Shown here piece by piece: positions 1 through 64,000 of a stretch of DNA of 64,000 bases. The stretch is taken from positions 434,001-498,000 of the forward strand of contig JAPEUQ010000006.1 of the NCBI GenBank assembly GCA_027946365.1, written 5' to 3'. The notes below the pieces were generated by a model. The model saw only the letters and a program-made list of their open reading frames with translations, was not told the DNA's origin and did not search any database. Position numbers and translations under genes: made by a program. This DNA is from Kalmusia sp. IMI 367209 (taxonomy: Eukaryota; Ascomycota; Dothideomycetes; Pleosporales; Didymosphaeriaceae). Within the stretch, counting starts at the first letter, position 1, and the number at the start of each line of letters is the position of its first letter.

Positions 1-60
1 TCCCAATTGGAGGAACTTATTTAACACTGCTCCTAGCCTGATGAACATGCTTCGGCTCAG

Positions 61-1751
61 CTAATCACGACATCGTAAACAAATGTTCCGGTCACAGCCC
101 GCACAATGAAATATCCAGCGGAGCCAGTCGGTATCGCACTCAGGACATGAAGTGCCATGACCATCCCTAGCATAGCGGCGCTGCCAATCGTGCCTGTGAG
201 GAGGCGGCGCAGCATTCTGCTCGTTAGGTGCCCCCTGCCAGATGTGATGCTGGTCCGCCGTGACGCATCGGCACGTCTTCCATTCTGATTGGCAGAGATA
301 GCAAAATTGATGCATGCAGCGACATCTGGAGTTTGAATTAGTCTCTACATCGTATACAAAGATAAGCATTGGCCACTTCAGAAGAACTTACATCATATGA
401 TAGCAGCCCGTGTTGAGCTCGACCATATTCTTGCACTTCGGACAAGTATTCCATTGCTTCTCCTTTGCCAGAGCTAGCAGGGCTGTGACGTTCTCGTCAT
501 CTGGACAGAGCCCATCATGGTGCTTTGCTTTGCAGGTAGCACACGTTGTCTGAGCGCATGCGGAGCAAGTGGCTACATCTGCCTCAATGTTCTTCGGCTT
601 AATCCATTTTGCGCACTCCACATTGCTGCAATAGATACGGTCCGGGGTCTCCAATTCTTCTTTCTTCTCCTGAAACCTAGTGAGAAGGTCTTCAGGCAAG
701 AACGGCGTGCAGTGCAACACCTGAATAGGTTCACAGCAGCGTGGCGGAAAAATAGAAGTGTCTGCTATGGCTGATTCGAAAAGCCTCTGGAGGCAAGAAC
801 GACAGTTAGCATGCTTGACGTCTCCGCTGGACGGACAGGGTAGTTTCAATATATCTCCTGGGAAGAAGCTGTCAAAGCAAACCGAACACTCGGTGGTCTG
901 GAGATTCTCTACAATCTCTTCATTTTCACTGTCGTGAGCATCGGTTTGGAGGGGCTTGTCGTTGACTACAAGCTTAACCTCACTGTCGACAGGAAGTTCA
1001 GCGTCTTTCTCATCGCCACATCGAACGTGCTCCTCGCCAGCAGATTCGATATGTCTATCCATGATAGGTTCGTCTTGTTCCCCGCTCCCTGATTTGACGG
1101 GCTTCAACGTCGAGGCTGGATCATTGTCGAAAAGCTCTGCATGACTCTTGTATGCCAATGCGGCGGCTTCGAATCTTTGCCAAAGTTTGACTCGCTTCGT
1201 GTCTCTGGTATTCGCGTCTCTCAGCGAGGCACTCCCTTCTTCAGCAGGACGAGTCCTCGACTGTACAGATACAGCGTGCGCCGTCTGGGTCCCTCCCAAA
1301 TCAATGGCATTTGCCAATCCAGCAGCATCACCGGTCGGCTTTTGGCGGTTCCTATCCGGCCCGCCATTCTCTCCGATTGGCGGCTGAGGAGCAGGTGCCC
1401 TTCCCGTCAATCTACATGCCATCGCATGATCCGCTGGCCGTGATCAGCGCTTCTTACTAAAGGCGACTTCGTCTTGACACTCGACCCTCTCTTACCTTGC
1501 GCGACCCTCTCCTCCACCAACAACCGCTGGTACAATTGTAAGTCCGCATGTTCTTTCCTCAGTATACCCACAGCCGCACACCGTCCATCGATCTCAGCCT
1601 TCTTCTTGAGCAGTTCATCACGAAGGCTGCTGAACGCTACTGCTTCGCTAGCAGCTGCGGCGTCGTCAGCTTCGGCGCTGTGCGTCTTGAGGATGGCGGC
1701 GATGTCTTGGAGCTGGAGGTCGAGCGCCAATCGCGCTGTGTCGGGATCCAT
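61..1751 (-). CDS. RBR-type (RING1-IBR-RING2) E3 ubiquitin ligase
   Basis: Three exons (1751-1496, 1433-392, 325-61) give a 520-residue protein; both introns (62 and 66 bp) are GT-AG and the phases close. After a variable N-terminal half, RING1 starts near residue 268 (CSVCF...CRSCL), followed by an IBR with paired cysteines (YCSNVECAKW, CSACAQTTCATC). RING2 is completed only by joining exons 2 and 3, giving CPKC...GCYHMICRC. The Cys of GCYHM (about residue 429) sits where RBR ligases form the thioester with ubiquitin, so an active HECT-like hybrid mechanism is expected. The start chosen is ATG 1751 (MDPDTARLALDLQ), which opens a helical N-terminal segment; the frame is open further upstream without support. 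The substrate is unknown. Its promoter lies in 1752-2711. Confidence 0.88.
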
Positions 1752-2711
1752 GGAGCTCGCAAATACGTTGACAGTTCTGCTGAAAAGATTGCGGGCGAAA
1801 AAGCGCGACGGTGGGGCGACAGAGGGGTTATTTGCAGAGAAGCGGAAGGCAGGTGAAGGGCACTCTTGGACCACGGCGAGGAAAGTGCAAACGGCCAACG
1901 CGACTCAACTTAAACGATCCGTAAGAGGAGACAGCAACGAGCGTCGCCACCAAAAGTAAGTAACAGTAGCGGTAAAGACAAGTGCGAATTGAAAGTGGAG
2001 TCGGACAGTGTGCGTGTGAGAGTGAGGCTTGTGAGAACCACGCCCCTCCGCAAAGGAGAGCTTCTTTCATTAATCCCAACCATCCCTTGCCCAATGCCAA
2101 AAGTCCATCAAAACAGCTGCAGTCCTCTATCTGCAGTCGAGGCCATCAAGCGATTAACTTGAAGCCCACCCAATCCACCTCGAGGCAAACTAATCCCACC
2201 CCAACGCAGCCATCAAGTACCGCACCCATCCGGCTCTCCTCCCCCGCTTCCTCCTCACTTCCTCCCCACTTCCTCTCCCGTTTCCGCTCATCAACCAGAT
2301 GCAGTGCAAGAACCCCCCCAATCCCAACATCCAACACAGCCTCGCCCATGAAGTGAAAAAAAGCAACGCCCAAAGCAGATGGCAAGTGGCAGATCGCAAA
2401 ACACACATTTGACTTACCCAGAAACGCCCTTTCCAAATGCCGCATATGAGGTCGTGTCATTTACTTGACGCCGAAGCCCTCCAACATAACAAACTCAATC
2501 GTTCGTGAAGCCGTGCCGTAATTGATGCGATAAACAGGTCACAATATGTATGTGTGCGGTGTGCCTGTGAACGTGAATGTGACGAGAAAAACCAACTTTC
2601 CGCTCGGAGGTAATTGCGCTCGCTCGCTTGGTATCGTTTTGCGAAGTAGATGAAATGAACAAGAAGACCAACACCTGCATACTCCAATTATTGATTAGTG
2701 CCATATGTTCA
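1752..2711. other. Intergenic, promoter of the RBR ligase and 3' side of the RhoGAP gene
   Basis: About 960 bp between two minus-strand genes. It contains C/T-rich stretches around 2160-2300, typical of fungal upstream or UTR sequence, and no convincing gene; the open frames here are short and of low complexity. Confidence 0.5.
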
Positions 2712-5700
2712 TCACCCGGCGCCAGCGGTGCCGAGCGTTTGCTTCTGTAGCGCCGGTGACCGGTAGCTGTGACGATGAGGCGACCCGGTGCGATGACTCT
2801 CGGCTGACCCTGGCGCGGGTTGGCTGTACGGGAGATTGGGAGTGCCCAGGTCGAATTGCTGTGGTGGCGTGTTGTGATTGTTCGACGGGGGAAAGCCGGG
2901 GCCGCCAGCGCCTGCGACATGTCGTACGGAAGATTCACCCGCCCACGCTTGGGGATTGTGATCCGCTTGTGTAATATGTGGAGCGTTGCGCTGGTCTTTC
3001 CTAGACGAAGCACCGGACGGGTTACGCGGTGATGATGACGCTGGGGCTGTCGCCGTCGGGTTCCTGCCACGCTGCTCCCACTGTTTCATGATCTCCTTTG
3101 GAGTCAATTCAGAAGAATTATCGTCGTAAAGAAGATCAACGATCTCTTCGGGCACCTGCACTAGGTCAGCAAGGTCAATAGCACATGATAAAGTAACACC
3201 CACCTCGCAGAACTCGTCATTGTTTTCGATCAAATCGAAGACGACCCGGACGGCACCCTGGTCTACACTCTTCATTTCCTTCTCGTTGTTCTCCCGTAGG
3301 ATGTTTGGAGCCATGACGGTTGCAATGTTCCATGTGTCCATCTTGTTGCCGGTTTCTTCATCAACAGTATGAAACGAAGAAACCCAATTGAGGAAGCAGA
3401 ACAATACTTCCAAGGTGTCGCGATGAGATTTGGGCAACAGACAGCAAACAAGGTGCAGGACCTTCATTCGTTGTACCTCATCGGTGATATCTAGCCATGT
3501 TAGCACATGCAGTGTGGCTTGGACCACTATACGTACCATTAGCCGTCATGAATAGGCGGTACAACTTGAGTGTCAAGACGGGATCCGGCATTAGCCGAAG
3601 GAAACGCTTGAGAAGATTTGCCAGTATAACTGGGTTCTTCGAGTTCAGATCCACCATCTCCACACCCTTTGCGTCTATCTCTTCCTCAAGTTCCCGAAGT
3701 GCCTTGAGGTTACCGTTCTTGCGGAAGACACCTTCTATAGACATGTCCATATTGCGCATGGCAGTAATAGCGTCTTGGAGTAGAGCGGGTACTCGCAGAG
3801 TGCCGGGACCAACCCCATCTGTGGACTCGGCGCCGTATTTTTCCACAAGGAGCTCGAGAGACTGTCTGAAGGTCGCTTTTTCGGACACTGGCTTCTCGAC
3901 GATCGTAGGACCTTTCTTCGGCTTGTTTTTGTTTTTGCCAAATCCGATCTTACCCCAGAAATTGGACCGCTTCGTCTCTATGAGATCCAACAAATCACCT
4001 TGGTTGTATTGGTTGTCGTCGAGCAAGAGGCCTAACTGAAGCACCGCAAGGCTCTTCAGTTTGAAATATTCGAGGGGCGAGAGCTCGGAAAAGTAGGTAC
4101 GCGGCCGACCTTCCGGTGCAAGTTGGCCTCCAGACATGTCACGACGATGTCCGTTGAGGAGCCTTGCCTGGTCCTGCTGGCCAAGTAGTGCACTTCCGCC
4201 TGCGCGGAACGCATTCGGACGCTGCTCACGTTGCTGCTCTAAAGCCGCCATGCGCGCTATATCATCCAAAGCAAGAGAATTCACAGCCAGCGTAGTGTTG
4301 TCGACATCACCAGGAGCTTCCCGCTCTTGCACGATTTGCATCCCACCCTTCGATTGCGAATCACCGCCTGCCCCGGACGCTTCAGGGCCGTCTATTATTC
4401 TGGATTGACGAGCTCGCTTCATAGTCTGAGATAGATGCTTATCTAGTCGTGTCGAGCGCAATCGCTTAATGTCGGTCATCGACTGTTCATAGTTCGCGTT
4501 AGAACCGCTCTGGGTATCCGCAGTTGACGATCCGCCGAACGACTTGGATCGAGCGTCCTGTCGTAGGTGAGGTGGTTGGAGATCCCCGCCGGCATCGCCT
4601 AGTCGATGTCCTTGTGAAGAGTCGTATCCGGTAAGATTTGGATCATCTATACGTATTAGTGAGCGGGAGGTAAATGTTTGCGGCGTGGGCGGCGAGTGCC
4701 TGATCATGGGTGTCAAGACTGCATGTTGGTGTGTCGGTGAAGATTCAACAAAATACAACTTACCAGAAGTGTGTGGCAGAGCGCCGCTGGAGCGCAAATT
4801 TGCCATCAGGCGAGCGTGGGCAACTTTGAGTAGGTGTACATATTGTCGCAGCTTGGTCACTTGCTCGAATCCATTCTCAGCATCAGGCTGTGCAGCAGCG
4901 CACGCCGGGCAGAAGATCCTCTGCTTCGATTTGCTCCAGTATGCGTTCTTTACATCGCTGCGCAAGTCGGCTCCACAACCCCTACAAACCATACATCCGT
5001 AATTGAACGACATGTTGTTGAGGTGTAAACACTTGTCCTCGACCTGGGCGTCGCATATCGGGCAAGCGTCCGCCCAACGGGGAACAAGCAACTGTGATTC
5101 AGCGGCCTGATCTTTCTGCGCCTCTTGCTCCAAGCGTGTATCAAGCGAATTTACTTGGGCAAGGAAGTTGGTCAACCCGCTCGCACTTCGCGTCTCACGT
5201 TCCAGCTTTAGAGCGCCTTGTAGACAGATGCGTATGAGGAGTTTCAGATAATGTGCCAAGCCAGTAACAAGCGATAAAAGTTCTTGTGTGACGCCGAGTC
5301 TACGCACACCAGTACCTTGTGACTGCGTGAGGAGTGCAAAGAAAGCTACGACCTTTTTGCATAGTAGTTTCGACTCGCGTGAATATGTCAATCCTTTCGG
5401 TGTGTTGGCGACAAGCTGAGCATCAAGGTCGTCTGCGGCACCAAACAGGAGCTCCACATGAACGATGAACTTCTTCGCGGCCATGACGCCATCAACATAG
5501 GCACCGTTGCTTACATGGAGCAGCATGTCGGAAATGCAGGTAGCCGACTTTTCTTCAAAAGCGGATAGAGTCTTCCATATCCAATTGACCTTGGCTTCGA
5601 TCTCTTCCTCTTGCTTTCGTACTCTGTCGCGCACTTCGTCCGATGCATCGGAGTCCACAACTTGGGGGTTCTGAGTTATGGGTTGGCCGGTCGAATGCAG

Positions 5701-6562
5701 GCGCACGTTCCAATATTTGTGGATCATGTAGCATTCGGGATGCCAGTGCTGATTCTGTCCGTTGCGGAATATTTCGACGAATTGCTTGAGGATCGATGTC
5801 TGGCAGCCATTACACCTCTGCGCGAACTTGGTCGAGTAGTGGTAATGGCAGTACACACTGCCTTCGTGCTCGTAGTAACTGTCCGACGCGCCGAAGACCG
5901 TGGGACAAACAGAGCATGTAAAGTGCTCGATGTGATATTTCCGATCTAATGCCGTAATATATGAACCGCGCAAAGCTTGTCCGCAGTCAAAGCATAGCAG
6001 ATCAAGTCGCTTGAAGTAGTCGGTCTCGCATAGCGGGTATTGCCCCGGGGGTTTGTCCGGTACTGGAAAGAACTTGGAGGCGACGATTTTGCCGCAATCC
6101 TATGCCATGTTAGCAGATATTTCTCGGTGAGCATAGCGGGGTTGGGGTGGCAGAGCCGATATAAGGGTTGTGCTACAACCCTGCCTCGACTTGCAGTCCC
6201 GGCCCAGAGGAAGAATGAGTACGTACGTGGCAGGTGAAGCATTCTAGATGATATGTGTCTCCCAATGCGCGGACGAATTGTCCCGTCAAGCCCTCGCCAC
6301 ACTTGCCACAAATCTTGCTCCGACCCCGTGGTTTCTCTCTCGCGCCATCTTGCTGTTGCTGTTCGGACAGCGGGTCAGTGAGGGAGCGCGTAGGCGGGCC
6401 GTTGTGCTTCTGAGGGGACAGGTTCTGCGGGCTCTGCATATCGTATGGGTTCGTTGGCTGTCTCGAGAGGCCGTTGCTGCGCGGATCATAGGCCTGGTAG
6501 GTCTGCGGCGGCGGGGCTTCCTGGCCTCCCAGCGAAGGTCGGCCCTCCCCGGGAGTACTCAT
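2712..6562 (-). CDS. LIM-domain Rho GTPase-activating protein (Rga-type)
   Basis: Five exons (6562-6227, 6099-4764, 4646-3537, 3490-3204, 3155-2712) encode about 1170 residues. A Pro/Gln-rich N-terminus precedes two tandem LIM zinc-binding modules: LIM1 from residue 85 (CGKCGEGLTG...), split by the 127-bp first intron, and LIM2 (CFDCGQAL...). A partial third module and a fourth Cys-rich motif (CPICDAQ...CRGCGADL...CPAC) follow. The RhoGAP domain spans about 830-1020; EGVFRKNGN carries the expected arginine finger near Arg866, and KNPVILANLLKRFLRLMPDPV is the usual GAP helix. The order matches Rga1/Rga2-type GAPs acting on Cdc42/Rho in polarity and septation. The 117-bp (4647-4763) and 48-bp (3156-3203) introns are in-frame and were chosen on splice sites and domain continuity. 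A Gly/Pro/His-rich tail ends the protein. Confidence 0.88.
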
Positions 6563-7793
6563 GGCCGAGGACTGCCAGTGCTAGGCTTGTCTGCTGCAAT
6601 CCGGTCGCGGTCGGGGGTGCGCACAGGTAAGGCGGCGAAGGTCGAATCAAGCGCGTGAGACGGGCGATGCGTCCGGCGGCGACGAGCAAACAACGGCAGC
6701 GTTGGGAAGGGGTCGATGAGGCAACCGGAGTGGGTGGTGCAGGTGGATCAGGGCCACTCGGCGATGGTGTCGTCAATGCGGGAGGAGGGAGGTGAGGGGC
6801 GCGAGTGGTGTGCGGCTCGTTGCCCAGCGGTGAAGGGTCGCCAGCGTTGCTTGGAGCAACAACACCAACACTGGGATGGCGGACTGTCGCTCAGGCGCAA
6901 GGACGGCAGCATGCGTCGCGGTCGAGGCGTTGGGGAGGCGTCGAAGAAACGGTGTAGGTGTGGCTCGGGGGTGTGCGAATTGCACCCTGGTAGCGGCTGA
7001 AACACTGACAAGCAGGCAGCGGGGATGGCAGACGACGAGCAGCTCCTGAGCAGCGTGCGGGAGGACAGTAGGAGCTTCGGGTGGTGGAGAGGGACGCTGG
7101 ACGGCTATCACGCGGTGGTGTATGGGCTCGAGGAGGCTGTGGGTTGCCAAGAGGCTTCTTTGGACTCCAGCATGCAGCGAAATTAACGACGGGCGATCCA
7201 CATCAGAGCGCTTGAGCGGCGCCGTCATCACCACCGCGGCCTGACACGAGTGCTTTATTTAGTGTCGACAAGCTCAACGTGTTGTCCTGCGCTGGAGCGA
7301 CCGTGTGCAGTCTGCAGACAGATGTTTTTCCATCCACGGACACGTCTGCAGGTCGCCTCTGTGTCTTCGCTGTGCACAAAGTGTACATGCATGGGTGCAT
7401 TGATACCCACCGTGCCTGCAATAGCGGCGGCTGCTATTGCTCGCCAGCACGCCCGCCGTCTCAGCACTCCAGCAGGGCGCGGGGCCGGCTTCCAGCCCTT
7501 GTCACGTGCACGTCGCCGTGCCTAGGTATTGGGTACGTACCTGAGAAAGTCTTGGTGGCATCACTAGAGCCTCGTTGCACCCTCAACCTCGCTCTGTCGC
7601 CCCGCCCAACCTCAACGAACCAGCCGCCGGCCAGCTATCCAGTGTGCGCCTGTAATAGGCAGCGGATCTTGGCTCGAATCTCTTCAACGCGCGCCTGCGC
7701 CGTCCCGCACAAAGACCCGCCCGCCTCAACAAAGCCTCGCGTCCTCACCTGTGCGCTCGCCCACTGCACCCCCTCCTTCGCCAACTGCCCGCC
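6563..7793. other. Divergent promoter region, RhoGAP gene / rpb4
   Basis: 1.2 kb between divergently transcribed genes. It is GC-rich without long repeats; a C-rich run directly precedes the rpb4 start. No gene is supported. Confidence 0.5.
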
Positions 7794-8466
7794 ATGGACG
7801 ACGACATGCAGGAAGCGCCCGCGCCCGTCATCGAGGCACCCACGTTCAAGGCCCCTAAGATGGTCTCGCGGCCAAAGCCGCCCGTGCAGCAGGATGAGGA
7901 GATGGGCGCTGAGCTCAAGCTGGGCGACTTCGAGGGCGAGCATGCGCTGTCAATATCCGAAGCCCGCGCTGTCGTGACCGCCATCCACTCGAAGCGGAGG
8001 AAACAGGAGGCGGGGAACAACCCGCTGGGCGGAGACAGGGTGCACAACGACTCACTGTATGCACGCCTTGGAGCAGCCACGGTGGATGAGTTTTGCTGAG
8101 GAGCGCAGGTCAATCCAGCAGTTCGTAGACTACCTCGAGATGTTCTCGCGTTACAAACAGTCGGAGAACCTGCACGCCATGGGCGCCATCTTCGACTCCA
8201 ATCCGCAATTCACCCCCGTAGAACGCGCTATGATGGGTACGGTTGGCAGGCCATCTGGTGTCGAGTATTAGCTGACGTTGTAGGGTCGCTCTGCCCCGAC
8301 ACCGCCGACGAGGCCAAGACGCTCATCCCATCGCTAGCTACAAAGCTCGACGACGAGGCGCTGCAACCTGTGCTGGACGAACTGCAGAAACTACGTATGG
8401 CTGCCCTCGTTAACCCCACTGATATTACTATGGCTAACTTCTCGGGCAGAGGATCGCTTTGGATAG
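7794..8466 (+). CDS. rpb4: RNA polymerase II subunit Rpb4
   Basis: Four exons (7794-8056, 8109-8236, 8284-8394, 8450-8466) join to a 172-residue protein; the introns are 52, 47 and 55 bp with GT-AG ends, and the last exon is only 17 nt. Family hallmarks are LSISEARAVV near the N-terminus, a central helix around SIQQFVDYLEMFSRYK, and the C-terminal FTPVERAMMGSLCPDTADEAKTLIPSL, which corresponds to the HRDC-like fold of Rpb4/RpoF. With Rpb7 this protein forms the polymerase stalk, which acts in initiation and in mRNA export and decay. The length fits fungal Rpb4. Rpc17 (Pol III) is the alternative paralogue, but the CPDTADEAKTLIPSL segment is typical of Rpb4. Confidence 0.86.
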
Positions 8467-9326
8467 ATGGCTACGAGATATATCTTGGGAACTATTTTGC
8501 CTACCTCGACAAGTGCCGAACAATGGAAGCGTAGCCAGCAAGCACCCGCGGCGGCAGATGAAGTCGACCCCCAGAGTTGGGTCTTCCCACTGGGCTGAAG
8601 CGAGAATAGAAGAGCGACGATGCACGGCATTGCGAACGAACAACAGGTTTGGATGACACAATTGCATGGGAAGGTGCTGTGGATTTCGTGATACCAATGA
8701 ATAGCTCGGCTTGTCTGGATGAATATGCAAAATTGCAAATGACATGTCTCTTACAGTAGACATATTGTTTTTTGGAAATTCGTGTCCCATTTCTGATTTG
8801 GAATTGTGCTCTTTTTCAACCTGGTGATCATCATGGATGTATGTGCACATGTTGTGCGAGGTGCATCGGCTGAATACTGTGAGTGTAACAACACATACCT
8901 GCGAAGCTCCACCATAACTGACTCGATCTTTTTTTTTCTCATGTTTCAGGAACAAATTTTCGTCGCGAACGTAAAGTCTGACCTACTGGATGCCGCGGTT
9001 GGCCGGTAAGCCTTCGAGAACATGTGTCTTACTTACCTTTACGCCCTCTTATAAGCCCCCTTCTAGAGCAATTTCTTAGTATCACACAATTACACAAGCA
9101 TCATCAAAGCAGCCCATATGACAAAGCGGGCGCGGGTCTTCTTCCGCAGTGGACCCTAGTTCTTATCCAAACAAGCTAAATGGCAACTAATTTAGCACGC
9201 TCGAAAAAACAATCGTCATATCGGCGCCGACCATAGACTACATCTCCGGCAGCACTAGTTATAAAATGCCGTTACTCCCCGTGAACACTCCCTCTGTTTA
9301 CAGTGAGGCCGTTGCGTCGCAACACG
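8467..9326. other. Intergenic between rpb4 and the MFS gene
   Basis: 860 bp, AT-richer than its surroundings, with a T run at about 8931-8938. It contains the rpb4 3' end and the MFS promoter. No gene is seen. Confidence 0.5.
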
Positions 9327-11120
9327 ATGTCGAATCCTGTGCCGGACTCAATCTCTTCACGGCCGAGCGAGGAGTGTCTGGAGGAGGAAAAAGAGCTAGA
9401 GAATGAGCCCGGACGTAACGCGTCAATATCCCCGACCGAGTATGAGGGAACAACGGAAAACAAAAAAGGAATACCACTGAAACTCGCCCGCACAAAGTCG
9501 ATAGCAGAGACGCTCTCCTTACCCTGAGAAATCATCTTCGTAGCAATCGTCTGCAGCGCTCAACTCCTGACCCGTACGTTCTTCCACTTCCACAAACACA
9601 CTATCACGACCCACTAGACCATGATCTAATACCATAACAGAAGCCGGCCTAGGAAACGTCCAAACAATTGTGCATATCATCGGCAATGATTTCGGCCTCG
9701 CAGATGCAGAACTCCCCTGGCTGATAGCAGGCTACTCCCTTACGGTCGGCACCTTCATCCTCGTCTTCGGCCGCTTCGGCGACGTCTTCGGCTACAAGCG
9801 CATGCTCCTCATCGGCTTCCTCTGGATGGCCCTCTGGTCCGTCGTCCTCGGCTGCTCCGTCTACTCCAACCACGTTCTGTTCACCTTCGCCCGCGTTTTC
9901 CAGGGCATCGGCCCGGCCATCATGCTGCCCAATGGCCTGGCCATCTTCGGTGCTACCTATGCACCTGGGCGGAGGAAGGCGATGGTGTTCGCCATCTTTG
10001 GGGCATGTGCACCCACGGGGAGCGTGCTGGGAAGTGCTTTTGCAGGGCTGTTCACCCTAGGTTGGTGGCCGTGGACGTTTTGGGCTTTTGCCATCTACTT
10101 GGTTCTCATCACAGCGGTGGGAAGTGTTTTGATTCCTGATCCGCCGAAGAAGTCCAAGTTTGCGAGCATGCCTGTGAGCGAGCAGATTAGGAACCTAGAT
10201 CTGCCCGGGGCAGCCGCTGGTGTTGCAGCTTTGGTACGTCTTCCTCCCTCGCCTCCTCTCCTTCATCTCTACTTGACTCTAGAGTGTCATAAAATATGGC
10301 TGAAGTACTGACGGAAATACTGCAGGTCCTCTTCAACTTCGCCTGGAACCAAGCCCCCCTCGTCGGCTGGCAGCACCCCTACGTCTACGTCTGTCTGATC
10401 CTATCCTTCCTCTTCCTCCCCCTCTTCTTCTACATCGAGCTGCGCGTCTCCAAGACGCCGCTCATCCCCTTCCACGCGCTCAGCACCGACGTCGCCTTCG
10501 TGCTGGCCTGCGTGGCCTGCGGCTGGTCCTGCTTCGGCATCTGGTACTACTACAGCTGGCAGTTTGCGCAGGTGCTGCGCGGCGCCTCGCCCCTGCTTTC
10601 GACGGCGTGGTTCGCCCCCGTCGTGCCCAGCGGCATCATGGCCGCCATCGTCACGGGGCTCGTGATCCACCGCGTGGGCCCGCCGCCCGTCATGGTCATC
10701 GCGCTGTCGTGCTTCACCATAGGCACCATCCTCATCATGACGTGCCCTGTCGACCAGACCTACTGGGCGCAGTTCTTCGTCTGCACGCTCATCACGCCCT
10801 GGGGCATGGATATGAGTTTCCCCGCTGCTACCCTGATGCTTTCTGATGCTGTGAGCAAAGAGCATCAGGGCATTGCGGCGAGTCTTGTCAATACTGTCGT
10901 TAATTATTCGATTTCTCTCGGCCTGGGGTTCGCGGGGACGGTCGAAGTGTATGTTGTCGATGGGGGGACCACGCCGGAAGATGTGCTGAGGGGGTATAGG
11001 GCGGCGCTATATATGGCCGTAGGGTTGTCTGGGATGGGGCTGGTGATTAGTGGGGTGTATTGTTTGAAGTGTTGGATGAAGGGGCGGTTGGAGGAGAGTA
11101 GCGGAGATGCGGAGAAGTAG
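9327..11120 (+). CDS. MFS transporter of DHA2 type, frame interrupted by a TGA in exon 1
   Basis: Exons 9327-9573, 9641-10233 and 10326-11120 join in phase to 545 codons of a multi-spanning major facilitator resembling fungal aminotriazole/multidrug H+ antiporters. Visible features are an acidic cytoplasmic N-terminus; TM1 EIIFVAIVCSAQLLTQAGLG; the MFS loop 2-3 motif FGRFGDVFGYKRML; and GLFTLGWWPWTFWAFAIY. Codon 67 (9525-9527) is TGA where the family usually has Arg before EIIFVA, so CGA-to-TGA is the simplest explanation. No splice pair removes it without losing TM1. Everything downstream is intact. It is therefore either a recent null allele, a sequencing error or a readthrough case. It lies next to a P450 and 4.5 kb from the catabolic cluster. 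Confidence 0.75.
9525..9527 (+). other. In-frame premature TGA in the MFS gene
   Basis: Codon 67 of the otherwise open MFS frame, in the context CCC TGA GAA ATC ATC. A single C/T transition separates it from an Arg CGA codon, which relatives carry at this site as far as I know the family. Confidence 0.7.
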
Positions 11121-11605
11121 ATTTATATATGGAAATATCTAATAGACGGACTGAAATTATAATTTTGACATTAAGATGCGCACATCTTGATATGAAAACA
11201 CCAAGATTCAATGTACTAATCTGGACTAGACTCGTCCTCCTCTGAGGTACTATGGCTAGTTCGAGCTTTGCTCTTGTGTCTTTTTCCAGATTCGTTCCTT
11301 ACACAGCAAAAGGTTGGTGCTTTTTGAAAACCGACACTCAGAAACCACGCACTCGCAGTTGAGCTATATCCTCCGTCCTGGGAAGTGAAGCCTAATCCGC
11401 TTTTCTAGAATGGACTCAACCTGTGGAAGACAGAAAATGAAATTGATGTGTTACGTTTGCTGGGCGAAGGTCCTCTTCGTGTGGCCTAAAAGCTATTCAT
11501 ACAACCAAAGTTCGCCCTCGGCGCCATACACACTACCCCTCCCAGAGAAAGACCTTCTATTTCCCAATCAAACATATGTATCCCGAAGTGCTACATGAGA
11601 CCACC
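11121..11605. other. Intergenic between convergent MFS and P450 genes
   Basis: 485 bp holding only the two 3' ends; AT-rich just after the MFS stop. Nothing else is seen. Confidence 0.5.
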
Positions 11606-13276
11606 TCACCACTGCGCCTTCCGCACAGTCATCGGCACCCCATCCCTCGGCTTTGCCTCAAACTTCATCTCCTGGAACGCCCGATCCCCAAACACCTCAT
11701 CCAACCGCGTCCACCCGACCCTCTGCTCCGTCGGCTTCAGCCCACTGCACTCAAAGTCAAACTCTCTCACCGTAAGTAGCAGCGTGACCTTCATCTCCTC
11801 CATGGCCATCGTCTGCCCGATGCACGCGCGCTGCCCGCGCTCAAACGGCCGCCACGCATTCCGCGGCACCTCATCGCGCGTGAACCTATCGGGATCGAAG
11901 GTCTTGGCATTGGGGAAGATGGTATCGCTGTAGTGCATTGCGTGTTGCACGCCGGTGACGAGCTGGCCGCGCGTGGACAGGCGCTGCGACTTGTAGGTTA
12001 GGAAGCCGGTGGCGTCTTCGCCGCGGGCGGAGTTGCCAATGGGGTACATGCGGAGGACTTCTTTGATGACGTTCGTGGTATAGGTCAGGTCGTTGAGCCG
12101 GTTTGGCTCTTTCTGGAGGAGGTCGTAGGTAGCTTCTATGCCTGGGGTGAAGACGGCGTCGTGTTCTGAACGGAGTTTGTGGAGGATTTCTGGATGGACG
12201 GAGAGGAGCATGTAGGCGAAGGATAGGGTGCCTGTTGTGGTTCCCGAACCTGCTAGAAGAAGAGTTCGAACTGTGTGCGAAGTTAGTGGTTAAGTTGGTA
12301 TGCGTGAATGTGAAGCTGTGTGATACGTACCCATCGTGACAGCCATATGCATGAACCTGGCATCGAGAGCGTCACCTTGCTCTTTGCGTGCTTCGAGCAG
12401 ACGCTCGCGCAGGATCAGATCCATAGTGCATAACCCACGCTTCTGACTAACATCGGTGTTCTCACGCTGAAGCTTCTCGTACCGGACTCGGATCATATCC
12501 TCCAATTGAGGCTCCAATTCTCGCTGGTACTGCGCCTGCCTCCTCTTCGCAAAAATCTTACCAATCGGATTCCATGAGTTCATAACATATACGTTCTCTG
12601 TACACACTTTATGGAAAGAAGCCAGCATCGGCATCTCCTTCGTCTGCGCCCCAAGCGACTCTTCAAAAACCGATCTTCCAATGGTATTTAGCACCAAATT
12701 CTGAAGCAAGCTTTCTAGCCGGAACACCTCGCCAGATGCGGCTTTCGCCTGCAATATTTCCCGGAACACCATGACTTCTTCGGCCATCATGCCAGCCATG
12801 TTCCGCTGGTGCGAAGCCGAGAACGCAGGCGCGAGCATATTGTGCGCCGCTTTCCACGCTGCACCGTCCGACGTCGCGATGTTGCCAACTCCGAGGACGG
12901 GGTCCATGGCACTCACGGCGGCAGCATGTTTGGGGTGGTTCCTCAGCACGGTGAATTGGTGCGCGAGATCTGGATCCGTGACAATCACTTGGCATGGGCC
13001 GAGGGGCCACAGGTCTAGATACCAGGCACCGGGCAAGTCGTACTTTTGCGAGATAGTCGTGATAGCGGCTTGGTAATGCGTGTTCTTTGGGAACAGAGCC
13101 AGTGTCTCTCCTAGTAATTTCAAGTGGCCCCATAGGAAGTCGTGCGGTGGTTTAGGAAGGTCTTTGTAAAAGCGTCTATGGAGGTATAGCTTGATGAAGA
13201 AGTAGGCGAGTAAGGAGATCAGGCCAGAGGAAATGACTGTGAGCCAGGACGGTAGTTGGGAAGCCATTTTGATCAT
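11606..13276 (-). CDS. Cytochrome P450 monooxygenase (microsomal)
   Basis: Two exons (13276-12331, 12270-11606) with a 60-bp GT-AG intron give 536 residues; ATG 13267 is an equally possible start three codons in. An N-terminal anchor (WLTVISSGLISLLAYFFIKLYL) is followed by a basic/proline hinge (DLPKPPHDFLWGH). The I-helix AGSGTTTG, the K-helix EVLR (Glu386), DPDRF and the heme loop FERGQRACIG with Cys465 are all present, so the enzyme should be active. The FERGxRxCIGQ form recalls CYP59-like P450s of fungal secondary metabolism, but I cannot assign a family. A CCCCACAC box lies 350 bp upstream (13630), like the motif of the neighbouring catabolic genes. Substrate unknown. Confidence 0.9.
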
Positions 13277-13787
13277 TACTCAAGGAGTGACAGTGAAGAA
13301 AAGGGCGAGTAAAGGGAAGGCAGAACAAAAGACGGTTGAAGATAATTATGGAATGGTCTGCGCCGCCGCCCGCATTGTGTAGAGGTTTCGCACAGCTGGA
13401 CGTATTTCGCGCTACGCTAGCATTTCCTTGGTAGGCCTAGTCGCCGTATAGCTAATTCATCCTTCCACACCACAGTGTGGGTAGTACGTGGCTAATGTGA
13501 GCATGGACTCGATTTTCACGCCATATGTTTACGACTGGGTTGCTAGCAGCTGGGAAATGTTTTTGGCGGTGCTCGCTCATTCTTACCTACACTCATAGTC
13601 GATCGCCTCATTGACCTGTCTGTTTGGGCCCCCACACTATCGCGTCCGCGATCTTGCTCAGCACGACTCCTCGAATCAGACACGACATGTTAGAGCTGAT
13701 GTAAACGCTAAGCTGGCGCTTCTATGGGGAAATTGGCACCTGGGATGACATTCCGTCTAGGCTATACAACGAATCGGAGCTCGACTG
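13277..13787. other. Intergenic, P450 promoter
   Basis: 511 bp between two minus-strand genes. It contains CCCCCACAC at 13629-13637, a near match to the cluster octamer. No gene is seen. Confidence 0.5.
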
Positions 13788-14890
13788 CTATGCTACCTCC
13801 TCATGCGGTATGCGCTCCTTGGCGGCGAGACGCATCTGTTCGTCGAGCAAACCCATCAGAACTTGATCTGTCCCCTCCTTCAGCCAGTCTGCATCGTGTG
13901 CCAGTGCGACGTGGAAATTGAATTCCTTCTCCAAAACTCTGATCCTTGAGATGGTGTCTTTGGCGGCATCCAGGTCGGCGTGGAGCGATACCTTACCGCT
14001 GCGGTGCGGCATACAAAACTGTGCGATTTCGTGGGTGCCGTCAAGTACCGCCCTGTCTGTGTGAGCATATATTGCAACGTCCCCAAAACACCTCTTGCAG
14101 GACTGAGGCAACGAAAAACGTACCTTGAGTGGCAGCAGTCGCTCCCCAAAAGAACCCACTGGCCGCTTTCCAGTCGTGCCGCTGCACACAGATTCCCTGA
14201 CATGTGGCCCGGCGCCTGGATCACCCAAAAGCTACCGTCGCCGAAAAAATCCTTAGCTCGTTCGAAGGGTCCGAATGGCACCCATGGGCCCGCGAGCTCT
14301 TCGCAACGTTCGGTCGCCCGCTCCGGATCGAAGAATCGGCCGTCCCATTGCGCATTCACGTCTGCCAGATGTCCAGGCGAACACCCATCTTTTGTACCTG
14401 GTCCGAAGTATGCTGTTGCATTGGGGAACTCGTCTCGAATGGGGCGGCAATGGTCCCAATGGGCATGGCTTCCAACGTCAGCTCTAAGGTTCGCCGACAA
14501 TGGGCCAGTAACCACACCTAAATAACACGGCCTCAATACGAGCAGACAAGACACCTCGCTCGCTCAGTTGCTGCCCAATACTTCTCCTCGGACCAGCAGG
14601 AGTGACATAATCCAGCATGAACTTGTTCACCCAGGGCGTGTAACGCGAACGATCCTAGAGCCAGTGAGCGTACTTCAGCTTACGAAATGCGAGGATATAC
14701 CTACTTCGTCTAGCCCGAGGTCCCACAAAATATGTGTGTCGCCATGCGAGATAGCGAATGCCCAGTTATACATCCTGAACTTCGCATTGCTGACGCCTGC
14801 ATGCAGCTTATCCGTATCTGCAATGAAGCTACCGCCATCGAGCAGTGAGAGTCCGACAAAGGCCTTCGTCTGCGGCAGAGGACTGGCCAT
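13788..14890 (-). CDS. Metallo-beta-lactamase-fold hydrolase (lactonase-like)
   Basis: Four exons (14890-14705, 14654-14518, 14468-14124, 14052-13788) give 310 residues; the introns are 50, 49 and 71 bp. The zinc-binding signature SHAHWDH is assembled exactly at the second splice junction (LF|SHAHWDH), which supports that acceptor. Further ligand candidates are the His of APGHMSGN and the Asp of LLGSDCCHSR. The fold resembles N-acyl-homoserine-lactonase/quorum-quenching MBL enzymes, which open lactone rings. In a cluster with a cycloisomerase-like protein it could hydrolyse an enol-lactone to an oxoacid; this is inference. It diverges from the esterase gene, with a CCCCACAT site between them. 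The start is ATG 14890 (MASPLPQTK). Confidence 0.85.
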
Positions 14891-15473
14891 CTCCGCTACA
14901 GGTGCTGCAGACACAATTGAGAGCTGCGGTGCGGCTCATGGCTCTAGGTATTAAAGACGGCGGAATACCTTAGGCAGCGGGCTCCACATGTTGCACTTTG
15001 CCTTTCAAGGTAAAGACTAGTTCGGATTGAAGAGGTAACTCATAACGCGCGTACCTCAGCCTCTCTGTATCGCATCCTGTTGATCCTTCGCACCCCTGGT
15101 TTGCATCCTCGGCCGAACTCATCATCACTGATCGATTTGCGACACCAGCGAAGGGTTTCTACGCCTCATGGCGGTACCAAGTACTGGGGGGTACGATTTG
15201 TGATTTCGCCATTTTCCCCCACATGCATCTCAAACGGTCCGCACGGACTTCGCGCCTTTGCCCCACCATTTATACTCCATAGCGGGGTAGCTCCTCGTTC
15301 CTAGGTACAAGCAATCTATCTTCATAGCGTTGTTTTTCTTTAATGATACATCTTCTGTCAGCCATCGAGGTCTGGAATTATCTGATTAGCGCAGTACTCT
15401 ACATCCCGTCTGTTCGAACAACCTGGTAGTCTTTGCCGCAAAAAGAAAATCTTCTGAGTATTTCGCTGTCAGT
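14891..15473. other. Divergent promoter, MBL hydrolase / carboxylesterase
   Basis: 583 bp. It contains CCCCACAT at 15217, GCCCCACC at 15260 and GCGGGGTAGCTCC near 15282; the last element recurs as GGGGTAGCTCC at about 25217 in the Fe-ADH/thiolase promoter. Confidence 0.6.
15217..15224 (+). promoter_or_regulatory. CCCCACAT cluster motif
   Basis: Exact octamer, extended to CCCCCACATGCAT, between the divergent MBL-hydrolase and esterase genes. Confidence 0.5.
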
Positions 15474-17301
15474 ATGACAACCACTTTCAAGCACCAGGAC
15501 CTGGGCGACGTCAAAGGCAATGCTAAAGATGGCGTTGTTCAATTCTTGGGGCTCAAATATGCGTCGTTGGAAGATCGCTTCGCATCCCCGTCGCTGGTAA
15601 CGGAATACGGCTCAGGGGTGATCGACGCCTCCAAATACGGGTACATCATGTGAACACAAATTGCAGAGCTGTGCTAATACGTTGTAGTCCTCCTCCAGTC
15701 TCACCTATAGGCGCTATAAACAATGAATTCGGGTTCATTCAAAAGTCATTACCACTTCCGCCAGATGTTCCGATCCATTCAGACCTCGAAGGTCTGAACC
15801 TCAACATAGTTGTTCCTGCGGGCAAGGCTAGTAGCATCGATACGAGCGCTAGACTTCCTGTCTACGTTTTTGTTCATGGTGGCGGTTTTGCCGTTGGCTC
15901 GAACTGGTACCCCCACTACGATCCTACAGCACTTGTCAAGCTTTCCATCGAGAAAGGAAAACCTATCATCGGCATCACGATCAAGTCAGTATCGTGAGTA
16001 CAGATTTTTTTATATACTGCTAATATCGTGCAGCTACCGTTTAGGTGTGACGGGTTTCTTGACGTCCAAAGAGCTGCGGAACGCAGGCTACAAGGCAAAT
16101 AATGGCTTCCATGATCAACATACTGCCCTTAAATGGGTGAAAAAGTTCATCGGTGGTTTCGGTGGTGACCCAGAAGAGATCACTACCGTGGGCGAAAGCG
16201 CAGGTGGCCGTACGTACTCCACTGAGCCTTAGATGACAGATGCTTACGGGACTAGTGGCTGTTACTACAATGCTACTCTCCAAAGAGCCACTCATGAAGC
16301 GATGCTTGAGCACGGGAGGCGCGGTGCTATTGTTCAAGCCACTACCTGAGGCAGTGACTGAAGATGCATATCAAAAAGTCATCAAAGCCTTTGGGCTAGC
16401 AGAAAAGTCTCCAGAGGAGCGAATAAAGGCGCTCCTCACCATTTCCGTGGATGACTTATGGCTGAAGGTTCCACCCGGAACACCGCTGATTCCTGCTATC
16501 GACAATGACATCATTCCCGGTGTCCCAACTTTCCCTATCGTCTCATCCTTATCAGACGACCCGCAATTCCCGATTCCCGGTCGGAAATGGTGTGCGGGCC
16601 TGATGATAGGCGAATCCAAACTCGATGTAGGTTTCCACCGAACCATGCCCGTTGTATACTAATAAACATGATAGGGAAACATCCTTCTGTACTTGGGCCT
16701 CAATGGTAGACTCCCAAACATTGCACCGAAATTTGTAGAGTCAGTGAACAAGACCTTGGCAGCACATCCCGACGCAGCTTCGACTCTCCTCTCATCCTAC
16801 AACATCACTTCCTCAACTAACGACGACGAAGCACTCATCTCTATCCTTCGCTTCGCTACTGAAATCAGCTTCTATGCGCCCGCTCTCGCCTTCGCGAAGG
16901 GCTGGCCAAAGACAAAAGAGAATAAATATTTCCTTTACCACTTCAACGAGGGCATCCCATGGGAAGGTAAATTCCAAGGCGAAGCAGGTCATATTCTTGA
17001 TGTAGCATTCTTGTTCCAGAACTACAACGAGTTCTTGACCGAGGAGCAGAAGAAGGTCGCGCGCGCATATGGCGAGGACTTCATCGAGTTTGTCAACGGG
17101 AACGATCCGTGGCCGCCTGTCGAGGGCGATCAATTCGGTGCCAGAGTCTATGGGCCAAGCAACGACGGCATCACAACGAAGTATGTCGCATCGGGAAACC
17201 CCGCGGAGGTTGGGCGGGACGACCGCGTGCTCAAGCTCGGAGAGCAGCTCGGCTTCGACACGGTGATGGACGTCTTTCAGAACTTCTTGCAAGGCCAATA
17301 G
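15474..17301 (+). CDS. Type-B carboxylesterase/lipase family protein
   Basis: Five exons (15474-15640, 15688-15984, 16034-16209, 16256-16626, 16675-17301), with introns of 46-49 bp, join to 545 residues. The oxyanion-hole motif HGGGF is near His119, the nucleophile elbow GESAGG (Ser210) ends exon 3, and the acid/base His is in EAGHILDVAFLFQNY (His443). There is no signal peptide, so this is a cytosolic esterase rather than a secreted lipase. Type-B esterases cleave carboxylic esters; in this cluster it could release an aromatic or acyl moiety from an ester substrate. Cholinesterase/para-nitrobenzyl-esterase relatives are the nearest fold. Transcribed divergently from the MBL hydrolase. Confidence 0.88.
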
Positions 17302-17400
17302 TCGGGCTAGCGATCTCGAAACCCCAATGTGGGATACCGATTGCCGATTTTTCTTTCTCTGTAGTCTAGTCTTCTGCGAGCAAGTGGGCGAAGTGGGCGT

Positions 17401-17434
17401 GTTCCCCGCGTTCCGCATGTGGGGTGCGGGGAAC
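17401..17434. promoter_or_regulatory. Inverted repeat flanking a CCCCACAT motif, SDR promoter
   Basis: Nine-bp arms GTTCCCCGC (17401-17409) and GCGGGGAAC (17426-17434) enclose ATGTGGGG (17417-17424), the cluster octamer in reverse. It ends 83 bp before the SDR start. Confidence 0.5.
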
Positions 17435-17516
17435 ATAAACAAACGTGTGAAGCTATCCAGTCTGCAACAAAATAGTTGTGATCCTTGCAAACCTTGAGAC
17501 GTTACATTTGTGCGAC

Positions 17517-18591
17517 ATGGTTCACGTTCAGTTCAATCCAGAGCTGCTTAGCACCCTCAAGGATAAGGTTGTAGTGCTTACAGGAGGCGCAACAGGGATC
17601 GGTAAATCTGCAGTGACGCAGTTCGCTGGTGAACCTATCTGTCCCTTGATAGCGTAGAACAGTACTGATTTCATGTTAGAAGCGGGGTCTAAGGTCGTCT
17701 TCGGCGACGTCAATGAAGCGCCTGCACGCGAGCTGGAAGCTGGCCTTGGTCCAGCCGTCCGCTTTCAATACTGCGACACTTCGTCCTACACTTCTCAACT
17801 TGATCTGTTCGCACTAGCAGAACAAATATATGGCCGAGTTGACGTTGTCGTCGCCAATGCTGGCGTGGCGATCCACAAAGATATCTTCGAGGCGGGCTCT
17901 GACATATCCGTTGAGCCCAGCATGAGAGAGGTCGATATCAATCTTAAAGGCCCCATATTTACAGCAAGAATCGGAATGCATCATCTGAGGAAGAACGGGA
18001 GTAGGAACGGGAAGGGAGGCGGCGATCTTGTGCTCGTCAGTTCCATCGCTGGGTTTAAGGAGAGCGGAGGACTGGCAACTTACACGGCGAGTAAGCATGG
18101 GGTTCTGGGTCTCATGAGGGGATTGCATACTACTGTTGTTCTGGAAGGAATCAGAATCAACGTTATTTGCCCTTGGATGACGAGTATGTCTCATACCTCT
18201 TATCCTGTCTTGTAGTGATACTAACGAAGGGATAGAAACAAAGCTTGTCAAGGGAATTGAAGCTGGCTGGAGGAAACTTGGTCTTCCAGAGAATGAAGCC
18301 GAAGATGTTGCAAGGAGTATTGTCCTATGTGCTTCTGCTAATCGAAGCGAAGACGGCGAAGTCCATCCGGGAGCGAAGATGCCTTTTGCGGGTAAGATAC
18401 TTTGGATCGCAGGCGGCGAAGCGTATGAGATAGAAGACGCGATCCAAGATCTCGAACCGCAATGGCTAGGCGAAGAGAACAGCAAAGTGCTTGCTAAAGG
18501 GCAGGAGTTTCTAGCCAGCCAGGGCACCAGCTGGGACGCGGACAAGCTCTCACAAAAGCCCCATGATGCAAAGCCATTACATAGAGAATAA
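17517..18591 (+). CDS. Short-chain dehydrogenase/reductase
   Basis: Three exons (17517-17628, 17680-18183, 18236-18591) give 323 residues; the 51- and 52-bp introns are GT-AG, the second with a CTAAC branch site. A classical SDR: cofactor loop TGGATGIG (about 22-29), Asp after beta-2 (VVFGDVNE), which favours NAD(H), NAG (VVANAGVA), Ser in LVSSIAG and the catalytic YTASK (Tyr172, Lys176). The PWMTKT loop ends exon 2. The exact alcohol or ketone substrate cannot be read from sequence. It lies tail-to-tail with the epimerase-like gene (41-bp gap) and has the cluster octamer inside an inverted repeat in its promoter. Confidence 0.9.
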
Positions 18592-18632
18592 CCTTTGTTC
18601 TTCGATATTAGAATAGAAGTTAATAGAGCTAC

Positions 18633-19669
18633 CTAATTGCTTCCTCCCTCAACAGCATCCAACGTCAAATACGCCGGCGCAGGCTTATCCTCACTTATGT
18701 CTCCCCACGCACTCCAATGCTTCCCCACCAGCTTCTCCCCTTCAACCTCATCCGCAATCGCAATCGCCATATCCGCCACACTAATCCCCGTCAACCTCCC
18801 CTCGAAAATACTTCCCCCCTGCTCCTCTCCAACCAACACCATATCATCAACACTAATCTCATACTTCCCGGTCCTCACCCCAGGCCTATACAGCGCAGAT
18901 GGCGACACAAAAGACCACCTAAACGACGTATTCCCATCGAAAAACATATACGCCGTCCTCCCCGCCTTAATAAAGTCCGTCGCGCGGTCCTTCACCCGAA
19001 TCCCAGCCTCGTACGCCGCAATGGCCTTCTCGTCCTCGGGCGTCGCGCGACCCTCGCGCTCAGCGATGCGCGCATTGCGGTAGGCACGCAGCGCCGTGCC
19101 CATAATGCCTAGCCGCTCCTCCATGTACGCAATGTGCGCCTCTGACGTGGCGATCGCGCGGCGGTACGCCATGAAAAAGTCGGGGTGGTCGACGCAGCAC
19201 TCGGGCGTGCCGGGGATGTGTAGCGAGCCTGCGCCGCCGACGAAGAGGAAGTATTTTACTGGGGAGAGCTTGACGGCTAGAATTATCTTGCGGACGGTTT
19301 CGAGGAAGGGCACTGGTCAGTCCCACTTAGCCATTTGATTCTATCCATTCACTTCGAGTTTCTATGTTCGGGTAGATAGGGGGTTTTTGGGCACGCACTG
19401 TAGAGTAAGGCATCTGCGCCTGCGGTATGCGGTCCGTATTCTGAGACTAGGACGTCGATGTCTGAAAAGTGTGCTGCGAGCGAGGAAATGGAGACAGAGT
19501 CGATGTCGAGGGCGCGGGGGGTGTAGCGCTCGTGTGATCCTAGCTTCTGGGGGTTGCGCGAGAGTCCGATCACGGTGTGCCCGCGGTTGAGCAGTTCAAC
19601 GCAGAGGTAGGAGCCTCCAAAGCCTGCGGGGCCGATCACGCCGACTCTGAGGGGATTAGGCGTTGGCAT
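18633..19669 (-). CDS. NAD(P)-binding epimerase/atypical SDR-like protein
   Basis: Two exons (19669-19399, 19312-18633), 86-bp intron, 316 residues. The N-terminal Rossmann fingerprint is VGVIGPAGFGGSYLCVELLNRGHTVIGLSRNP, resembling NmrA-like/NAD-dependent epimerase folds (bacterial YwnB-type), and the family motif FLFVGGAGSLHIPG follows the splice junction. There is no classical YxxxK, so catalysis is uncertain; it may be a reductase or an NAD(P) sensor. The middle (about residues 150-210) is a charged insertion (EREGRATPEDEKAIAAYEAGIRVKDR...) longer than in typical family members. It shares a divergent promoter, with an ATGTGGGG site, with the HIBADH-like gene. Confidence 0.8.
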
Positions 19670-20142
19670 AGTGGTGGAGGTTGAGCTGGTGGTCTGTGAG
19701 CCTTGTGTCGAGTATTTGTTACGTTGTGCTCCTCGGCCTCGTACGTTGAGGTCAAGTATACTATAATAGTATCGAGTTCTGACTGATATGTATAAATAGA
19801 GTTTGTTGCGCGAACAAGCTTTGCGTGTCCAATTGCGGCCTCGACTCATATGACCTCTGCAGCTAGCAACTAGAAGCGAGGTCCTGGTGCATCAGAAGTG
19901 GGACATCATTTCGCGACGTCTGTATCTACTGCCCATTTGGTGTTTAGGACGCATATTGCACGTTTGGGGTACAACATGGAGAATGAGGGGAACAATGTGG
20001 GGCAAAGGGTCGATCATGCAGGGTCTAGCTTGCTACCTTGCCATATGGTTGCTGAGACCATATCGTAAATACATCGTGTATGAAAACAAAAATCGAAACC
20101 TGAAGACTCAATTCGACTCTTGCGGCAGTCGTCATCTGCATA
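19670..20142. other. Divergent promoter, epimerase-like / HIBADH-like genes
   Basis: 473 bp, containing ATGTGGGG at 19995-20002 within a G-rich patch (19962-20010). No gene is seen. Confidence 0.55.
19995..20002 (-). promoter_or_regulatory. CCCCACAT cluster motif (reverse)
   Basis: Exact complement ATGTGGGG, 141 bp before the HIBADH-like start and 326 bp before the epimerase-like start. Confidence 0.5.
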
Positions 20143-21248
20143 ATGGCAGAGAATTATGCTTTCATTGGTACGTCCTCCGATCCTGACATGTACTAACTGA
20201 CACTCCCAAGGGCTCGGCGCAATGGGGTACGCCATGGCCTCCAACATACGGCAGAAGATGCAATCTTCAGCGACCCTATACATAAACGATATAAACGCCT
20301 CAGCTTGCAAGCGATTCAAAGAAGAATACGGCAGCCATGGGCCTATAGAGATCGTCAGCACAGCACGGGAAGCAGCCGACAATGCAAAAGTAGTCATATC
20401 AATTGTACCCGGCGCCAATGATGTGAAAAAGGTCTATCTAGACGGGACATATGGGGTAATTTCAGCAACGAAAGATGAAGAAAGAGTATTATGCGAGTGC
20501 AGTACCATCGACGTGAAAAGTACACGCGAGGTCGGCTCAGCACTGAAAGAAAGAGGATTAGGAACTTACGTAGATACACCCGTCTCCGTAAGTCTACCCC
20601 CTTTACATTGCGACCGCTGCTTGCTGACAATGTGCCCAGGGCGGTGTCCCAGCAGCTGAGAGGGGAGACCTAAGCATGCTCATCGGACACCCCACACCCT
20701 CCGACAGCAACCCGATATCCAAGCGCCTCGAAACTGCCCTGGCGATGATGGGCTCGCCTCAAAAGTTTTTCTGGCTCTCGTCTCTCGGCGCAGGCCTCAC
20801 GGCTAAGATCTCGAATAATTATCTTTCTGGGACTATATTGCTCGCTACTGCTGAAGCGGTCGCCATTGGTGTGGCTCAGGGTCTGGATCCAAAAGAGCTC
20901 TACTCTGTCATCCGTGCTTCTACCGGTCAGTCCTGGATGTGCGATCATGTCATGCCTATACCGAACGTAACGGATATTTGGGTGCCGAGTAACAGCGGGT
21001 ATAAGCCGGGGTTTAAGACTCAAATGATGCTCAAGGATTTGGGGCTAGGAATCGAGAGCGCGAAGCAGGTGGGTATCAGCCCGGTGATGGCAGAAGCAGC
21101 TTTGGATGTATGGGAAAGTGCAAGTAAAGATGAGAAGTGCTTTGACAGAGATGGGAGCAGTGTGTACTTGCATATTGGGGGCAAGCTGCCAAAGGGGTAT
21201 GAGGATAAAGGGAAGAAGAACGATGATGGGTCGTGGGACTTTGCTTAG
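20143..21248 (+). CDS. 3-hydroxyisobutyrate-dehydrogenase-like (beta-hydroxyacid dehydrogenase)
   Basis: Three exons (20143-20167, 20211-20587, 20640-21248), with a 25-nt first exon and introns of 43 and 52 bp, give 336 residues. All four beta-HAD signatures are visible: the NAD(P) fold FIGLGAMGYAMA, the substrate loop DTPVSGGVPAAERGDLSM, the catalytic region GAGLTAKISNNYL with Lys190, and the helical C-terminal domain. Enzymes of this family oxidise 3-hydroxyacids such as 3-hydroxyisobutyrate, or reduce tartronate-type semialdehydes. No mitochondrial presequence is evident. In the cluster it may interconvert a hydroxy/oxo-acid intermediate; the true substrate is unknown. Confidence 0.88.
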
Positions 21249-21367
21249 AACAGTACAGACCGGATTGAATATTTTGTGTAAATAGTTCTATGCAGACCAA
21301 CCTAGCGCCAAATGCTACGCTCAAAGTCCAATGCTAAAGTAATTCAGAACAGTAATATAAACAGTGT

Positions 21368-23066
21368 TCATATCTCCATCTCCTTCAAGTCATCGGCGAC
21401 CTTGAAAGGTGCCTCGGTCTTCGCCTTGACCTCCTCGACAGTGACACCCTTTGCAACTTCCTTCAGCGTCAGGCCATCCAGTGGGTGGCAATCAAATACG
21501 GCGAGATCGGTAATAATAGTCGATACGCACTTCTGGCCGGTGAGAGGGAAAGTGCATTGCTTGAGGATCTTGGGGTTGCCCTTCTTGTCGGTGTGTTCCA
21601 TAGTGATGACGACTTTGGTTTTCGAGGGGTTTGCAACGAGATCCATGGCGCCACCAATACCCTTGACCTTGCCGGGAAGCATGAAGTTGGCGAGATCTAT
21701 CTTACATTAGCAGATGCTTCGCGAGATGTGTAGAAGATGAATCTTACCTCCATAGGTGTTGACCTGCATTGCGCCAAGCATAGCAACGTCAATCCTGCCT
21801 GACCTGATCATGCCGAAAGATTCGTGGCTACCGAATGTCGCCGCGCCCTTGATCAAAGTCACAGTCTCCTTCCCAGCGTTGATGAGATCTGGATCCTCCT
21901 CTCCGGGCTTAGGGTATCCACCCATTCCGAGGATGCCATTCTCGGATTCCAGGATAATCTCGACACCCTTGGGAAGGAAAGCCGGAGCAGCCAGTGGCAT
22001 GCCGATTCCAAGATTAACGTACATGCCATCCTTAAGTTCCTGCGCTGCGCGCTTGATGATGCGCTCGCGTTTTTGTGAAGCCTCTGAGGAACCTACTACA
22101 CGTTAGCGATCGGTGTAGGTAAAATTGTCACAGATAGCTTACCTTCCAGGATAGCTCGCTTTTGCTCCTCAGGGTCCTTGTAGTACACCAACCGCTCGAT
22201 CTTCTTCTCTTCTGTACTCTTGATAACCCTCTTTACGTAAACACCTTGTAGATGGATATCTTCCGGCGCAATAACTCCATCTTCGACAATCTCGTCCGCT
22301 TCTGCAATCGTCATCCTTGCGTTCTTGCCCATCGCCTCGTTGAAGTTGTTCTGCGCTTTGCGGAATGTGCAATTTCCGAGGCGGTCCGCCTTTGCGACTT
22401 TTACGAAAGCATAGTCGCCGAAGATGGCCTCTTCCATTACGTAGGCCTTGCCATTGAATTCGCGGGTTTCTTTAGGAGGCGCCATTTTGGCGATCGTGCC
22501 ATCGGTATTGTATTGGACGGGCAGTTCGCCGGTTTGTACTGCGCGGCTCCATCAGTATCTACGTCTCGACTCATTCGAGATTAGAGAGTCTATAACGACA
22601 TACCTATCGTCCCATAAGCCGCAGGCGTGTAGAAAGCGGGCACACCAGCTGCGCCCGCTGCACACTTCTCCGCGATTGTCCCTTGAGGCGTCAATTCCAG
22701 CGCCAACTCGCCCTTCAGATACATTTGTTCGAATGTCTTATTATCCCCAATGTAACTCGCGATCATCTTCCCAATCTGTTTAGTATCCAACCACTGACCG
22801 AGTCCCACGCCGGGCATCCCCGCATTGTTGCTCACGACGGTGAAATTCTTGAGGTCTGAGCGGTCGCGCACCGCGTTAATGAGTGTGTTTGGTACACCTG
22901 AGAAACCGAATCCGCCTACTAGAACGGTTGTGTCCGATTTCATGTCTTTTAAGGCTTCTTGCGCTGAGGGATATATTTTGTTGATCGCAGCACGGGTCGC
23001 AGTGCTCGAGAAGAAGCGGATGGCAGGCCCGCTACGGCGAGCCGCAAAAAGAAATGTTCGTTGCAT
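21368..23066 (-). CDS. 3-oxoacid CoA-transferase (SCOT / 3-oxoadipate CoA-transferase)
   Basis: Four exons (23066-22604, 22538-22143, 22092-21748, 21696-21368) give 510 residues, the usual length of fused alpha-beta SCOT. A mitochondrial presequence is apparent ([21 protein letters not shown]). The alpha part has the CoA-transferase 1 motif [16 protein letters not shown]; the beta part has [14 protein letters not shown] and [11 protein letters not shown], with Glu337 the expected thioester-forming residue. The family moves CoA from succinyl-CoA to acetoacetate or, in beta-ketoadipate pathways, to 3-oxoadipate. The adjacent Fe-ADH and thiolase favour 3-oxoadipate as acceptor, but acetoacetate is possible. 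The promoter has CCCCACAC (23309) and two ATGTGGG half-sites (23261, 23269). Confidence 0.92.
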
Positions 23067-23665
23067 CGTGAAATATTTTGTAGTGCGAAAGGTGGTAAGG
23101 TGGTAAATGCTTTTTGGCTTTCGCTCGAAGCTCTCCAAACAACCACCAGACGATGCAACAGTTCTATGAAAGCTGTATACGAAAGGGAAAGGGTATCGCA
23201 AGCTGCAGAAGCTCCCGGTCCAGCTCCACGCGGCTCCGCAATACTCAATGCACAGTGAAAATGTGGGAATGTGGGTTGTCAAAGTCGCGAATGCAGACTT
23301 ATTACGTTCCCCACACGACGTTTTGAGAGCGTGCATGTCGCCGCTAAACGCGATTAGGCGTACCGAAGCAGCTGCCGGGCCGGTGCCGGTGGAGATTCGG
23401 GGTCGCCAAGGACTCCACAATTGTGAGTGGAAGAAGACTTATCCGCCGCCTAAGAGGCGGAAAAGCATTGTTAAATTTTTATTCCAGCCCTTCAGAGGCC
23501 GGAAAGGTCCTGCTACGGATACATTTCCTTTCAGAAGGCTCAAGTTTCGGAAAATAGAATATCGCTTCCATGATCTTCGCCAGGTTCATAGCTAGCATGA
23601 GGTCATTGGGAGAATAACAGCTCTCTAACATTTCCGATCCTGGCGCATCCTTTATCTTAGCCAGC
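23067..23665. other. Intergenic between Fe-ADH 3' end and SCOT promoter
   Basis: 599 bp. It contains the near-motif CCCCACAC (23309-23316), ATGTGGG at 23261 and 23269, and a perfect 6-bp inverted repeat CCGCCT/AGGCGG at 23446-23460, of the CGG-type used by Zn2Cys6 regulators. No gene is seen. Confidence 0.55.
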
Positions 23666-25110
23666 TTAGTACAGATCGTGCACGATCTTTTTCACTAAGG
23701 ATGAATTAGCCTGATGAAACTTTCAGCGCGTTATGTCAAGCCTTACAATTCGCGAAATCTTTGTGCTCTTTGCTGTGTAGTGCACGCGATGCAATCGCTT
23801 CTTCTTCTGCGTCGCCGGTAGGAACATTGTACTGCGATTGGTCAGCGTTATAGTCACAGAAAAGTTAGATTCACTTGCAGCAGTCAGAGTGGTTTTGTGC
23901 CCTAGGCCCTCAACCAATTCGGCAATAGAATCAGCCACAACATGCGAATCCTTCTCATCACTACCGGTGCTTTGCTTGCCGATATACGGAATGATCCTGG
24001 CGATTTGTTTCGCCTCTTCAGGGTTGCTCGCTTTGAAGTGCACTGTTGGTGCTAAGCTCAGGCAACTTGTGATGCCATGAGGTATCGAATAAGTTGCACC
24101 AATGGCGTGGCCTATACTGTGACTGAGACCGACTCCGCCAGTATAAAGGAATGGGAAAAGCGAAGCATAGCATGCGAGGAAAAGTTTAGTACGGACATCG
24201 GCATCGCCCGGATCCGACTTGGACTTGGGGAGATACGTGAATAGGTCTTTTATAGCCTCTAAGCACATCCGCTTGGTTGGGATTTCGGATGCGAGTGGGT
24301 GGTACATAAGCTCCACAGCGTGATCTAATGAGCGAATCTACAATATTGTTAGTGAAAACACTACATCAGAGGCTCATAGCTTCCTTACTCCAGTACTAGT
24401 CCATAGGTTCAATGGTGTGTGTAAGGCGATCTCGCCGTCATACACCACAGCTACACGAGTCAGTCTGATCGTTACAAAGACGTAGTGCCATACCTTTTGG
24501 GACGAGCTCTGGATTGCTAACTGCAATCTTGTGCTTTTCCTCGGTAGTGAAACCGGCGTTCTGAGTGGTTTCTGCAACGCTCAATGTCGTCGGCACTGCG
24601 ATACTTGGTATCCACTTCCCAGTCTCTTGGTGGATGTTGTACGCAATAGCCTTCGCTGAGTCTATTGGCGAACCGCCTCCAATTGATATCAGCACATCAC
24701 ATCCAGACTTAGTCATTAAGGCCGTCGCTTCACGAATGTCGCCAATCGGACTACCACAATCAGTACCACAACAACTCTCGGTGGATTGGAAACTCACGCA
24801 TGTTGCCCAATCTTGCTAAATGTACCTCCGTGGACCGATCCCAAGCTCTGTTCGATGTCCTTTATCACTGGAGTCTTTTCGTAGAGAGAGCGACCAGTGA
24901 TGATGAAAGCTTTCGTGCCACCGAGTTCAGCCACGACATCTGAGAGCTGTTTACTCGTTCCTGAATGGTATCGTAAGCAGGCATATTTTTTTTTAATCTC
25001 GTCGATAAAATACCTTTTCCGTATATGAGGAGCTTGACCGGCGAAGCTCGGTACACGCCCTTGAGCGAGGAGTCGACGCTTCCATTTTGGTACTTGCTTG
25101 GCAAAGTCAT
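23666..25110 (-). CDS. Iron-dependent alcohol dehydrogenase, maleylacetate-reductase type
   Basis: Seven exons (25110-25014, 24960-24798, 24750-24494, 24450-24389, 24337-23879, 23831-23747, 23694-23666) give 383 residues with all phases closing. The fold is Fe-ADH: LLIYGKGTS at the start of the Rossmann-like domain, SIGGGSPIDSAKAIAY, IPSIAVPTTLS, and metal-site helices LDHAVELMYHP and GLSHSIGHAIGATYSIPHG, which supply the Asp/His ligands. The overall pattern (TTxSVAETT, DHAVE, HSIGH) resembles maleylacetate reductases, which reduce maleylacetate to 3-oxoadipate; a generic iron alcohol dehydrogenase is the alternative. The fifth intron (23832-23878) is GC-AG with donor GCAAGT: it is the only choice that keeps the conserved YNVPTGD segment in frame. 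Transcribed divergently from the thiolase. Confidence 0.85.
23832..23878 (-). other. GC-AG intron in the Fe-ADH gene
   Basis: 47 bp, donor GCAAGT, acceptor CGCAG, phase 0. No GT donor of plausible length gives the required phase. Confidence 0.7.
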
Positions 25111-25234
25111 CGTGTATGTTCGCTCGAAGTGGTCTCGCTAGATTTTGCAAGAGAAGACGGTTCTTGTTTGCCTCTGCTTCATCTAGACCCTGGTGCTAGC
25201 TGTCATTCGTCATGGAGGGGTAGCTCCGGTTTCG

Positions 25235-25242
25235 CCCCACAT
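25235..25242 (+). promoter_or_regulatory. CCCCACAT cluster motif
   Basis: GCCCCACATCC in the 263-bp divergent promoter of Fe-ADH and thiolase. It is preceded by GGGGTAGCTCC, an element also found at about 15285. Confidence 0.55.
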
Positions 25243-25373
25243 CCATGCTGCCCCGCCACGTCTCCTGCATCGCAGCTCCATAGCGGCAGTTCCACTATCC
25301 TTCGGTGCACTGCTTTTCCGTCGTTCTTTTTCGAAAATGCCTAGAGTTCTACATCCAGAGTCAAAGCGTGAAA

Positions 25374-26698
25374 ATGGCGTCGTTCAACAGAGTAGCCCGC
25401 AATGTGCTACAGAAGAGTCCGAATGATGTCGTTTTGCTCTCTGCAGTGCGGTCACCGATAAATCGCAGCTTCAAAGGCGGATACAAAGACGCGCATCCTG
25501 AAGACATATTGATGCCTGTAGGTATTCGCTGGAAATAACTCTAACCAAGAGACTAATAGGTACAGATCATGAAGGCTGCAGTTCAAAGAGCTAATATCGA
25601 GCCCAAAGACGTGAACGATGCCATGATTGGGAACGTACTGGCCGAGCTTGGGTTTGCAAAGACTGGCCGAATGGCGCTTAATCATGCTGGATTTCCGAAT
25701 TCTACAACCTTTCACACCGTCAACCGACAATGCTCGAGTAGCTTGCAAGCCATCACCCACATATCGCACGCGATCATGGTGGGTCAAATCGACGTGGGGC
25801 TCGCCGGAGGCGTTGAGAGCATGTCCAGAAATTATGGTTCACGAGGGGTCCCTACCGATGTCTCACCGACTCTGTTGGGATCAGCTGTCAAGGACGCGCG
25901 CGACTGTCTCATGCCGATGGGTATCACCTCGGAGAATGTCGCTGAAAGATACAAAGTTGACCGCAAATCGCAAGATGAGTACGCTGTACGGAGCCATGGC
26001 AGGGCAAGCAAGGCCCAGAAAGAAGGCCGTTTCGACTGGGAGATAGTGCCTGTCACTGTGCAGCGTATAGACGAAACGACAGGCCAACCTACAGGGTTTG
26101 AAGTAAAAAAGGACGATGGTATTAGGCACGGGTTGACGTTCGAGAAGGTGTCGACTTTGAAGCCAGTTTTTGGTGAGAACGGCAAAAGCACTGCTGGCAA
26201 TTCGTAAGTAGTAGCTTCTTTGAATGCGCGCCGGCCAGCTGACTTGTTCATAGGTCTCAAATCTCCGATGGAGCATCATCAACAATCCTCGCTCGGCGAT
26301 CCTGGGCCGAAGAGCGCGGATTGACGCCATTGGGGCGCTTCCTTGGAACTCAAGTCAGTGGCTGCGCGCCGGATGAGATGGGCATTGGACCTATATATGC
26401 CATCCCAGCTCTGCTCAAGTACACGGGTACTGATTTAAAGGATATTGATGTCATTGAGTTGAACGAGGCCTTTGCCAGCCAGACATTAGCATGCATCCGT
26501 GCCCTTGGCTTAGACGAGGAGAAGGTCAATCCTAATGGTGGCGCGATTGCTCTGGGACATCCGACTGGAGCAACCGGTGCACGGCAGACAGCTACATTGT
26601 TCGGGGAGTTACGTAGACAAGACAAGGAGCTGGGCATCGTTTCCATGTGCGCGAGTACTGGTCATGGAGTCGCGTCGCTCTTTGTCCGGGAGTCATGA
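25374..26698 (+). CDS. 3-ketoacyl-CoA / 3-oxoadipyl-CoA thiolase
   Basis: Three exons (25374-25517, 25560-26203, 26254-26698), with introns of 42 and 50 bp, give 410 residues. Thiolase catalytic residues are in place: the acyl-accepting Cys106 in NRQCSSSLQA, His365 in GGAIALGHPTGATGAR and the second Cys395 in CASTGHG (GIGTG-type in most relatives; the Ala-Ser and His are unusual). NSSQISDGASS and ELNEAFASQ are further signatures. It resembles peroxisomal POT1/FOX3-type thiolases, which in fungi also split 3-oxoadipyl-CoA into acetyl-CoA and succinyl-CoA. N-terminal RVARNVLQK resembles a PTS2 but lacks the final Leu/Ala, so the compartment is unclear. It shares a divergent promoter with Fe-ADH. 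Confidence 0.92.
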
Positions 26699-27081
26699 TG
26701 TTTGAAAAGCCGAGGGTAGAATATACTCTTGCGCTCAAACAAACATTTTGACGCGTTCTGAGTGACTGTATAGCTGAAAATTGAATGCTCGAGGCACTGA
26801 GTCATTGAACAATAGCTTCGCGGTGGCATTATGATCCACAACACAAATTTGTGATCGAAGACACAACGGACGCGTGTGCACGTGAACGCTAACCCCTTTC
26901 ATCACGCTAAAGAACTGTCCGAGCGCATCGTTATGCGCCAATCCTTCCCCACACGCACCCGCCGCATTTACCGGCATGGTCCCACGTCTTTCGTTGCACT
27001 TTGCATCTATTTGCTAGCGTTCTCGTTCCTTTGCTTGTTGCTCCTTTCTAGTCCTTCTTCTCTTCACTTGAGCGTAGCATC
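26699..27081. other. Promoter of the cycloisomerase-like gene
   Basis: 383 bp, with CCCCACACGCACC at 26947, a one-base variant of the cluster octamer, and a C/T-rich stretch just before the start codon. Confidence 0.5.
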
Positions 27082-28506
27082 ATGTTTCTTTTACGACGTG
27101 CCTCATTGCGAGCAATCCCCAAACTCTCTGCGCTCCAGCAGCGAAGGACGCTGGGCAGCGTTAGCGCTATTGATTCCGCCATCTTCAGGACCCTTTTTGG
27201 CACCGACGAGATTCGCAAAGTCTTCGACGACAAGGCCTACCTCAACCGATGTGTCGACGCTGAAACAGCATTGGCGCGAGCACAATCGCGGTGCGATGTT
27301 ATCCCATCGCACATTGGCGAGATTGTAACTTCCAAGTCCCAAGGTGCAGAATTAGATTTCGACCGACTTCGTCGGGAGACCGAGATCGTCGGCTACCCTA
27401 TCCTACCGCTGGTGCGCCAGCTCTCTGCGCTGTGTGGGGAAGACGCAGGTCGCTTTGTGCACTGGGGCGCCACTACCCAAGACATTATGGACTTAGCGAG
27501 CATTCTTCAAATGAAGCAAGGACTCGAAATCGTCGAGAGGACACTCCGATCTGTCATCAAAAACCTAGAGACTTTATCCAAAAAACATCGAGATACACCG
27601 ATGGCTGGTCGAACCCACTTGCAACATGCTTTGCCCATTACTTTCGGCCACAAGTGTGCGATATGGCTCTCAGGCTTCCAAAGACATCTCGAGCGTTTAG
27701 AGCAACTCAAGTCGCGCGCACTCATGGTCCAATTTGGGGGTGCGGCAGGCTCACTCGCCTCGTTGGGTTCTGGCGATGACGGCATTCGAGTCCGAAAGGA
27801 GATGGCTAGGGATCTGGGTCTCACAGATCCTCCAATCACTTGGCATGTTGCTCGAGATGGCATTGCTGAGGTCACAAACTATCTTGCGCTTGTTGGAGGC
27901 AGCTTGGGTAAACTCGCGCTCGACATTATTATCATGTCATCGAATGAGTTATCAGAGGTCTCTGAGCCCTTTGTTCCGCACCGCGGAGCCTCTTCTACTA
28001 TGCCGCAGAAGCGAAATCCCATTTCGAGCGAGGTCATATTAGCTGCCTCCAAGATATTGCGTTCAAACGCGGGCTTGGTATTAGACGGAATGGTATCAGA
28101 TTTCGAACGCGCGTCTGGACCTTGGCATCTGGAATGGGTCGCTGTTCCTGAAAGCTTTGTCATCGCTGTCGGCGCTCTCAACCAAGCGGACTTCGCACTT
28201 TCTGGCTTAGTCGTGAACTCCAAGGCGATGCTCGACAATCTTTACTCCACCAGAGGGCTCATTGTGGCGGAGGCGGTCATGATGGGGCTCGCTCCTCATG
28301 TGGGTCGTCAGAAGGCCCACGACATTGTATACGAAGCTTGCAAGGAGAGTATAGAGAGTGATACTAGCTTGCTAGAAGCTCTCCAAACGCGCGAAGAGGT
28401 AACAGCGAAGATATCGAGTGAGCATCTAAGCTCGCTGTGCGATGCGAAGAACTACCTCGGTTCTTGTGGCCTCATGGTAGATGAAGTTCTCGCCAGGTCT
28501 TTGTAG
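27082..28506 (+). CDS. Fumarase/ASL-superfamily lyase, 3-carboxymuconate-cycloisomerase-like
   Basis: One intronless frame of 474 residues. An Arg-rich amphipathic N-terminus (MFLLRRASLRAIPKLSALQQRR) predicts mitochondrial import. The superfamily signature GASSTMPQKRNP lies at about 301-312, with HWGATTQDIMD and GRTHLQHALPITFGHK as the other two conserved regions. Among family members it looks closest to bacterial PcaB-type 3-carboxy-cis,cis-muconate cycloisomerase and to adenylosuccinate lyase. Classical fungal CMLE is an unrelated beta-propeller, so this is the bacterial-type family. The cluster context argues for a lactonising or carboxylyase role on a muconate- or succinate-type intermediate rather than purine synthesis. 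It is the only intronless gene of the cluster. Confidence 0.82.
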   Translation: MFLLRRASLRAIPKLSALQQRRTLGSVSAIDSAIFRTLFGTDEIRKVFDDKAYLNRCVDAETALARAQSRCDVIPSHIGEIVTSKSQGAELDFDRLRRETEIVGYPILPLVRQLSALCGEDAGRFVHWGATTQDIMDLASILQMKQGLEIVERTLRSVIKNLETLSKKHRDTPMAGRTHLQHALPITFGHKCAIWLSGFQRHLERLEQLKSRALMVQFGGAAGSLASLGSGDDGIRVRKEMARDLGLTDPPITWHVARDGIAEVTNYLALVGGSLGKLALDIIIMSSNELSEVSEPFVPHRGASSTMPQKRNPISSEVILAASKILRSNAGLVLDGMVSDFERASGPWHLEWVAVPESFVIAVGALNQADFALSGLVVNSKAMLDNLYSTRGLIVAEAVMMGLAPHVGRQKAHDIVYEACKESIESDTSLLEALQTREEVTAKISSEHLSSLCDAKNYLGSCGLMVDEVLARSL

Positions 28507-28919
28507 TCAGCTCGGCCACTTCGCGCGGTAGTACTTATGAGATCGATATGGGCTATATTAAGAGACTCAGGGATATTTTCGGTTGTTACGTAGACGTCAG
28601 AACGCACAGCGTTTGAACCAGCATTGCCGGGATAGATAAATTCGCAATCACATCCATTCATCAACCACCCTCCAATATCCCGGTTTCGACCTAGTCAGAC
28701 TCCTCATTCTGGGACACCATTTGCCTCACTGAACGTGTCAATGGGTAGCAACCCCGCCGTTGCTGGGACGAGAACCAGGTCGCCCCACATCACGCGCGAT
28801 CCACACCAGTCAGCAACGGCAGATCTAGCGCTACGCCCCCAGGCGGCTGGTTCAATATAAGTCGAGTTACTGCGGAGAGAGCAGTACCTTCACACAAGTG
28901 CTCTCACACCTAGAACAAC
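28507..28919. other. Promoter of the HGO-like gene
   Basis: 413 bp. It contains CGCCCCACAT (28781-28790), ACCCCGCC near 28751 and a TATA-like CAATATAAG at 28853-28861, about 60 bp before the ATG. Confidence 0.6.
28783..28790 (+). promoter_or_regulatory. CCCCACAT cluster motif
   Basis: Exact octamer 130 bp upstream of the HGO-like start, and about 65 bp upstream of the TATA-like element. Confidence 0.55.
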
Positions 28920-30723
28920 ATGCCTGAGTTCAAGGAACGCCAGCTCATCACTGACCCTCAGAAGGTCTTCCACTTCACCGATCTACAAAGACTCAAGCCT
29001 ACTCGCGAAAACGATCCATATGAGTATCAAGCCGGTTGGGGTAACCGACATCAGTCGGAAGTCATTCCAGGGACATTGCCTGTTGCGCAGAACAACCCCC
29101 AAGAGGTTCGCTTCGGCCTATATACGGAGGGTATAACATATTCAGCATTCGCTGCACCACGTCATTCGAACTTCAGCACATATATGTACCGCTGCAGGCC
29201 AGCGGCCGCTCACAGTATGGTCAACTAAAGCCTTCGTTTTATAATGAGCTAAGCAGGAACAGAGGGTTATGTGCCCATCGAATCGAAGTCAAACATTCAG
29301 AACTGTTTCTTATCCATCAATCCAAAAGTCGCCACCCTACCTGAGCAAGCGGAATGGCACCCCTTTCCACTTCCCAAAGATGAAGAAAAAATCGACTTTG
29401 CGGATGGACTTCACACGTTAGCTGGCAGCGGCGACCCGAACATTCGGGAAGGCCTTGCTCTCTACGTATACATGATCAACTCCAGTATGGAGCGGCGAGC
29501 TTTCTGTAATACTGATGGCGACTTTCTCATTTGCGCCCAGCTCGGCAGCCTCGACATCAAAACGGAGATGGGCAAAATCTTTCTCCAGCCTGGAGAAATA
29601 TGCGTTATTCAAAGAGGTATCAGGTTCTGCTTGAACCTCGCCCCAGATACCAAGGTTGCTCGTGGCTACATTACCGAAGTGTGGGGTTCCATGTGGGAGC
29701 TCCCTGACCTTGGCCCACTTGGTGGACATGGATTGGCGAACCCACGCGACTTCCTGTACCCTGTTGCCGCCATTGACGATGAGCTCCACGTTGATTGGCA
29801 GATCGTTAACAAGACCAATGGCGAGCTCAGTGCCATTCAGCAGGACCACAGTCCGTTTGACCTTGTGGCCTGGCACGGTAACGTCGTCCCCTACAAGTAC
29901 GACCTCACCAAGTTCTCCTCGCAGAACAGCACTTCCATTGATCACACCGATCCATCAATCTTCTGTGTGCTCACCGCCAAATCGCGTGACCCAGTCACAC
30001 CGTTAGCAGACTTTCTGTGGTTTGGGCCACGATGGGACGTAGCGACGAACACCTTTAGATTGCCCTACTTCCATCGGAACTCGGCCTCAGAATTTCTCGC
30101 TTGCTTATACGGTCAAGGCCTTGGTAGGAGTGATGACTTCCAGCCAGGCGGTGGTAGCTTCGAAGGGTGCCACACTCCTCATGGTGGGTTCCACGAGGGC
30201 TACCAGCACGGCATGCGGATACATGAAAATGTACCAGAGAAGATTCTGACTGGTATGGCGTCAGTCATTCGCAAATTCAGACATCTAGCTGACATTATCA
30301 GATCAACTGACCATTATGGTCGAGTCGAGCCGTCTTTTCCTATGGACTGAGTACGCTCGCACAGGCTGTGGGACTATCAGCACTCAAGGCACTGACTATA
30401 AGGTTTGGGACGCATTGCCTGTATGAAAATTCTCATTCTCATGTCGGATCATTTGCTGATTGTCACAGGATCGCTTCTCTGCCAATTCCAAAGCCAGGGA
30501 GTTGCTCACTCGCCTCAAGGAAGATAAAATTTCAGAGAAGAAGAGACTAGCACCATACTACATTGGTGGTTTCTCCCACGGTGCCAATACGAGTGACACC
30601 GAAGGGGTGCACTCCAAGGAACTGAAGCCGTACCTCAATGGAACTAACGGCATCAAGCACGAGGCAACAAACGGTAATGGTGTTACTCACGACGCCACAA
30701 ACGGAACTGCAAACGGCGTTTAG
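28920..30723 (+). CDS. Divergent homogentisate 1,2-dioxygenase homologue
   Basis: Four exons (28920-29214, 29257-30252, 30302-30420, 30469-30723), with introns of 42, 49 and 48 bp, give 554 residues. Conserved HGO blocks are GWGNRHQSE, ELPDLGPLGGHGLANPRDFLYP, QDHSPFDLVAWHGN and PPYxHRN-like LPYFHRNSASEF. Iron ligands map to His371, Glu377 and His407, a constant +36 offset from human His335/Glu341/His371. At the site of human His365 there is Glu401, and HGPD is HGGF, so the pocket differs. After the normal C-terminus (IMVESSRLFLW...WDALPDRFS) about 90 residues follow, ending in an Asn/Gly/Thr/His-rich tail. No maleylacetoacetate isomerase or fumarylacetoacetase gene lies nearby. It probably cleaves a hydroquinone-like ring other than homogentisate. 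Confidence 0.88.
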
Positions 30724-30889
30724 TTTTCTTTATAGCATCTCCTGATTTTAGTGCTCATTAAATTGCTATGAGCGTCATCTGTACGACCTACATGCTCTAT
30801 ATCCCTCCAGAAAGAATACAAGCTCTTTTACAACTTCGCACATGTCCTAGAAAGTGTCTGTGCGTGTCTGTTCCGGGATAGTTTAGCGA

Positions 30890-30910
30890 CCCCACATGCC
30901 GCATGTGGGG
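30890..30910. promoter_or_regulatory. Perfect palindrome of two CCCCACAT motifs
   Basis: Arms CCCCACATGC (30890-30899) and GCATGTGGGG (30901-30910) around a single C, 79 bp upstream of the class III CoA-transferase start. It is the strongest version of the cluster motif and suggests dimeric binding. Confidence 0.6.
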
Positions 30911-30988
30911 CGAAGACTTTAGCATTGAGCGTCTTTTTGATATAACACTTCAGCCTCCAATTATGGAGATACCATAGAACCCAAAATC

Positions 30989-32628
30989 ATGCTTCCCAGG
31001 TCATGCTCGAGGTTGGCATCGTCGGCCAGGAGGGCTTGGACCCCAGCAGGTGGTTTAGCTACCACGAATTGTAGGATATGGAGGCGTGGGAATGCAACAG
31101 CAAGCACAGTGGACAAGAAAACCATCGAGAAGCTACCATTGGCTGGTATAAGGGTGTTAGATATGACTAGGGTGCTCGCAGGGGTAGGCCTTCACCCAAT
31201 AAAGACATGAAGTGTGAGATATGAAAGTAACACCATACAGCCTTATTGTACGCAGATACTAGGAGACCTTGGGTATGTCCACGCCCTTATTTGGCTTCGC
31301 TTGCTAATTTGGTTTCAGGGCAGAGATCATCAAGATCGAACACCCAACACGAGGAGACGATACACGCTCATGGGGCCCGCCCGATGCGCCTTATACCGAT
31401 GGCGTTGAGCGTCAGTTTCCAGGCGAGAGTGCTTATTACCTCTCTGTATGCTCCTTTACCTTCTACCTGAATCTAGGATAGCCATCTAACATTTTACCAG
31501 GTCAACCGCAACAAGAAGTCTCTTGGTCTTTCATTCAACAATCCCTCTGGAATATCTATACTCCACTCTCTCGTCCAGAAATGCGATGTCCTTGTAGAAA
31601 ACTACCTCCCAGGCTCCCTGGCGAAGTATAAACTTGACTATGACACACTCTCTAAATTAAATCCTTCTCTAGTCTACGCTTCCGTTACTGGCTACGGACA
31701 GACAGGGCCTTTCAGTGATCGCGCCGGCTACGATGTCATGGTGGAAGCTGAGATGGGACTCATGCACATCACAGGCGAAAGAGACGGGCCACCAGTGAAA
31801 GTTGGCGTCGCAGTCACAGATCTAACGACTGGCATGTATACGGCGATAGGAGTGTTAGCGGCACTGTACGCAAGGAGGGAAACAGGCCTTGGGCAATGGA
31901 TTGATGCAAGTCTGAGCGACTGTCAGGTCGCAGGACTAGCAAATATCGCGAGTAGTGCGTTGATTAGTGGGAAGAAAGATAGCGGGAGATGGGGAACTGC
32001 TCATGGTACGTTGCGACTCCTGTCTTTCAATCCAGAGGTGATATTGACACTTGCCGCACAAATAGCATCCGTCGTTCCATATCGGGCATACAAGACAAAA
32101 GACACGAATATTGCGGTCGGTGGCTGCAACGATAAGCTCTACGGTATCCTATGCGATAAGATCGGCAAGCCGGAGTGGAAGACGGATGCGCGTTTCGTGA
32201 CCAATGCGCTACGAGTGAAAAATAGAGATACGCTCGATCGAATAATTGAAGACGAACTCAAGACGAAGACGACGAAGGAATGGCTTGATATCTTTGAGGG
32301 TAGCGGCATGCCGTATGCCGCTGTCAATGACATCCAGGGCACGATAAATCATGAACACGGTATATCCTTCAACTGACCCCTCAGAATTGCTTCGAAAGCT
32401 AACAGTACATGCAAAGTTCTTGCACGGAACATGATTGAGAAAGTCGATCATCCAAGCTGCGGACCCATCAAACTAGTCAACCATCCAGTCAAGTACTCGC
32501 GAGCAGAGCCGAAGATCAGAAGCCCACCTCCAATGCTAGGCGAGCACACGAGCGAAGTATTGAGGGAGCTCCTCGACTTTGGCGAAGAGGACATCCAAGA
32601 CCTCAAAGTCAAGAAGACGATCGCATAA
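30989..32628 (+). CDS. Class III (CaiB/BaiF) CoA-transferase, succinyl-CoA:dicarboxylate type
   Basis: Six exons (30989-31183, 31241-31272, 31319-31445, 31501-32005, 32066-32359, 32417-32628) give 454 residues; exon 2 is only 32 nt. The presequence is Arg/Ser-rich with no acidic residues over about 40 residues, predicting mitochondrial import. The family core is visible: [37 protein letters not shown], split by two introns, then VENYLPGSLAKYKLDYDTL, and the catalytic Asp196 in GYDVMVEAEMGLM. It resembles mammalian SUGCT (succinyl-CoA:glutarate CoA-transferase), so a dicarboxylate such as glutarate, adipate or a 3-hydroxy-dicarboxylate is a likely acceptor. It follows the HGO-like gene by 265 bp. 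Confidence 0.88.
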
Positions 32629-33098
32629 TTCCAAGCACAACCTCAACATAGGTCCTCAACATAGTTGCATTTCAAGGCGTCTATAGCATAAGACATAGAC
32701 ACAATAGGTCACCCAATACGCACGTAATTTTTCCAAATCGTGATACGTACTCCAGTATACCCTCGCGATACTCCCCACATTGTCTCACAGCTCACCTTTG
32801 CCTCCCACACCGATCGCGCTAGCCCCACATCCACACCAGACCTGCCCCACATTCCCCAAAGCTCACCATCCCTGCAGCAGCACTATTATCATAGGTACCG
32901 GCAGAAAGGGCGCACAATATGCGATGTGTCTGCAAGTAGAATAACCATTGCGACCACTCTGGTGAAAGGGTGGGGAAGCTGTAGTGCAAGTTGTAGTGGA
33001 CAATGTTGTGGATCTCGTGCCATGCTGAATTTTGAAAGTTTGGGTTCTCCATGTGGACCTTGGATGTCGCGCTGCAACATCACTTTTGTATAGGTAAC
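32629..33098. other. Promoter of the dicarboxylate carrier
   Basis: 470 bp with three exact CCCCACAT octamers (32773, 32823, 32845), the highest density in the window. No gene is seen. Confidence 0.6.
32773..32852 (+). promoter_or_regulatory. Three CCCCACAT motifs within 80 bp
   Basis: Copies at 32773-32780, 32823-32830 and 32845-32852, all on the plus strand, 247-326 bp before the carrier start. Confidence 0.55.
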
Positions 33099-34189
33099 AT
33101 GGCATCGAGGGACGCAGAGAAAATTGAGACGGCGAAAGCAGAGAAGGCCAATGTGCTGCCTTTCAGATATCAGTTTGCTGCTGGAGCTGTCGCGGGTATT
33201 TCAGAGGTGAATGCCACTGGCAATAAACACTTCAATTTGCTAATGAAGTCTAGATCCTGGTGATGTGAGAACATGTTTCGAGTGGCGGTATGAAGCTAAG
33301 AATGTAGAAAGGTACCCTCTTGATGTGGTCAAAACGCGGATACAATTACAGCATGGCGTAGCGAAAGACGGCCAAGGCTACACTGGAGTCATAGACTGCT
33401 TTAGAAAGATAATACGAAATGAAGGAGCGACGAGGCTCTATCGTGGGATCACAGCGCCAATATTGATGGAGGTTCCGAAGAGGTTGATCAGTGCCGACCT
33501 GTTCGAACGACGTTGCTCGCTAACACAATTATAGGGCCATCAAATTCTCCTCCAACGATACTTTCGGCCCATTCTACCAACGCCTCTTTCATGTCCCAGC
33601 CCTTACGCAGCCCCTCGCCGTACTCACTGGTGCCAGCGCTGGTGCAGTCGAAAGCTTGGTCGTGGTTCCCTTCGAGCTGCTGAAGATTCGGCTTCAAGAC
33701 AAGACATCTGCATCTCGATACAACGGTCTCCTCGACTGCCTAACTAAAGTGGTTCGACAGGAAGGTCCTCTCGCACTTTATAATGGTTTCGAAGCGACAC
33801 TCTGGCGCCACATCGTCTGGAATGCAGGTTACTTCGGATGTATCTTCCAGGTGCGGGCTCAACTGCCTAATCCAGTGACATCTGCCAATCCAAAAGCGCA
33901 GAAGATGGCCAATGACTTGGCGGCAGGCTTTGTTGGAGGAGTCGTAGGGACAACATTTAACACGCCGCTTGATGTGGTCAAGAGTCGGATACAGAGTGTT
34001 GCGAAGGTCGAGGGGGTGAGAGGGAAATATGAGTGGGCGTGGCCAAGTTTGGGGATAGTTGCGAGGGAGGAAGGCCTGAAAGCGTTGTACAAGGGGTATG
34101 TAGCTAAGATATTGAGATTTGGACCTGGTGGCGGTGTGTTGTTGGTTGTGTATTCTGCAGTAGTGGACATGCTCGGGAAGGTTGTATAG
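33099..34189 (+). CDS. Mitochondrial 2-oxodicarboxylate carrier (Odc-type)
   Basis: Four exons (33099-33206, 33254-33264, 33312-33482, 33535-34189) give 314 residues. The second exon is only 11 nt but restores the conserved ISEILVMYPLDVVKTRIQLQ. Three SLC25 repeats are present with signatures YPLDVVKTR, VPFELLKIR and TPLDVVKSR, and six expected TM helices. The first repeat closely resembles yeast Odc1/2, inner-membrane exchangers of 2-oxoadipate, 2-oxoglutarate and related dicarboxylates. In the cluster it would link cytosolic or peroxisomal intermediates with mitochondrial CoA-transferases. The third intron has a weak donor (GTTGAT) but a good CTAAC branch site. Confidence 0.9.
33254..33264 (+). 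other. 11-nt micro-exon of the carrier gene
   Basis: ATCCTGGTGAT between two 47-bp GT-AG introns. It contributes ILVM of the first carrier signature and keeps phase (108 + 11 + 171 nt). Confidence 0.8.
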
Positions 34190-35272
34190 ATGTCCGAAAC
34201 AACCTACAAACTTATGAAAGTGCAAAATAGGTACAGCTTCTTGACTTCTTGCCACATAATGTGATGATCTACGACGATGCTGAGGAACAACGCAAAGTGC
34301 AAAATCAGGTACTACACGCTTAGCAGAAGTATTCTCACAAGCGTTGCTTTCATTTGGCGTCGGGTAGCACGGAATCTCTTCTCGGGAGCCGTATGTAACG
34401 ATTATCGAAAACCGGGTAAACCAGCAGGTTGAAGCGTAACCGGCCCGTTGATGCAGCATCATGACAAAATCCGACGCTCCGAGATATTTCCTGTGGACCA
34501 AGAGGCAGTGACGCGATCAGCACTATACTCTCTATATGTGCGAAGCTTGATCGACGGTTAATGCAACCCAGATCTAGGAATCTGAGTGCGCATGAAACAT
34601 TTCATATGGAAATTTTCATGTCGGTCACTTTTCCATCAATCACACTAAGGAGATGTTCATTCTTCTTGTTCTTGAAATCCTTCTCGAAGGCGTCGAGAGC
34701 TACGTGCTCGTAGGATCGGGGCAAGGGTGAGCTAGTTATGCCCCACTAGTGCATGCCTGGCCAGGGTCCCCACATGCATTGGGAGTCCGGAAGTATGGAT
34801 TCAACGAACACCTCCCATCAGCTGCGTGGCAATGGTCAGCTGCCTGCAGAGCTTTCCAGGAGATACGAAGCAGAGGCTGGCGTCCGGGTAAGGCGTCAAG
34901 AGAGCTATTGGGGCACACACGCCGTATCCTGCTGCGTCCCGGGTGCCAGAGTTTGATCTGCAGAGGGAAGCACCTCCCACTCTCGTCTCGACCGCTGACA
35001 GGCGTCTTAATGAAGCAGTGAGACTGCAGATAATATGCAACAGTATGTAGATGAAGGGTGAATATGGCGGGAGGGCACATCCCGGGCTTATATTGTGACT
35101 AGGCGAGTCATGGGTAGTACTTCCCCGCAATTCAGATCGCCAACCACGCCGCGGACCCAGGCTCGTCGCCCGGCACTTCGCTCATCTATTCACTCTTCAG
35201 GACCCTCGCCGACGACACTGGACCGCCGAGGGCATCGCAGTTCTCCGCGCGGACTGCACGACACCAACCCTT
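34190..35272. other. Intergenic, promoter of the C2H2 regulator
   Basis: 1.08 kb with CCCCACAT at 34768-34775 (in GGTCCCCACATGCATTGGG) and GCCCCACTAG at 34740. The open frames here overlap one another and look non-coding. Confidence 0.5.
34768..34775 (+). promoter_or_regulatory. CCCCACAT cluster motif
   Basis: Exact octamer about 500 bp upstream of the regulator start. If the regulator binds it, this would allow autoregulation. Confidence 0.45.
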
Positions 35273-38226
35273 ATGGCCTTGAAGCAATGCAGTCTGTGCG
35301 ACCGCAAGTTCACCAAGCTTGAGCATGTCAAGCGCCACGAGCGATCGCGTACGTCTCAATTGATCACTGCGCGATTGCTCCACGACTGATTGCGCACCTA
35401 GATACACGAGAAAGGCCATACGAGTGCCCGACGTGCAAGAAGCACTTCTCGCGCAGGTGAGGATCAATGGCAGAATTTGCAGACTTAAGCCAACCGTGAC
35501 ATAGCGACGTCTTGTTCCGCCATTGCAAAGGCCACGCACAGAACGCCCTAAACAGGCTGAGCAACAGCCAGCAAAATCAGCAGCAGCAACAGCAACAGCA
35601 GCAGCAGCAACAGCAGCAATCCGCGACACCGGCCAGCGACAAGCAGCAGGGCGAAGCCGGACCAACGTCGGAGCGAACACCACAACTTTCACAAGATCCC
35701 AGTTTCTCACCACTATCAAGACGTAAAAGCTCACAACAGGTCCTACAAGCTGGAGAGGGAGCGCAAAATCCACAACATTCGCCGAACTTACATGTGCGAC
35801 ATTCATCTGTACAGCAACAGACATCGCCAGGCGAGAGTCGGCTAGAGGCGCTTCTCAACGCGGCGCAGCATCTCGGAACCCCCGCCGATGTACCCTGGAG
35901 ATCGCCATCTCCAATAAATCTACCCGCTGACAATGAGCGCTTCTTGACGCGCAATCCGGATAATATGCCTCCGCCCATTGACCCAGCAATAGATATGCTT
36001 TCCTTTTCTCCCCAGGGTCACGTTTCTAGTCTAGACCAGTGGGCCTTCGAGCTGGTGCAGAGTAACCATCCCCTTCCAAACCGAACGCCAGCGGATGCTC
36101 TCCAAACGTGGCTTTTCCCTCTCGAAAATGACATCCTCGCCTCAAATGGTTCCCATCACATGGCCATCGACAGCCACTTCGAGCATGATCTATTTCGGAA
36201 TGGCGGAGATAATCATGGCAGTCCGTCTGGCAGTAGTGTTTCGATCGCAAGCAGGATACCTAAGGAGCGCTTTGCAAGAGTCGAAAGCTGTTGGCCCGCA
36301 AGGTCCGAAACGCCTTCCCGTCTGATGCCGACTTTATGGCAGAGTTTGGTTTCGTGCGACTGCTCGAATATCCTTTCCGAGATACCTTCTGGTGTGATTG
36401 AAACCCCAATCAGTGAACGCGAAAGGAGGAATTCACGATGGGGCCTCGACGAGGAATGCAGAGACCTACTTCAAGGCGCCCTCAACAACGCCCCTCAAGC
36501 GAGTAGCCTACGATCCGAGTCATATGGTGATACTGCATCGTCGAGTGGTGAAGCAGGAGCTAGTCCTGGTAGCGAGGGTGTACGGTTTCCTCCTGCAGAG
36601 ATTCTCGATATTGCCTTGGAGATGTATCTGTATTATTTTCATCCGACTTTACCTATCATCCACATCCCTACTTTCTCCGCGAAAAATGCCCCCAGGTCGC
36701 TGCTGCTCTCAATGTGTCTCATTGGCCTTAGTATTCTGGGAACAGCTGGAGCTGCGAAATTCGTATCGCGAACATTTCCCGTAAGTAATTTATTAGAACT
36801 CGAGAAAAACATTCTGATTAGGCTCTTTAGGTTGTTCTCCAGATGGTGTCTGCAGAGTTGCAGTCATTATCAACAACCAATCACACACCCCAGAAACAGA
36901 TGCGTATTCTCGCGACTGGTCTACTAGCACTCAACTTGGCGTCTATTACTGGCGTAAGCAGGAATGTGGCAAAAGGTGAAACTATTGCTAAGCGGGAGCA
37001 GCGGAAGAGTCGAATAGCCCAAGCAGAAAAGCTCTACAGCGACCTCATCACGGTAAGTAGCATTGCATCAGACGCCAATCTTGATCACTCGCTGACGGCC
37101 AAAGGCCGCTCAAAAGCACGGTCTATTCTCCGCAAATGAGAGTGCTCCACCGGATTCACATTTGGAGGAGATATTAGATATTGATCTTCGATGGAAAGCT
37201 TGGTGTCGGGTAGAATGCGCAAAACGGTAAGCGACTTAGTCTGTACTTGTGATCAACCATCTTACTAATAATGTCAGCATCATTTTCGGTCTGCTTGAAG
37301 TGGATTGCTGGTATGCGGCGTACCTGTCAGCCTCACCGATGATACGACCGGAATCTGTCCAAATCCTGCCACCTTCGGAGTACAACTTGTACCACGCAAA
37401 TTCTCCTACGAAATGGTTCAATCTAGTGCAGCGCGGAGCACGGATACACTCGAACCGCATTACTCCTTCATATTTACCAACGCCTGGGCTAAAGCTAGAT
37501 TCCGGTACCCTGCGTAGCCTTCTGACCCTCTTTCTCTTGCGAGTATACGAGGCGAACGACCGGCTTGTTGGTATTACCGGACCGCACAAACACCTTGAGC
37601 CTTGGCGGGTGTACGCCGAGGATCCTAGGAGCCGAGAGCTCATCCCGCTTCTGGTAAACTTTTCCTCATCTTCTATCGATGCGCTACGGACAGCGGATCT
37701 CAACTCAGCAGTCCTTTGGCACTCCGCTTGCATGATGCTCGGAGCCAACATCCGCTATTTCGAGCTCGCTGCAGGGCGAGCAGGGCCAGGACCCGCAGTG
37801 GCTGCTTTGGAGGATATTTCTGCATGGTCACAAACACCATCAGCGCGAAGATCTGTGCTACACGCCGCCCACATTTTCAAACTTCTCTTCGATCGCAAAG
37901 TATCGGACATTGTCAATCCGCACAGTGTTGTAGCTCTGTTTCAGGCCGCGCTTGTCCTTGGTCTTTACATCTTCACACTGCCTCCTACGACCACATGTGG
38001 TATCAACGACAATTGCATCGAACTACTCGATCTTGTCGACTGGACCCATGTAGGTCAAGTCGGCCTCATTGACTCGCCGCATTCTCCTGGCGCTCCTCTC
38101 GGCTTCGGGGATGCCTCGGTAGTGAACTTTATCCGCAGCGGTGGTCCCTTTAGTATAACCGGCATCGCGCTTGAGGGCGGCTATCTTGCAGCGCGCCGCA
38201 CGCGCTCCTACACTGTGCCGACTTGA
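35273..38226 (+). CDS. C2H2 zinc-finger / fungal_trans transcription factor
   Basis: Six exons (35273-35348, 35402-35456, 35505-36780, 36831-37052, 37105-37226, 37278-38226), with introns of 48-53 bp, give 899 residues. Two C2H2 fingers at the N-terminus (CSLCDRKFTKLEHVKRHERSH and YECPTCKKHFSRSDVLFRHCKGH, about residues 6-55) are assembled across the first two splice junctions. A polyglutamine tract (about residues 66-85) and a Ser/Pro-rich linker follow, then a fungal-specific transcription-factor domain (EILDIALEMYLYYFHPTLPIIHIPTF onwards; DIDLRWKAWCRVECAKRIIFGLLEVDC). Finger plus fungal_trans architecture is typical of pathway-specific or stress regulators. Position at the cluster edge and GC-rich site preference of such fingers make it the prime candidate to bind CCCCACAT. 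Confidence 0.87.
35574..35622 (+). repeat. CAG/CAA triplet repeat encoding polyglutamine
   Basis: About 16 mixed CAG/CAA codons in the regulator gene; likely length-variable between strains. Confidence 0.85.
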
Positions 38227-38902
38227 TGGACGGCATGGGTCGATGGAAGAGCCGGACTTTCTCACAAATTCTTCATATAATGAGTGACGACCTTACAGAG
38301 ACCGATGGGCCGGATAGCGATGAAGCATGACGGTTACCGTCCTCTTCCCTGTGTTTGTCAATTACTGAGCTAAGGGACAGATGGGGAAGAGGATGAGTTT
38401 GTACGATTTGGCGCGGTCTTTACCGTGATATCTGCATGGTTCGGCGTTCGTCTACACTTTGAACCAAAATTGGTCTACAGTGTGGGAATAAAGTTGGGGC
38501 TTTTTGGAGACTTTAGGATATGTCAGGCTTATATAGCTACGAGTCGACGTTACACCGACGCACGAGCTTCGCAAAATGCACCACCACATCATGATTATGA
38601 CACCATTAGTGGGCTAGGGTGAATGCAATGTGATTTGGTCTCACCCACGTGCACTAATGCGCTCCACATGTGTAAGTTTAGGGGGGCTCAAATGCACGTG
38701 CGGTCTTACCCCAGGTCCCAACCTGGGAATGTGGTGGGGTACCGGCAAGAAACCATTGAACACCACTTCCATTTGAACTAGTAGGGCTGACATCTGACTA
38801 CGTTCTTATTTGTACACAATCTTCTCCTCTGAACATTTATTGTTACGGTCTTTAGGTTGTACAACACAAAAGGGTTCAACATTGTGGTCACCCTATATCA
38901 CG
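38227..38902. other. Intergenic, promoter of the second P450
   Basis: 676 bp. It holds two CACGTG boxes (38646-38651, 38695-38700), a 7-bp inverted repeat CCCAGGT/ACCTGGG (38710-38727) and GTGGTGGGGTAC nearby. No gene is seen. Confidence 0.55.
38646..38739. promoter_or_regulatory. E-box pair and CCCAGGT/ACCTGGG palindrome
   Basis: CACGTG at 38646 and 38695, a perfect 7-bp inverted repeat with 4-nt spacer at 38710-38727, and GTGGGG at 38734; all lie 164-257 bp before the P450 start. Confidence 0.45.
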
Positions 38903-40598
38903 ATGTCTTTGACAATCATCTTACTGGTGATGCTCATAGCAGCATCACTACTATACCACAAGCGCTCCCAAAACCGCATACCAAAACCCTACTCTCCAGC
39001 CCCCGGCCCAAAAGGCCTCCCCCTTATCGGCAACGCCCACCAACTCGGGCTCCATCCGCACCGCCAAATCATATCCTGGTCGCGCATTTACGGCGAGGTC
39101 TTCAAGATCCGGCTCGGCTGGAACGACTGGTACATGGTGTGTTCGCCCGCAGCCGTAAAAGAGATCATGGACCGGCAGAGCAAGGACTCGAGTTCGCGGG
39201 CGCCCATGCCTGTTGCCAGTGATGCGCTGAGCGGGGGGCTGCGATTTCTGTTCATGGAGTATGGGCCTGAGTGGAGGAAGTTGAGGGGAATCAGCCATAA
39301 GCTTCTGACACCAGCGGTGAGCGCGACGTTCAAGCCCAGCCAGGAGTGGGAGGCGAGGATGCTTTTGGACGAGGTGTTGAACGCTTCTGGCGAGGAGGGT
39401 GGGATGGGGAGCGAGGTTGGGTATAGGGCCGTGAGGAGGTATACGGTTAGTGTTATTATGACGAGTACGTATGGGAAGAGGATTGCTGAGTGGGTACGTA
39501 TACACATCTCCTTGCATTACAATAATGAGGAAAGGATGGGGTTAACGAGGGGAACAGGACTGCGATGAAGTCAAGGAGATATACGGCATCATGAACGACT
39601 TCTCCAATGTCGCAGCACCAGGCGCATACCTTGCTGATACTCTGCCCTTCCTTGGACGTCTGCCTCCGCGCCTCCAATGGTGGCGCAAACCGCTGAAACC
39701 GCTCTTCGACCGCCAAGCTCGTCTCTGGATGTCCCTGTTTTCGACCCTCAAAACGCAAATGGAGACCAAGCAAGCGCCCGAATGCTTCGTCAAGCAGCTC
39801 ATCGAAAGCAATTACGAAAAGCAAGGCATCAGCGAGCTCCAAGCCGCCTTCCTCGCCGGCTCCCTCATCGAGGCGGGAAGCGAGACAACAAGCGCAGCGA
39901 CCAATAGTGCAATCCTGTATCTCTCCGCCTATCCCGATGTCCGACTCAAAGCATTCGAGGAGATCGACAGGGTCGTGGGAACCTCAAGATCGCCGACGTT
40001 CGAAGACGAGGAGAACTTGCCGTACATACGCGCCATCGTCAAGGAGACCATGCGCGTCCGACCCGCCACCAACATCGGCTCTCCGCATTACACGACTGCC
40101 CCTATAATCTACAAGAACACGTACATTCCCGCAAACTCCATCGTCGCTATACAGCAATATCCTATTCACTATGATCCCACACTCTTCCCGGAGCCCGACC
40201 GCTTCAACCCAGACCGCTACCTCGCTTTCCCTGAGAAATCGGGCTTTTATGCTGGTGGCTCTGCAGACTCACGTGACCACTGGAATTTTGGCGCTGGAAG
40301 GCGCATATGCTCTGGTCTGCATCTGGCGGAGAACAGTATGTTCATTGTGTTGGCAAAGTTGTTGTGGGCTTTTGATCTTCGCCCGCCCGTCGATGAGACT
40401 GGCAAGGAGATGGAGGTTGACCTGAGCGATGATGCGTATGAGCCTGGTGCGAATACGATACCCAGGCCGTACAGAGCGAGGTGGGTTGTTAGGAGTGAGG
40501 AAGTGAGGAAGACGATTGAAAGAGAGGCTATGGAGGCAAGAAGGGATGGGTATGTGTTGAGGGGTGTGAAGGTTAGTAAGGAAGGAATTGAGGCGTGA
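38903..40598 (+). CDS. Cytochrome P450 monooxygenase
   Basis: Two exons (38903-39493, 39558-40598; 64-bp intron) give 543 residues. An N-terminal anchor (MSLTIILLVMLIAASLLYHKR) and a proline hinge (APGPKGLPLIGN) precede the I-helix AGSETTSA, the K-helix ETMR (Glu360), FNPDRY and the heme loop FGAGRRICSG with Cys448, all intact. The sequence style (PGPKGLPLIGNAHQL, GAGRRICSGLHLAENS) resembles O-methylsterigmatocystin-oxidoreductase-like P450s, many of which are catabolic or of unknown function. Its promoter lacks an exact cluster octamer, so membership in the catabolic cluster is uncertain. ATG 38903 was chosen because the anchor starts there. Confidence 0.9.
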
Positions 40599-40907
40599 GA
40601 ATCTGCACGGCTGGCAGTTGGACATTGACGCGGTCTGTATCTGAAGTTTGTTTGTTCGAAGCGGTTTGCCTAAAAATATCGCTTGTCAAGTGCCCGTTCT
40701 ACGGAGTTCTCGCTATGGCAACGAGGTGATGTCACAAGCTATATAGCAAGCCTCACCTGCGCGCCTTCTGTTTACAAAGCACCTTCTTTCGCAAGCACTA
40801 CACTCAACCCCGTGAAACTTCCAGCTCAGAGTGTCTCAAACAACCCAGCACAAAACCCACCAAGCAGGCCGTCTGCACCCACTTCCAAGCCGGTCCTGTT
40901 TGTGCCA
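40599..40907. other. Intergenic before the acidic unknown protein
   Basis: 309 bp to the first in-frame ATG at 40908. The frame is open from 40683 without an ATG, so an upstream start exon cannot be excluded. Confidence 0.4.
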
Positions 40908-42968
40908 ATGGAACCAAGCTCTCAATCTCCACGGGACCCTCTCGAGAGTATGACACCAAAGGCGAAGGGGGATATCTCAGCCGAGTTGCAAGCGCGCCTC
41001 CAACATAACATGCAGGCCGACGCTCAGATCACGGACCGAAATAGCCTCAATACGCAGGCCGTGGAAGAGAGCCAAGAAGCATATGATGAAGACCCAAATG
41101 AAAGAACCCAGGACCTCGAACACGAAAAGGTTTCTGACACTTCTCTTACGACGCGTACCTCAAGCTACGCCAGCCTGCATCTGCACGATCTTCCACCTCC
41201 AGCCTTGCCGCAAACGTTGAACACATTTAGAGTCGAGCGTAACACTTCGGTCCAGGATGAGCCACGCGCCGAATCATCCTCGACTCCAGTCCGGCTAGAT
41301 GATACCACAGCGGAAGGATTTCAGGGCACACGTCCTTCAATGCTACAATCGTCGTTTGCGCTCCGCTACTCGCCACCGAACGCGTCCGCTGTCTCCAGCT
41401 CGGTGACATCGCCAGTCACGCCGACTTTCTCGCGGCCTCGTCACCGAACCGTGTTTCCTGGCCCTATCTTGGGTAGCTCGGCTAGCGACAGGCCGCCTCA
41501 ACTAAGGACCAGCTATGTGGAATCATATCTGGATGATGGGGAAGGAGAAGGAGAAGGAGAAGTGGTTGAGAACGAGGCGGCCGGAACAACCATGACTTTC
41601 GATCCCGATCATGACGACGCCTACGATGTGATGAACTGTCCGTACCAAGGTGAGCATGGCTTTGTAGTTCCACACGTGGACGGAATCAACTCTGCAGATG
41701 GAAGTCAACTGGATATGATATTGCAAGACGAACAAGAGCGTTCCCCGGTAAGTACGGCACCAGATCACTAGCTCACCGTGCAACCCATGTAAAGCAACTT
41801 GCTGCAAGGAGCCCATCAGTCTCTTCACATAATAACATTGTGAAAGTATCTACTGAAACTCTTCTAGGACTCTCAAAGTCGCCGCTCCTCATCCCCTCGC
41901 GCACCCGACGCAACCCACACTCGACACCGCCGCGTATCATCTCCAACGGGCCAACCCACGTCGTTCCCCTCCAGCCCCGACGACGCAATCCGCACACACA
42001 GCAACACCACGCGCGTCCACTTCGCACCGGACGCCCCCCTGCAGGAATCGTCCTTCACCAAGACGCTCAAGTACTTCAAGCAGTTCAAAGGCAAGGAGAA
42101 CTCGCCGTCAAAGGCCCGCCGCAACGCCTCGCTGCCGGAAGAAATAGCCGAGCTGGCGAAAGAAGCGCAGCAGGAGGACATGGATGAGGATCACGAGATG
42201 TGGGCTAGGTATCGGGACATCGACCTCGCGCCCTTGGACCCGGTCCTTGAGGACGGGATGGCGGGCGATCTGATCATGGCGGGGACCCCGATGGGTAGAA
42301 ACGTTCAAGCTCGCATGGAGGAAGGTAGGACGCCCTGGTTCCTCGCGGCAGACGAGGAGCAAGGTGCTGCGCAGGAGACGCCTACAAGGAAGGGCATCGG
42401 TGCGTGGGTCGGCGGGGAAGATTCGTCGACGGCTTCGCACCGCGCCTCGAGTGCTGATGTCGCCGCGGACGGAGAGCCAGAGCAAGAGGAAGGAAATGTG
42501 TACGAAGTCTGTATTCCTGGCCATTTCTGCGACTTCTTCAAGATGCGCATCCGCACTAAGGGGTCCCCCGAGGACATCGCGTCTTTCATCCGCAAACGCA
42601 GCGAGTCGCTCGAGGCTAGCCAAGAAGCCATCGAGCAATCTGTCAAGGTGAACCTCCTCCTCTTCCTCCTCCTCCATGTAATATCTCTCCACTACATTTC
42701 AACGCTGACAGAATTCGTGTAGGACTTCCTCGCGTCCCCAGAGACCTTCATCGTGCCCGAAACCCACGACGAGGACGACCAGCTCGCCGAAGTCGACTCC
42801 GCGTGCGAGAAGCAGCTTTTCTCCTGCCGCGACGATCCCGTCTTCGTCAGGGTGCTCGGCTTGCTCCCGCGAGCCATGTTCTGGGCCGTCGCTCAGCCCG
42901 TCGCGCATTACGCCAGTAGAGCTCTGGATACGGCCGTGGAGAGACTGACAAGCATGTCGCTGGACTGA
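40908..42968 (+). CDS. Hypothetical acidic, Ser/Pro-rich protein
   Basis: Not recognised. Three exons (40908-41747, 41868-42647, 42723-42968), with introns of 120 and 75 bp both phase 0, give about 621 residues. The first half is disordered (Ser/Pro/Gln-rich, with a GEGEGEGE stretch). The centre contains FTKTLKYFKQFKGKENS and an acidic region (LAKEAQQEDMDEDHEMWARYRDIDLAPLDP), followed by a compact, probably folded part, YEVCIPGHFCDFFKMRIRTKGSPEDIASFIRKRSESLEASQEAIEQS. The C-terminus has a moderately hydrophobic segment (VRVLGLLPRAMFWAVAQPVAHYAS). No catalytic motif is seen. It looks like a conserved fungal structural or regulatory protein. Confidence 0.7.
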
Positions 42969-45765
42969 AAATGGTCGACGCGGTGATGCGTGGCTGGGAT
43001 TTCGTGTAAGGTTTGAGGGCTGTCTGCTTGGAACCGGGGATTGAGCTGGTAGAGGCTGAGCGTGAGGTGTGTGTGGCTTTTTGTCGAGTTGCTGGATTTT
43101 GGGTTAACCCTTGAGGGCGAAATGTGGTATGTTTATACGTGTGTGCGGTGAGTGGGGATAGACGATGAGGAGGAGTACAGACGGAAATACGGATTCGATT
43201 TTGAGACTGATTGCCTGCTTTGTTCAAGCAAGCGTTCGTTCAGGTAGGTAGGTGGGTCACGGCGGATAGCAACAATGAAAGACCTGCGCTCGAAGAAAAT
43301 GAACCAGGAAGCTTCTGCATCGTCCAGCTTCTACACATCTCTCCTGCTTGTCTCACACACAGATCCAGCCTCGAAACCCGCCGCCCTATACAGACTATGG
43401 CAGTCTGACGTGGGTCACCACCTCTGCTGACTAAGATCGCAACAAGGGCTTGCCAGGAGCACGTGTATCCATGTCAGAGAGCCATGTATACTTTTTTCAC
43501 AGGCAGGAAACAGCGAGATCCGGGCCAGGCCTCGGTCCCCACGTCCTCGTATAACACCATATTACCTACCCCACCCCAATGAACGAAGGGTGACACAACG
43601 ACCCCCCTCCCTTCGCCAGGCTGTCCATGCCGCGGCGGCACTCGGTGCTATAATTGACAGCGAACAACGCGCACAAGGACAAGGCAACAAGGCAAGAGGT
43701 GTAAGGGGAAAATAAGGTGTATCTAGCGGCGTAGCGATGAACGAGAACAGCGGGCGCTCTCGTCCGTGGCTCTCGTAAGGTAAGCCAGCCGCGCGCGCGC
43801 GCACGCACCGGGCACCGCCCCCATTGGCCGTCCCGGACGAGTTAATCGATAAGCAAGTTGGGGAAAATCTGACTGCTGCAATCCTTGCTCCGGAGCGGCA
43901 CCGGCGTGCTTTTCCTCGCGGGCGTTAGTTGCACTGCCTATTTGCACCTCACCTTGGGTCCTTGTGGACCTCAAGCGTTGGGACTCTGCTGATCCACCTC
44001 CCCGTGCCGGGACGACGACGATGACGACTTCGCGCCGGATACAATGGTTCAATTTCGCTGGTTCTGGCGACCCCATGTTGGGTCCCCTTAACCACGGTGG
44101 TAAAGGTGTGCTTGCCCATCTCGGGGCCGGCGAGGCAGAGAGTAAGGCATATTGAGGGTTGTGTTTGTGGGTGTCTCGAAGAGGAAGGCCGTTTGGGCGG
44201 TGGTATAGCTCGGCTTCGCAGGGATGGGGAATAGAGGGGCGGGAGAAGATGAACCTGGTGTTATGCGCCAGGTACGTGTCAGCTCGTCATGTAGAGAGCC
44301 GCGGCTTATCTGGGTGAAGGTGGAAAGCGATCTCAAAGTCTGGTTTCGCCATGTCTGGTTCGCGAGACCTGATTCGCAACGTCGTCGCGCGAGACCATGG
44401 ACGAAACATGCGAAATGCTATGGTTCTGGTGGCGCGCACGTGCCGCGTACCATTGCCCAGACACACGCAACCACAGCACTCGCGTGCAAGCGTGGCGGGC
44501 GCGAGTGATCGGCCGGGAACTTGGGGCGTGAGGGGATGCAGGTCAGCGGGAAAGTGTAACCTTATTTGATGATTGTGATGAGCAATGGAAACTGATACGC
44601 TGCGATATAGGGCTGGGCGACAATTTTAGCCGGCTGCATCTCGTGTCCGGTACTTGGGATACTGTGCATTGGTACAACAGGTCATGTGATGCGGTAAGAA
44701 AGGAGGCACGGCCTGTTCAGTTACGCTTGCATATACCGGTAAAACGGCCAAGATTAGACACAGCTTCTCACCGGCGACAAGGGCCTGTCGGGATGTTCGG
44801 CGAGCCCGAGAGGTCCTCCTCCGAATCCAGGCCAGAGGTATTGCTCTGTATGCCGGCAGTTTCGTTTTGGAAGTGAACGTGTGTTCCGGATCAATAAACA
44901 CGTCATCTACACGAGACGGCGAAGAGGGAGAGTTGAGGAAACTTGGTGTTCGGTGTGAAAGTGTTGGATGTATGCTAGCGTCGCAAGCGTGCTGGAGGCG
45001 TTAGGCGCCGTGCCCAACAGATTTTTGCAATCACAGCCTGGCGGGGACATGATGTTCGACACCGCGGAGCGTGAGCATTGTGTACGAAGGGTGCGATGCG
45101 ATGCGATCTGCAAGCGGACTATGCTTTTCAGGCGTCCGGAGATGGACCGGGCTGGAGAAAGCCCCGAAGCGCTCTTCGCTGCTTGCTAAGCTGTGTGACC
45201 TTCGTAGGACGGCCGAACCAGCGCGATGGGTTACGCAGCGCATGGGGAGGCGGTGGAAAGCGAGATGAAGCAGCAGAGGATGAGCACGAGACCGGCGACC
45301 GCAAAGCTCGCACAATGCAGGTGGCTGGGAAGGACGACGCAAGTGGTGACAAAGCGGCAAGCAAGTCGAGCGTCCATGTTGAGCAGAGGTACATGATCTG
45401 CAACCCAGGCCCCCGCCTCACCCTGCTCGCCCACGGGTTGGGCCAACTCTAAAGTTTGCGCATGGGCAGCGCTCTGACGCTCTGACGGTATGCTGCTCGT
45501 CTCCATCCACCGTTGGACGAGCGCATGGACAGAGGGCTGATGTCGTATCTTTGTCTGAGACGGAGCCGAGACAGCAGGAAGGCCAATCGAGCGCGCGGGG
45601 CCGGAGGGCAGCTCGGGCAGCTAGCGAAAGGCGCGAGGGCCGAAAGAGGCACGGCGTCCTGCTGTCTGCGCGGGTAGGCGGGCGGGCGGGCGACGATGAC
45701 CATGCCGCTCCGGGGCTGACGCATGGCGGTGCGACGGTGACTTGGGGAGCGTCAGAAAGTTTGGC

Positions 45766-45805
45766 CGTGTGTGTGTGTGTGTGTGGGCCATGGGCCATGG
45801 GCCAT
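45766..45805 (+). repeat. (GT)n microsatellite followed by three GGGCCAT units
   Basis: A GT run of about 9 units ends at 45784, directly followed by three perfect tandem copies of GGGCCAT (45785-45805). Confidence 0.85.
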
Positions 45806-46110
45806 CCGATGCGCGTCGGAAACAGTGGGCGATGATGCGAATGTTTGGGGGGGAGCGGGATGTGCGCGCTACGCTGCCGTTGCGTCCGCGCGCGAGACGA
45901 TCCAATTTCGGGGGTGGGTGCCCAATGACAGCGTGCGACGGCGGGCAGGGCTAGCGGCTGCGAAAAAGCGCTGCATCACGTTGGCTACGCGCCCGAAATT
46001 CGCAGCCATGTGCGACTGTGATTTGGCAAATTTTTCCTAGCAGGCGGCTCGGGGGGGGCCCGCAGATGAGATGATGCTCAGTGCTCAATGCTCAAGCTGC
46101 TGGGGGGCTG

Positions 46111-46138
46111 GAGAGAGAGCGAGAGAGAGAGAGAGAGG
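46111..46138 (+). repeat. (GA)n microsatellite
   Basis: An interrupted GA run in the hapB upstream region. Confidence 0.8.
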
Positions 46139-46243
46139 CAGCCGGAAGCGAGTGTCCACACACTACACACACCGCCCGGCGGAACGTCATCGCGCTCAGT
46201 GCTCGGGCGCGCGGGCAGCGACGGATGCACGCATTATGTCTAC

Positions 46244-46281
46244 ACAGACAGACAGACAGACTGACAGACAGACAGACAGGC
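46244..46281 (+). repeat. (ACAG)n microsatellite
   Basis: About nine ACAG units with one interruption (CTG). Confidence 0.85.
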
Positions 46282-48213
46282 AGCAGGCGTCTGGTCAGTG
46301 TTCGGACTGCACTGGATTATTGAAGGCGAGGGCTGGCGCAGGTTGGGCGATGGACACCGGTGATGGGCCCCTCGCTGCATGCTCGTTCACTGCTGGCGGC
46401 CGACCATGCTAGATGGCGAGGAAGGCGCGGGCGAAAAAGGCAGCAGCGGGCGGGATTCATTGGGCGAGGATCCCTGCCGCCGGCCGCCGAATAAGAAGGC
46501 ACGACCCGCCCGCTTCTCGCTCTTTGCCCAATTATCGCTCCTTCCCATCTCTTCCAATCATTGCACCACCGCGTCCCCTCTGCCCTATCACAGCCAAACC
46601 GCCCAAGTCGCCTCCAGCATCACGAGTCTTGCACCACAGCACTCGCTCGTGGCAGACACAGACAAGCGGGAAGCCCATTCCCACACTGCAACCCGTGCTT
46701 CTTTGCAAAGGGCGCGTCTGCGCTGCCGCCGCCGCCGCGAGTGGTTGCACGAGCTGAGAGCCCGCCCGCAGCCAGGCCCCAGCTACTCTCACAGGTCCCG
46801 CAGACCTCACCACCAAAACGTGACCGCCGTCCGCTGCGGACCACGCTTCGGTAAGGCGCATCATCCCCACCACCACCGCGCCCGCACGCCCACCCCCTCC
46901 CAGTAGCAGCAGCGGCGCGCGCACAGAGAGCCGGCCCATCGCCCTCGCAATGCGCGCCCAACAAAAGCGCTGCTGCTGCTGCGTCGCGCTCGCGCGCCAT
47001 GTTTCTACTCTGCTAACGGCGCGCAGACCCGGGGCGCACACGGCTCGTTAGAGCGTAGCGGCTTGCTTCGTGCCCACCCGCTTTCCGCCGCAGCGTCAGC
47101 TGCACCGCGTCGACCGCGACTCTTTTATACCCAAGCCGCACGCTGCACCAGCCGCCAGTCCGACGACGACGACGACAACGACGGCAATCCCAGGCGCCAG
47201 CGTCACCACCGCTCACTCGCGCGCCCATAGCGACGTGGACCGCGCCCAGGTCAAAGTCGGTAAGTGTGCTCCAGGCCTGCATGAACCTGCATTGCCAGCG
47301 CATCGCCCCTCCAATCGCCCGCCCGCCAGCACATGCCTCCCCTCGACCTCCCTCCAATTGCCCGACCCTCTGCCTCGTAGGCTAGCTAACAATTGCTCAC
47401 CTAGAAGACCTTTTTCCCAGCTTCGTCCCCGACTGGTGAACGCCTGCAACGGTCCACTCCCCACACGGCGCGGCCCTTTTCAACTGCAGCGTCTTCCAAG
47501 CATCCTCCAGCCCAAGTTACCCCGCGCACCGCCTCATCGCCCGCCGCCCAATCGCACCCATTGCGCCTCAACCTACGCGAATCTTCGACGTGCGCGCGCG
47601 CCCCCCAGGCTCTCGCCTCACAAGCGTGGCCATTGACAACGCATCGAGCAGCTGCCCTGCTGTGACGTGACGTGACCCTAGCCGTCCGGTGCCTAGATAG
47701 ACCGGTGCGCCCGATATCAACACTCGACAGGCAAACACACGCGCGACCAAGTCGAAGCCAGCTTTTTTAATCGTCCTGCGCACCGATACACCCAGCGACC
47801 CATCAGCCGACACACCCAGGCCCTTCCAGCAACTTTCACCGGGCATTGGCTCTTTCCGACACCACCCATTGGCTGCCTGCTCATCTCGCCTCTGCTCCCA
47901 GGCTCCAGGCCCCCACCAGTCGTTGCGGCTCTCGATAAAAAGTCGCGTCTCTGCGCGCCTCCCCCCAATCACCCCCAGTCGCAAACCTTCTCGCCCCAAG
48001 CGTCCCAATCAAACCACCGCGCGCGCGCACTCTCTACACGAGCGCCCATCCGAGCGCATTTGCAAAACCTTCCGCGAGCCTCGATACAGAAGGCTAGGTC
48101 TGTGCTGAAGTGGCGTATCCGGGGTAATACTCAAGGCTACGCCGCCTTCAGTCGCGTACTTTCGGATCATCTTTGTACGCCCAAGGTAGCGCGTACCTGA
48201 CCAGACACTGACC

Positions 48214-49306
48214 ATGACCGACTACGCGCAGTATCAACAACCCCACCACGGGCACACGGCTACCCATATGCAAAATTATGGGGGGAGCTCAGAACCCTGG
48301 CGCGGCGAACCCGTCAATAACATCTCCTACGCAGCCACAGATGCACTCGTATCAACAGACGTCACCAATCCTCCCATCGCAAGGCTATCCGCAGCCTGGC
48401 GCGCCGAACGCGCAACATCAACAGATGAATTATCCTCAGGGCTACATACCGGGCATGCACCAGCAGTACGGCATGTCACCGACGCAGGCAGCGGCCATGG
48501 CAACCGCAGCAGCAGCTGGCCCGGCTGGTTACTACGACCCCAACCAGATGGCGCAAGGCCAGCTGGCCCAAGATCCGCGAGCCTCGCCGCGCATGTCTGG
48601 AGGCCAATTGAAGCAAGATGGACGTGTCGCTCCGCGCTCTCCAACGGCTGTCTCCAATTCCCTGGGTGCGGGCGGCATTCCCTCCCAAGTGCAGATGACA
48701 CCAGGCCAAGCGATCCAACGACGTATGAGCACGCAGATTCACAGCCCAGCAATGCCGCAGCCCCAACCGGGCATGAACCACGCAGCAGCCAGACCATCCG
48801 TACCGCCCATGGCTCAGCAAGCGCCTCAACAGCACCAACAATCACCCGAGCTCGTCGCTGGTGCGCAACCAGAAGAAGCTCCACTCTACGTGAATGCGAA
48901 GCAATTCCATCGCATCTTGAAACGGCGTCTAGCCCGGCAGAAGCTGGAGGATGCTCTGCGGCTCACATCTAAGGGACGCAAGCCGTACCTGCACGAGTCG
49001 AGGCACAATCACGCAATGAGACGCCCGCGTGGACCCGGTGGACGGTTCCTGACGGCCGAAGAGGTTGCGCAGATGGAAGCCAACAAGGGTGCAAACCCCG
49101 ACGGAGAAGATGGCGGGAACAAAGAGAACGCTAACACTCCCGTCAAGGCTACTGCGGGACAAGCAAATTCGGGCACGAAGCGAAAAGCCTCGTCGACTAA
49201 TCTCAAGGGGTCGGCTTCGAGCAAGAAGAAGGCCGTTCAGCGATCGAGCACAAGTGAGGAAGAGGAAGAAGAAGAGGACGAGGACGATGCAGACGATGAC
49301 GGTTGA
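48214..49306 (+). CDS. hapB: HapB, CCAAT-binding complex subunit (NF-YA type), frame broken by one extra G
   Basis: The conserved NF-YA core is unmistakable at about 48870-49060: [30 protein letters not shown] (HapC/HapE-interaction helix), a linker, and [24 protein letters not shown] (CCAAT contact). A Gln/Pro/Met-rich activation region precedes it; a Lys/Ser and acidic ([15 protein letters not shown]) tail follows. The complex binds CCAAT boxes and with HapX governs iron and redox responses. ATG 48214 begins [24 protein letters not shown], which reads naturally into the body only if one G of the G6 run at 48280-48285 is dropped; total length is 3n+1. ATG 48278 offers an in-frame start without the change. 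No intron was found in the body. Confidence 0.9.
48280..48285 (+). other. G6 run with apparent +1 frameshift in hapB
   Basis: Five Gs would join the two frames (YGG|AQNPG); six separate them. Confidence 0.6.
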
Positions 49307-50064
49307 ACAACACTCATCCGCCATCACTTTCTTGTCTCGGCCCTCTTGACATGAGGACTATTTAATTGTTAACTTTATTTCTCTCTTCCCCTTTTTTTTT
49401 GACGAGGTTACGAAGCGATTGCTTTTGGGTCGGGTTCATCACATACTGCATGTTAACCTCTTATCATACGCATGCAGCAACACCACAAATTGTACCGTGC
49501 TTTTGTTTCAGCGAGGGAAGGCAACCGGAAGGGATCTGGCTATACACTTGGGATGGACGGTCGGCTGGAAGCATGATACCACGTCTACCCTGTTTTGGGG
49601 GAGAAACTCCGAACGATAGAGCGATCTGTTGTACGCTCTCTTTTCCATCTCGGATGGTTTTCCCTGTCTACTACTTGTAGCTTCTCTCCTCTCCGTTCTC
49701 GAATACCCCCCACATTCGCTACTGTATCGGATCGAATGGACCTCCGTGCTATGCCAGCGGGATGGCCCGGAGTCAATTAGAAAGGATTACCCTTCATCGG
49801 AAAAAAATCAATATTGTTGTAACGAGAAATCTTGCTTCCAAATCCGCATCCGCCTAGTAATAACTGAGCACCTCGTACCACCATTCATCTTGACCACCCA
49901 TCTTCGTACCAAGCTTCTTTCGACCTCGCCCCGCCCCTTTCACCTTTGCCCCATCTCACACCCACCCTCGTTTGCTTGTTCCCTCCGTTTCCCATTCGCC
50001 TTGAAATACCGAAAGTCCAAATAACTAATCACAAACAGCCACTGCTCCAGCACCCTAAATCAAA
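49307..50064. other. Intergenic between convergent hapB and small membrane-protein gene
   Basis: 758 bp, pyrimidine-rich hapB 3' side; one isolated CCCCACAT at 49708. No gene is seen. Confidence 0.5.
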
Positions 50065-50689
50065 TTAGCTTTTTACTTTTACCACCACCACCACCAAGAA
50101 CAACAACCTCACTCTCCCGAAAATGAAAACGGAGCACACGTACACAATCAGCGCAGCAAGCACCACGACCAAAGCGCCCAGCACGCACGACACGCCCGCG
50201 CACGACCCGCTCCGCCGCAGGCTCTGGAACGTCATGCCCGCGACGGCAGACCAGAAGAGTATCTCGAGCCCGTTGAGCACCGCGTTGGCTTTGAGCGAGC
50301 CCCACTTGGACAGGCGGCCGCCTGGCGCCGAGAAGTGTTGGTAGGCGAGGAAGAGGAGGGATTTCGCGCCCTAGGAGGGGAATCATGTTAGGAGATATTC
50401 TGCATTCTGGATTGCTAGGGCAAGGGGCGGGGGTTGCGGTGGAAGGGGACGGAGGAAGGGAGGGAGGGGAGGAATAAGAAGGGGGGTTTCAGGGGAAGCT
50501 TACCATTGCTATGGCCATTGTGTCTGCCCGGGTCGTGGGTCTCTTCTTGGAGCGGTTGATGAAGACGCGGGCGACGGAGAGCACCATTGCACTGAAGATG
50601 AAGACGAAGACGCAGAGGTGTATGGGGTGAGCGTAGCGGGAGCGGAAAGCCGCCTTGTTGTATGACTTATTGACCAGATTGGTGAGCAT
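50065..50689 (-). CDS. Small multi-pass membrane protein (MARVEL-like)
   Basis: Two exons (50689-50504, 50370-50065; 133-bp intron) give 163 residues. Four hydrophobic segments can be read: IHLCVFVFIFSAMVLSVARVF, a short one at SLLFLAYQHF, VLNGLEILFWSAVAGMTF and CVLGALVVVLAALIVYVCSVFIFG, with short loops and cytosolic basic residues (NRSKKRPTTRAD). The layout, with a Tyr/Phe-rich N-terminal helix and a 4-TM small size, resembles fungal MARVEL-domain proteins associated with membrane apposition, but no diagnostic residue proves this. Function unknown. It is convergent with hapB. Confidence 0.72.
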
Positions 50690-51376
50690 GTTGAAAGAGG
50701 GGGGAGGACACTAATTGTTGCGTGTGTATATCCCAATTACAATAGTTCTTGAAGCCAAAGGAAAAAAAAAGAAGGTTCGATTCTCGTGAAGGAGTGAAGG
50801 TCTGCTAGGTTTTCCGTCCAGACAAATCTCCAAGGAAAAGATGCACTTATATATCCCCTCTCCCAGCCGTGGGTTGCTACGCAAATGCAATCAATGCTCG
50901 ACTTGGGCCAACGCGTACCAAAACGGCTGTGTATTCACCCCAAGCTAATCGTACCCGCGATGCGTATTCGCTTGACGGGCCGAATCGGTAGTACGCCGCC
51001 CCACTCCTACGCCTCTCCACGAATGGCACGCCAGAAGGCCAAACGGCCATCGCAGCCGCGCTAGTATGCCTTGAGGCTCAGTTGCGAGGACCCGGGTCTT
51101 GGGGAATTGTTGTATCTTGGGAGGGGCAGGGCAGGGCTTGTTTGCACTAGGCGGTGGGTAAAGCAAAAGCGTAGCTTGGGGTAAGGACCCAGCAGCGATC
51201 AGCCCTACGACACGCTTCCGGCGACGAAGATTGGGAGGCTTGGGTTTTGTAGACTGGCTTGGCGGGCGCAAAAAAAGCTTTCGACTACTCCCCCCCTCCG
51301 TATCTACCGTATATGCGTGCGGCAGAAGCCGTGAGGTCGTGCGACGCCGTTCGTTGCTTACCGTGGTTTCAACGCT
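50690..51376. other. Intergenic, promoter of the membrane-protein gene
   Basis: 687 bp with an A-run at about 50761-50770 and a TATATATCCC-like stretch near 50850. No gene is seen. Confidence 0.45.
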
Positions 51377-53132
51377 CTATCTCGTCGGTCGTTGGATGGC
51401 TGAGAGAAGAGGGGATGGGGGCGCACGCCAGCCTTTCCCGGCGTGCCATTCAAGCCCCTTCATGCGACTAATTTCGTGCTCTGATCTACCCATGGCGCGG
51501 AGGAGCTGGCTGAGCGCTGCTTCGTCGGCGGCGCGCTGTGCTGCGTCGGGCTCTTGCAGCTCTTCAGCGTGTCCGTGCTCGTTCTTGATCGACACGCGGA
51601 AGTGATCGCCTTCTTCTTGCTCTGCCTCCTTTTCCATCTTTCTGTCTGTGACCCAGCAGTCCATGCCCTTTCCTGTTCCTGCAGCTCGGTCGACGTGAGC
51701 GTACCATTGTGTGTGGTCTATGCTGTTGTACGCAAAGTTCGTGTATCGCGACGCCTCGATGCGCGCGGGGATGTCGTATCTAGTGTTGAACATGACCTCG
51801 TGCGAATACGTCTCGTCGTCGAAAGGACGGCACGCCATGCCAAAAGACCTGAGATGCTTCAAACCATGTTGGAACGTGGGCAGGATGTCGCTCCAGCGGG
51901 TGCCATACTGCTTTAGTATGTTGGTGTCTATCTCGCCCCAGCCGTCTGGGGGTTGCATGTCGGGCCAGTTGGCGTCCGCCATCTTGGGCTCCATCTTGAG
52001 CGCGTAGACTATGGGGCAGTCGTCGAGCACGAGCTCCTCGAGAGTATCGCCGTGGCTCGTGACCCATTCATGTTGCCAATCGTGTGCGATTGTCCAGCGG
52101 CCTAAGGACAGAGACTTTAGATGAGGGAAGTGTATGCCACGGAGATCGGTAAAGGGATAGATACCCTTGAGAGTCAGTTTATAGTGAATTTGCCTTTAGT
52201 GTGTTGTGTATGCGTCGAAAAGACTTACCCAATAAGAATCGCAGTATAGCGTGAGATGCGTAAGTTGTTGTTGGGTGGGCTTTAACCAGTGGGACGTAAG
52301 CCCAGAGTTGAAGCATTCGTGGAAGGCCGGTGCATCGATGTCGAGATCGCCCAAGCCAGCAACGGAGTAGACGTGCATTGTCTCTGTGACCACCATGAGA
52401 GCCTAGACATTAGGGTTCAGCTTCGTATAGCGTGGTTTGAGCATCGCCTGAAGACTCTGACGAAAGGCGACTACATACCAATTTCTTGAGCTTTTCACGC
52501 ACTAGCATTGACGCTTCGTCTGGGCCGGTGTGCGTGATCAAAGCATCCTGGATATTTCTGATGGACAAGCTGTCGAGAAGCTCGGTCTTACTCAGAGTAG
52601 CGAACAACAGCCTTTGATAGTATTCGCGGTATTCGTCGTCTTGCTCAAATTCGCCATCCATGTCTAACCCAGCGATCCCATTAAAAGCGAAATCGACTTC
52701 TCTTAGGTAAGGGAATTGGTAGATTCTGCCGAGTGCCCCGCTCCAGGCAGTCTCGACGTAGTCGTCGATAAAATCACCATATTCGTCTTCCTCTTTCTCC
52801 ATCCAATGCGCGCCATTGTCTCCATCGATGACGACCTTTTTGACCAGCTTTTTAAGAGTATCGCTTTCGAGGATCGCGTTCAGGTTTTTGGGAGTTGCAT
52901 TGGGGACAATGGTAATGTCCCCGTTGGGAGTCATGTCTTCATCAGTAATAAAGTCGCCTTTGGTTAAGCGTAGAAGAACAACACGGAACAGCCGTTCCGT
53001 GGCGATGGTAGACGCTGCGCGCGACACAAGGCGGAAACTCTTGAGCGTGTCGTTGTCGAGGTATTGCGCAATCTGGAGCAGAATCTCCGCGGGGAGAGGT
53101 TTGGATGATATAGTGGCAAGTGACGGGATCAT
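51377..53132 (-). CDS. F-box protein
   Basis: Three exons (53132-52479, 52402-52229, 52165-51377; introns 76 and 63 bp, all phase 0) give 538 residues. The N-terminal F-box is KPLPAEILLQIAQYLDNDTLKSFRLVSRAASTIATERLF (about residues 11-50), predicting binding to Skp1 in an SCF ubiquitin ligase. The rest resembles fungal F-box proteins with degenerate LRR-like repeats (LREVDFAFNGIAGLDMD, LTHLTLYCDSYW, FPHLKSLSLGRW, LEELVLDDCPIVYALKMEP). A Lys/Glu/Gln-rich region is near the C-terminus. Such proteins are numerous and lineage-specific in ascomycetes; the target is unknown. Confidence 0.85.
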
Positions 53133-53507
53133 GATCGTAACAAATATTGCAGGAGACTGGGTATCTTGGTTTATGTATTGTCTTGTGGGGTCTCGCGCGT
53201 GATATGCAGCGGTGTGGAAGGAGCAGGCGCCAATGCTCGATGTGGGGGCCAATATCTGGATCGTGTAAAGTATTGGTAGGGAGCGAACAAAGCGAGCCAT
53301 ACGGCTTTGAGAATATTAACGAAGGAGATTTCGGCGTTTTAATTGAGGCGATTAGAGTTCTAGGTTCTGTATTTGCGCAAGAAGAGTGTCCTCATAGGAC
53401 AACATAGGGGTACCCACACCGAATTAATTGGGCAGACAAATCTGCCAATCTACAGTACGGTGAGATAGGTATGCAATATGGACTTTTTCTGGGATATGAA
53501 TTGCCGA
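53133..53507. other. Intergenic, F-box gene promoter
   Basis: 375 bp; one ATGTGGGG at 53240. No gene is seen. Confidence 0.5.
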
Positions 53508-53987
53508 TTATGCATACTTCGAAAGCCTGTGTGTACTTCGTAAGTTGGAACAGCCACGAGAAAGAACAGCTAAAACATACTCGATCAAGTTCCCATCCGG
53601 ATCTCTCACATAAATACTGTTGATAGGTCCTTGAGCACCTGTTCTTTGTGTAACCTTTCCTCCCTCCAAAACCTCTATGCCATCTCCCTTGAACCCTTCA
53701 AGTATTGCATCCAAATCAGCATCATCTTGAATCAGAAAACAAAGGTCGGCTGTGCCGGGCAAGGCCGTCGTAGCTTTGGGTTCAAACTCTTTCCCTTTCT
53801 GGTGCAGGTTGATCTTCTGCGAACCAAACTTCAGGGCGATCCTCTCAGTGTGTGGAGCCGAGGGCGGGTTGAATGTCTCAACAGTCATGCCAAGGTACTT
53901 GGAATACCAATTCGAGGTTGTTGACACATCAGTGCAGGTCAGGACGAGATGATCCAGGGAACGAACGACTGCGAGTGATCCCGCCAT
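53508..53987 (-). CDS. VOC (glyoxalase/bleomycin-resistance fold) family protein
   Basis: Two exons (53987-53581, 53526-53508; 54-bp intron) give 141 residues. One VOC module pair is readable: RSLDHLVLTCTDVSTTSNWYSKYLGM, then KINLHQKGKEFEPKA, DLCFLIQDDADLDAILEGF and the metal-site strand INSIYVRDPDGNLIE, matching the His/Glu pattern of GLOD5-like proteins. The intron is in-frame; splicing gives the shorter, family-like ending NLIELSKYA, so the unspliced 18-residue insert is rejected. Likely a metal-dependent small-molecule enzyme (lyase, dioxygenase or antibiotic-binding); substrate unknown. Confidence 0.86.
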   Translation of the reverse strand: MAGSLAVVRSLDHLVLTCTDVSTTSNWYSKYLGMTVETFNPPSAPHTERIALKFGSQKINLHQKGKEFEPKATTALPGTADLCFLIQDDADLDAILEGFKGDGIEVLEGGKVTQRTGAQGPINSIYVRDPDGNLIEYVLAVLSRGCSNLRSTHRLSKYA

Positions 53988-54447
53988 AGCGTGGGATGTT
54001 CTTCTTTGCAAGTGTTGATTGATACTCCAAGAGATTCCCACTCATCGACAGCATGACTAATCTATGCTCCTCTGACGTCATAGCTACTACATTGTGTTGG
54101 TTCCTCTGATAGATCCACCCCGGCGAATCATCAATTTCCCTTGCTACTACTGGCAGATGAGTAGTATTAAGGGCCCCGTGACGCAGTGCCAGGCATCGGC
54201 ATGGAGGCTTGGAAGTGCTTGAAGGGCTGAAGGGCTGCCTTCGTAGGCAAATGAGGCGCAGGCCTTAGCGGGTGGCCTAGTGCCGTTGTACCTTATTTCT
54301 ATTCACGTTTGCGCACTACAAACATTAAGTTTCCAAATATATGGATCAATGGTTCTTGTCCAAAGACAGCTATCAATTCTTATAGCGAGATCTAGATTTT
54401 CTTCGAGAGTCGCAACAAAAGAGCTACCTTCAGATTAGTGCAACACC
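53988..54447. other. Divergent promoter, VOC protein / acidic F-box-like gene
   Basis: 460 bp; includes a GAAGTGCTTGAAGGGCTGAAGGGC direct-repeat-like stretch near 54212-54235. No gene is seen. Confidence 0.45.
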
Positions 54448-55843
54448 ATGGCACCCCTCACTATCCTCGACCTCCCTAACGAGCTGCTCATGCAACTTCC
54501 GGCACATTTGAGCAACATTGAGGATTTTCAAAACGTCTCATCTTCTTGTCGACGTTTGCGTACCGTCTTTGGTGACACACTGCCAAAGACGATCCTGCGC
54601 CTAGCCTCACAGTCAGCCCCAACCTTCTTTTCGCCGCACCCGGATTTTCTTGCCCTTGCTGTAGCACCTCAGCTGGCCGCGTGGGTAGTTGCTATCGAGG
54701 CAGAGAGGGAGAAGCGCACAGACGAGCTCATCCAAGCTTTCCGCAGCGGCGCAGCCGGAATCCTCACACTAGCGCTCCGCGACGATGTCGAGGGTGTAGG
54801 GCTCAGCATGGTCGACGTGCGTCGCATGCATGAAGCACGATTCAGCGTGATCAACCCGCTGAATGCAACCATAGACGCCATGATCGGGAACGAATGGTAC
54901 GCCCAACCTGATTTCTGGAACGGTGGTGCCGACGATGCGTTCACGCTGAATAGCGATGTCGACGGCGCAACTATGCAACTACTTCTCTACGGGGAGCTGT
55001 TTGGGCCCACTATGGAATCATATCTATGTCCGAACGAGAAGCTGCCTAAATTGGATGTTGATGAAAGGATAGAGTTCGTCAAGTATTGTGTTCCGGATTG
55101 GGATATGCAAGCCGCCACTTGGCCGGTATGACGGATTCGAGATCCTGCCTGTTGGCCCATATGCCGAAGGTGTGGAGGGGCATTTAAATGGCAATCAGAC
55201 CGCACTGGCGCATTTGGTGGGCGGTGCCATGTTTCAAGGGACGTTGTGGAAGAGAGCGTGGCGGCGAGTCCTGATTGCAGCAGGGGCCTTGGAGAACACT
55301 GATGGTGTCTGGCCTGGTACGTGGCGAAAGAAAATTCAAGACTTGGAGTGTAAGAGGGAGGAACAATTAGAGGAGTCTGACCCTGCTTCTGCTGATGAAG
55401 AGGAAGAGGAAGAAGGGGAGGAAGAGGTGGAGGAGCAGGAGGAAGAGGAGGAGGAGCAAGAGGAGGAAAGTGAAGACAGTGGTGCGGGAGGAGAAGAGGA
55501 ACCTGTGAACGATTCTGGAGCCGGCTCCGGGTCTGATTTAGATGAATTGCCCGAGGACTGGCGATTCACACTATTTTGGCACGCTCTGACCCAGGTCGGG
55601 GGTTTGCAGGGAATGGAGATGGTGGCACAGTTCAAAGGTCGTGAAGAAGGCCGCGATGTGGTCATGAAACCCGAGTGGAAGGCAAGAATTGTGCAGCTTC
55701 GAGACCAAGTACTCGCCCTTGAAGATGAAGACGAGCCTCGTTGTAAAACTTTCGGCAGAAGACAAAAGCTGAAGGTGTCATATGCTCCAGATCTTGGGGC
55801 GGAGGCGTATTGGTGCTGCGCAGGATTATGGGGCGGTCTTTGA
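54448..55843 (+). CDS. F-box-like protein with acidic tract, frame broken near 55125
   Basis: ATG 54448 opens a frame with an N-terminal F-box-like segment (LTILDLPNELLMQLPAHLSNIEDFQNVSSSCRRLRTVF) that ends at TGA 55129. Coding clearly continues in the next frame (YDGFEILPVGPYAEGVEGHLNGNQTALAHL...) to 55843. Dropping one G at 55125-55126 makes TWPYDGFEIL continuous and gives about 464 residues; total length is 3n+1. A long Glu/Asp tract (55397-55500) and a folded end follow. Splicing alternatives need a 36-bp or weak-donor intron. It is either a sequencing error or a decayed gene. The family is lineage-specific; function unknown. Confidence 0.6.
55395..55500 (+). repeat. GAG/GAA-rich acidic coding repeat
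   Basis: Near-continuous Glu codons (GAG/GAA/GAT) in the F-box-like gene; compositionally biased and probably length-variable. Confidence 0.75.
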
Positions 55844-56032
55844 TAGAGTATAATCTGGGACTAGCCAATAAAAATTATTAGACATGGTCAATGTGTTTGA
55901 GTGAATCAGGATATACTTTGAACTAAGGACGTCCTTATATAGACCAGCGAGGTATGTGGTGGATAATTTGGGCTCGCAGGTGCAATTTGAAGTATGTGAG
56001 CTCTGAAGATCTCGTATCCCGTTCGCTGACAG

Positions 56033-56899
56033 CTATTCAATCTTCTCCGCAACTATCAAAAGCGGATACACAGCACCTGCAGCGACCGGAATCTTCTTCC
56101 ACCCCGTTGCCCCGAATAGCGCCATCAAAGCGCCTGAGTGCGCAGTTAAGCTCACGATAATGCTATCACCCGCATTTTCGAAGATATCTTCCAAAAGCTG
56201 CGTAGCTCGTATCATGTGTTCTTCTAGGGACTCTCTCACATCATCTTTCCACAATTCGTCTCCTTCTGCGAAGTCAGACTCGATTTCGAACCAAGGATGC
56301 GTAGTACTGATGTATGATCTGGGGCTTCTCTTATCACACGTGTGAACACCAAGTCGTTCGCGAAGCTTCTCCTTAACCACCGGCCTTTTTAGCGACGGTA
56401 AAATGTTCTCGAATGCGAGCTCTGTCGTGCGCAAACAACGGCGCAAGGGGCTGCTAAATACTGCGTCTGGTATCGGGACTCCGCCAGAACTAAAAAAAGT
56501 CGCGATATCCACGGCTTGCTGCTCACCATAAGGTGTCAACTCAGCGTCTTCCCAGACAAGGCTTCCCTTCCCGGAGAGCCTAGACCAATGGCGATCCCAA
56601 TCTTCCCTTCCAACTTCTTTCTCCTTGAGATTGTGGACTCCTTGGCCATGACGAATGAGGTAGAAGATTTTCCAGCGCCTTCGTTCAGGGTCAACCCGGT
56701 TCATTTCTTGAACGTAGTGCTCAAGTCGTTGCCATTGCGTCTTCTCTTCGGTAGGGTCGATCGTTGTATCTGTCGTGTATTGCCTGCTCTTGATGCCGAG
56801 GTCGGGCCTAGTCGTAGCCCTGAATTCCCAACTCTCAGGGTCTTCGTCATGCGAGAAGAAGCCACGTTCCGCGGTAAACCTCCATTTCTGTATTTTCAT
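56033..56899 (-). CDS. Histidine phosphatase (phosphoglycerate-mutase family, Pmu1-like)
   Basis: A single exon of 288 residues. The RHG motif is FYLIRHGQGVHN with catalytic His84; the second phosphate-pocket parts follow as DAVFSSPLRRCLRTTELAF (Arg) and the second His in SLTAHSGALMALFGATG. The LTPYGEQQAVDIA segment is typical of the broad-specificity PGM-like branch rather than glycolytic mutase, closest in style to yeast Pmu1. There is no signal peptide, so it is cytosolic. The biological substrate is uncertain. The start is ATG 56899 (MKIQKWRFTAERGFF). Confidence 0.9.
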   Translation of the reverse strand: MKIQKWRFTAERGFFSHDEDPESWEFRATTRPDLGIKSRQYTTDTTIDPTEEKTQWQRLEHYVQEMNRVDPERRRWKIFYLIRHGQGVHNLKEKEVGREDWDRHWSRLSGKGSLVWEDAELTPYGEQQAVDIATFFSSGGVPIPDAVFSSPLRRCLRTTELAFENILPSLKRPVVKEKLRERLGVHTCDKRSPRSYISTTHPWFEIESDFAEGDELWKDDVRESLEEHMIRATQLLEDIFENAGDSIIVSLTAHSGALMALFGATGWKKIPVAAGAVYPLLIVAEKIE

Positions 56900-57165
56900 T
56901 GCCAGAGTCTTGATTTTATGCCGATACGTAAAGAAACAGTCTAAAATATTTGAGAAGAGGAACAGATATGAGGAACTTAAATCGACGCAATCAACGTCGT
57001 CCAGTAAACGCCGAGTACTTGTACGGCATCAGAGGTCGACGCTGGCCTGACATTATCAGAGCAGCCCCTCTCAAGTGCCTAACCGCTTACGTCACTCCTC
57101 GCTTAGATCTCGAGGCGCAGCCCCGCGAGGGCCGTTCTGTGACCTAACGTTACCTTTGCACTTCA

Positions 57166-59079
57166 ATGGACATATACAAGAAGCTCCCTAACTTAAGAGA
57201 TGGGCAAATTCGCCTTTTGCGCATTGCAGAGTGGACCGAAGCTGCGCCTGGCGTATTCTGCGACCTTACTGTAGTGTTCCTGAGCGACCGGCCCGACTAT
57301 ATTGCACTATCTTATACCTGGGGGTTGCCATTTCTGCAATACGAACATCAAGAGGAGGGTGGAGTGGCTGAAGGAGAAGCTGCGATACCACGGGAAGCGG
57401 ACGTTGCGGTCGTCGTTAACGGCGTAAAGACGATCGTCGGGAGGAATCTATATGACTTCCTTCTCCATTGCTCTAGGCACGCGGATCCGGCTCTTCGTGG
57501 ACCAATATGGGTGGATGCTCTTTGTATTGATCAGGCTAACCTCCCAGAACGCGGTCATCAGGTCCAACTGATGAGCGAAATCTATAAAGATGCTTTAAAA
57601 GTGGTCGTATGGCTCGGTGCTGAGAATTCTTCTACTTGCGCGTCGCTGAATTTGATAAGAGCGATAGCCTCAGTGAATCCAGCGGAAAGATCACAGAAAG
57701 CTCATCCATCTCAACTGTCACCACAAAGTACCGATATTATCTCCGATCTCAAACATTGGGTTGCGCTTGCCGAGTTCTTCCAACGAACGTGGTTCGTGCG
57801 AGCTTGGATTATCCAAGAGGTCACATTTGCCCGGAACATCACGGTTCTTTGTGGTTCATGTACATTAAGATGGGATGAATTGGTGACTGTTTCGCAATTT
57901 CTAGCAACATCGGCTTGGTCAAATTGCTTCAAGGAGGGAATCCTCGCCAAATCTACAGGCAGTGGAACGATGCGAACACACAGTATCCCGGCGAAACTTG
58001 CAGCCACCAAGAGAACTTGGTCTTCATCATCTAGTGATGGGTTACTATATGCCTTAATTCGGTGCCGCTCGTCTAGCTGCCAGGATCCCAGGGATAAGGT
58101 CTACTCACAGCTCAAGCTCGGCGACGCGGACATCTTTCCAAGCTATAAACGATCAGTGGCGGACGTTTATATCACTGCTGCCAAATACATCCTCGAGCAT
58201 ACCGATAATCTCTTGCTCTTGACTTGTGTGGAAGGTGCTGAATTCCAGACTGTGCCGGGCTTGCCGTCTTGGGTACCTGACTGGAGTGTTACAGAATACC
58301 TGGGACTACGTATTACTGGCTACGGCTCCTTCAACGCAGCTGGTAATCTACAACGAACTTTCAAGATCACTAGCAATGATGGAGAGCATGTACTAAGTGT
58401 AAGGGCAGCGAAAATTGATACCATAGTGAACGCCGGCGAAACAAAAGAAGAGCTGCAGGATTTCTCGCGTCCAACAAAGATTTGGAATATAGTCGCAGAG
58501 CTGAGCGACAAATATGTCACGAACGAAAGCCGAGAAGAGGTCCTTTGGAGAACATTGATGACCAATCGCGGGAATGAAGCTCACTCCCAATCTGTCCAAT
58601 ATCCTGCTATGAAGTTGAATCTCGAAGACTCATTTCGGGCCTGGGTTGTATGGCGCTATCTCGTCGCATCAAAGAAATCGCCATCGTTAGCATCTAGCTT
58701 CTTTCCTGCAAAAACATCATCTGACGCCATGTTTCCCACAAAAGAAATCATTTTTGATTGTTTGAAGCACTTGGCAGAAGATCCAAATTACGAAGCTGTT
58801 ATGGCGAACCGCGCATCTGTCTTTCATACTCACTATTCGCACGCAATGTTTCTCAGGCCCTTTAGCACCCAGCAGGGCTTTTTTGGTCTTGGTACGCAAG
58901 CACTAAGGGAAGGAGATAGCGTATGGGTTGTTCCAGGCTGTCGAGTGCCACTGATCTTCCGCAACGTGGAGTGCAGTACAAGATATCAACTTGTTGGTGG
59001 GACCTATCTGCATGGATTTATGGATGGACAAGCTTTAAAACAGGATGGGCTCCAGTTTGAAATGGTGGACCTGGAGTAA
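57166..59079 (+). CDS. HET-domain (heterokaryon incompatibility) protein
   Basis: An intronless frame of 637 residues. HET signatures in order are DYIALSYTWG (about residues 44-53), PIWVDALCIDQANLPERGHQVQLMSEIYKDALKVVVWLG and WFVRAWIIQEVTFARNI. The C-terminal half (GLPSWVPDWSV, then FFGLGTQALREGDSVWVVPGCRVPLIFR) matches the usual fungal HET-protein ending. No NACHT, ankyrin or WD repeats follow, so this is a stand-alone HET protein. HET proteins trigger cell death upon non-self fusion in some fungi; most paralogues are uncharacterised. Confidence 0.93.
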   Translation: MDIYKKLPNLRDGQIRLLRIAEWTEAAPGVFCDLTVVFLSDRPDYIALSYTWGLPFLQYEHQEEGGVAEGEAAIPREADVAVVVNGVKTIVGRNLYDFLLHCSRHADPALRGPIWVDALCIDQANLPERGHQVQLMSEIYKDALKVVVWLGAENSSTCASLNLIRAIASVNPAERSQKAHPSQLSPQSTDIISDLKHWVALAEFFQRTWFVRAWIIQEVTFARNITVLCGSCTLRWDELVTVSQFLATSAWSNCFKEGILAKSTGSGTMRTHSIPAKLAATKRTWSSSSSDGLLYALIRCRSSSCQDPRDKVYSQLKLGDADIFPSYKRSVADVYITAAKYILEHTDNLLLLTCVEGAEFQTVPGLPSWVPDWSVTEYLGLRITGYGSFNAAGNLQRTFKITSNDGEHVLSVRAAKIDTIVNAGETKEELQDFSRPTKIWNIVAELSDKYVTNESREEVLWRTLMTNRGNEAHSQSVQYPAMKLNLEDSFRAWVVWRYLVASKKSPSLASSFFPAKTSSDAMFPTKEIIFDCLKHLAEDPNYEAVMANRASVFHTHYSHAMFLRPFSTQQGFFGLGTQALREGDSVWVVPGCRVPLIFRNVECSTRYQLVGGTYLHGFMDGQALKQDGLQFEMVDLE

Positions 59080-59419
59080 TTACATAGTGCAAAGAGTTAA
59101 TTTGCTTAGAGGGGTGAGACGAGGGTAGCGCATTATTGATCTGCCTCTTGGGAACTATGAACGTAGAGCGGCTACATCATGTTTGATGCTTAACGGGGGG
59201 AAAGATAACCTTGCAATTGAACACACTTTAATACACACAATATGCGAGCAACGCTAGTAATACGTTCACCACGAACATGAGGATCAACTTGCGACGAAAC
59301 ACTTTGCGAATTTGATTTGAGGTGTATCATAACCTTCATGAATCCATTATCTAGCTGATGAGATTACTCTATGCCTTTCTTTACCTATCCTTTGCCACAT
59401 AAGATTACGCATTGCGTCT
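59080..59419. other. Intergenic between convergent HET and AKR genes
   Basis: 340 bp, AT-rich, holding the two 3' ends only. Confidence 0.5.
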
Positions 59420-60511
59420 CTAACCTTCAATCGGCACGAATCCAGGGTAACGTCCTCCACTGACCGGCAGCTTCTTGAGTGTCTCCTCAATCTCAGCCAG
59501 CTCAGCATCAGTAATGTCAACCACTTTAGAGTTCTCCTCTACGCGAGCGACCGTGGTTGATCCAGGAATAGGAATGACGGTCGGGACGCCAGCTTTCTTG
59601 GACTGAGCAACCACCCAGCTGATTGCTAGCTGCGCAACAGTGACACCCTTCTTCTTAGCGAGCTCGGCGACTTGGCCAGCCAGCTCCAGGTTGAGGGGGA
59701 AAGCGTCGGGCTGGAATCGGGGGAAGTGGTGTAGGAGGGACTCTTTGGGGATGTCGTCCAGCGACTTGAATTGACCAGAAAGGAAACCACGGCTCAAGGG
59801 GGAGTAGGCAACAAGGGGAATACCAAGCTCAGCGGTAGCGGCAGCAACACCATTCTCAAGAACGTCCAAAGAGAAGCTAGAAAAATGGCTGTCAGCGAGA
59901 TAATCAAAGCTGAAAGCAGCAGTACGTACAGAGAAAGCTCGACCTCAACGCTCTCGATCTTGGTGATCTTTGAAACGGCCTGGATGGTGGAAGCCTTAAC
60001 TTCGGATAATCCAATGCCGCCAATCTTGCCACTCTGCACATACTCCTCTAGGACCTTGAACGTAACGTCCAGAGGCGTATTGGGGTCGATCCTTCCCGGC
60101 TCGAAGAGGTCAATCTTCTTGCGGCCATTGAGCTGAGCAATAGCAGCGTCAAGCGACTTGCGCACACCTTCCGGTGAGCCGTCGGGCTGCATGCCATTTC
60201 CAGAGGCGCCCTTGATACTGAGCACAACCTTGTCCGCATCCTCAGGGTACTTAGCAAAGTACTTCTCAAGAAGGGTAAGACTGTTGTTGTCAGGGGGGCC
60301 GTAGAAGTCAGCACCGTTCCAAAGGTTCACGCCGTTGTTGAGCGCTGCTTTCAGGACCTTGATGGCTTCCTCGGTGGGGATTGGGTTAGGGCGCCACGTG
60401 AATCCTTGCAACAACGTGAGTCTAACATTCATGCTGCCGCCTGGAGCGTGGTATCTTACCCATAAGGCCGAGGCCGATAGGGCCAACTTCCTTTCCCACA
60501 ATAGTAGGCAT
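59420..60511 (-). CDS. Aldo/keto reductase, pyridoxal-reductase-like
   Basis: Three exons (60511-60460, 60404-59930, 59876-59420; introns 55 and 53 bp) give 327 residues. AKR features are visible: MPTIVGKEVGPIGLGLMGFTWRP at the N-terminal barrel, the NGADFYGPPDN loop with the catalytic Tyr, Lys in VVLSIKG, IDLFEPGRIDP where classical AKRs have His, GKIGGIGLSEV, and the cofactor part VPTVIPIPGSTTVARVEEN. The EPGRID variant and overall pattern resemble fungal pyridoxal reductases (Plr1/YPR127W type), which reduce pyridoxal with NADPH. A related ketone or aldehyde substrate cannot be excluded. Confidence 0.92.
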
Positions 60512-61930
60512 GGCGGCGTATGTTTAGAGATAGTGTTGTTGTTTTCTGGGCGCGAGATGTAAGAGTCTTCCTGCGCGAAGTAAGCGACTGTCAAGCAGAG
60601 GAGTTGTTTTATAGTCGGTGGCGCTTGTGTCCCCGCTGAGTTTAAAGTCACCGATGGTCTGCATGACCGTATCGCCGAATACGAGCTCGGTTGCCCGATT
60701 TCCAGCCATTTGGAACAACAAACACAAACCCTTGTGACTGGTCCCAAGTGGCTGGGTCCGAGGCTTTGATCAGCCTTGCGTGCTACCGAGCCCATAGTAC
60801 GCTTTTGTCCACGTGCTTCTATGTGTGAAGCGACTCATTTAAGGGTCCTCGTCAAAAGCTGACCTTAAGGAATTTGTATGACATCTTTAGCTTACTTAGG
60901 TTAGGTTGTAGAGTGAGCAAAATTCCATCCAGGAATAAAGTCTTACTATATGGCTTAAATTGATGCGTATAATCTGATCACATTGGCCTCTTTCGCCAAC
61001 CAGTTCTCAATTCCCTGCAGGGGTTACGACGATATCGGCGCTGCCAAGTAAATGTCTCGGGGGATAGCGACTACGCCGCACCCTCATGCAACAGCTGACC
61101 TTCGTCGCGCTGCAGCAAGACCTGGCCACGCTCTGCGATTGAACTCTATCGAAGAAATCATCAGCCGAGTTGGCGAGTGCGCAATAGAAGCGCTCACTGG
61201 CGCGTAGAGCGGTGGATACTGTTGATGTAAGGCAGGTGAGGTACTTGGCGTAAGGGTGTGCTGCCACTAAGGATTCGCGCTTGGCGATCGTACGCTACCG
61301 GTAGTACATTTGATGTAAACCCTGAAATGATAGACTAGATCGCATATGGTGCCACCAGCGCCATCGGTGACTACGTGCGATGTTTTATTGGACGTTTCTC
61401 TATAGCTGTGCCACCCAGCGCACGGTGTCTAATATCGCAGGTCAATATATAGTGCCTCTCGGCTACTTACGATGGCCTGCTGCCTTGAATTTTTATTTTA
61501 TTACGCGAAGCGCGGATGGCAGGTTATGCCAAAGCGCTTACCGGTATGGAGTAAACTGCTGATAGTTCACCCCGCAGAATGTACGCGTACTTAGCGCGAG
61601 TGAAGACTCCACCACAGCTAAGCACACGCTAGGCTCGCGTCCGCTCCTGTAGGATGTATGTCGTTGGATGCATCATCTTGGACCCTGCAGATTTTATTTT
61701 CCCTGCAGAGTTAGTTTTGTCAGACCAATGCACTTTGGACAAGACTGTGTTGGCTCGCACTATCTTATGCTCATTTTCTATAGGTCTCTATGATGTATCC
61801 TACTGCAACGGATATCTATCTATATGTACTGCTGAAATTTACACCTAAGACCACTACCAGCGACCCCCGTATGAGCTCAGACCATGCAACGTTGAGATTT
61901 GCATGCCGAGACATCCCGTTTAGTCGCCTC
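60512..61930. other. 1.4-kb intergenic region, AKR promoter and FAD-oxidase 3' side
   Basis: AT-rich compared with the genes; several short open frames without homology signs. I see no repeat arms, tRNA or other gene. Confidence 0.5.
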
Positions 61931-63617
61931 TTATTGGATACCGTTGTAGTATCCGAACTTGTTGGACGGGTCAAACTTCTTCTTCAAAGCACGGAGCTTC
62001 GTAAGCCTCCATGGCTCATAGCCGTACTGTGACTCAAGCGATTCGTCTCCGAAGCCGTAGTTGGTGTAAGTCGTCAACTTGCGGCTGGGCTGGCCCTTGT
62101 TCCAGATGTCGCGGGTTTGCGAAGCCCACTTGATGGCGAAGTCGTCGAGCTTGGAGTTGGGGTGGTATCGGATGATAGCGGCACTGTATGTACGTATTAG
62201 CCTGGTTCGGAAAAGGGTACTCGTAGTTATACGTACACAAGGAGATCGTCGTCACGTAGTGCGTAGGCGGTGCTGGCCGGGTCCACAGCAAGGACACCTT
62301 GGAGCGAGTAGCCCTCCATAACAATAACTGAGCCAAGAATAGCCGGGTCATAAAAGATGTTCTTTTTGAACAGCTCAAAGACTTGACGCTGGGCAGTGAC
62401 GTTGTAAAGCTTCAGGCCAGCGTTCATCTGCATGCGCTGGTCACCCTTCTCGCACAGAGGACCCCTCAGCATGGGTACCCTCAGCCACTGGGACTTGGGG
62501 ATAGGTGAGCATCTGTGCCACAGAGTTGATCGGACCAAGATCTTCGAAAGGCTTGAGATACGGCGCGGCCAATTCTGCAGTGCCACCGATGTACTCAAAG
62601 GCCCAGTGAATGACGGGGTCCGTCGTGCTGACGGACGGGTCAACCAAGTATAGGGACCAGTTAATGATCTCAGGAATCTGCTTCTTGGCCAGCTCATTGA
62701 GAAGGGTATGGAACTTCTCAAGCTTAGTGGAGTTGAAGGTGTAGATCTTGCTGAACCAAAGATCGCCATCACGGGGATAGATCTTGTGCTCGAAGCTAGT
62801 AACAATACCGAAGTTGTGGCCGGCGCCTCGCATACCCCAGAAAAGGTCAGGGTTGGAAGACTCAGATACGGTCGTAGTGGAACCATCGGCAAGAACAACG
62901 TTCAGCTTGACAAAGTGGTCGAGAATGAGACCATGTCTTCCTTGCATACGGCCGTGACCACCACCAAGACCGGGTCCGAGGAGAGAGACGCAGCCGCAGC
63001 TTCCCGTACCTAAGAAAAGAGTAAGAATGATATTCTAGAGTCAAAAGTGTCTTGATTTACCGGTAATGTAACCTTGACCCCACATGTATTCTATGACCTG
63101 CTTGCCATATACACCACCCTGGAGGATAGCAGTCTTCTTGTCAGGCTGGATGGTAATGCCCCTCAGTTGGGTCAACGAGATCTGGATACCATTGAACTTT
63201 CCTAGAGTCTTTGTGGAGCCATGACCAGTGTTCCTAGTGTAGAAAGGAACATTGTAGCTGTTCGCATATTTGACCTTCACATCCATTAGCTCTCGATGCT
63301 TTACTAGACCGCTACAAAAGCACCAGACTTACAATCTTGGGAACATCAGCCTCGGACCCAGGCTCAATGACAAGGTAGACATTGGGGTAGTTCCATGTCT
63401 GCCAGCGTGCAGTTGCGTTCGCCCAGCGTGGGTCACCAGCAGTGTAGACGGCAGCACTGGTGGATAGACTGGGCATAAGCTCCTTTCCGACCTGCTCAGC
63501 ACTGAGTTTAGTCGCTCTGGGCGTGAAGTCCCTGAACGGCAAGGCGGAAGCCGCGGTGCTGGTAAGCAGCGTGGCGATAACGCAGGCAAGAAGCCCACGA
63601 ACAGATTGTCGGAGCAT
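61931..63617 (-). CDS. Secreted FAD-linked oxidase (BBE-like), frame broken by one extra G
   Basis: Four exons (63617-63333, 63289-63061, 63009-62237, 62183-61931) with introns of 43, 51 and 53 bp. A signal peptide is evident (SVRGLLACVIATLLTSTAASA). Bicovalent flavin attachment is predicted: His in YTRNTGHGS and Cys in GTGSCGCVSLLG; the C-terminal BBE motif is FDPSNKFGYYNGIQ. Exon 3 changes frame at the C4/G4 run 62462-62465: with one G removed, HAEG passes into PLCEKGDQRMQMNAG as in relatives. Total exon length is 3n+1, giving about 512 residues after correction. The first intron has only 43 bp and was chosen on phase. Such enzymes oxidise alcohols, sugars or aromatic alkaloids outside the cell; substrate unknown. 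Confidence 0.82.
62462..62465 (-). other. G4 run (minus strand) with apparent +1 frameshift in the FAD oxidase
   Basis: Three Gs would restore the frame between the two halves of exon 3. Confidence 0.6.
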
Positions 63618-64000
63618 GGCCAAGGACGGACTCTGCAAGGCACCAAAAAAATGAAGGTCAAAGATCCAATGAGAGAGGAGTTGAAGTCCCAGGATATGCG
63701 TGCTGGAATACCAAGACATGTGGGCTAGATTAATATATATATGAAGATCCAATGAGAGGCCTGTGCAGAGATGTATCCCCGGATTACTCGGCGATGCGGT
63801 GATTGAATGTCACATTATCGGGGAATCGGGTATTGCATAGCATAGTCGAACCATCATCATCAGAGTACGTACCTGAGTAAGACCCTTCGTGGAGGGCTTA
63901 TGCGGTCTTGCAATGGAATAAATAGAAACGTGCCCTGCATTAGTGGTGACAGAATACTGGAGTGGGTCCGGATCGTGCCGGGATTGTGGGGAGATTCTTA
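63618..64000. other. FAD-oxidase promoter to window end
   Basis: 383 bp; AT-rich TTAATATATATATGAAG at 63730-63746 is a TATA-like stretch about 115 bp before the start. No further gene is seen. Confidence 0.5.

Follow-up and report, generated by a model that had tools for sequence, protein, structure and literature searches.

A candidate gene cluster for methoxyhydroquinone breakdown with a shared promoter motif in Kalmusia sp. IMI 367209

We think it rather probable that about 14 neighboring genes of Kalmusia sp. IMI 367209 form a single regulon that degrades an alkoxy-substituted hydroquinone, most simply methoxyhydroquinone, an intermediate from guaiacyl lignin and vanillate. The channeling of methoxylated lignin fragments into central metabolism by fungi is partly mapped, and in Aspergillus niger the reductase step is at the candidate stage (PMC8336404). 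In the cluster, ring opening and reduction would be united with ester hydrolysis, import, activation, and thiolysis, and the regulator's predicted site lies upstream of each gene. With such a stretch, deletion of the regulator alone would put the pathway to the test in one strain, and the promoter code could help to trace pathway genes located elsewhere, as suggested by the site at an unlinked maleylacetate-reductase paralogue. New here is the TGTGGGG element upstream of all 14 genes, which contains the GTGGGG predicted from the regulator's helices. What appear to be A. niger-type steps are linked in this cluster to a 3-oxoacid CoA-transferase, a thiolase, and a mitochondrial carrier.

Gene content of the cluster

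Within the window (the whole 64,000-nucleotide stretch analyzed, positions 434,001 to 498,000 of contig JAPEUQ010000006.1), the span 13.8-38.2 kb is filled by 13 genes with open spliced reading frames: 11 enzymes, a carrier, and a regulator. An earlier note on this DNA had described 13 adjacent, mostly catabolic genes at 13788..38226, and this description holds, with Pfam matches above cut-off confirming the families of all 13 apart from the C2H2 fingers of the regulator. The motif-bearing set reaches further left than the span given in that note, to the promoter of a cytochrome P450 gene (P450a), which forms its left edge.

11606..13276, minus strand: P450a, cytochrome P450, 529 aa (Pfam p450 166.7 bits; TGTGGGG 354 bp upstream of the ATG)
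13788..14890, minus strand: MBL, MBL-fold hydrolase/lactonase, 310 aa (Lactamase_B 26.6 bits against a cut-off of 22.7; HAHWDH zinc motif; promoter motif)
15474..17301, plus strand: EST, type-B carboxylesterase, 545 aa (COesterase 185 bits; GESAGG; promoter motif)
17517..18591, plus strand: SDR, short-chain dehydrogenase, 323 aa (adh_short 131.7 bits)
18633..19669, minus strand: NMR, NAD(P)-binding reductase, 316 aa (NAD_binding_10 46.3 bits)
20143..21248, plus strand: HIB, HIBADH-like beta-hydroxyacid dehydrogenase, 336 aa (NAD_binding_2 and NAD_binding_11)
21368..23066, minus strand: SCOT, fused A+B 3-oxoacid CoA-transferase, 507 aa (CoA_trans twice, 333.9 bits)
23736..25110, minus strand: ADH, fungal-type maleylacetate reductase, 370 aa (Fe-ADH 117.1 bits and ADH_Fe_C)
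25374..26698, plus strand: THL, thiolase, 408 aa (Thiolase_N/C)
27082..28506, plus strand: CML, fumarase/adenylosuccinate-lyase superfamily lyase, 474 aa, single exon (Lyase_1 and ADSL_C)
28920..30723, plus strand: HGO, HGO-family ring-cleaving dioxygenase, 552 aa (HgmA_N/HgmA_C; tree; pocket residues)
30989..32628, plus strand: CT3, SUGCT-like class III CoA-transferase, 454 aa (CoA_transf_3 416 bits)
33099..34189, plus strand: mitochondrial carrier, 314 aa (Mito_carr, three stretches, 221 bits)
35273..38226, plus strand: regulator, two-finger C2H2 and Fungal_trans, 895 aa (Fungal_trans 45.3 bits)

No PDB relative was found for MBL by sequence; NMR has seven, two of them putative NADH-flavin reductases, and HIB scores 204.5 bits with the HIBADH model, under its cut-off of 291.6. 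The carrier had been called a 2-oxodicarboxylate carrier, a subtype more specific than the Pfam evidence, which gives Mito_carr only; we take it to be of the oxodicarboxylate type. Pfam scans of the 15 modeled genes found no intradiol dioxygenase and no match to the families of vanillate hydroxylase, FAH, maleylacetoacetate isomerase, itaconyl-CoA hydratase, or citramalyl-CoA lyase.

A shared promoter motif and its candidate regulator

The element TGTGGGG lies 85-505 bp upstream of 14/14 genes from P450a to the regulator, with three divergent gene pairs sharing a single site each. It occurs 14 times in 6164 bp of intergenic DNA, in 11 of the 14 intergenic regions, compared with a mean of 0.79 and a maximum of 6 in shuffles (0 of 1000 reached 14). 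A ranking of 7-mers places CCCCACA and the overlapping ATGTGGG on top.

13630..13636, minus strand: TGTGGGG site, P450a promoter
15217..15223, minus strand: ATGTGGGG site, divergent MBL/EST promoter
17418..17424, plus strand: ATGTGGGG site, SDR promoter
19996..20002, plus strand: ATGTGGGGC site, divergent NMR/HIB promoter
23309..23315, minus strand: TGTGGGG site, SCOT promoter
25235..25241, minus strand: ATGTGGGGC site, divergent ADH/THL promoter
26947..26953, minus strand: TGTGGGG site, CML promoter
28783..28789, minus strand: ATGTGGGGC site, HGO promoter
30890..30910, no strand: inverted pair CCCCACATGCCGCATGTGGGG, CT3 promoter
32773..32851, minus strand: three ATGTGGGG sites (32773, 32823, 32845), carrier promoter
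34768..34774, minus strand: ATGTGGGG site, regulator promoter, 505 bp before the gene

The unlinked maleylacetate-reductase paralogue carries GCCCCACAT 69 bp before its ATG.

The description of the regulator as a C2H2/fungal_trans protein stands for Fungal_trans; its two C2H2 fingers are readable, yet they score 25.8 and 20.7 bits against Pfam cut-offs of 40 and 25.2. Residues 69-82 form a polyQ stretch. The zinc-finger helices, read from the gene model, are RSDVLFR (finger 2) and K-LEHVKR; published helices include RSDALTR for GTG and RSDHLSR for GGG (PMC3607563), and KKDHLHR serves a GGG subsite within a finger array (PMC2634973). The site predicted from the regulator's helices is GTGGGG, and given that TGTGGGG is common to the upstream regions of all 14 genes, P450a to the regulator probably constitute one regulon. 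We infer the pairing of the regulator with these sites, such that it would bind 5'-(A)TGTGGGG(C) in the cluster promoters, including its own. The gene families, together with the common motif as independent evidence of co-regulation that the earlier note lacked, support reading these genes as a catabolic cluster of the aromatic/dicarboxylate kind that includes its own regulator.

It is also conceivable, if unlikely, that TGTGGGG is a site for CreA, the genes being co-repressed by glucose through carbon catabolite repression, which would be compatible with any of the pathway readings discussed below. GTGGGG fits the CreA consensus, SYGGRG, as one of its eight words, and two others, GCGGGG and GTGGAG, are mildly raised as well (0.97 per kb in cluster intergenic DNA versus 0.57 and 0.59 elsewhere in the window). 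However, strong enrichment is limited to GTGGGG (2.92 per kb versus 0.45), with the other seven words at 0-0.97 per kb versus 0.28-0.95, and the flanks are biased, A preceding 11/14 sites and C following 6/14. In addition, the finger 2 helix RSDVLFR predicts GTG, whereas the CreA/Mig1-type finger helix, RSDELTR, predicts GCG.

The ring-opening dioxygenase and the proposed route

Judged by its sequence, the ring opener of the cluster is a non-canonical enzyme of the HGO fold. The Fe(II) ligands His335, Glu341, and His371 (human numbering) are kept in the cluster HGO, as in 80/80 bacterial HGOs. The outer-shell His365, for which a role has been proposed (PMC4019311), is replaced by Glu, compared with His in 80/80 bacterial HGOs, and Tyr350, present in 79/80 bacterial relatives, is replaced by Gly, a loss not shared by the paralogue HGO3. 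An unrooted tree places the cluster HGO, HGO3, and 9pz4 on one side of a split (100/99) and the host's own HmgA with 16 bacterial HGOs on the other. The earlier assignment as an HGO homologue is sound for the HgmA_N/HgmA_C family but does not extend to the NCBIfam hmgA equivalog, for which the score is 466.7 bits, under the cut-off of 510.75. Together the tree split, the replacement of Tyr350 and His365, and the sub-cut-off hmgA score set the cluster HGO apart from homogentisate dioxygenase proper.

HmgA itself is encoded elsewhere in the genome, beside an FAH gene, and shares 46.3% identity with HGO3 and 40.6% with the cluster HGO; the printed value for A. niger MhdA versus HmgA is 50.8% (PMC8336404). 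The true MhdA of this host could be HGO3 rather than the cluster HGO. Among 80 bacterial HGO loci, none held a relative of the maleylacetate reductase, the esterase, or CML.

In A. niger, MhdA, annotated as a homogentisate 1,2-dioxygenase, cleaves methoxyhydroquinone; the adjoining omeA encodes a carboxylesterase whose deletion leads to accumulation of 4-oxo-monomethyl adipate, and a maleylacetate-reductase homologue (candidate NRRL3_4956) is proposed to act between them (PMC8336404). By analogy, HGO, ADH, and EST would match these published or proposed steps, with 3-oxoadipate as the shared endpoint. We infer the substrates, the order of steps, and all mitochondrial locations as follows. The dioxygenase would cleave the ring between the hydroxyl-bearing and methoxy-bearing carbons to give maleylacetate methyl ester, the C=C of which the Fe-ADH maleylacetate reductase would reduce, and EST, proposed to be an OmeA-like methyl esterase, would then take off methanol to leave 3-oxoadipate. 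After import by the carrier, mitochondrial SCOT and THL would convert this to succinyl-CoA and acetyl-CoA, while NMR and SDR may hold quinones in the reduced state and MBL may reopen lactones.

The best PDB relative of ADH is 9ph0 'MAR1' (295 bits), with the bacterial maleylacetate reductase 3w5s at 104 bits. EST is not adjacent to HGO, lying 11.6 kb away, and both have TGTGGGG upstream. SCOT exceeds the cut-offs of the pcaJ/scoB and pcaI/scoA models and begins with a mitochondrial-type presequence (5 K+R, 0 D+E in the first 25 residues). THL exceeds that of AcCoA-C-Actrans and reaches 290 bits with pcaF, under its cut-off of 597; its N terminus (3 K+R, 1 D+E, the same counts as in the Fe-ADH) is not clearly mitochondrial.

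Of the route inferred in the earlier note, the endpoint, 3-oxoadipate and then acetyl-CoA plus succinyl-CoA, probably survives. A PcaB-like lactonising step is not supported, as Pfam found no intradiol dioxygenase among the 15 genes, the ring opener has the HGO fold, and CML is closest to 3c8t; such a step is also unneeded, because no lactone is required when maleylacetate reductase and esterase act after cleavage of the HGO type. CML had been read as a bacterial-type CMLE homologue, but it scores under the cut-offs of two PcaB models (341 against 355.75; PRK09053, 450.7 against 595).

In the A. niger account, mhdA, omeA, and an MFS gene are neighbors and the reductase candidate has a distant locus number (PMC8336404), whereas Kalmusia groups the dioxygenase with the reductase, the esterase, both CoA-transferases, the thiolase, the carrier, and the regulator, and has CML, MBL, HIB, SDR, and NMR in addition. 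The earlier note knew of no described fungal cluster with this exact content; the mhdA-omeA pair is published (PMC8336404), and the larger set was not found in those parts of the literature that our searches reached. Candida parapsilosis has its 3-oxoadipate CoA-transferase and thiolase (Osc1, Oct1) in the mitochondrion, and import by the oxodicarboxylate carrier Odc1 is proposed, with ODC1 uninduced on hydroxybenzoates (PMC5144973). The Kalmusia set likewise has a 3-oxoacid CoA-transferase, a thiolase, and a carrier proposed to import a C6 oxodicarboxylate, but the Candida ring opener is a hydroxyquinol 1,2-dioxygenase rather than HGO-type (PMC5144973). The hydroxyquinol cluster of Scedosporium similarly has a dioxygenase near a maleylacetate reductase, a CoA-transferase, and a P450, but it comprises four genes and its dioxygenase is of the hydroxyquinol (intradiol) kind (PMC8283699).

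The additional lyase and CoA-transferase

CML, CT3, HIB, and MBL are not needed in a plain methoxyhydroquinone route, which counts against that reading, as does the lack of a vanillate hydroxylase family among the 15 genes scanned. Among its relatives by sequence, CML matches the bacterial 'fumarate lyase' 3c8t (547.7 bits) ahead of Tad1 (trans-aconitate decarboxylase 1; 400) and PcaB (CMLE; 341). It scores 157.7 bits with Lyase_1 and contains SSTMPQKRNP, HWGATTQD, and RTHLQHA, the SS-loop signature and the conserved His/Thr segments of the fumarase/aspartase superfamily. CT3 reaches 396 bits with SUGCT 9br6 and 347 with SucGlutTfsCaiB, under the cut-off of 750, and also matches mesaconate CoA-transferase models. 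Both proteins begin with mitochondrial-type presequences (first 25 residues: 6 K+R, 0 D+E in CML; 4 K+R, 0 D+E in CT3). Superfluous for methoxyhydroquinone, they may have a role in dimethoxyhydroquinone breakdown.

A syringyl (2,6-dimethoxyhydroquinone) cluster, in which the ring-opened product keeps the second methoxy group, is accordingly worth weighing, though we consider it improbable. Here the reductase, esterase, carrier, SCOT, and thiolase would yield acetyl-CoA and methoxysuccinyl-CoA, from which the SUGCT-like CT3 would free methoxysuccinate for CML to eliminate methanol, giving fumarate. Both extra enzymes with presequences would thereby be accounted for; members of the CML superfamily release fumarate from X-succinates, and SUGCT transfers CoA from one dicarboxylate to another. 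With Gly in place of the bulky Tyr350, a replacement that HGO3 lacks, the cluster HGO would have a wider pocket, but Gly is also found at this position in 9pz4. Furthermore, the closest named relatives of CML are trans-aconitate decarboxylase and, ahead of it, a bacterial 'fumarate lyase' whose substrate is not stated, and the maleylacetate reductase might itself expel the methoxy group. Syringyl-unit degradation in A. niger is called unknown (PMC12388069), but syringyl units are expected to pass through 1,2,3,5-tetrahydroxybenzene (PMC13094099). That the cluster supplies the missing fungal syringyl route, with a fumarase-superfamily 'methoxysuccinate lyase' of a new kind and all steps driven by the one two-finger C2H2 regulator at GCCCCACAT sites, seems to us equally doubtful.

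Less likely again is the packing together of two pathways, a hydroquinone/3-oxoadipate set (EST, ADH, SCOT, THL, HGO, and the carrier) and an itaconate/trans-aconitate-type dicarboxylate set, with CML as a decarboxylase and CT3 as an itaconate or glutarate CoA-transferase. The Tad1 match and the SUGCT and mesaconate CoA-transferase matches fit this, as do the symporter-like and GntR-like genes (families by eye) that adjoin the closest bacterial relative of CML. However, CML is nearer to 3c8t than to Tad1, the itaconyl-CoA hydratase/citramalyl-CoA lyase families are absent from the 15 genes scanned, and a single promoter motif is common to all genes. The itaconate cluster of Ustilago maydis (tad1, ria1, and others) also groups a fumarase-superfamily enzyme, a mitochondrial carrier, a P450, and a regulator; it is not known to include a ring-opening/3-oxoadipate set, and the Kalmusia CML differs in lying nearer to bacterial 3c8t. 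It is very improbable that the cluster serves homogentisate/tyrosine catabolism, or that unrelated metabolic genes have come together here by accident, for although the HgmA_N/HgmA_C families recall the dioxygenase of the hmgA-fahA-maiA cluster (PMC3914699), no fahA or maiA family is present among the 15 genes, HmgA lies elsewhere beside FAH, the active site is divergent, and the cluster genes share their promoter motif.

Promoter motif and regulator

Seven-letter words were counted without bias over the 14 intergenic regions that run between the two P450 genes flanking the cluster, with the expectation taken from the rest of the window.

11606-13276, minus strand: flanking P450 (P450a), left of the 13 cluster genes
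38903-40598, plus strand: flanking P450 (P450b), after the regulator

The top words were CCCCACA and ATGTGGG, each with 14 occurrences against 1.0 expected, and in 1000 dinucleotide shuffles TGTGGGG had a mean of 0.79 and a maximum of 6, with 14 reached in none. TGTGGGG is present in 11 of the 14 regions, the others being two convergent gaps (41 and 119 bp) that hold no promoter and the gap between the regulator and P450b, where only GTGGGG occurs. All 14 genes in the stretch that starts with P450a and ends with the regulator have a site 85-505 bp before the ATG, with one common site for each of the pairs MBL hydrolase/carboxylesterase (EST), NMR reductase/HIBADH-like protein (HIB) and Fe-ADH maleylacetate reductase (ADH)/thiolase. 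Sixteen other loci of the same genome, 96.8 kb in all, contain 13 TGTGGGG sites, or 0.134 per kb. The longer 9-mer form, GCCCCACAT, has 230 copies genome-wide compared with 154 for the reversed control; six of them lie inside one 12.9-kb interval here, against 0.07 expected for an interval that was picked after the sites had been seen. A further copy stands 69 bp upstream of an unlinked maleylacetate-reductase paralogue.

Zinc fingers bind antiparallel, and the helices of the cluster regulator are K-LEHVKR in finger 1 and RSDVLFR in finger 2. The published modules in PMC3607563 include RSDALTR, which reads GTG, and RSDHLSR, which reads GGG, and KKDHLHR occurs in an array obtained by selection for a GGG subsite (PMC2634973). 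At position 3 of the finger 2 helix Val takes the place of Ala, so the match to RSDALTR is not an identical one. Antiparallel binding and these helix matches together therefore give a predicted site of 5'-GTG-GGG-3', which is the core of the motif. The main rival reader is CreA, the carbon catabolite repressor, and GTGGGG is indeed one of the eight words of the CreA-type consensus SYGGRG, but the only one of the eight to be strongly enriched. From the helix comparison we infer that the cluster regulator would bind the TGTGGGG sites. The promoter of the SUGCT-like class III CoA-transferase (CT3) holds a perfect inverted pair, CCCCACATGCCGCATGTGGGG, at window 30890-30910, which may let two regulator molecules bind.

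The membership of P450b (with the gap before it, window 38227-40598) is uncertain, that gap having GTGGGG without TGTGGGG. MFS-transporter-like reading frames were seen by eye at window 9.6-11.1 kb, left of P450a; they are probably outside the regulon because window 1-13629 contains no TGTGGGG.

Spliced gene models were obtained both manually and from a small codon/splice dynamic programme. All 13 cluster genes have open reading frames, with families confirmed by Pfam, three labels carrying reservations. The window is G000:C27:434001-498000, and its introns together with 147 Fungal_trans matches mark the source genome (42.8 Mb, 30 contigs) as fungal. Judged from search listings, no description of this gene set was found in the open-licence literature.

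The ring-opening dioxygenase

The cluster dioxygenase (HGO) has both HgmA domains in Pfam and scores under the NCBIfam hmgA cut-off. A protein search of its own genome gave three HGO-family members, of which the copy at C27:1329.5k, on the same contig, has a fumarylacetoacetase-like gene next to it and is treated as the canonical homogentisate dioxygenase, HmgA.

G000:C27:592.9-598.9k: HGO3, the second non-HmgA dioxygenase paralogue, with Tyr350 kept and His365 replaced by Glu

An unrooted tree took in 16 of 80 fetched bacterial HGOs, the three fungal proteins and PDB chain 9pz4. One split (support 100/99) sets the cluster enzyme, HGO3 and 9pz4 against HmgA and the bacterial HGOs, and the cluster enzyme and HGO3 form a pair (98/94). 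Pairwise identity is 40.6% between the cluster enzyme and HmgA, 52.7% between the cluster enzyme and HGO3, and 46.3% between HGO3 and HmgA.

The iron ligands are invariant in the 80 bacterial HGOs and common to the cluster enzyme. At the position of human His365 (our own numbering, counted from the ligand triad) the bacterial proteins have His in 80/80 and the cluster enzyme has Glu; at that of Tyr350 they have Tyr in 79 and His in one, and the cluster enzyme has Gly. The corresponding residues are Glu/Tyr in HGO3 and Gln/Gly in 9pz4. His292 and His365 have been proposed to deprotonate the substrate hydroxyls (review, PMC4019311). The sole non-Tyr protein among the 80 bacterial loci is from Paraburkholderia xenovorans LB400 chromosome 3 (L041 10001-11353), and its locus also contains a FAH relative.

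A proposed methoxyhydroquinone route and its putative mitochondrial steps

In A. niger, mhdA, annotated as a homogentisate dioxygenase, encodes methoxyhydroquinone 1,2-dioxygenase; deletion of the neighboring carboxylesterase gene omeA causes 4-oxo-monomethyl adipate to build up, and a maleylacetate-reductase homologue has been proposed for the step between MhdA and OmeA (PMC8336404). The A. niger loci are NRRL3_10111 for mhdA, NRRL3_10110 for omeA and NRRL3_4956 for the reductase candidate. All three families of that pathway are found in the present cluster, whose Fe-ADH scores 295 bits to PDB 9ph0 'MAR1' versus 104 to a bacterial maleylacetate reductase. The true orthologue of MhdA may be HGO3, which has ATGTGGGG 157 bp upstream and an aldehyde dehydrogenase gene (Aldedh 421 bits) at a distance of about 2 kb.

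For later steps the cluster has a fused 3-oxoacid CoA-transferase (SCOT) and a thiolase. Its mitochondrial carrier is presumably of the oxodicarboxylate subtype. In Candida parapsilosis the 3-oxoadipate pathway runs its final two steps in mitochondria, and an oxodicarboxylate carrier was proposed for the import, although the carrier gene ODC1 showed no induction (PMC5144973). The first 25 residues of SCOT, the fumarase-superfamily lyase (CML) and CT3 contain 4-6 basic and 0 acidic residues; acidic and basic counts are equal in HGO and EST, and the thiolase and ADH have 3 basic and 1 acidic each, counts that fit neither pattern.

The own-genome paralogue search covered HGO, the reductase, SCOT, CT3, the carrier, the thiolase and CML. 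It returned two other HGO homologues, another maleylacetate reductase (50% identical), two other CoA-transferases (best segments 64% and 52%), another CT3 (segments 45-75%), another carrier (62%), other thiolases (best 57%) and a CML paralogue on a different contig.

G000:C30:184.5-186k (L032): CML paralogue without a mitochondrial presequence, adjoining a gene that resembles a Zn-cluster regulator

Because paralogues were found for each step searched, these cluster genes are not the sole copies in the genome, which fits a dedicated set.

The lyase, CT3 and possible syringyl-type substrates

Plain methoxyhydroquinone catabolism has no need of the CML, CT3, HIBADH-like or MBL proteins. Were the substrate 2,6-dimethoxyhydroquinone, thiolysis would end in methoxysuccinyl-CoA, whose further breakdown would call for a CoA-transferase acting on dicarboxylates and a lyase acting on an X-succinate. 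PMC13094099 instead expects that syringyl units go via 1,2,3,5-tetrahydroxybenzene. CML scores highest against bacterial 3c8t (547.7 bits), ahead of trans-aconitate decarboxylase (400) and CMLE (341), and its best relatives in the 30 bacterial genomes searched are from Collimonas (58% identity) and Cupriavidus (56%). By eye, one neighbor in the Collimonas locus (L115) resembles a dicarboxylate symporter and another a GntR-type regulator, and the Cupriavidus locus (L116) has a GntR-like frame similar to that regulator; the two loci are perhaps an uncharacterised dicarboxylate lyase system.
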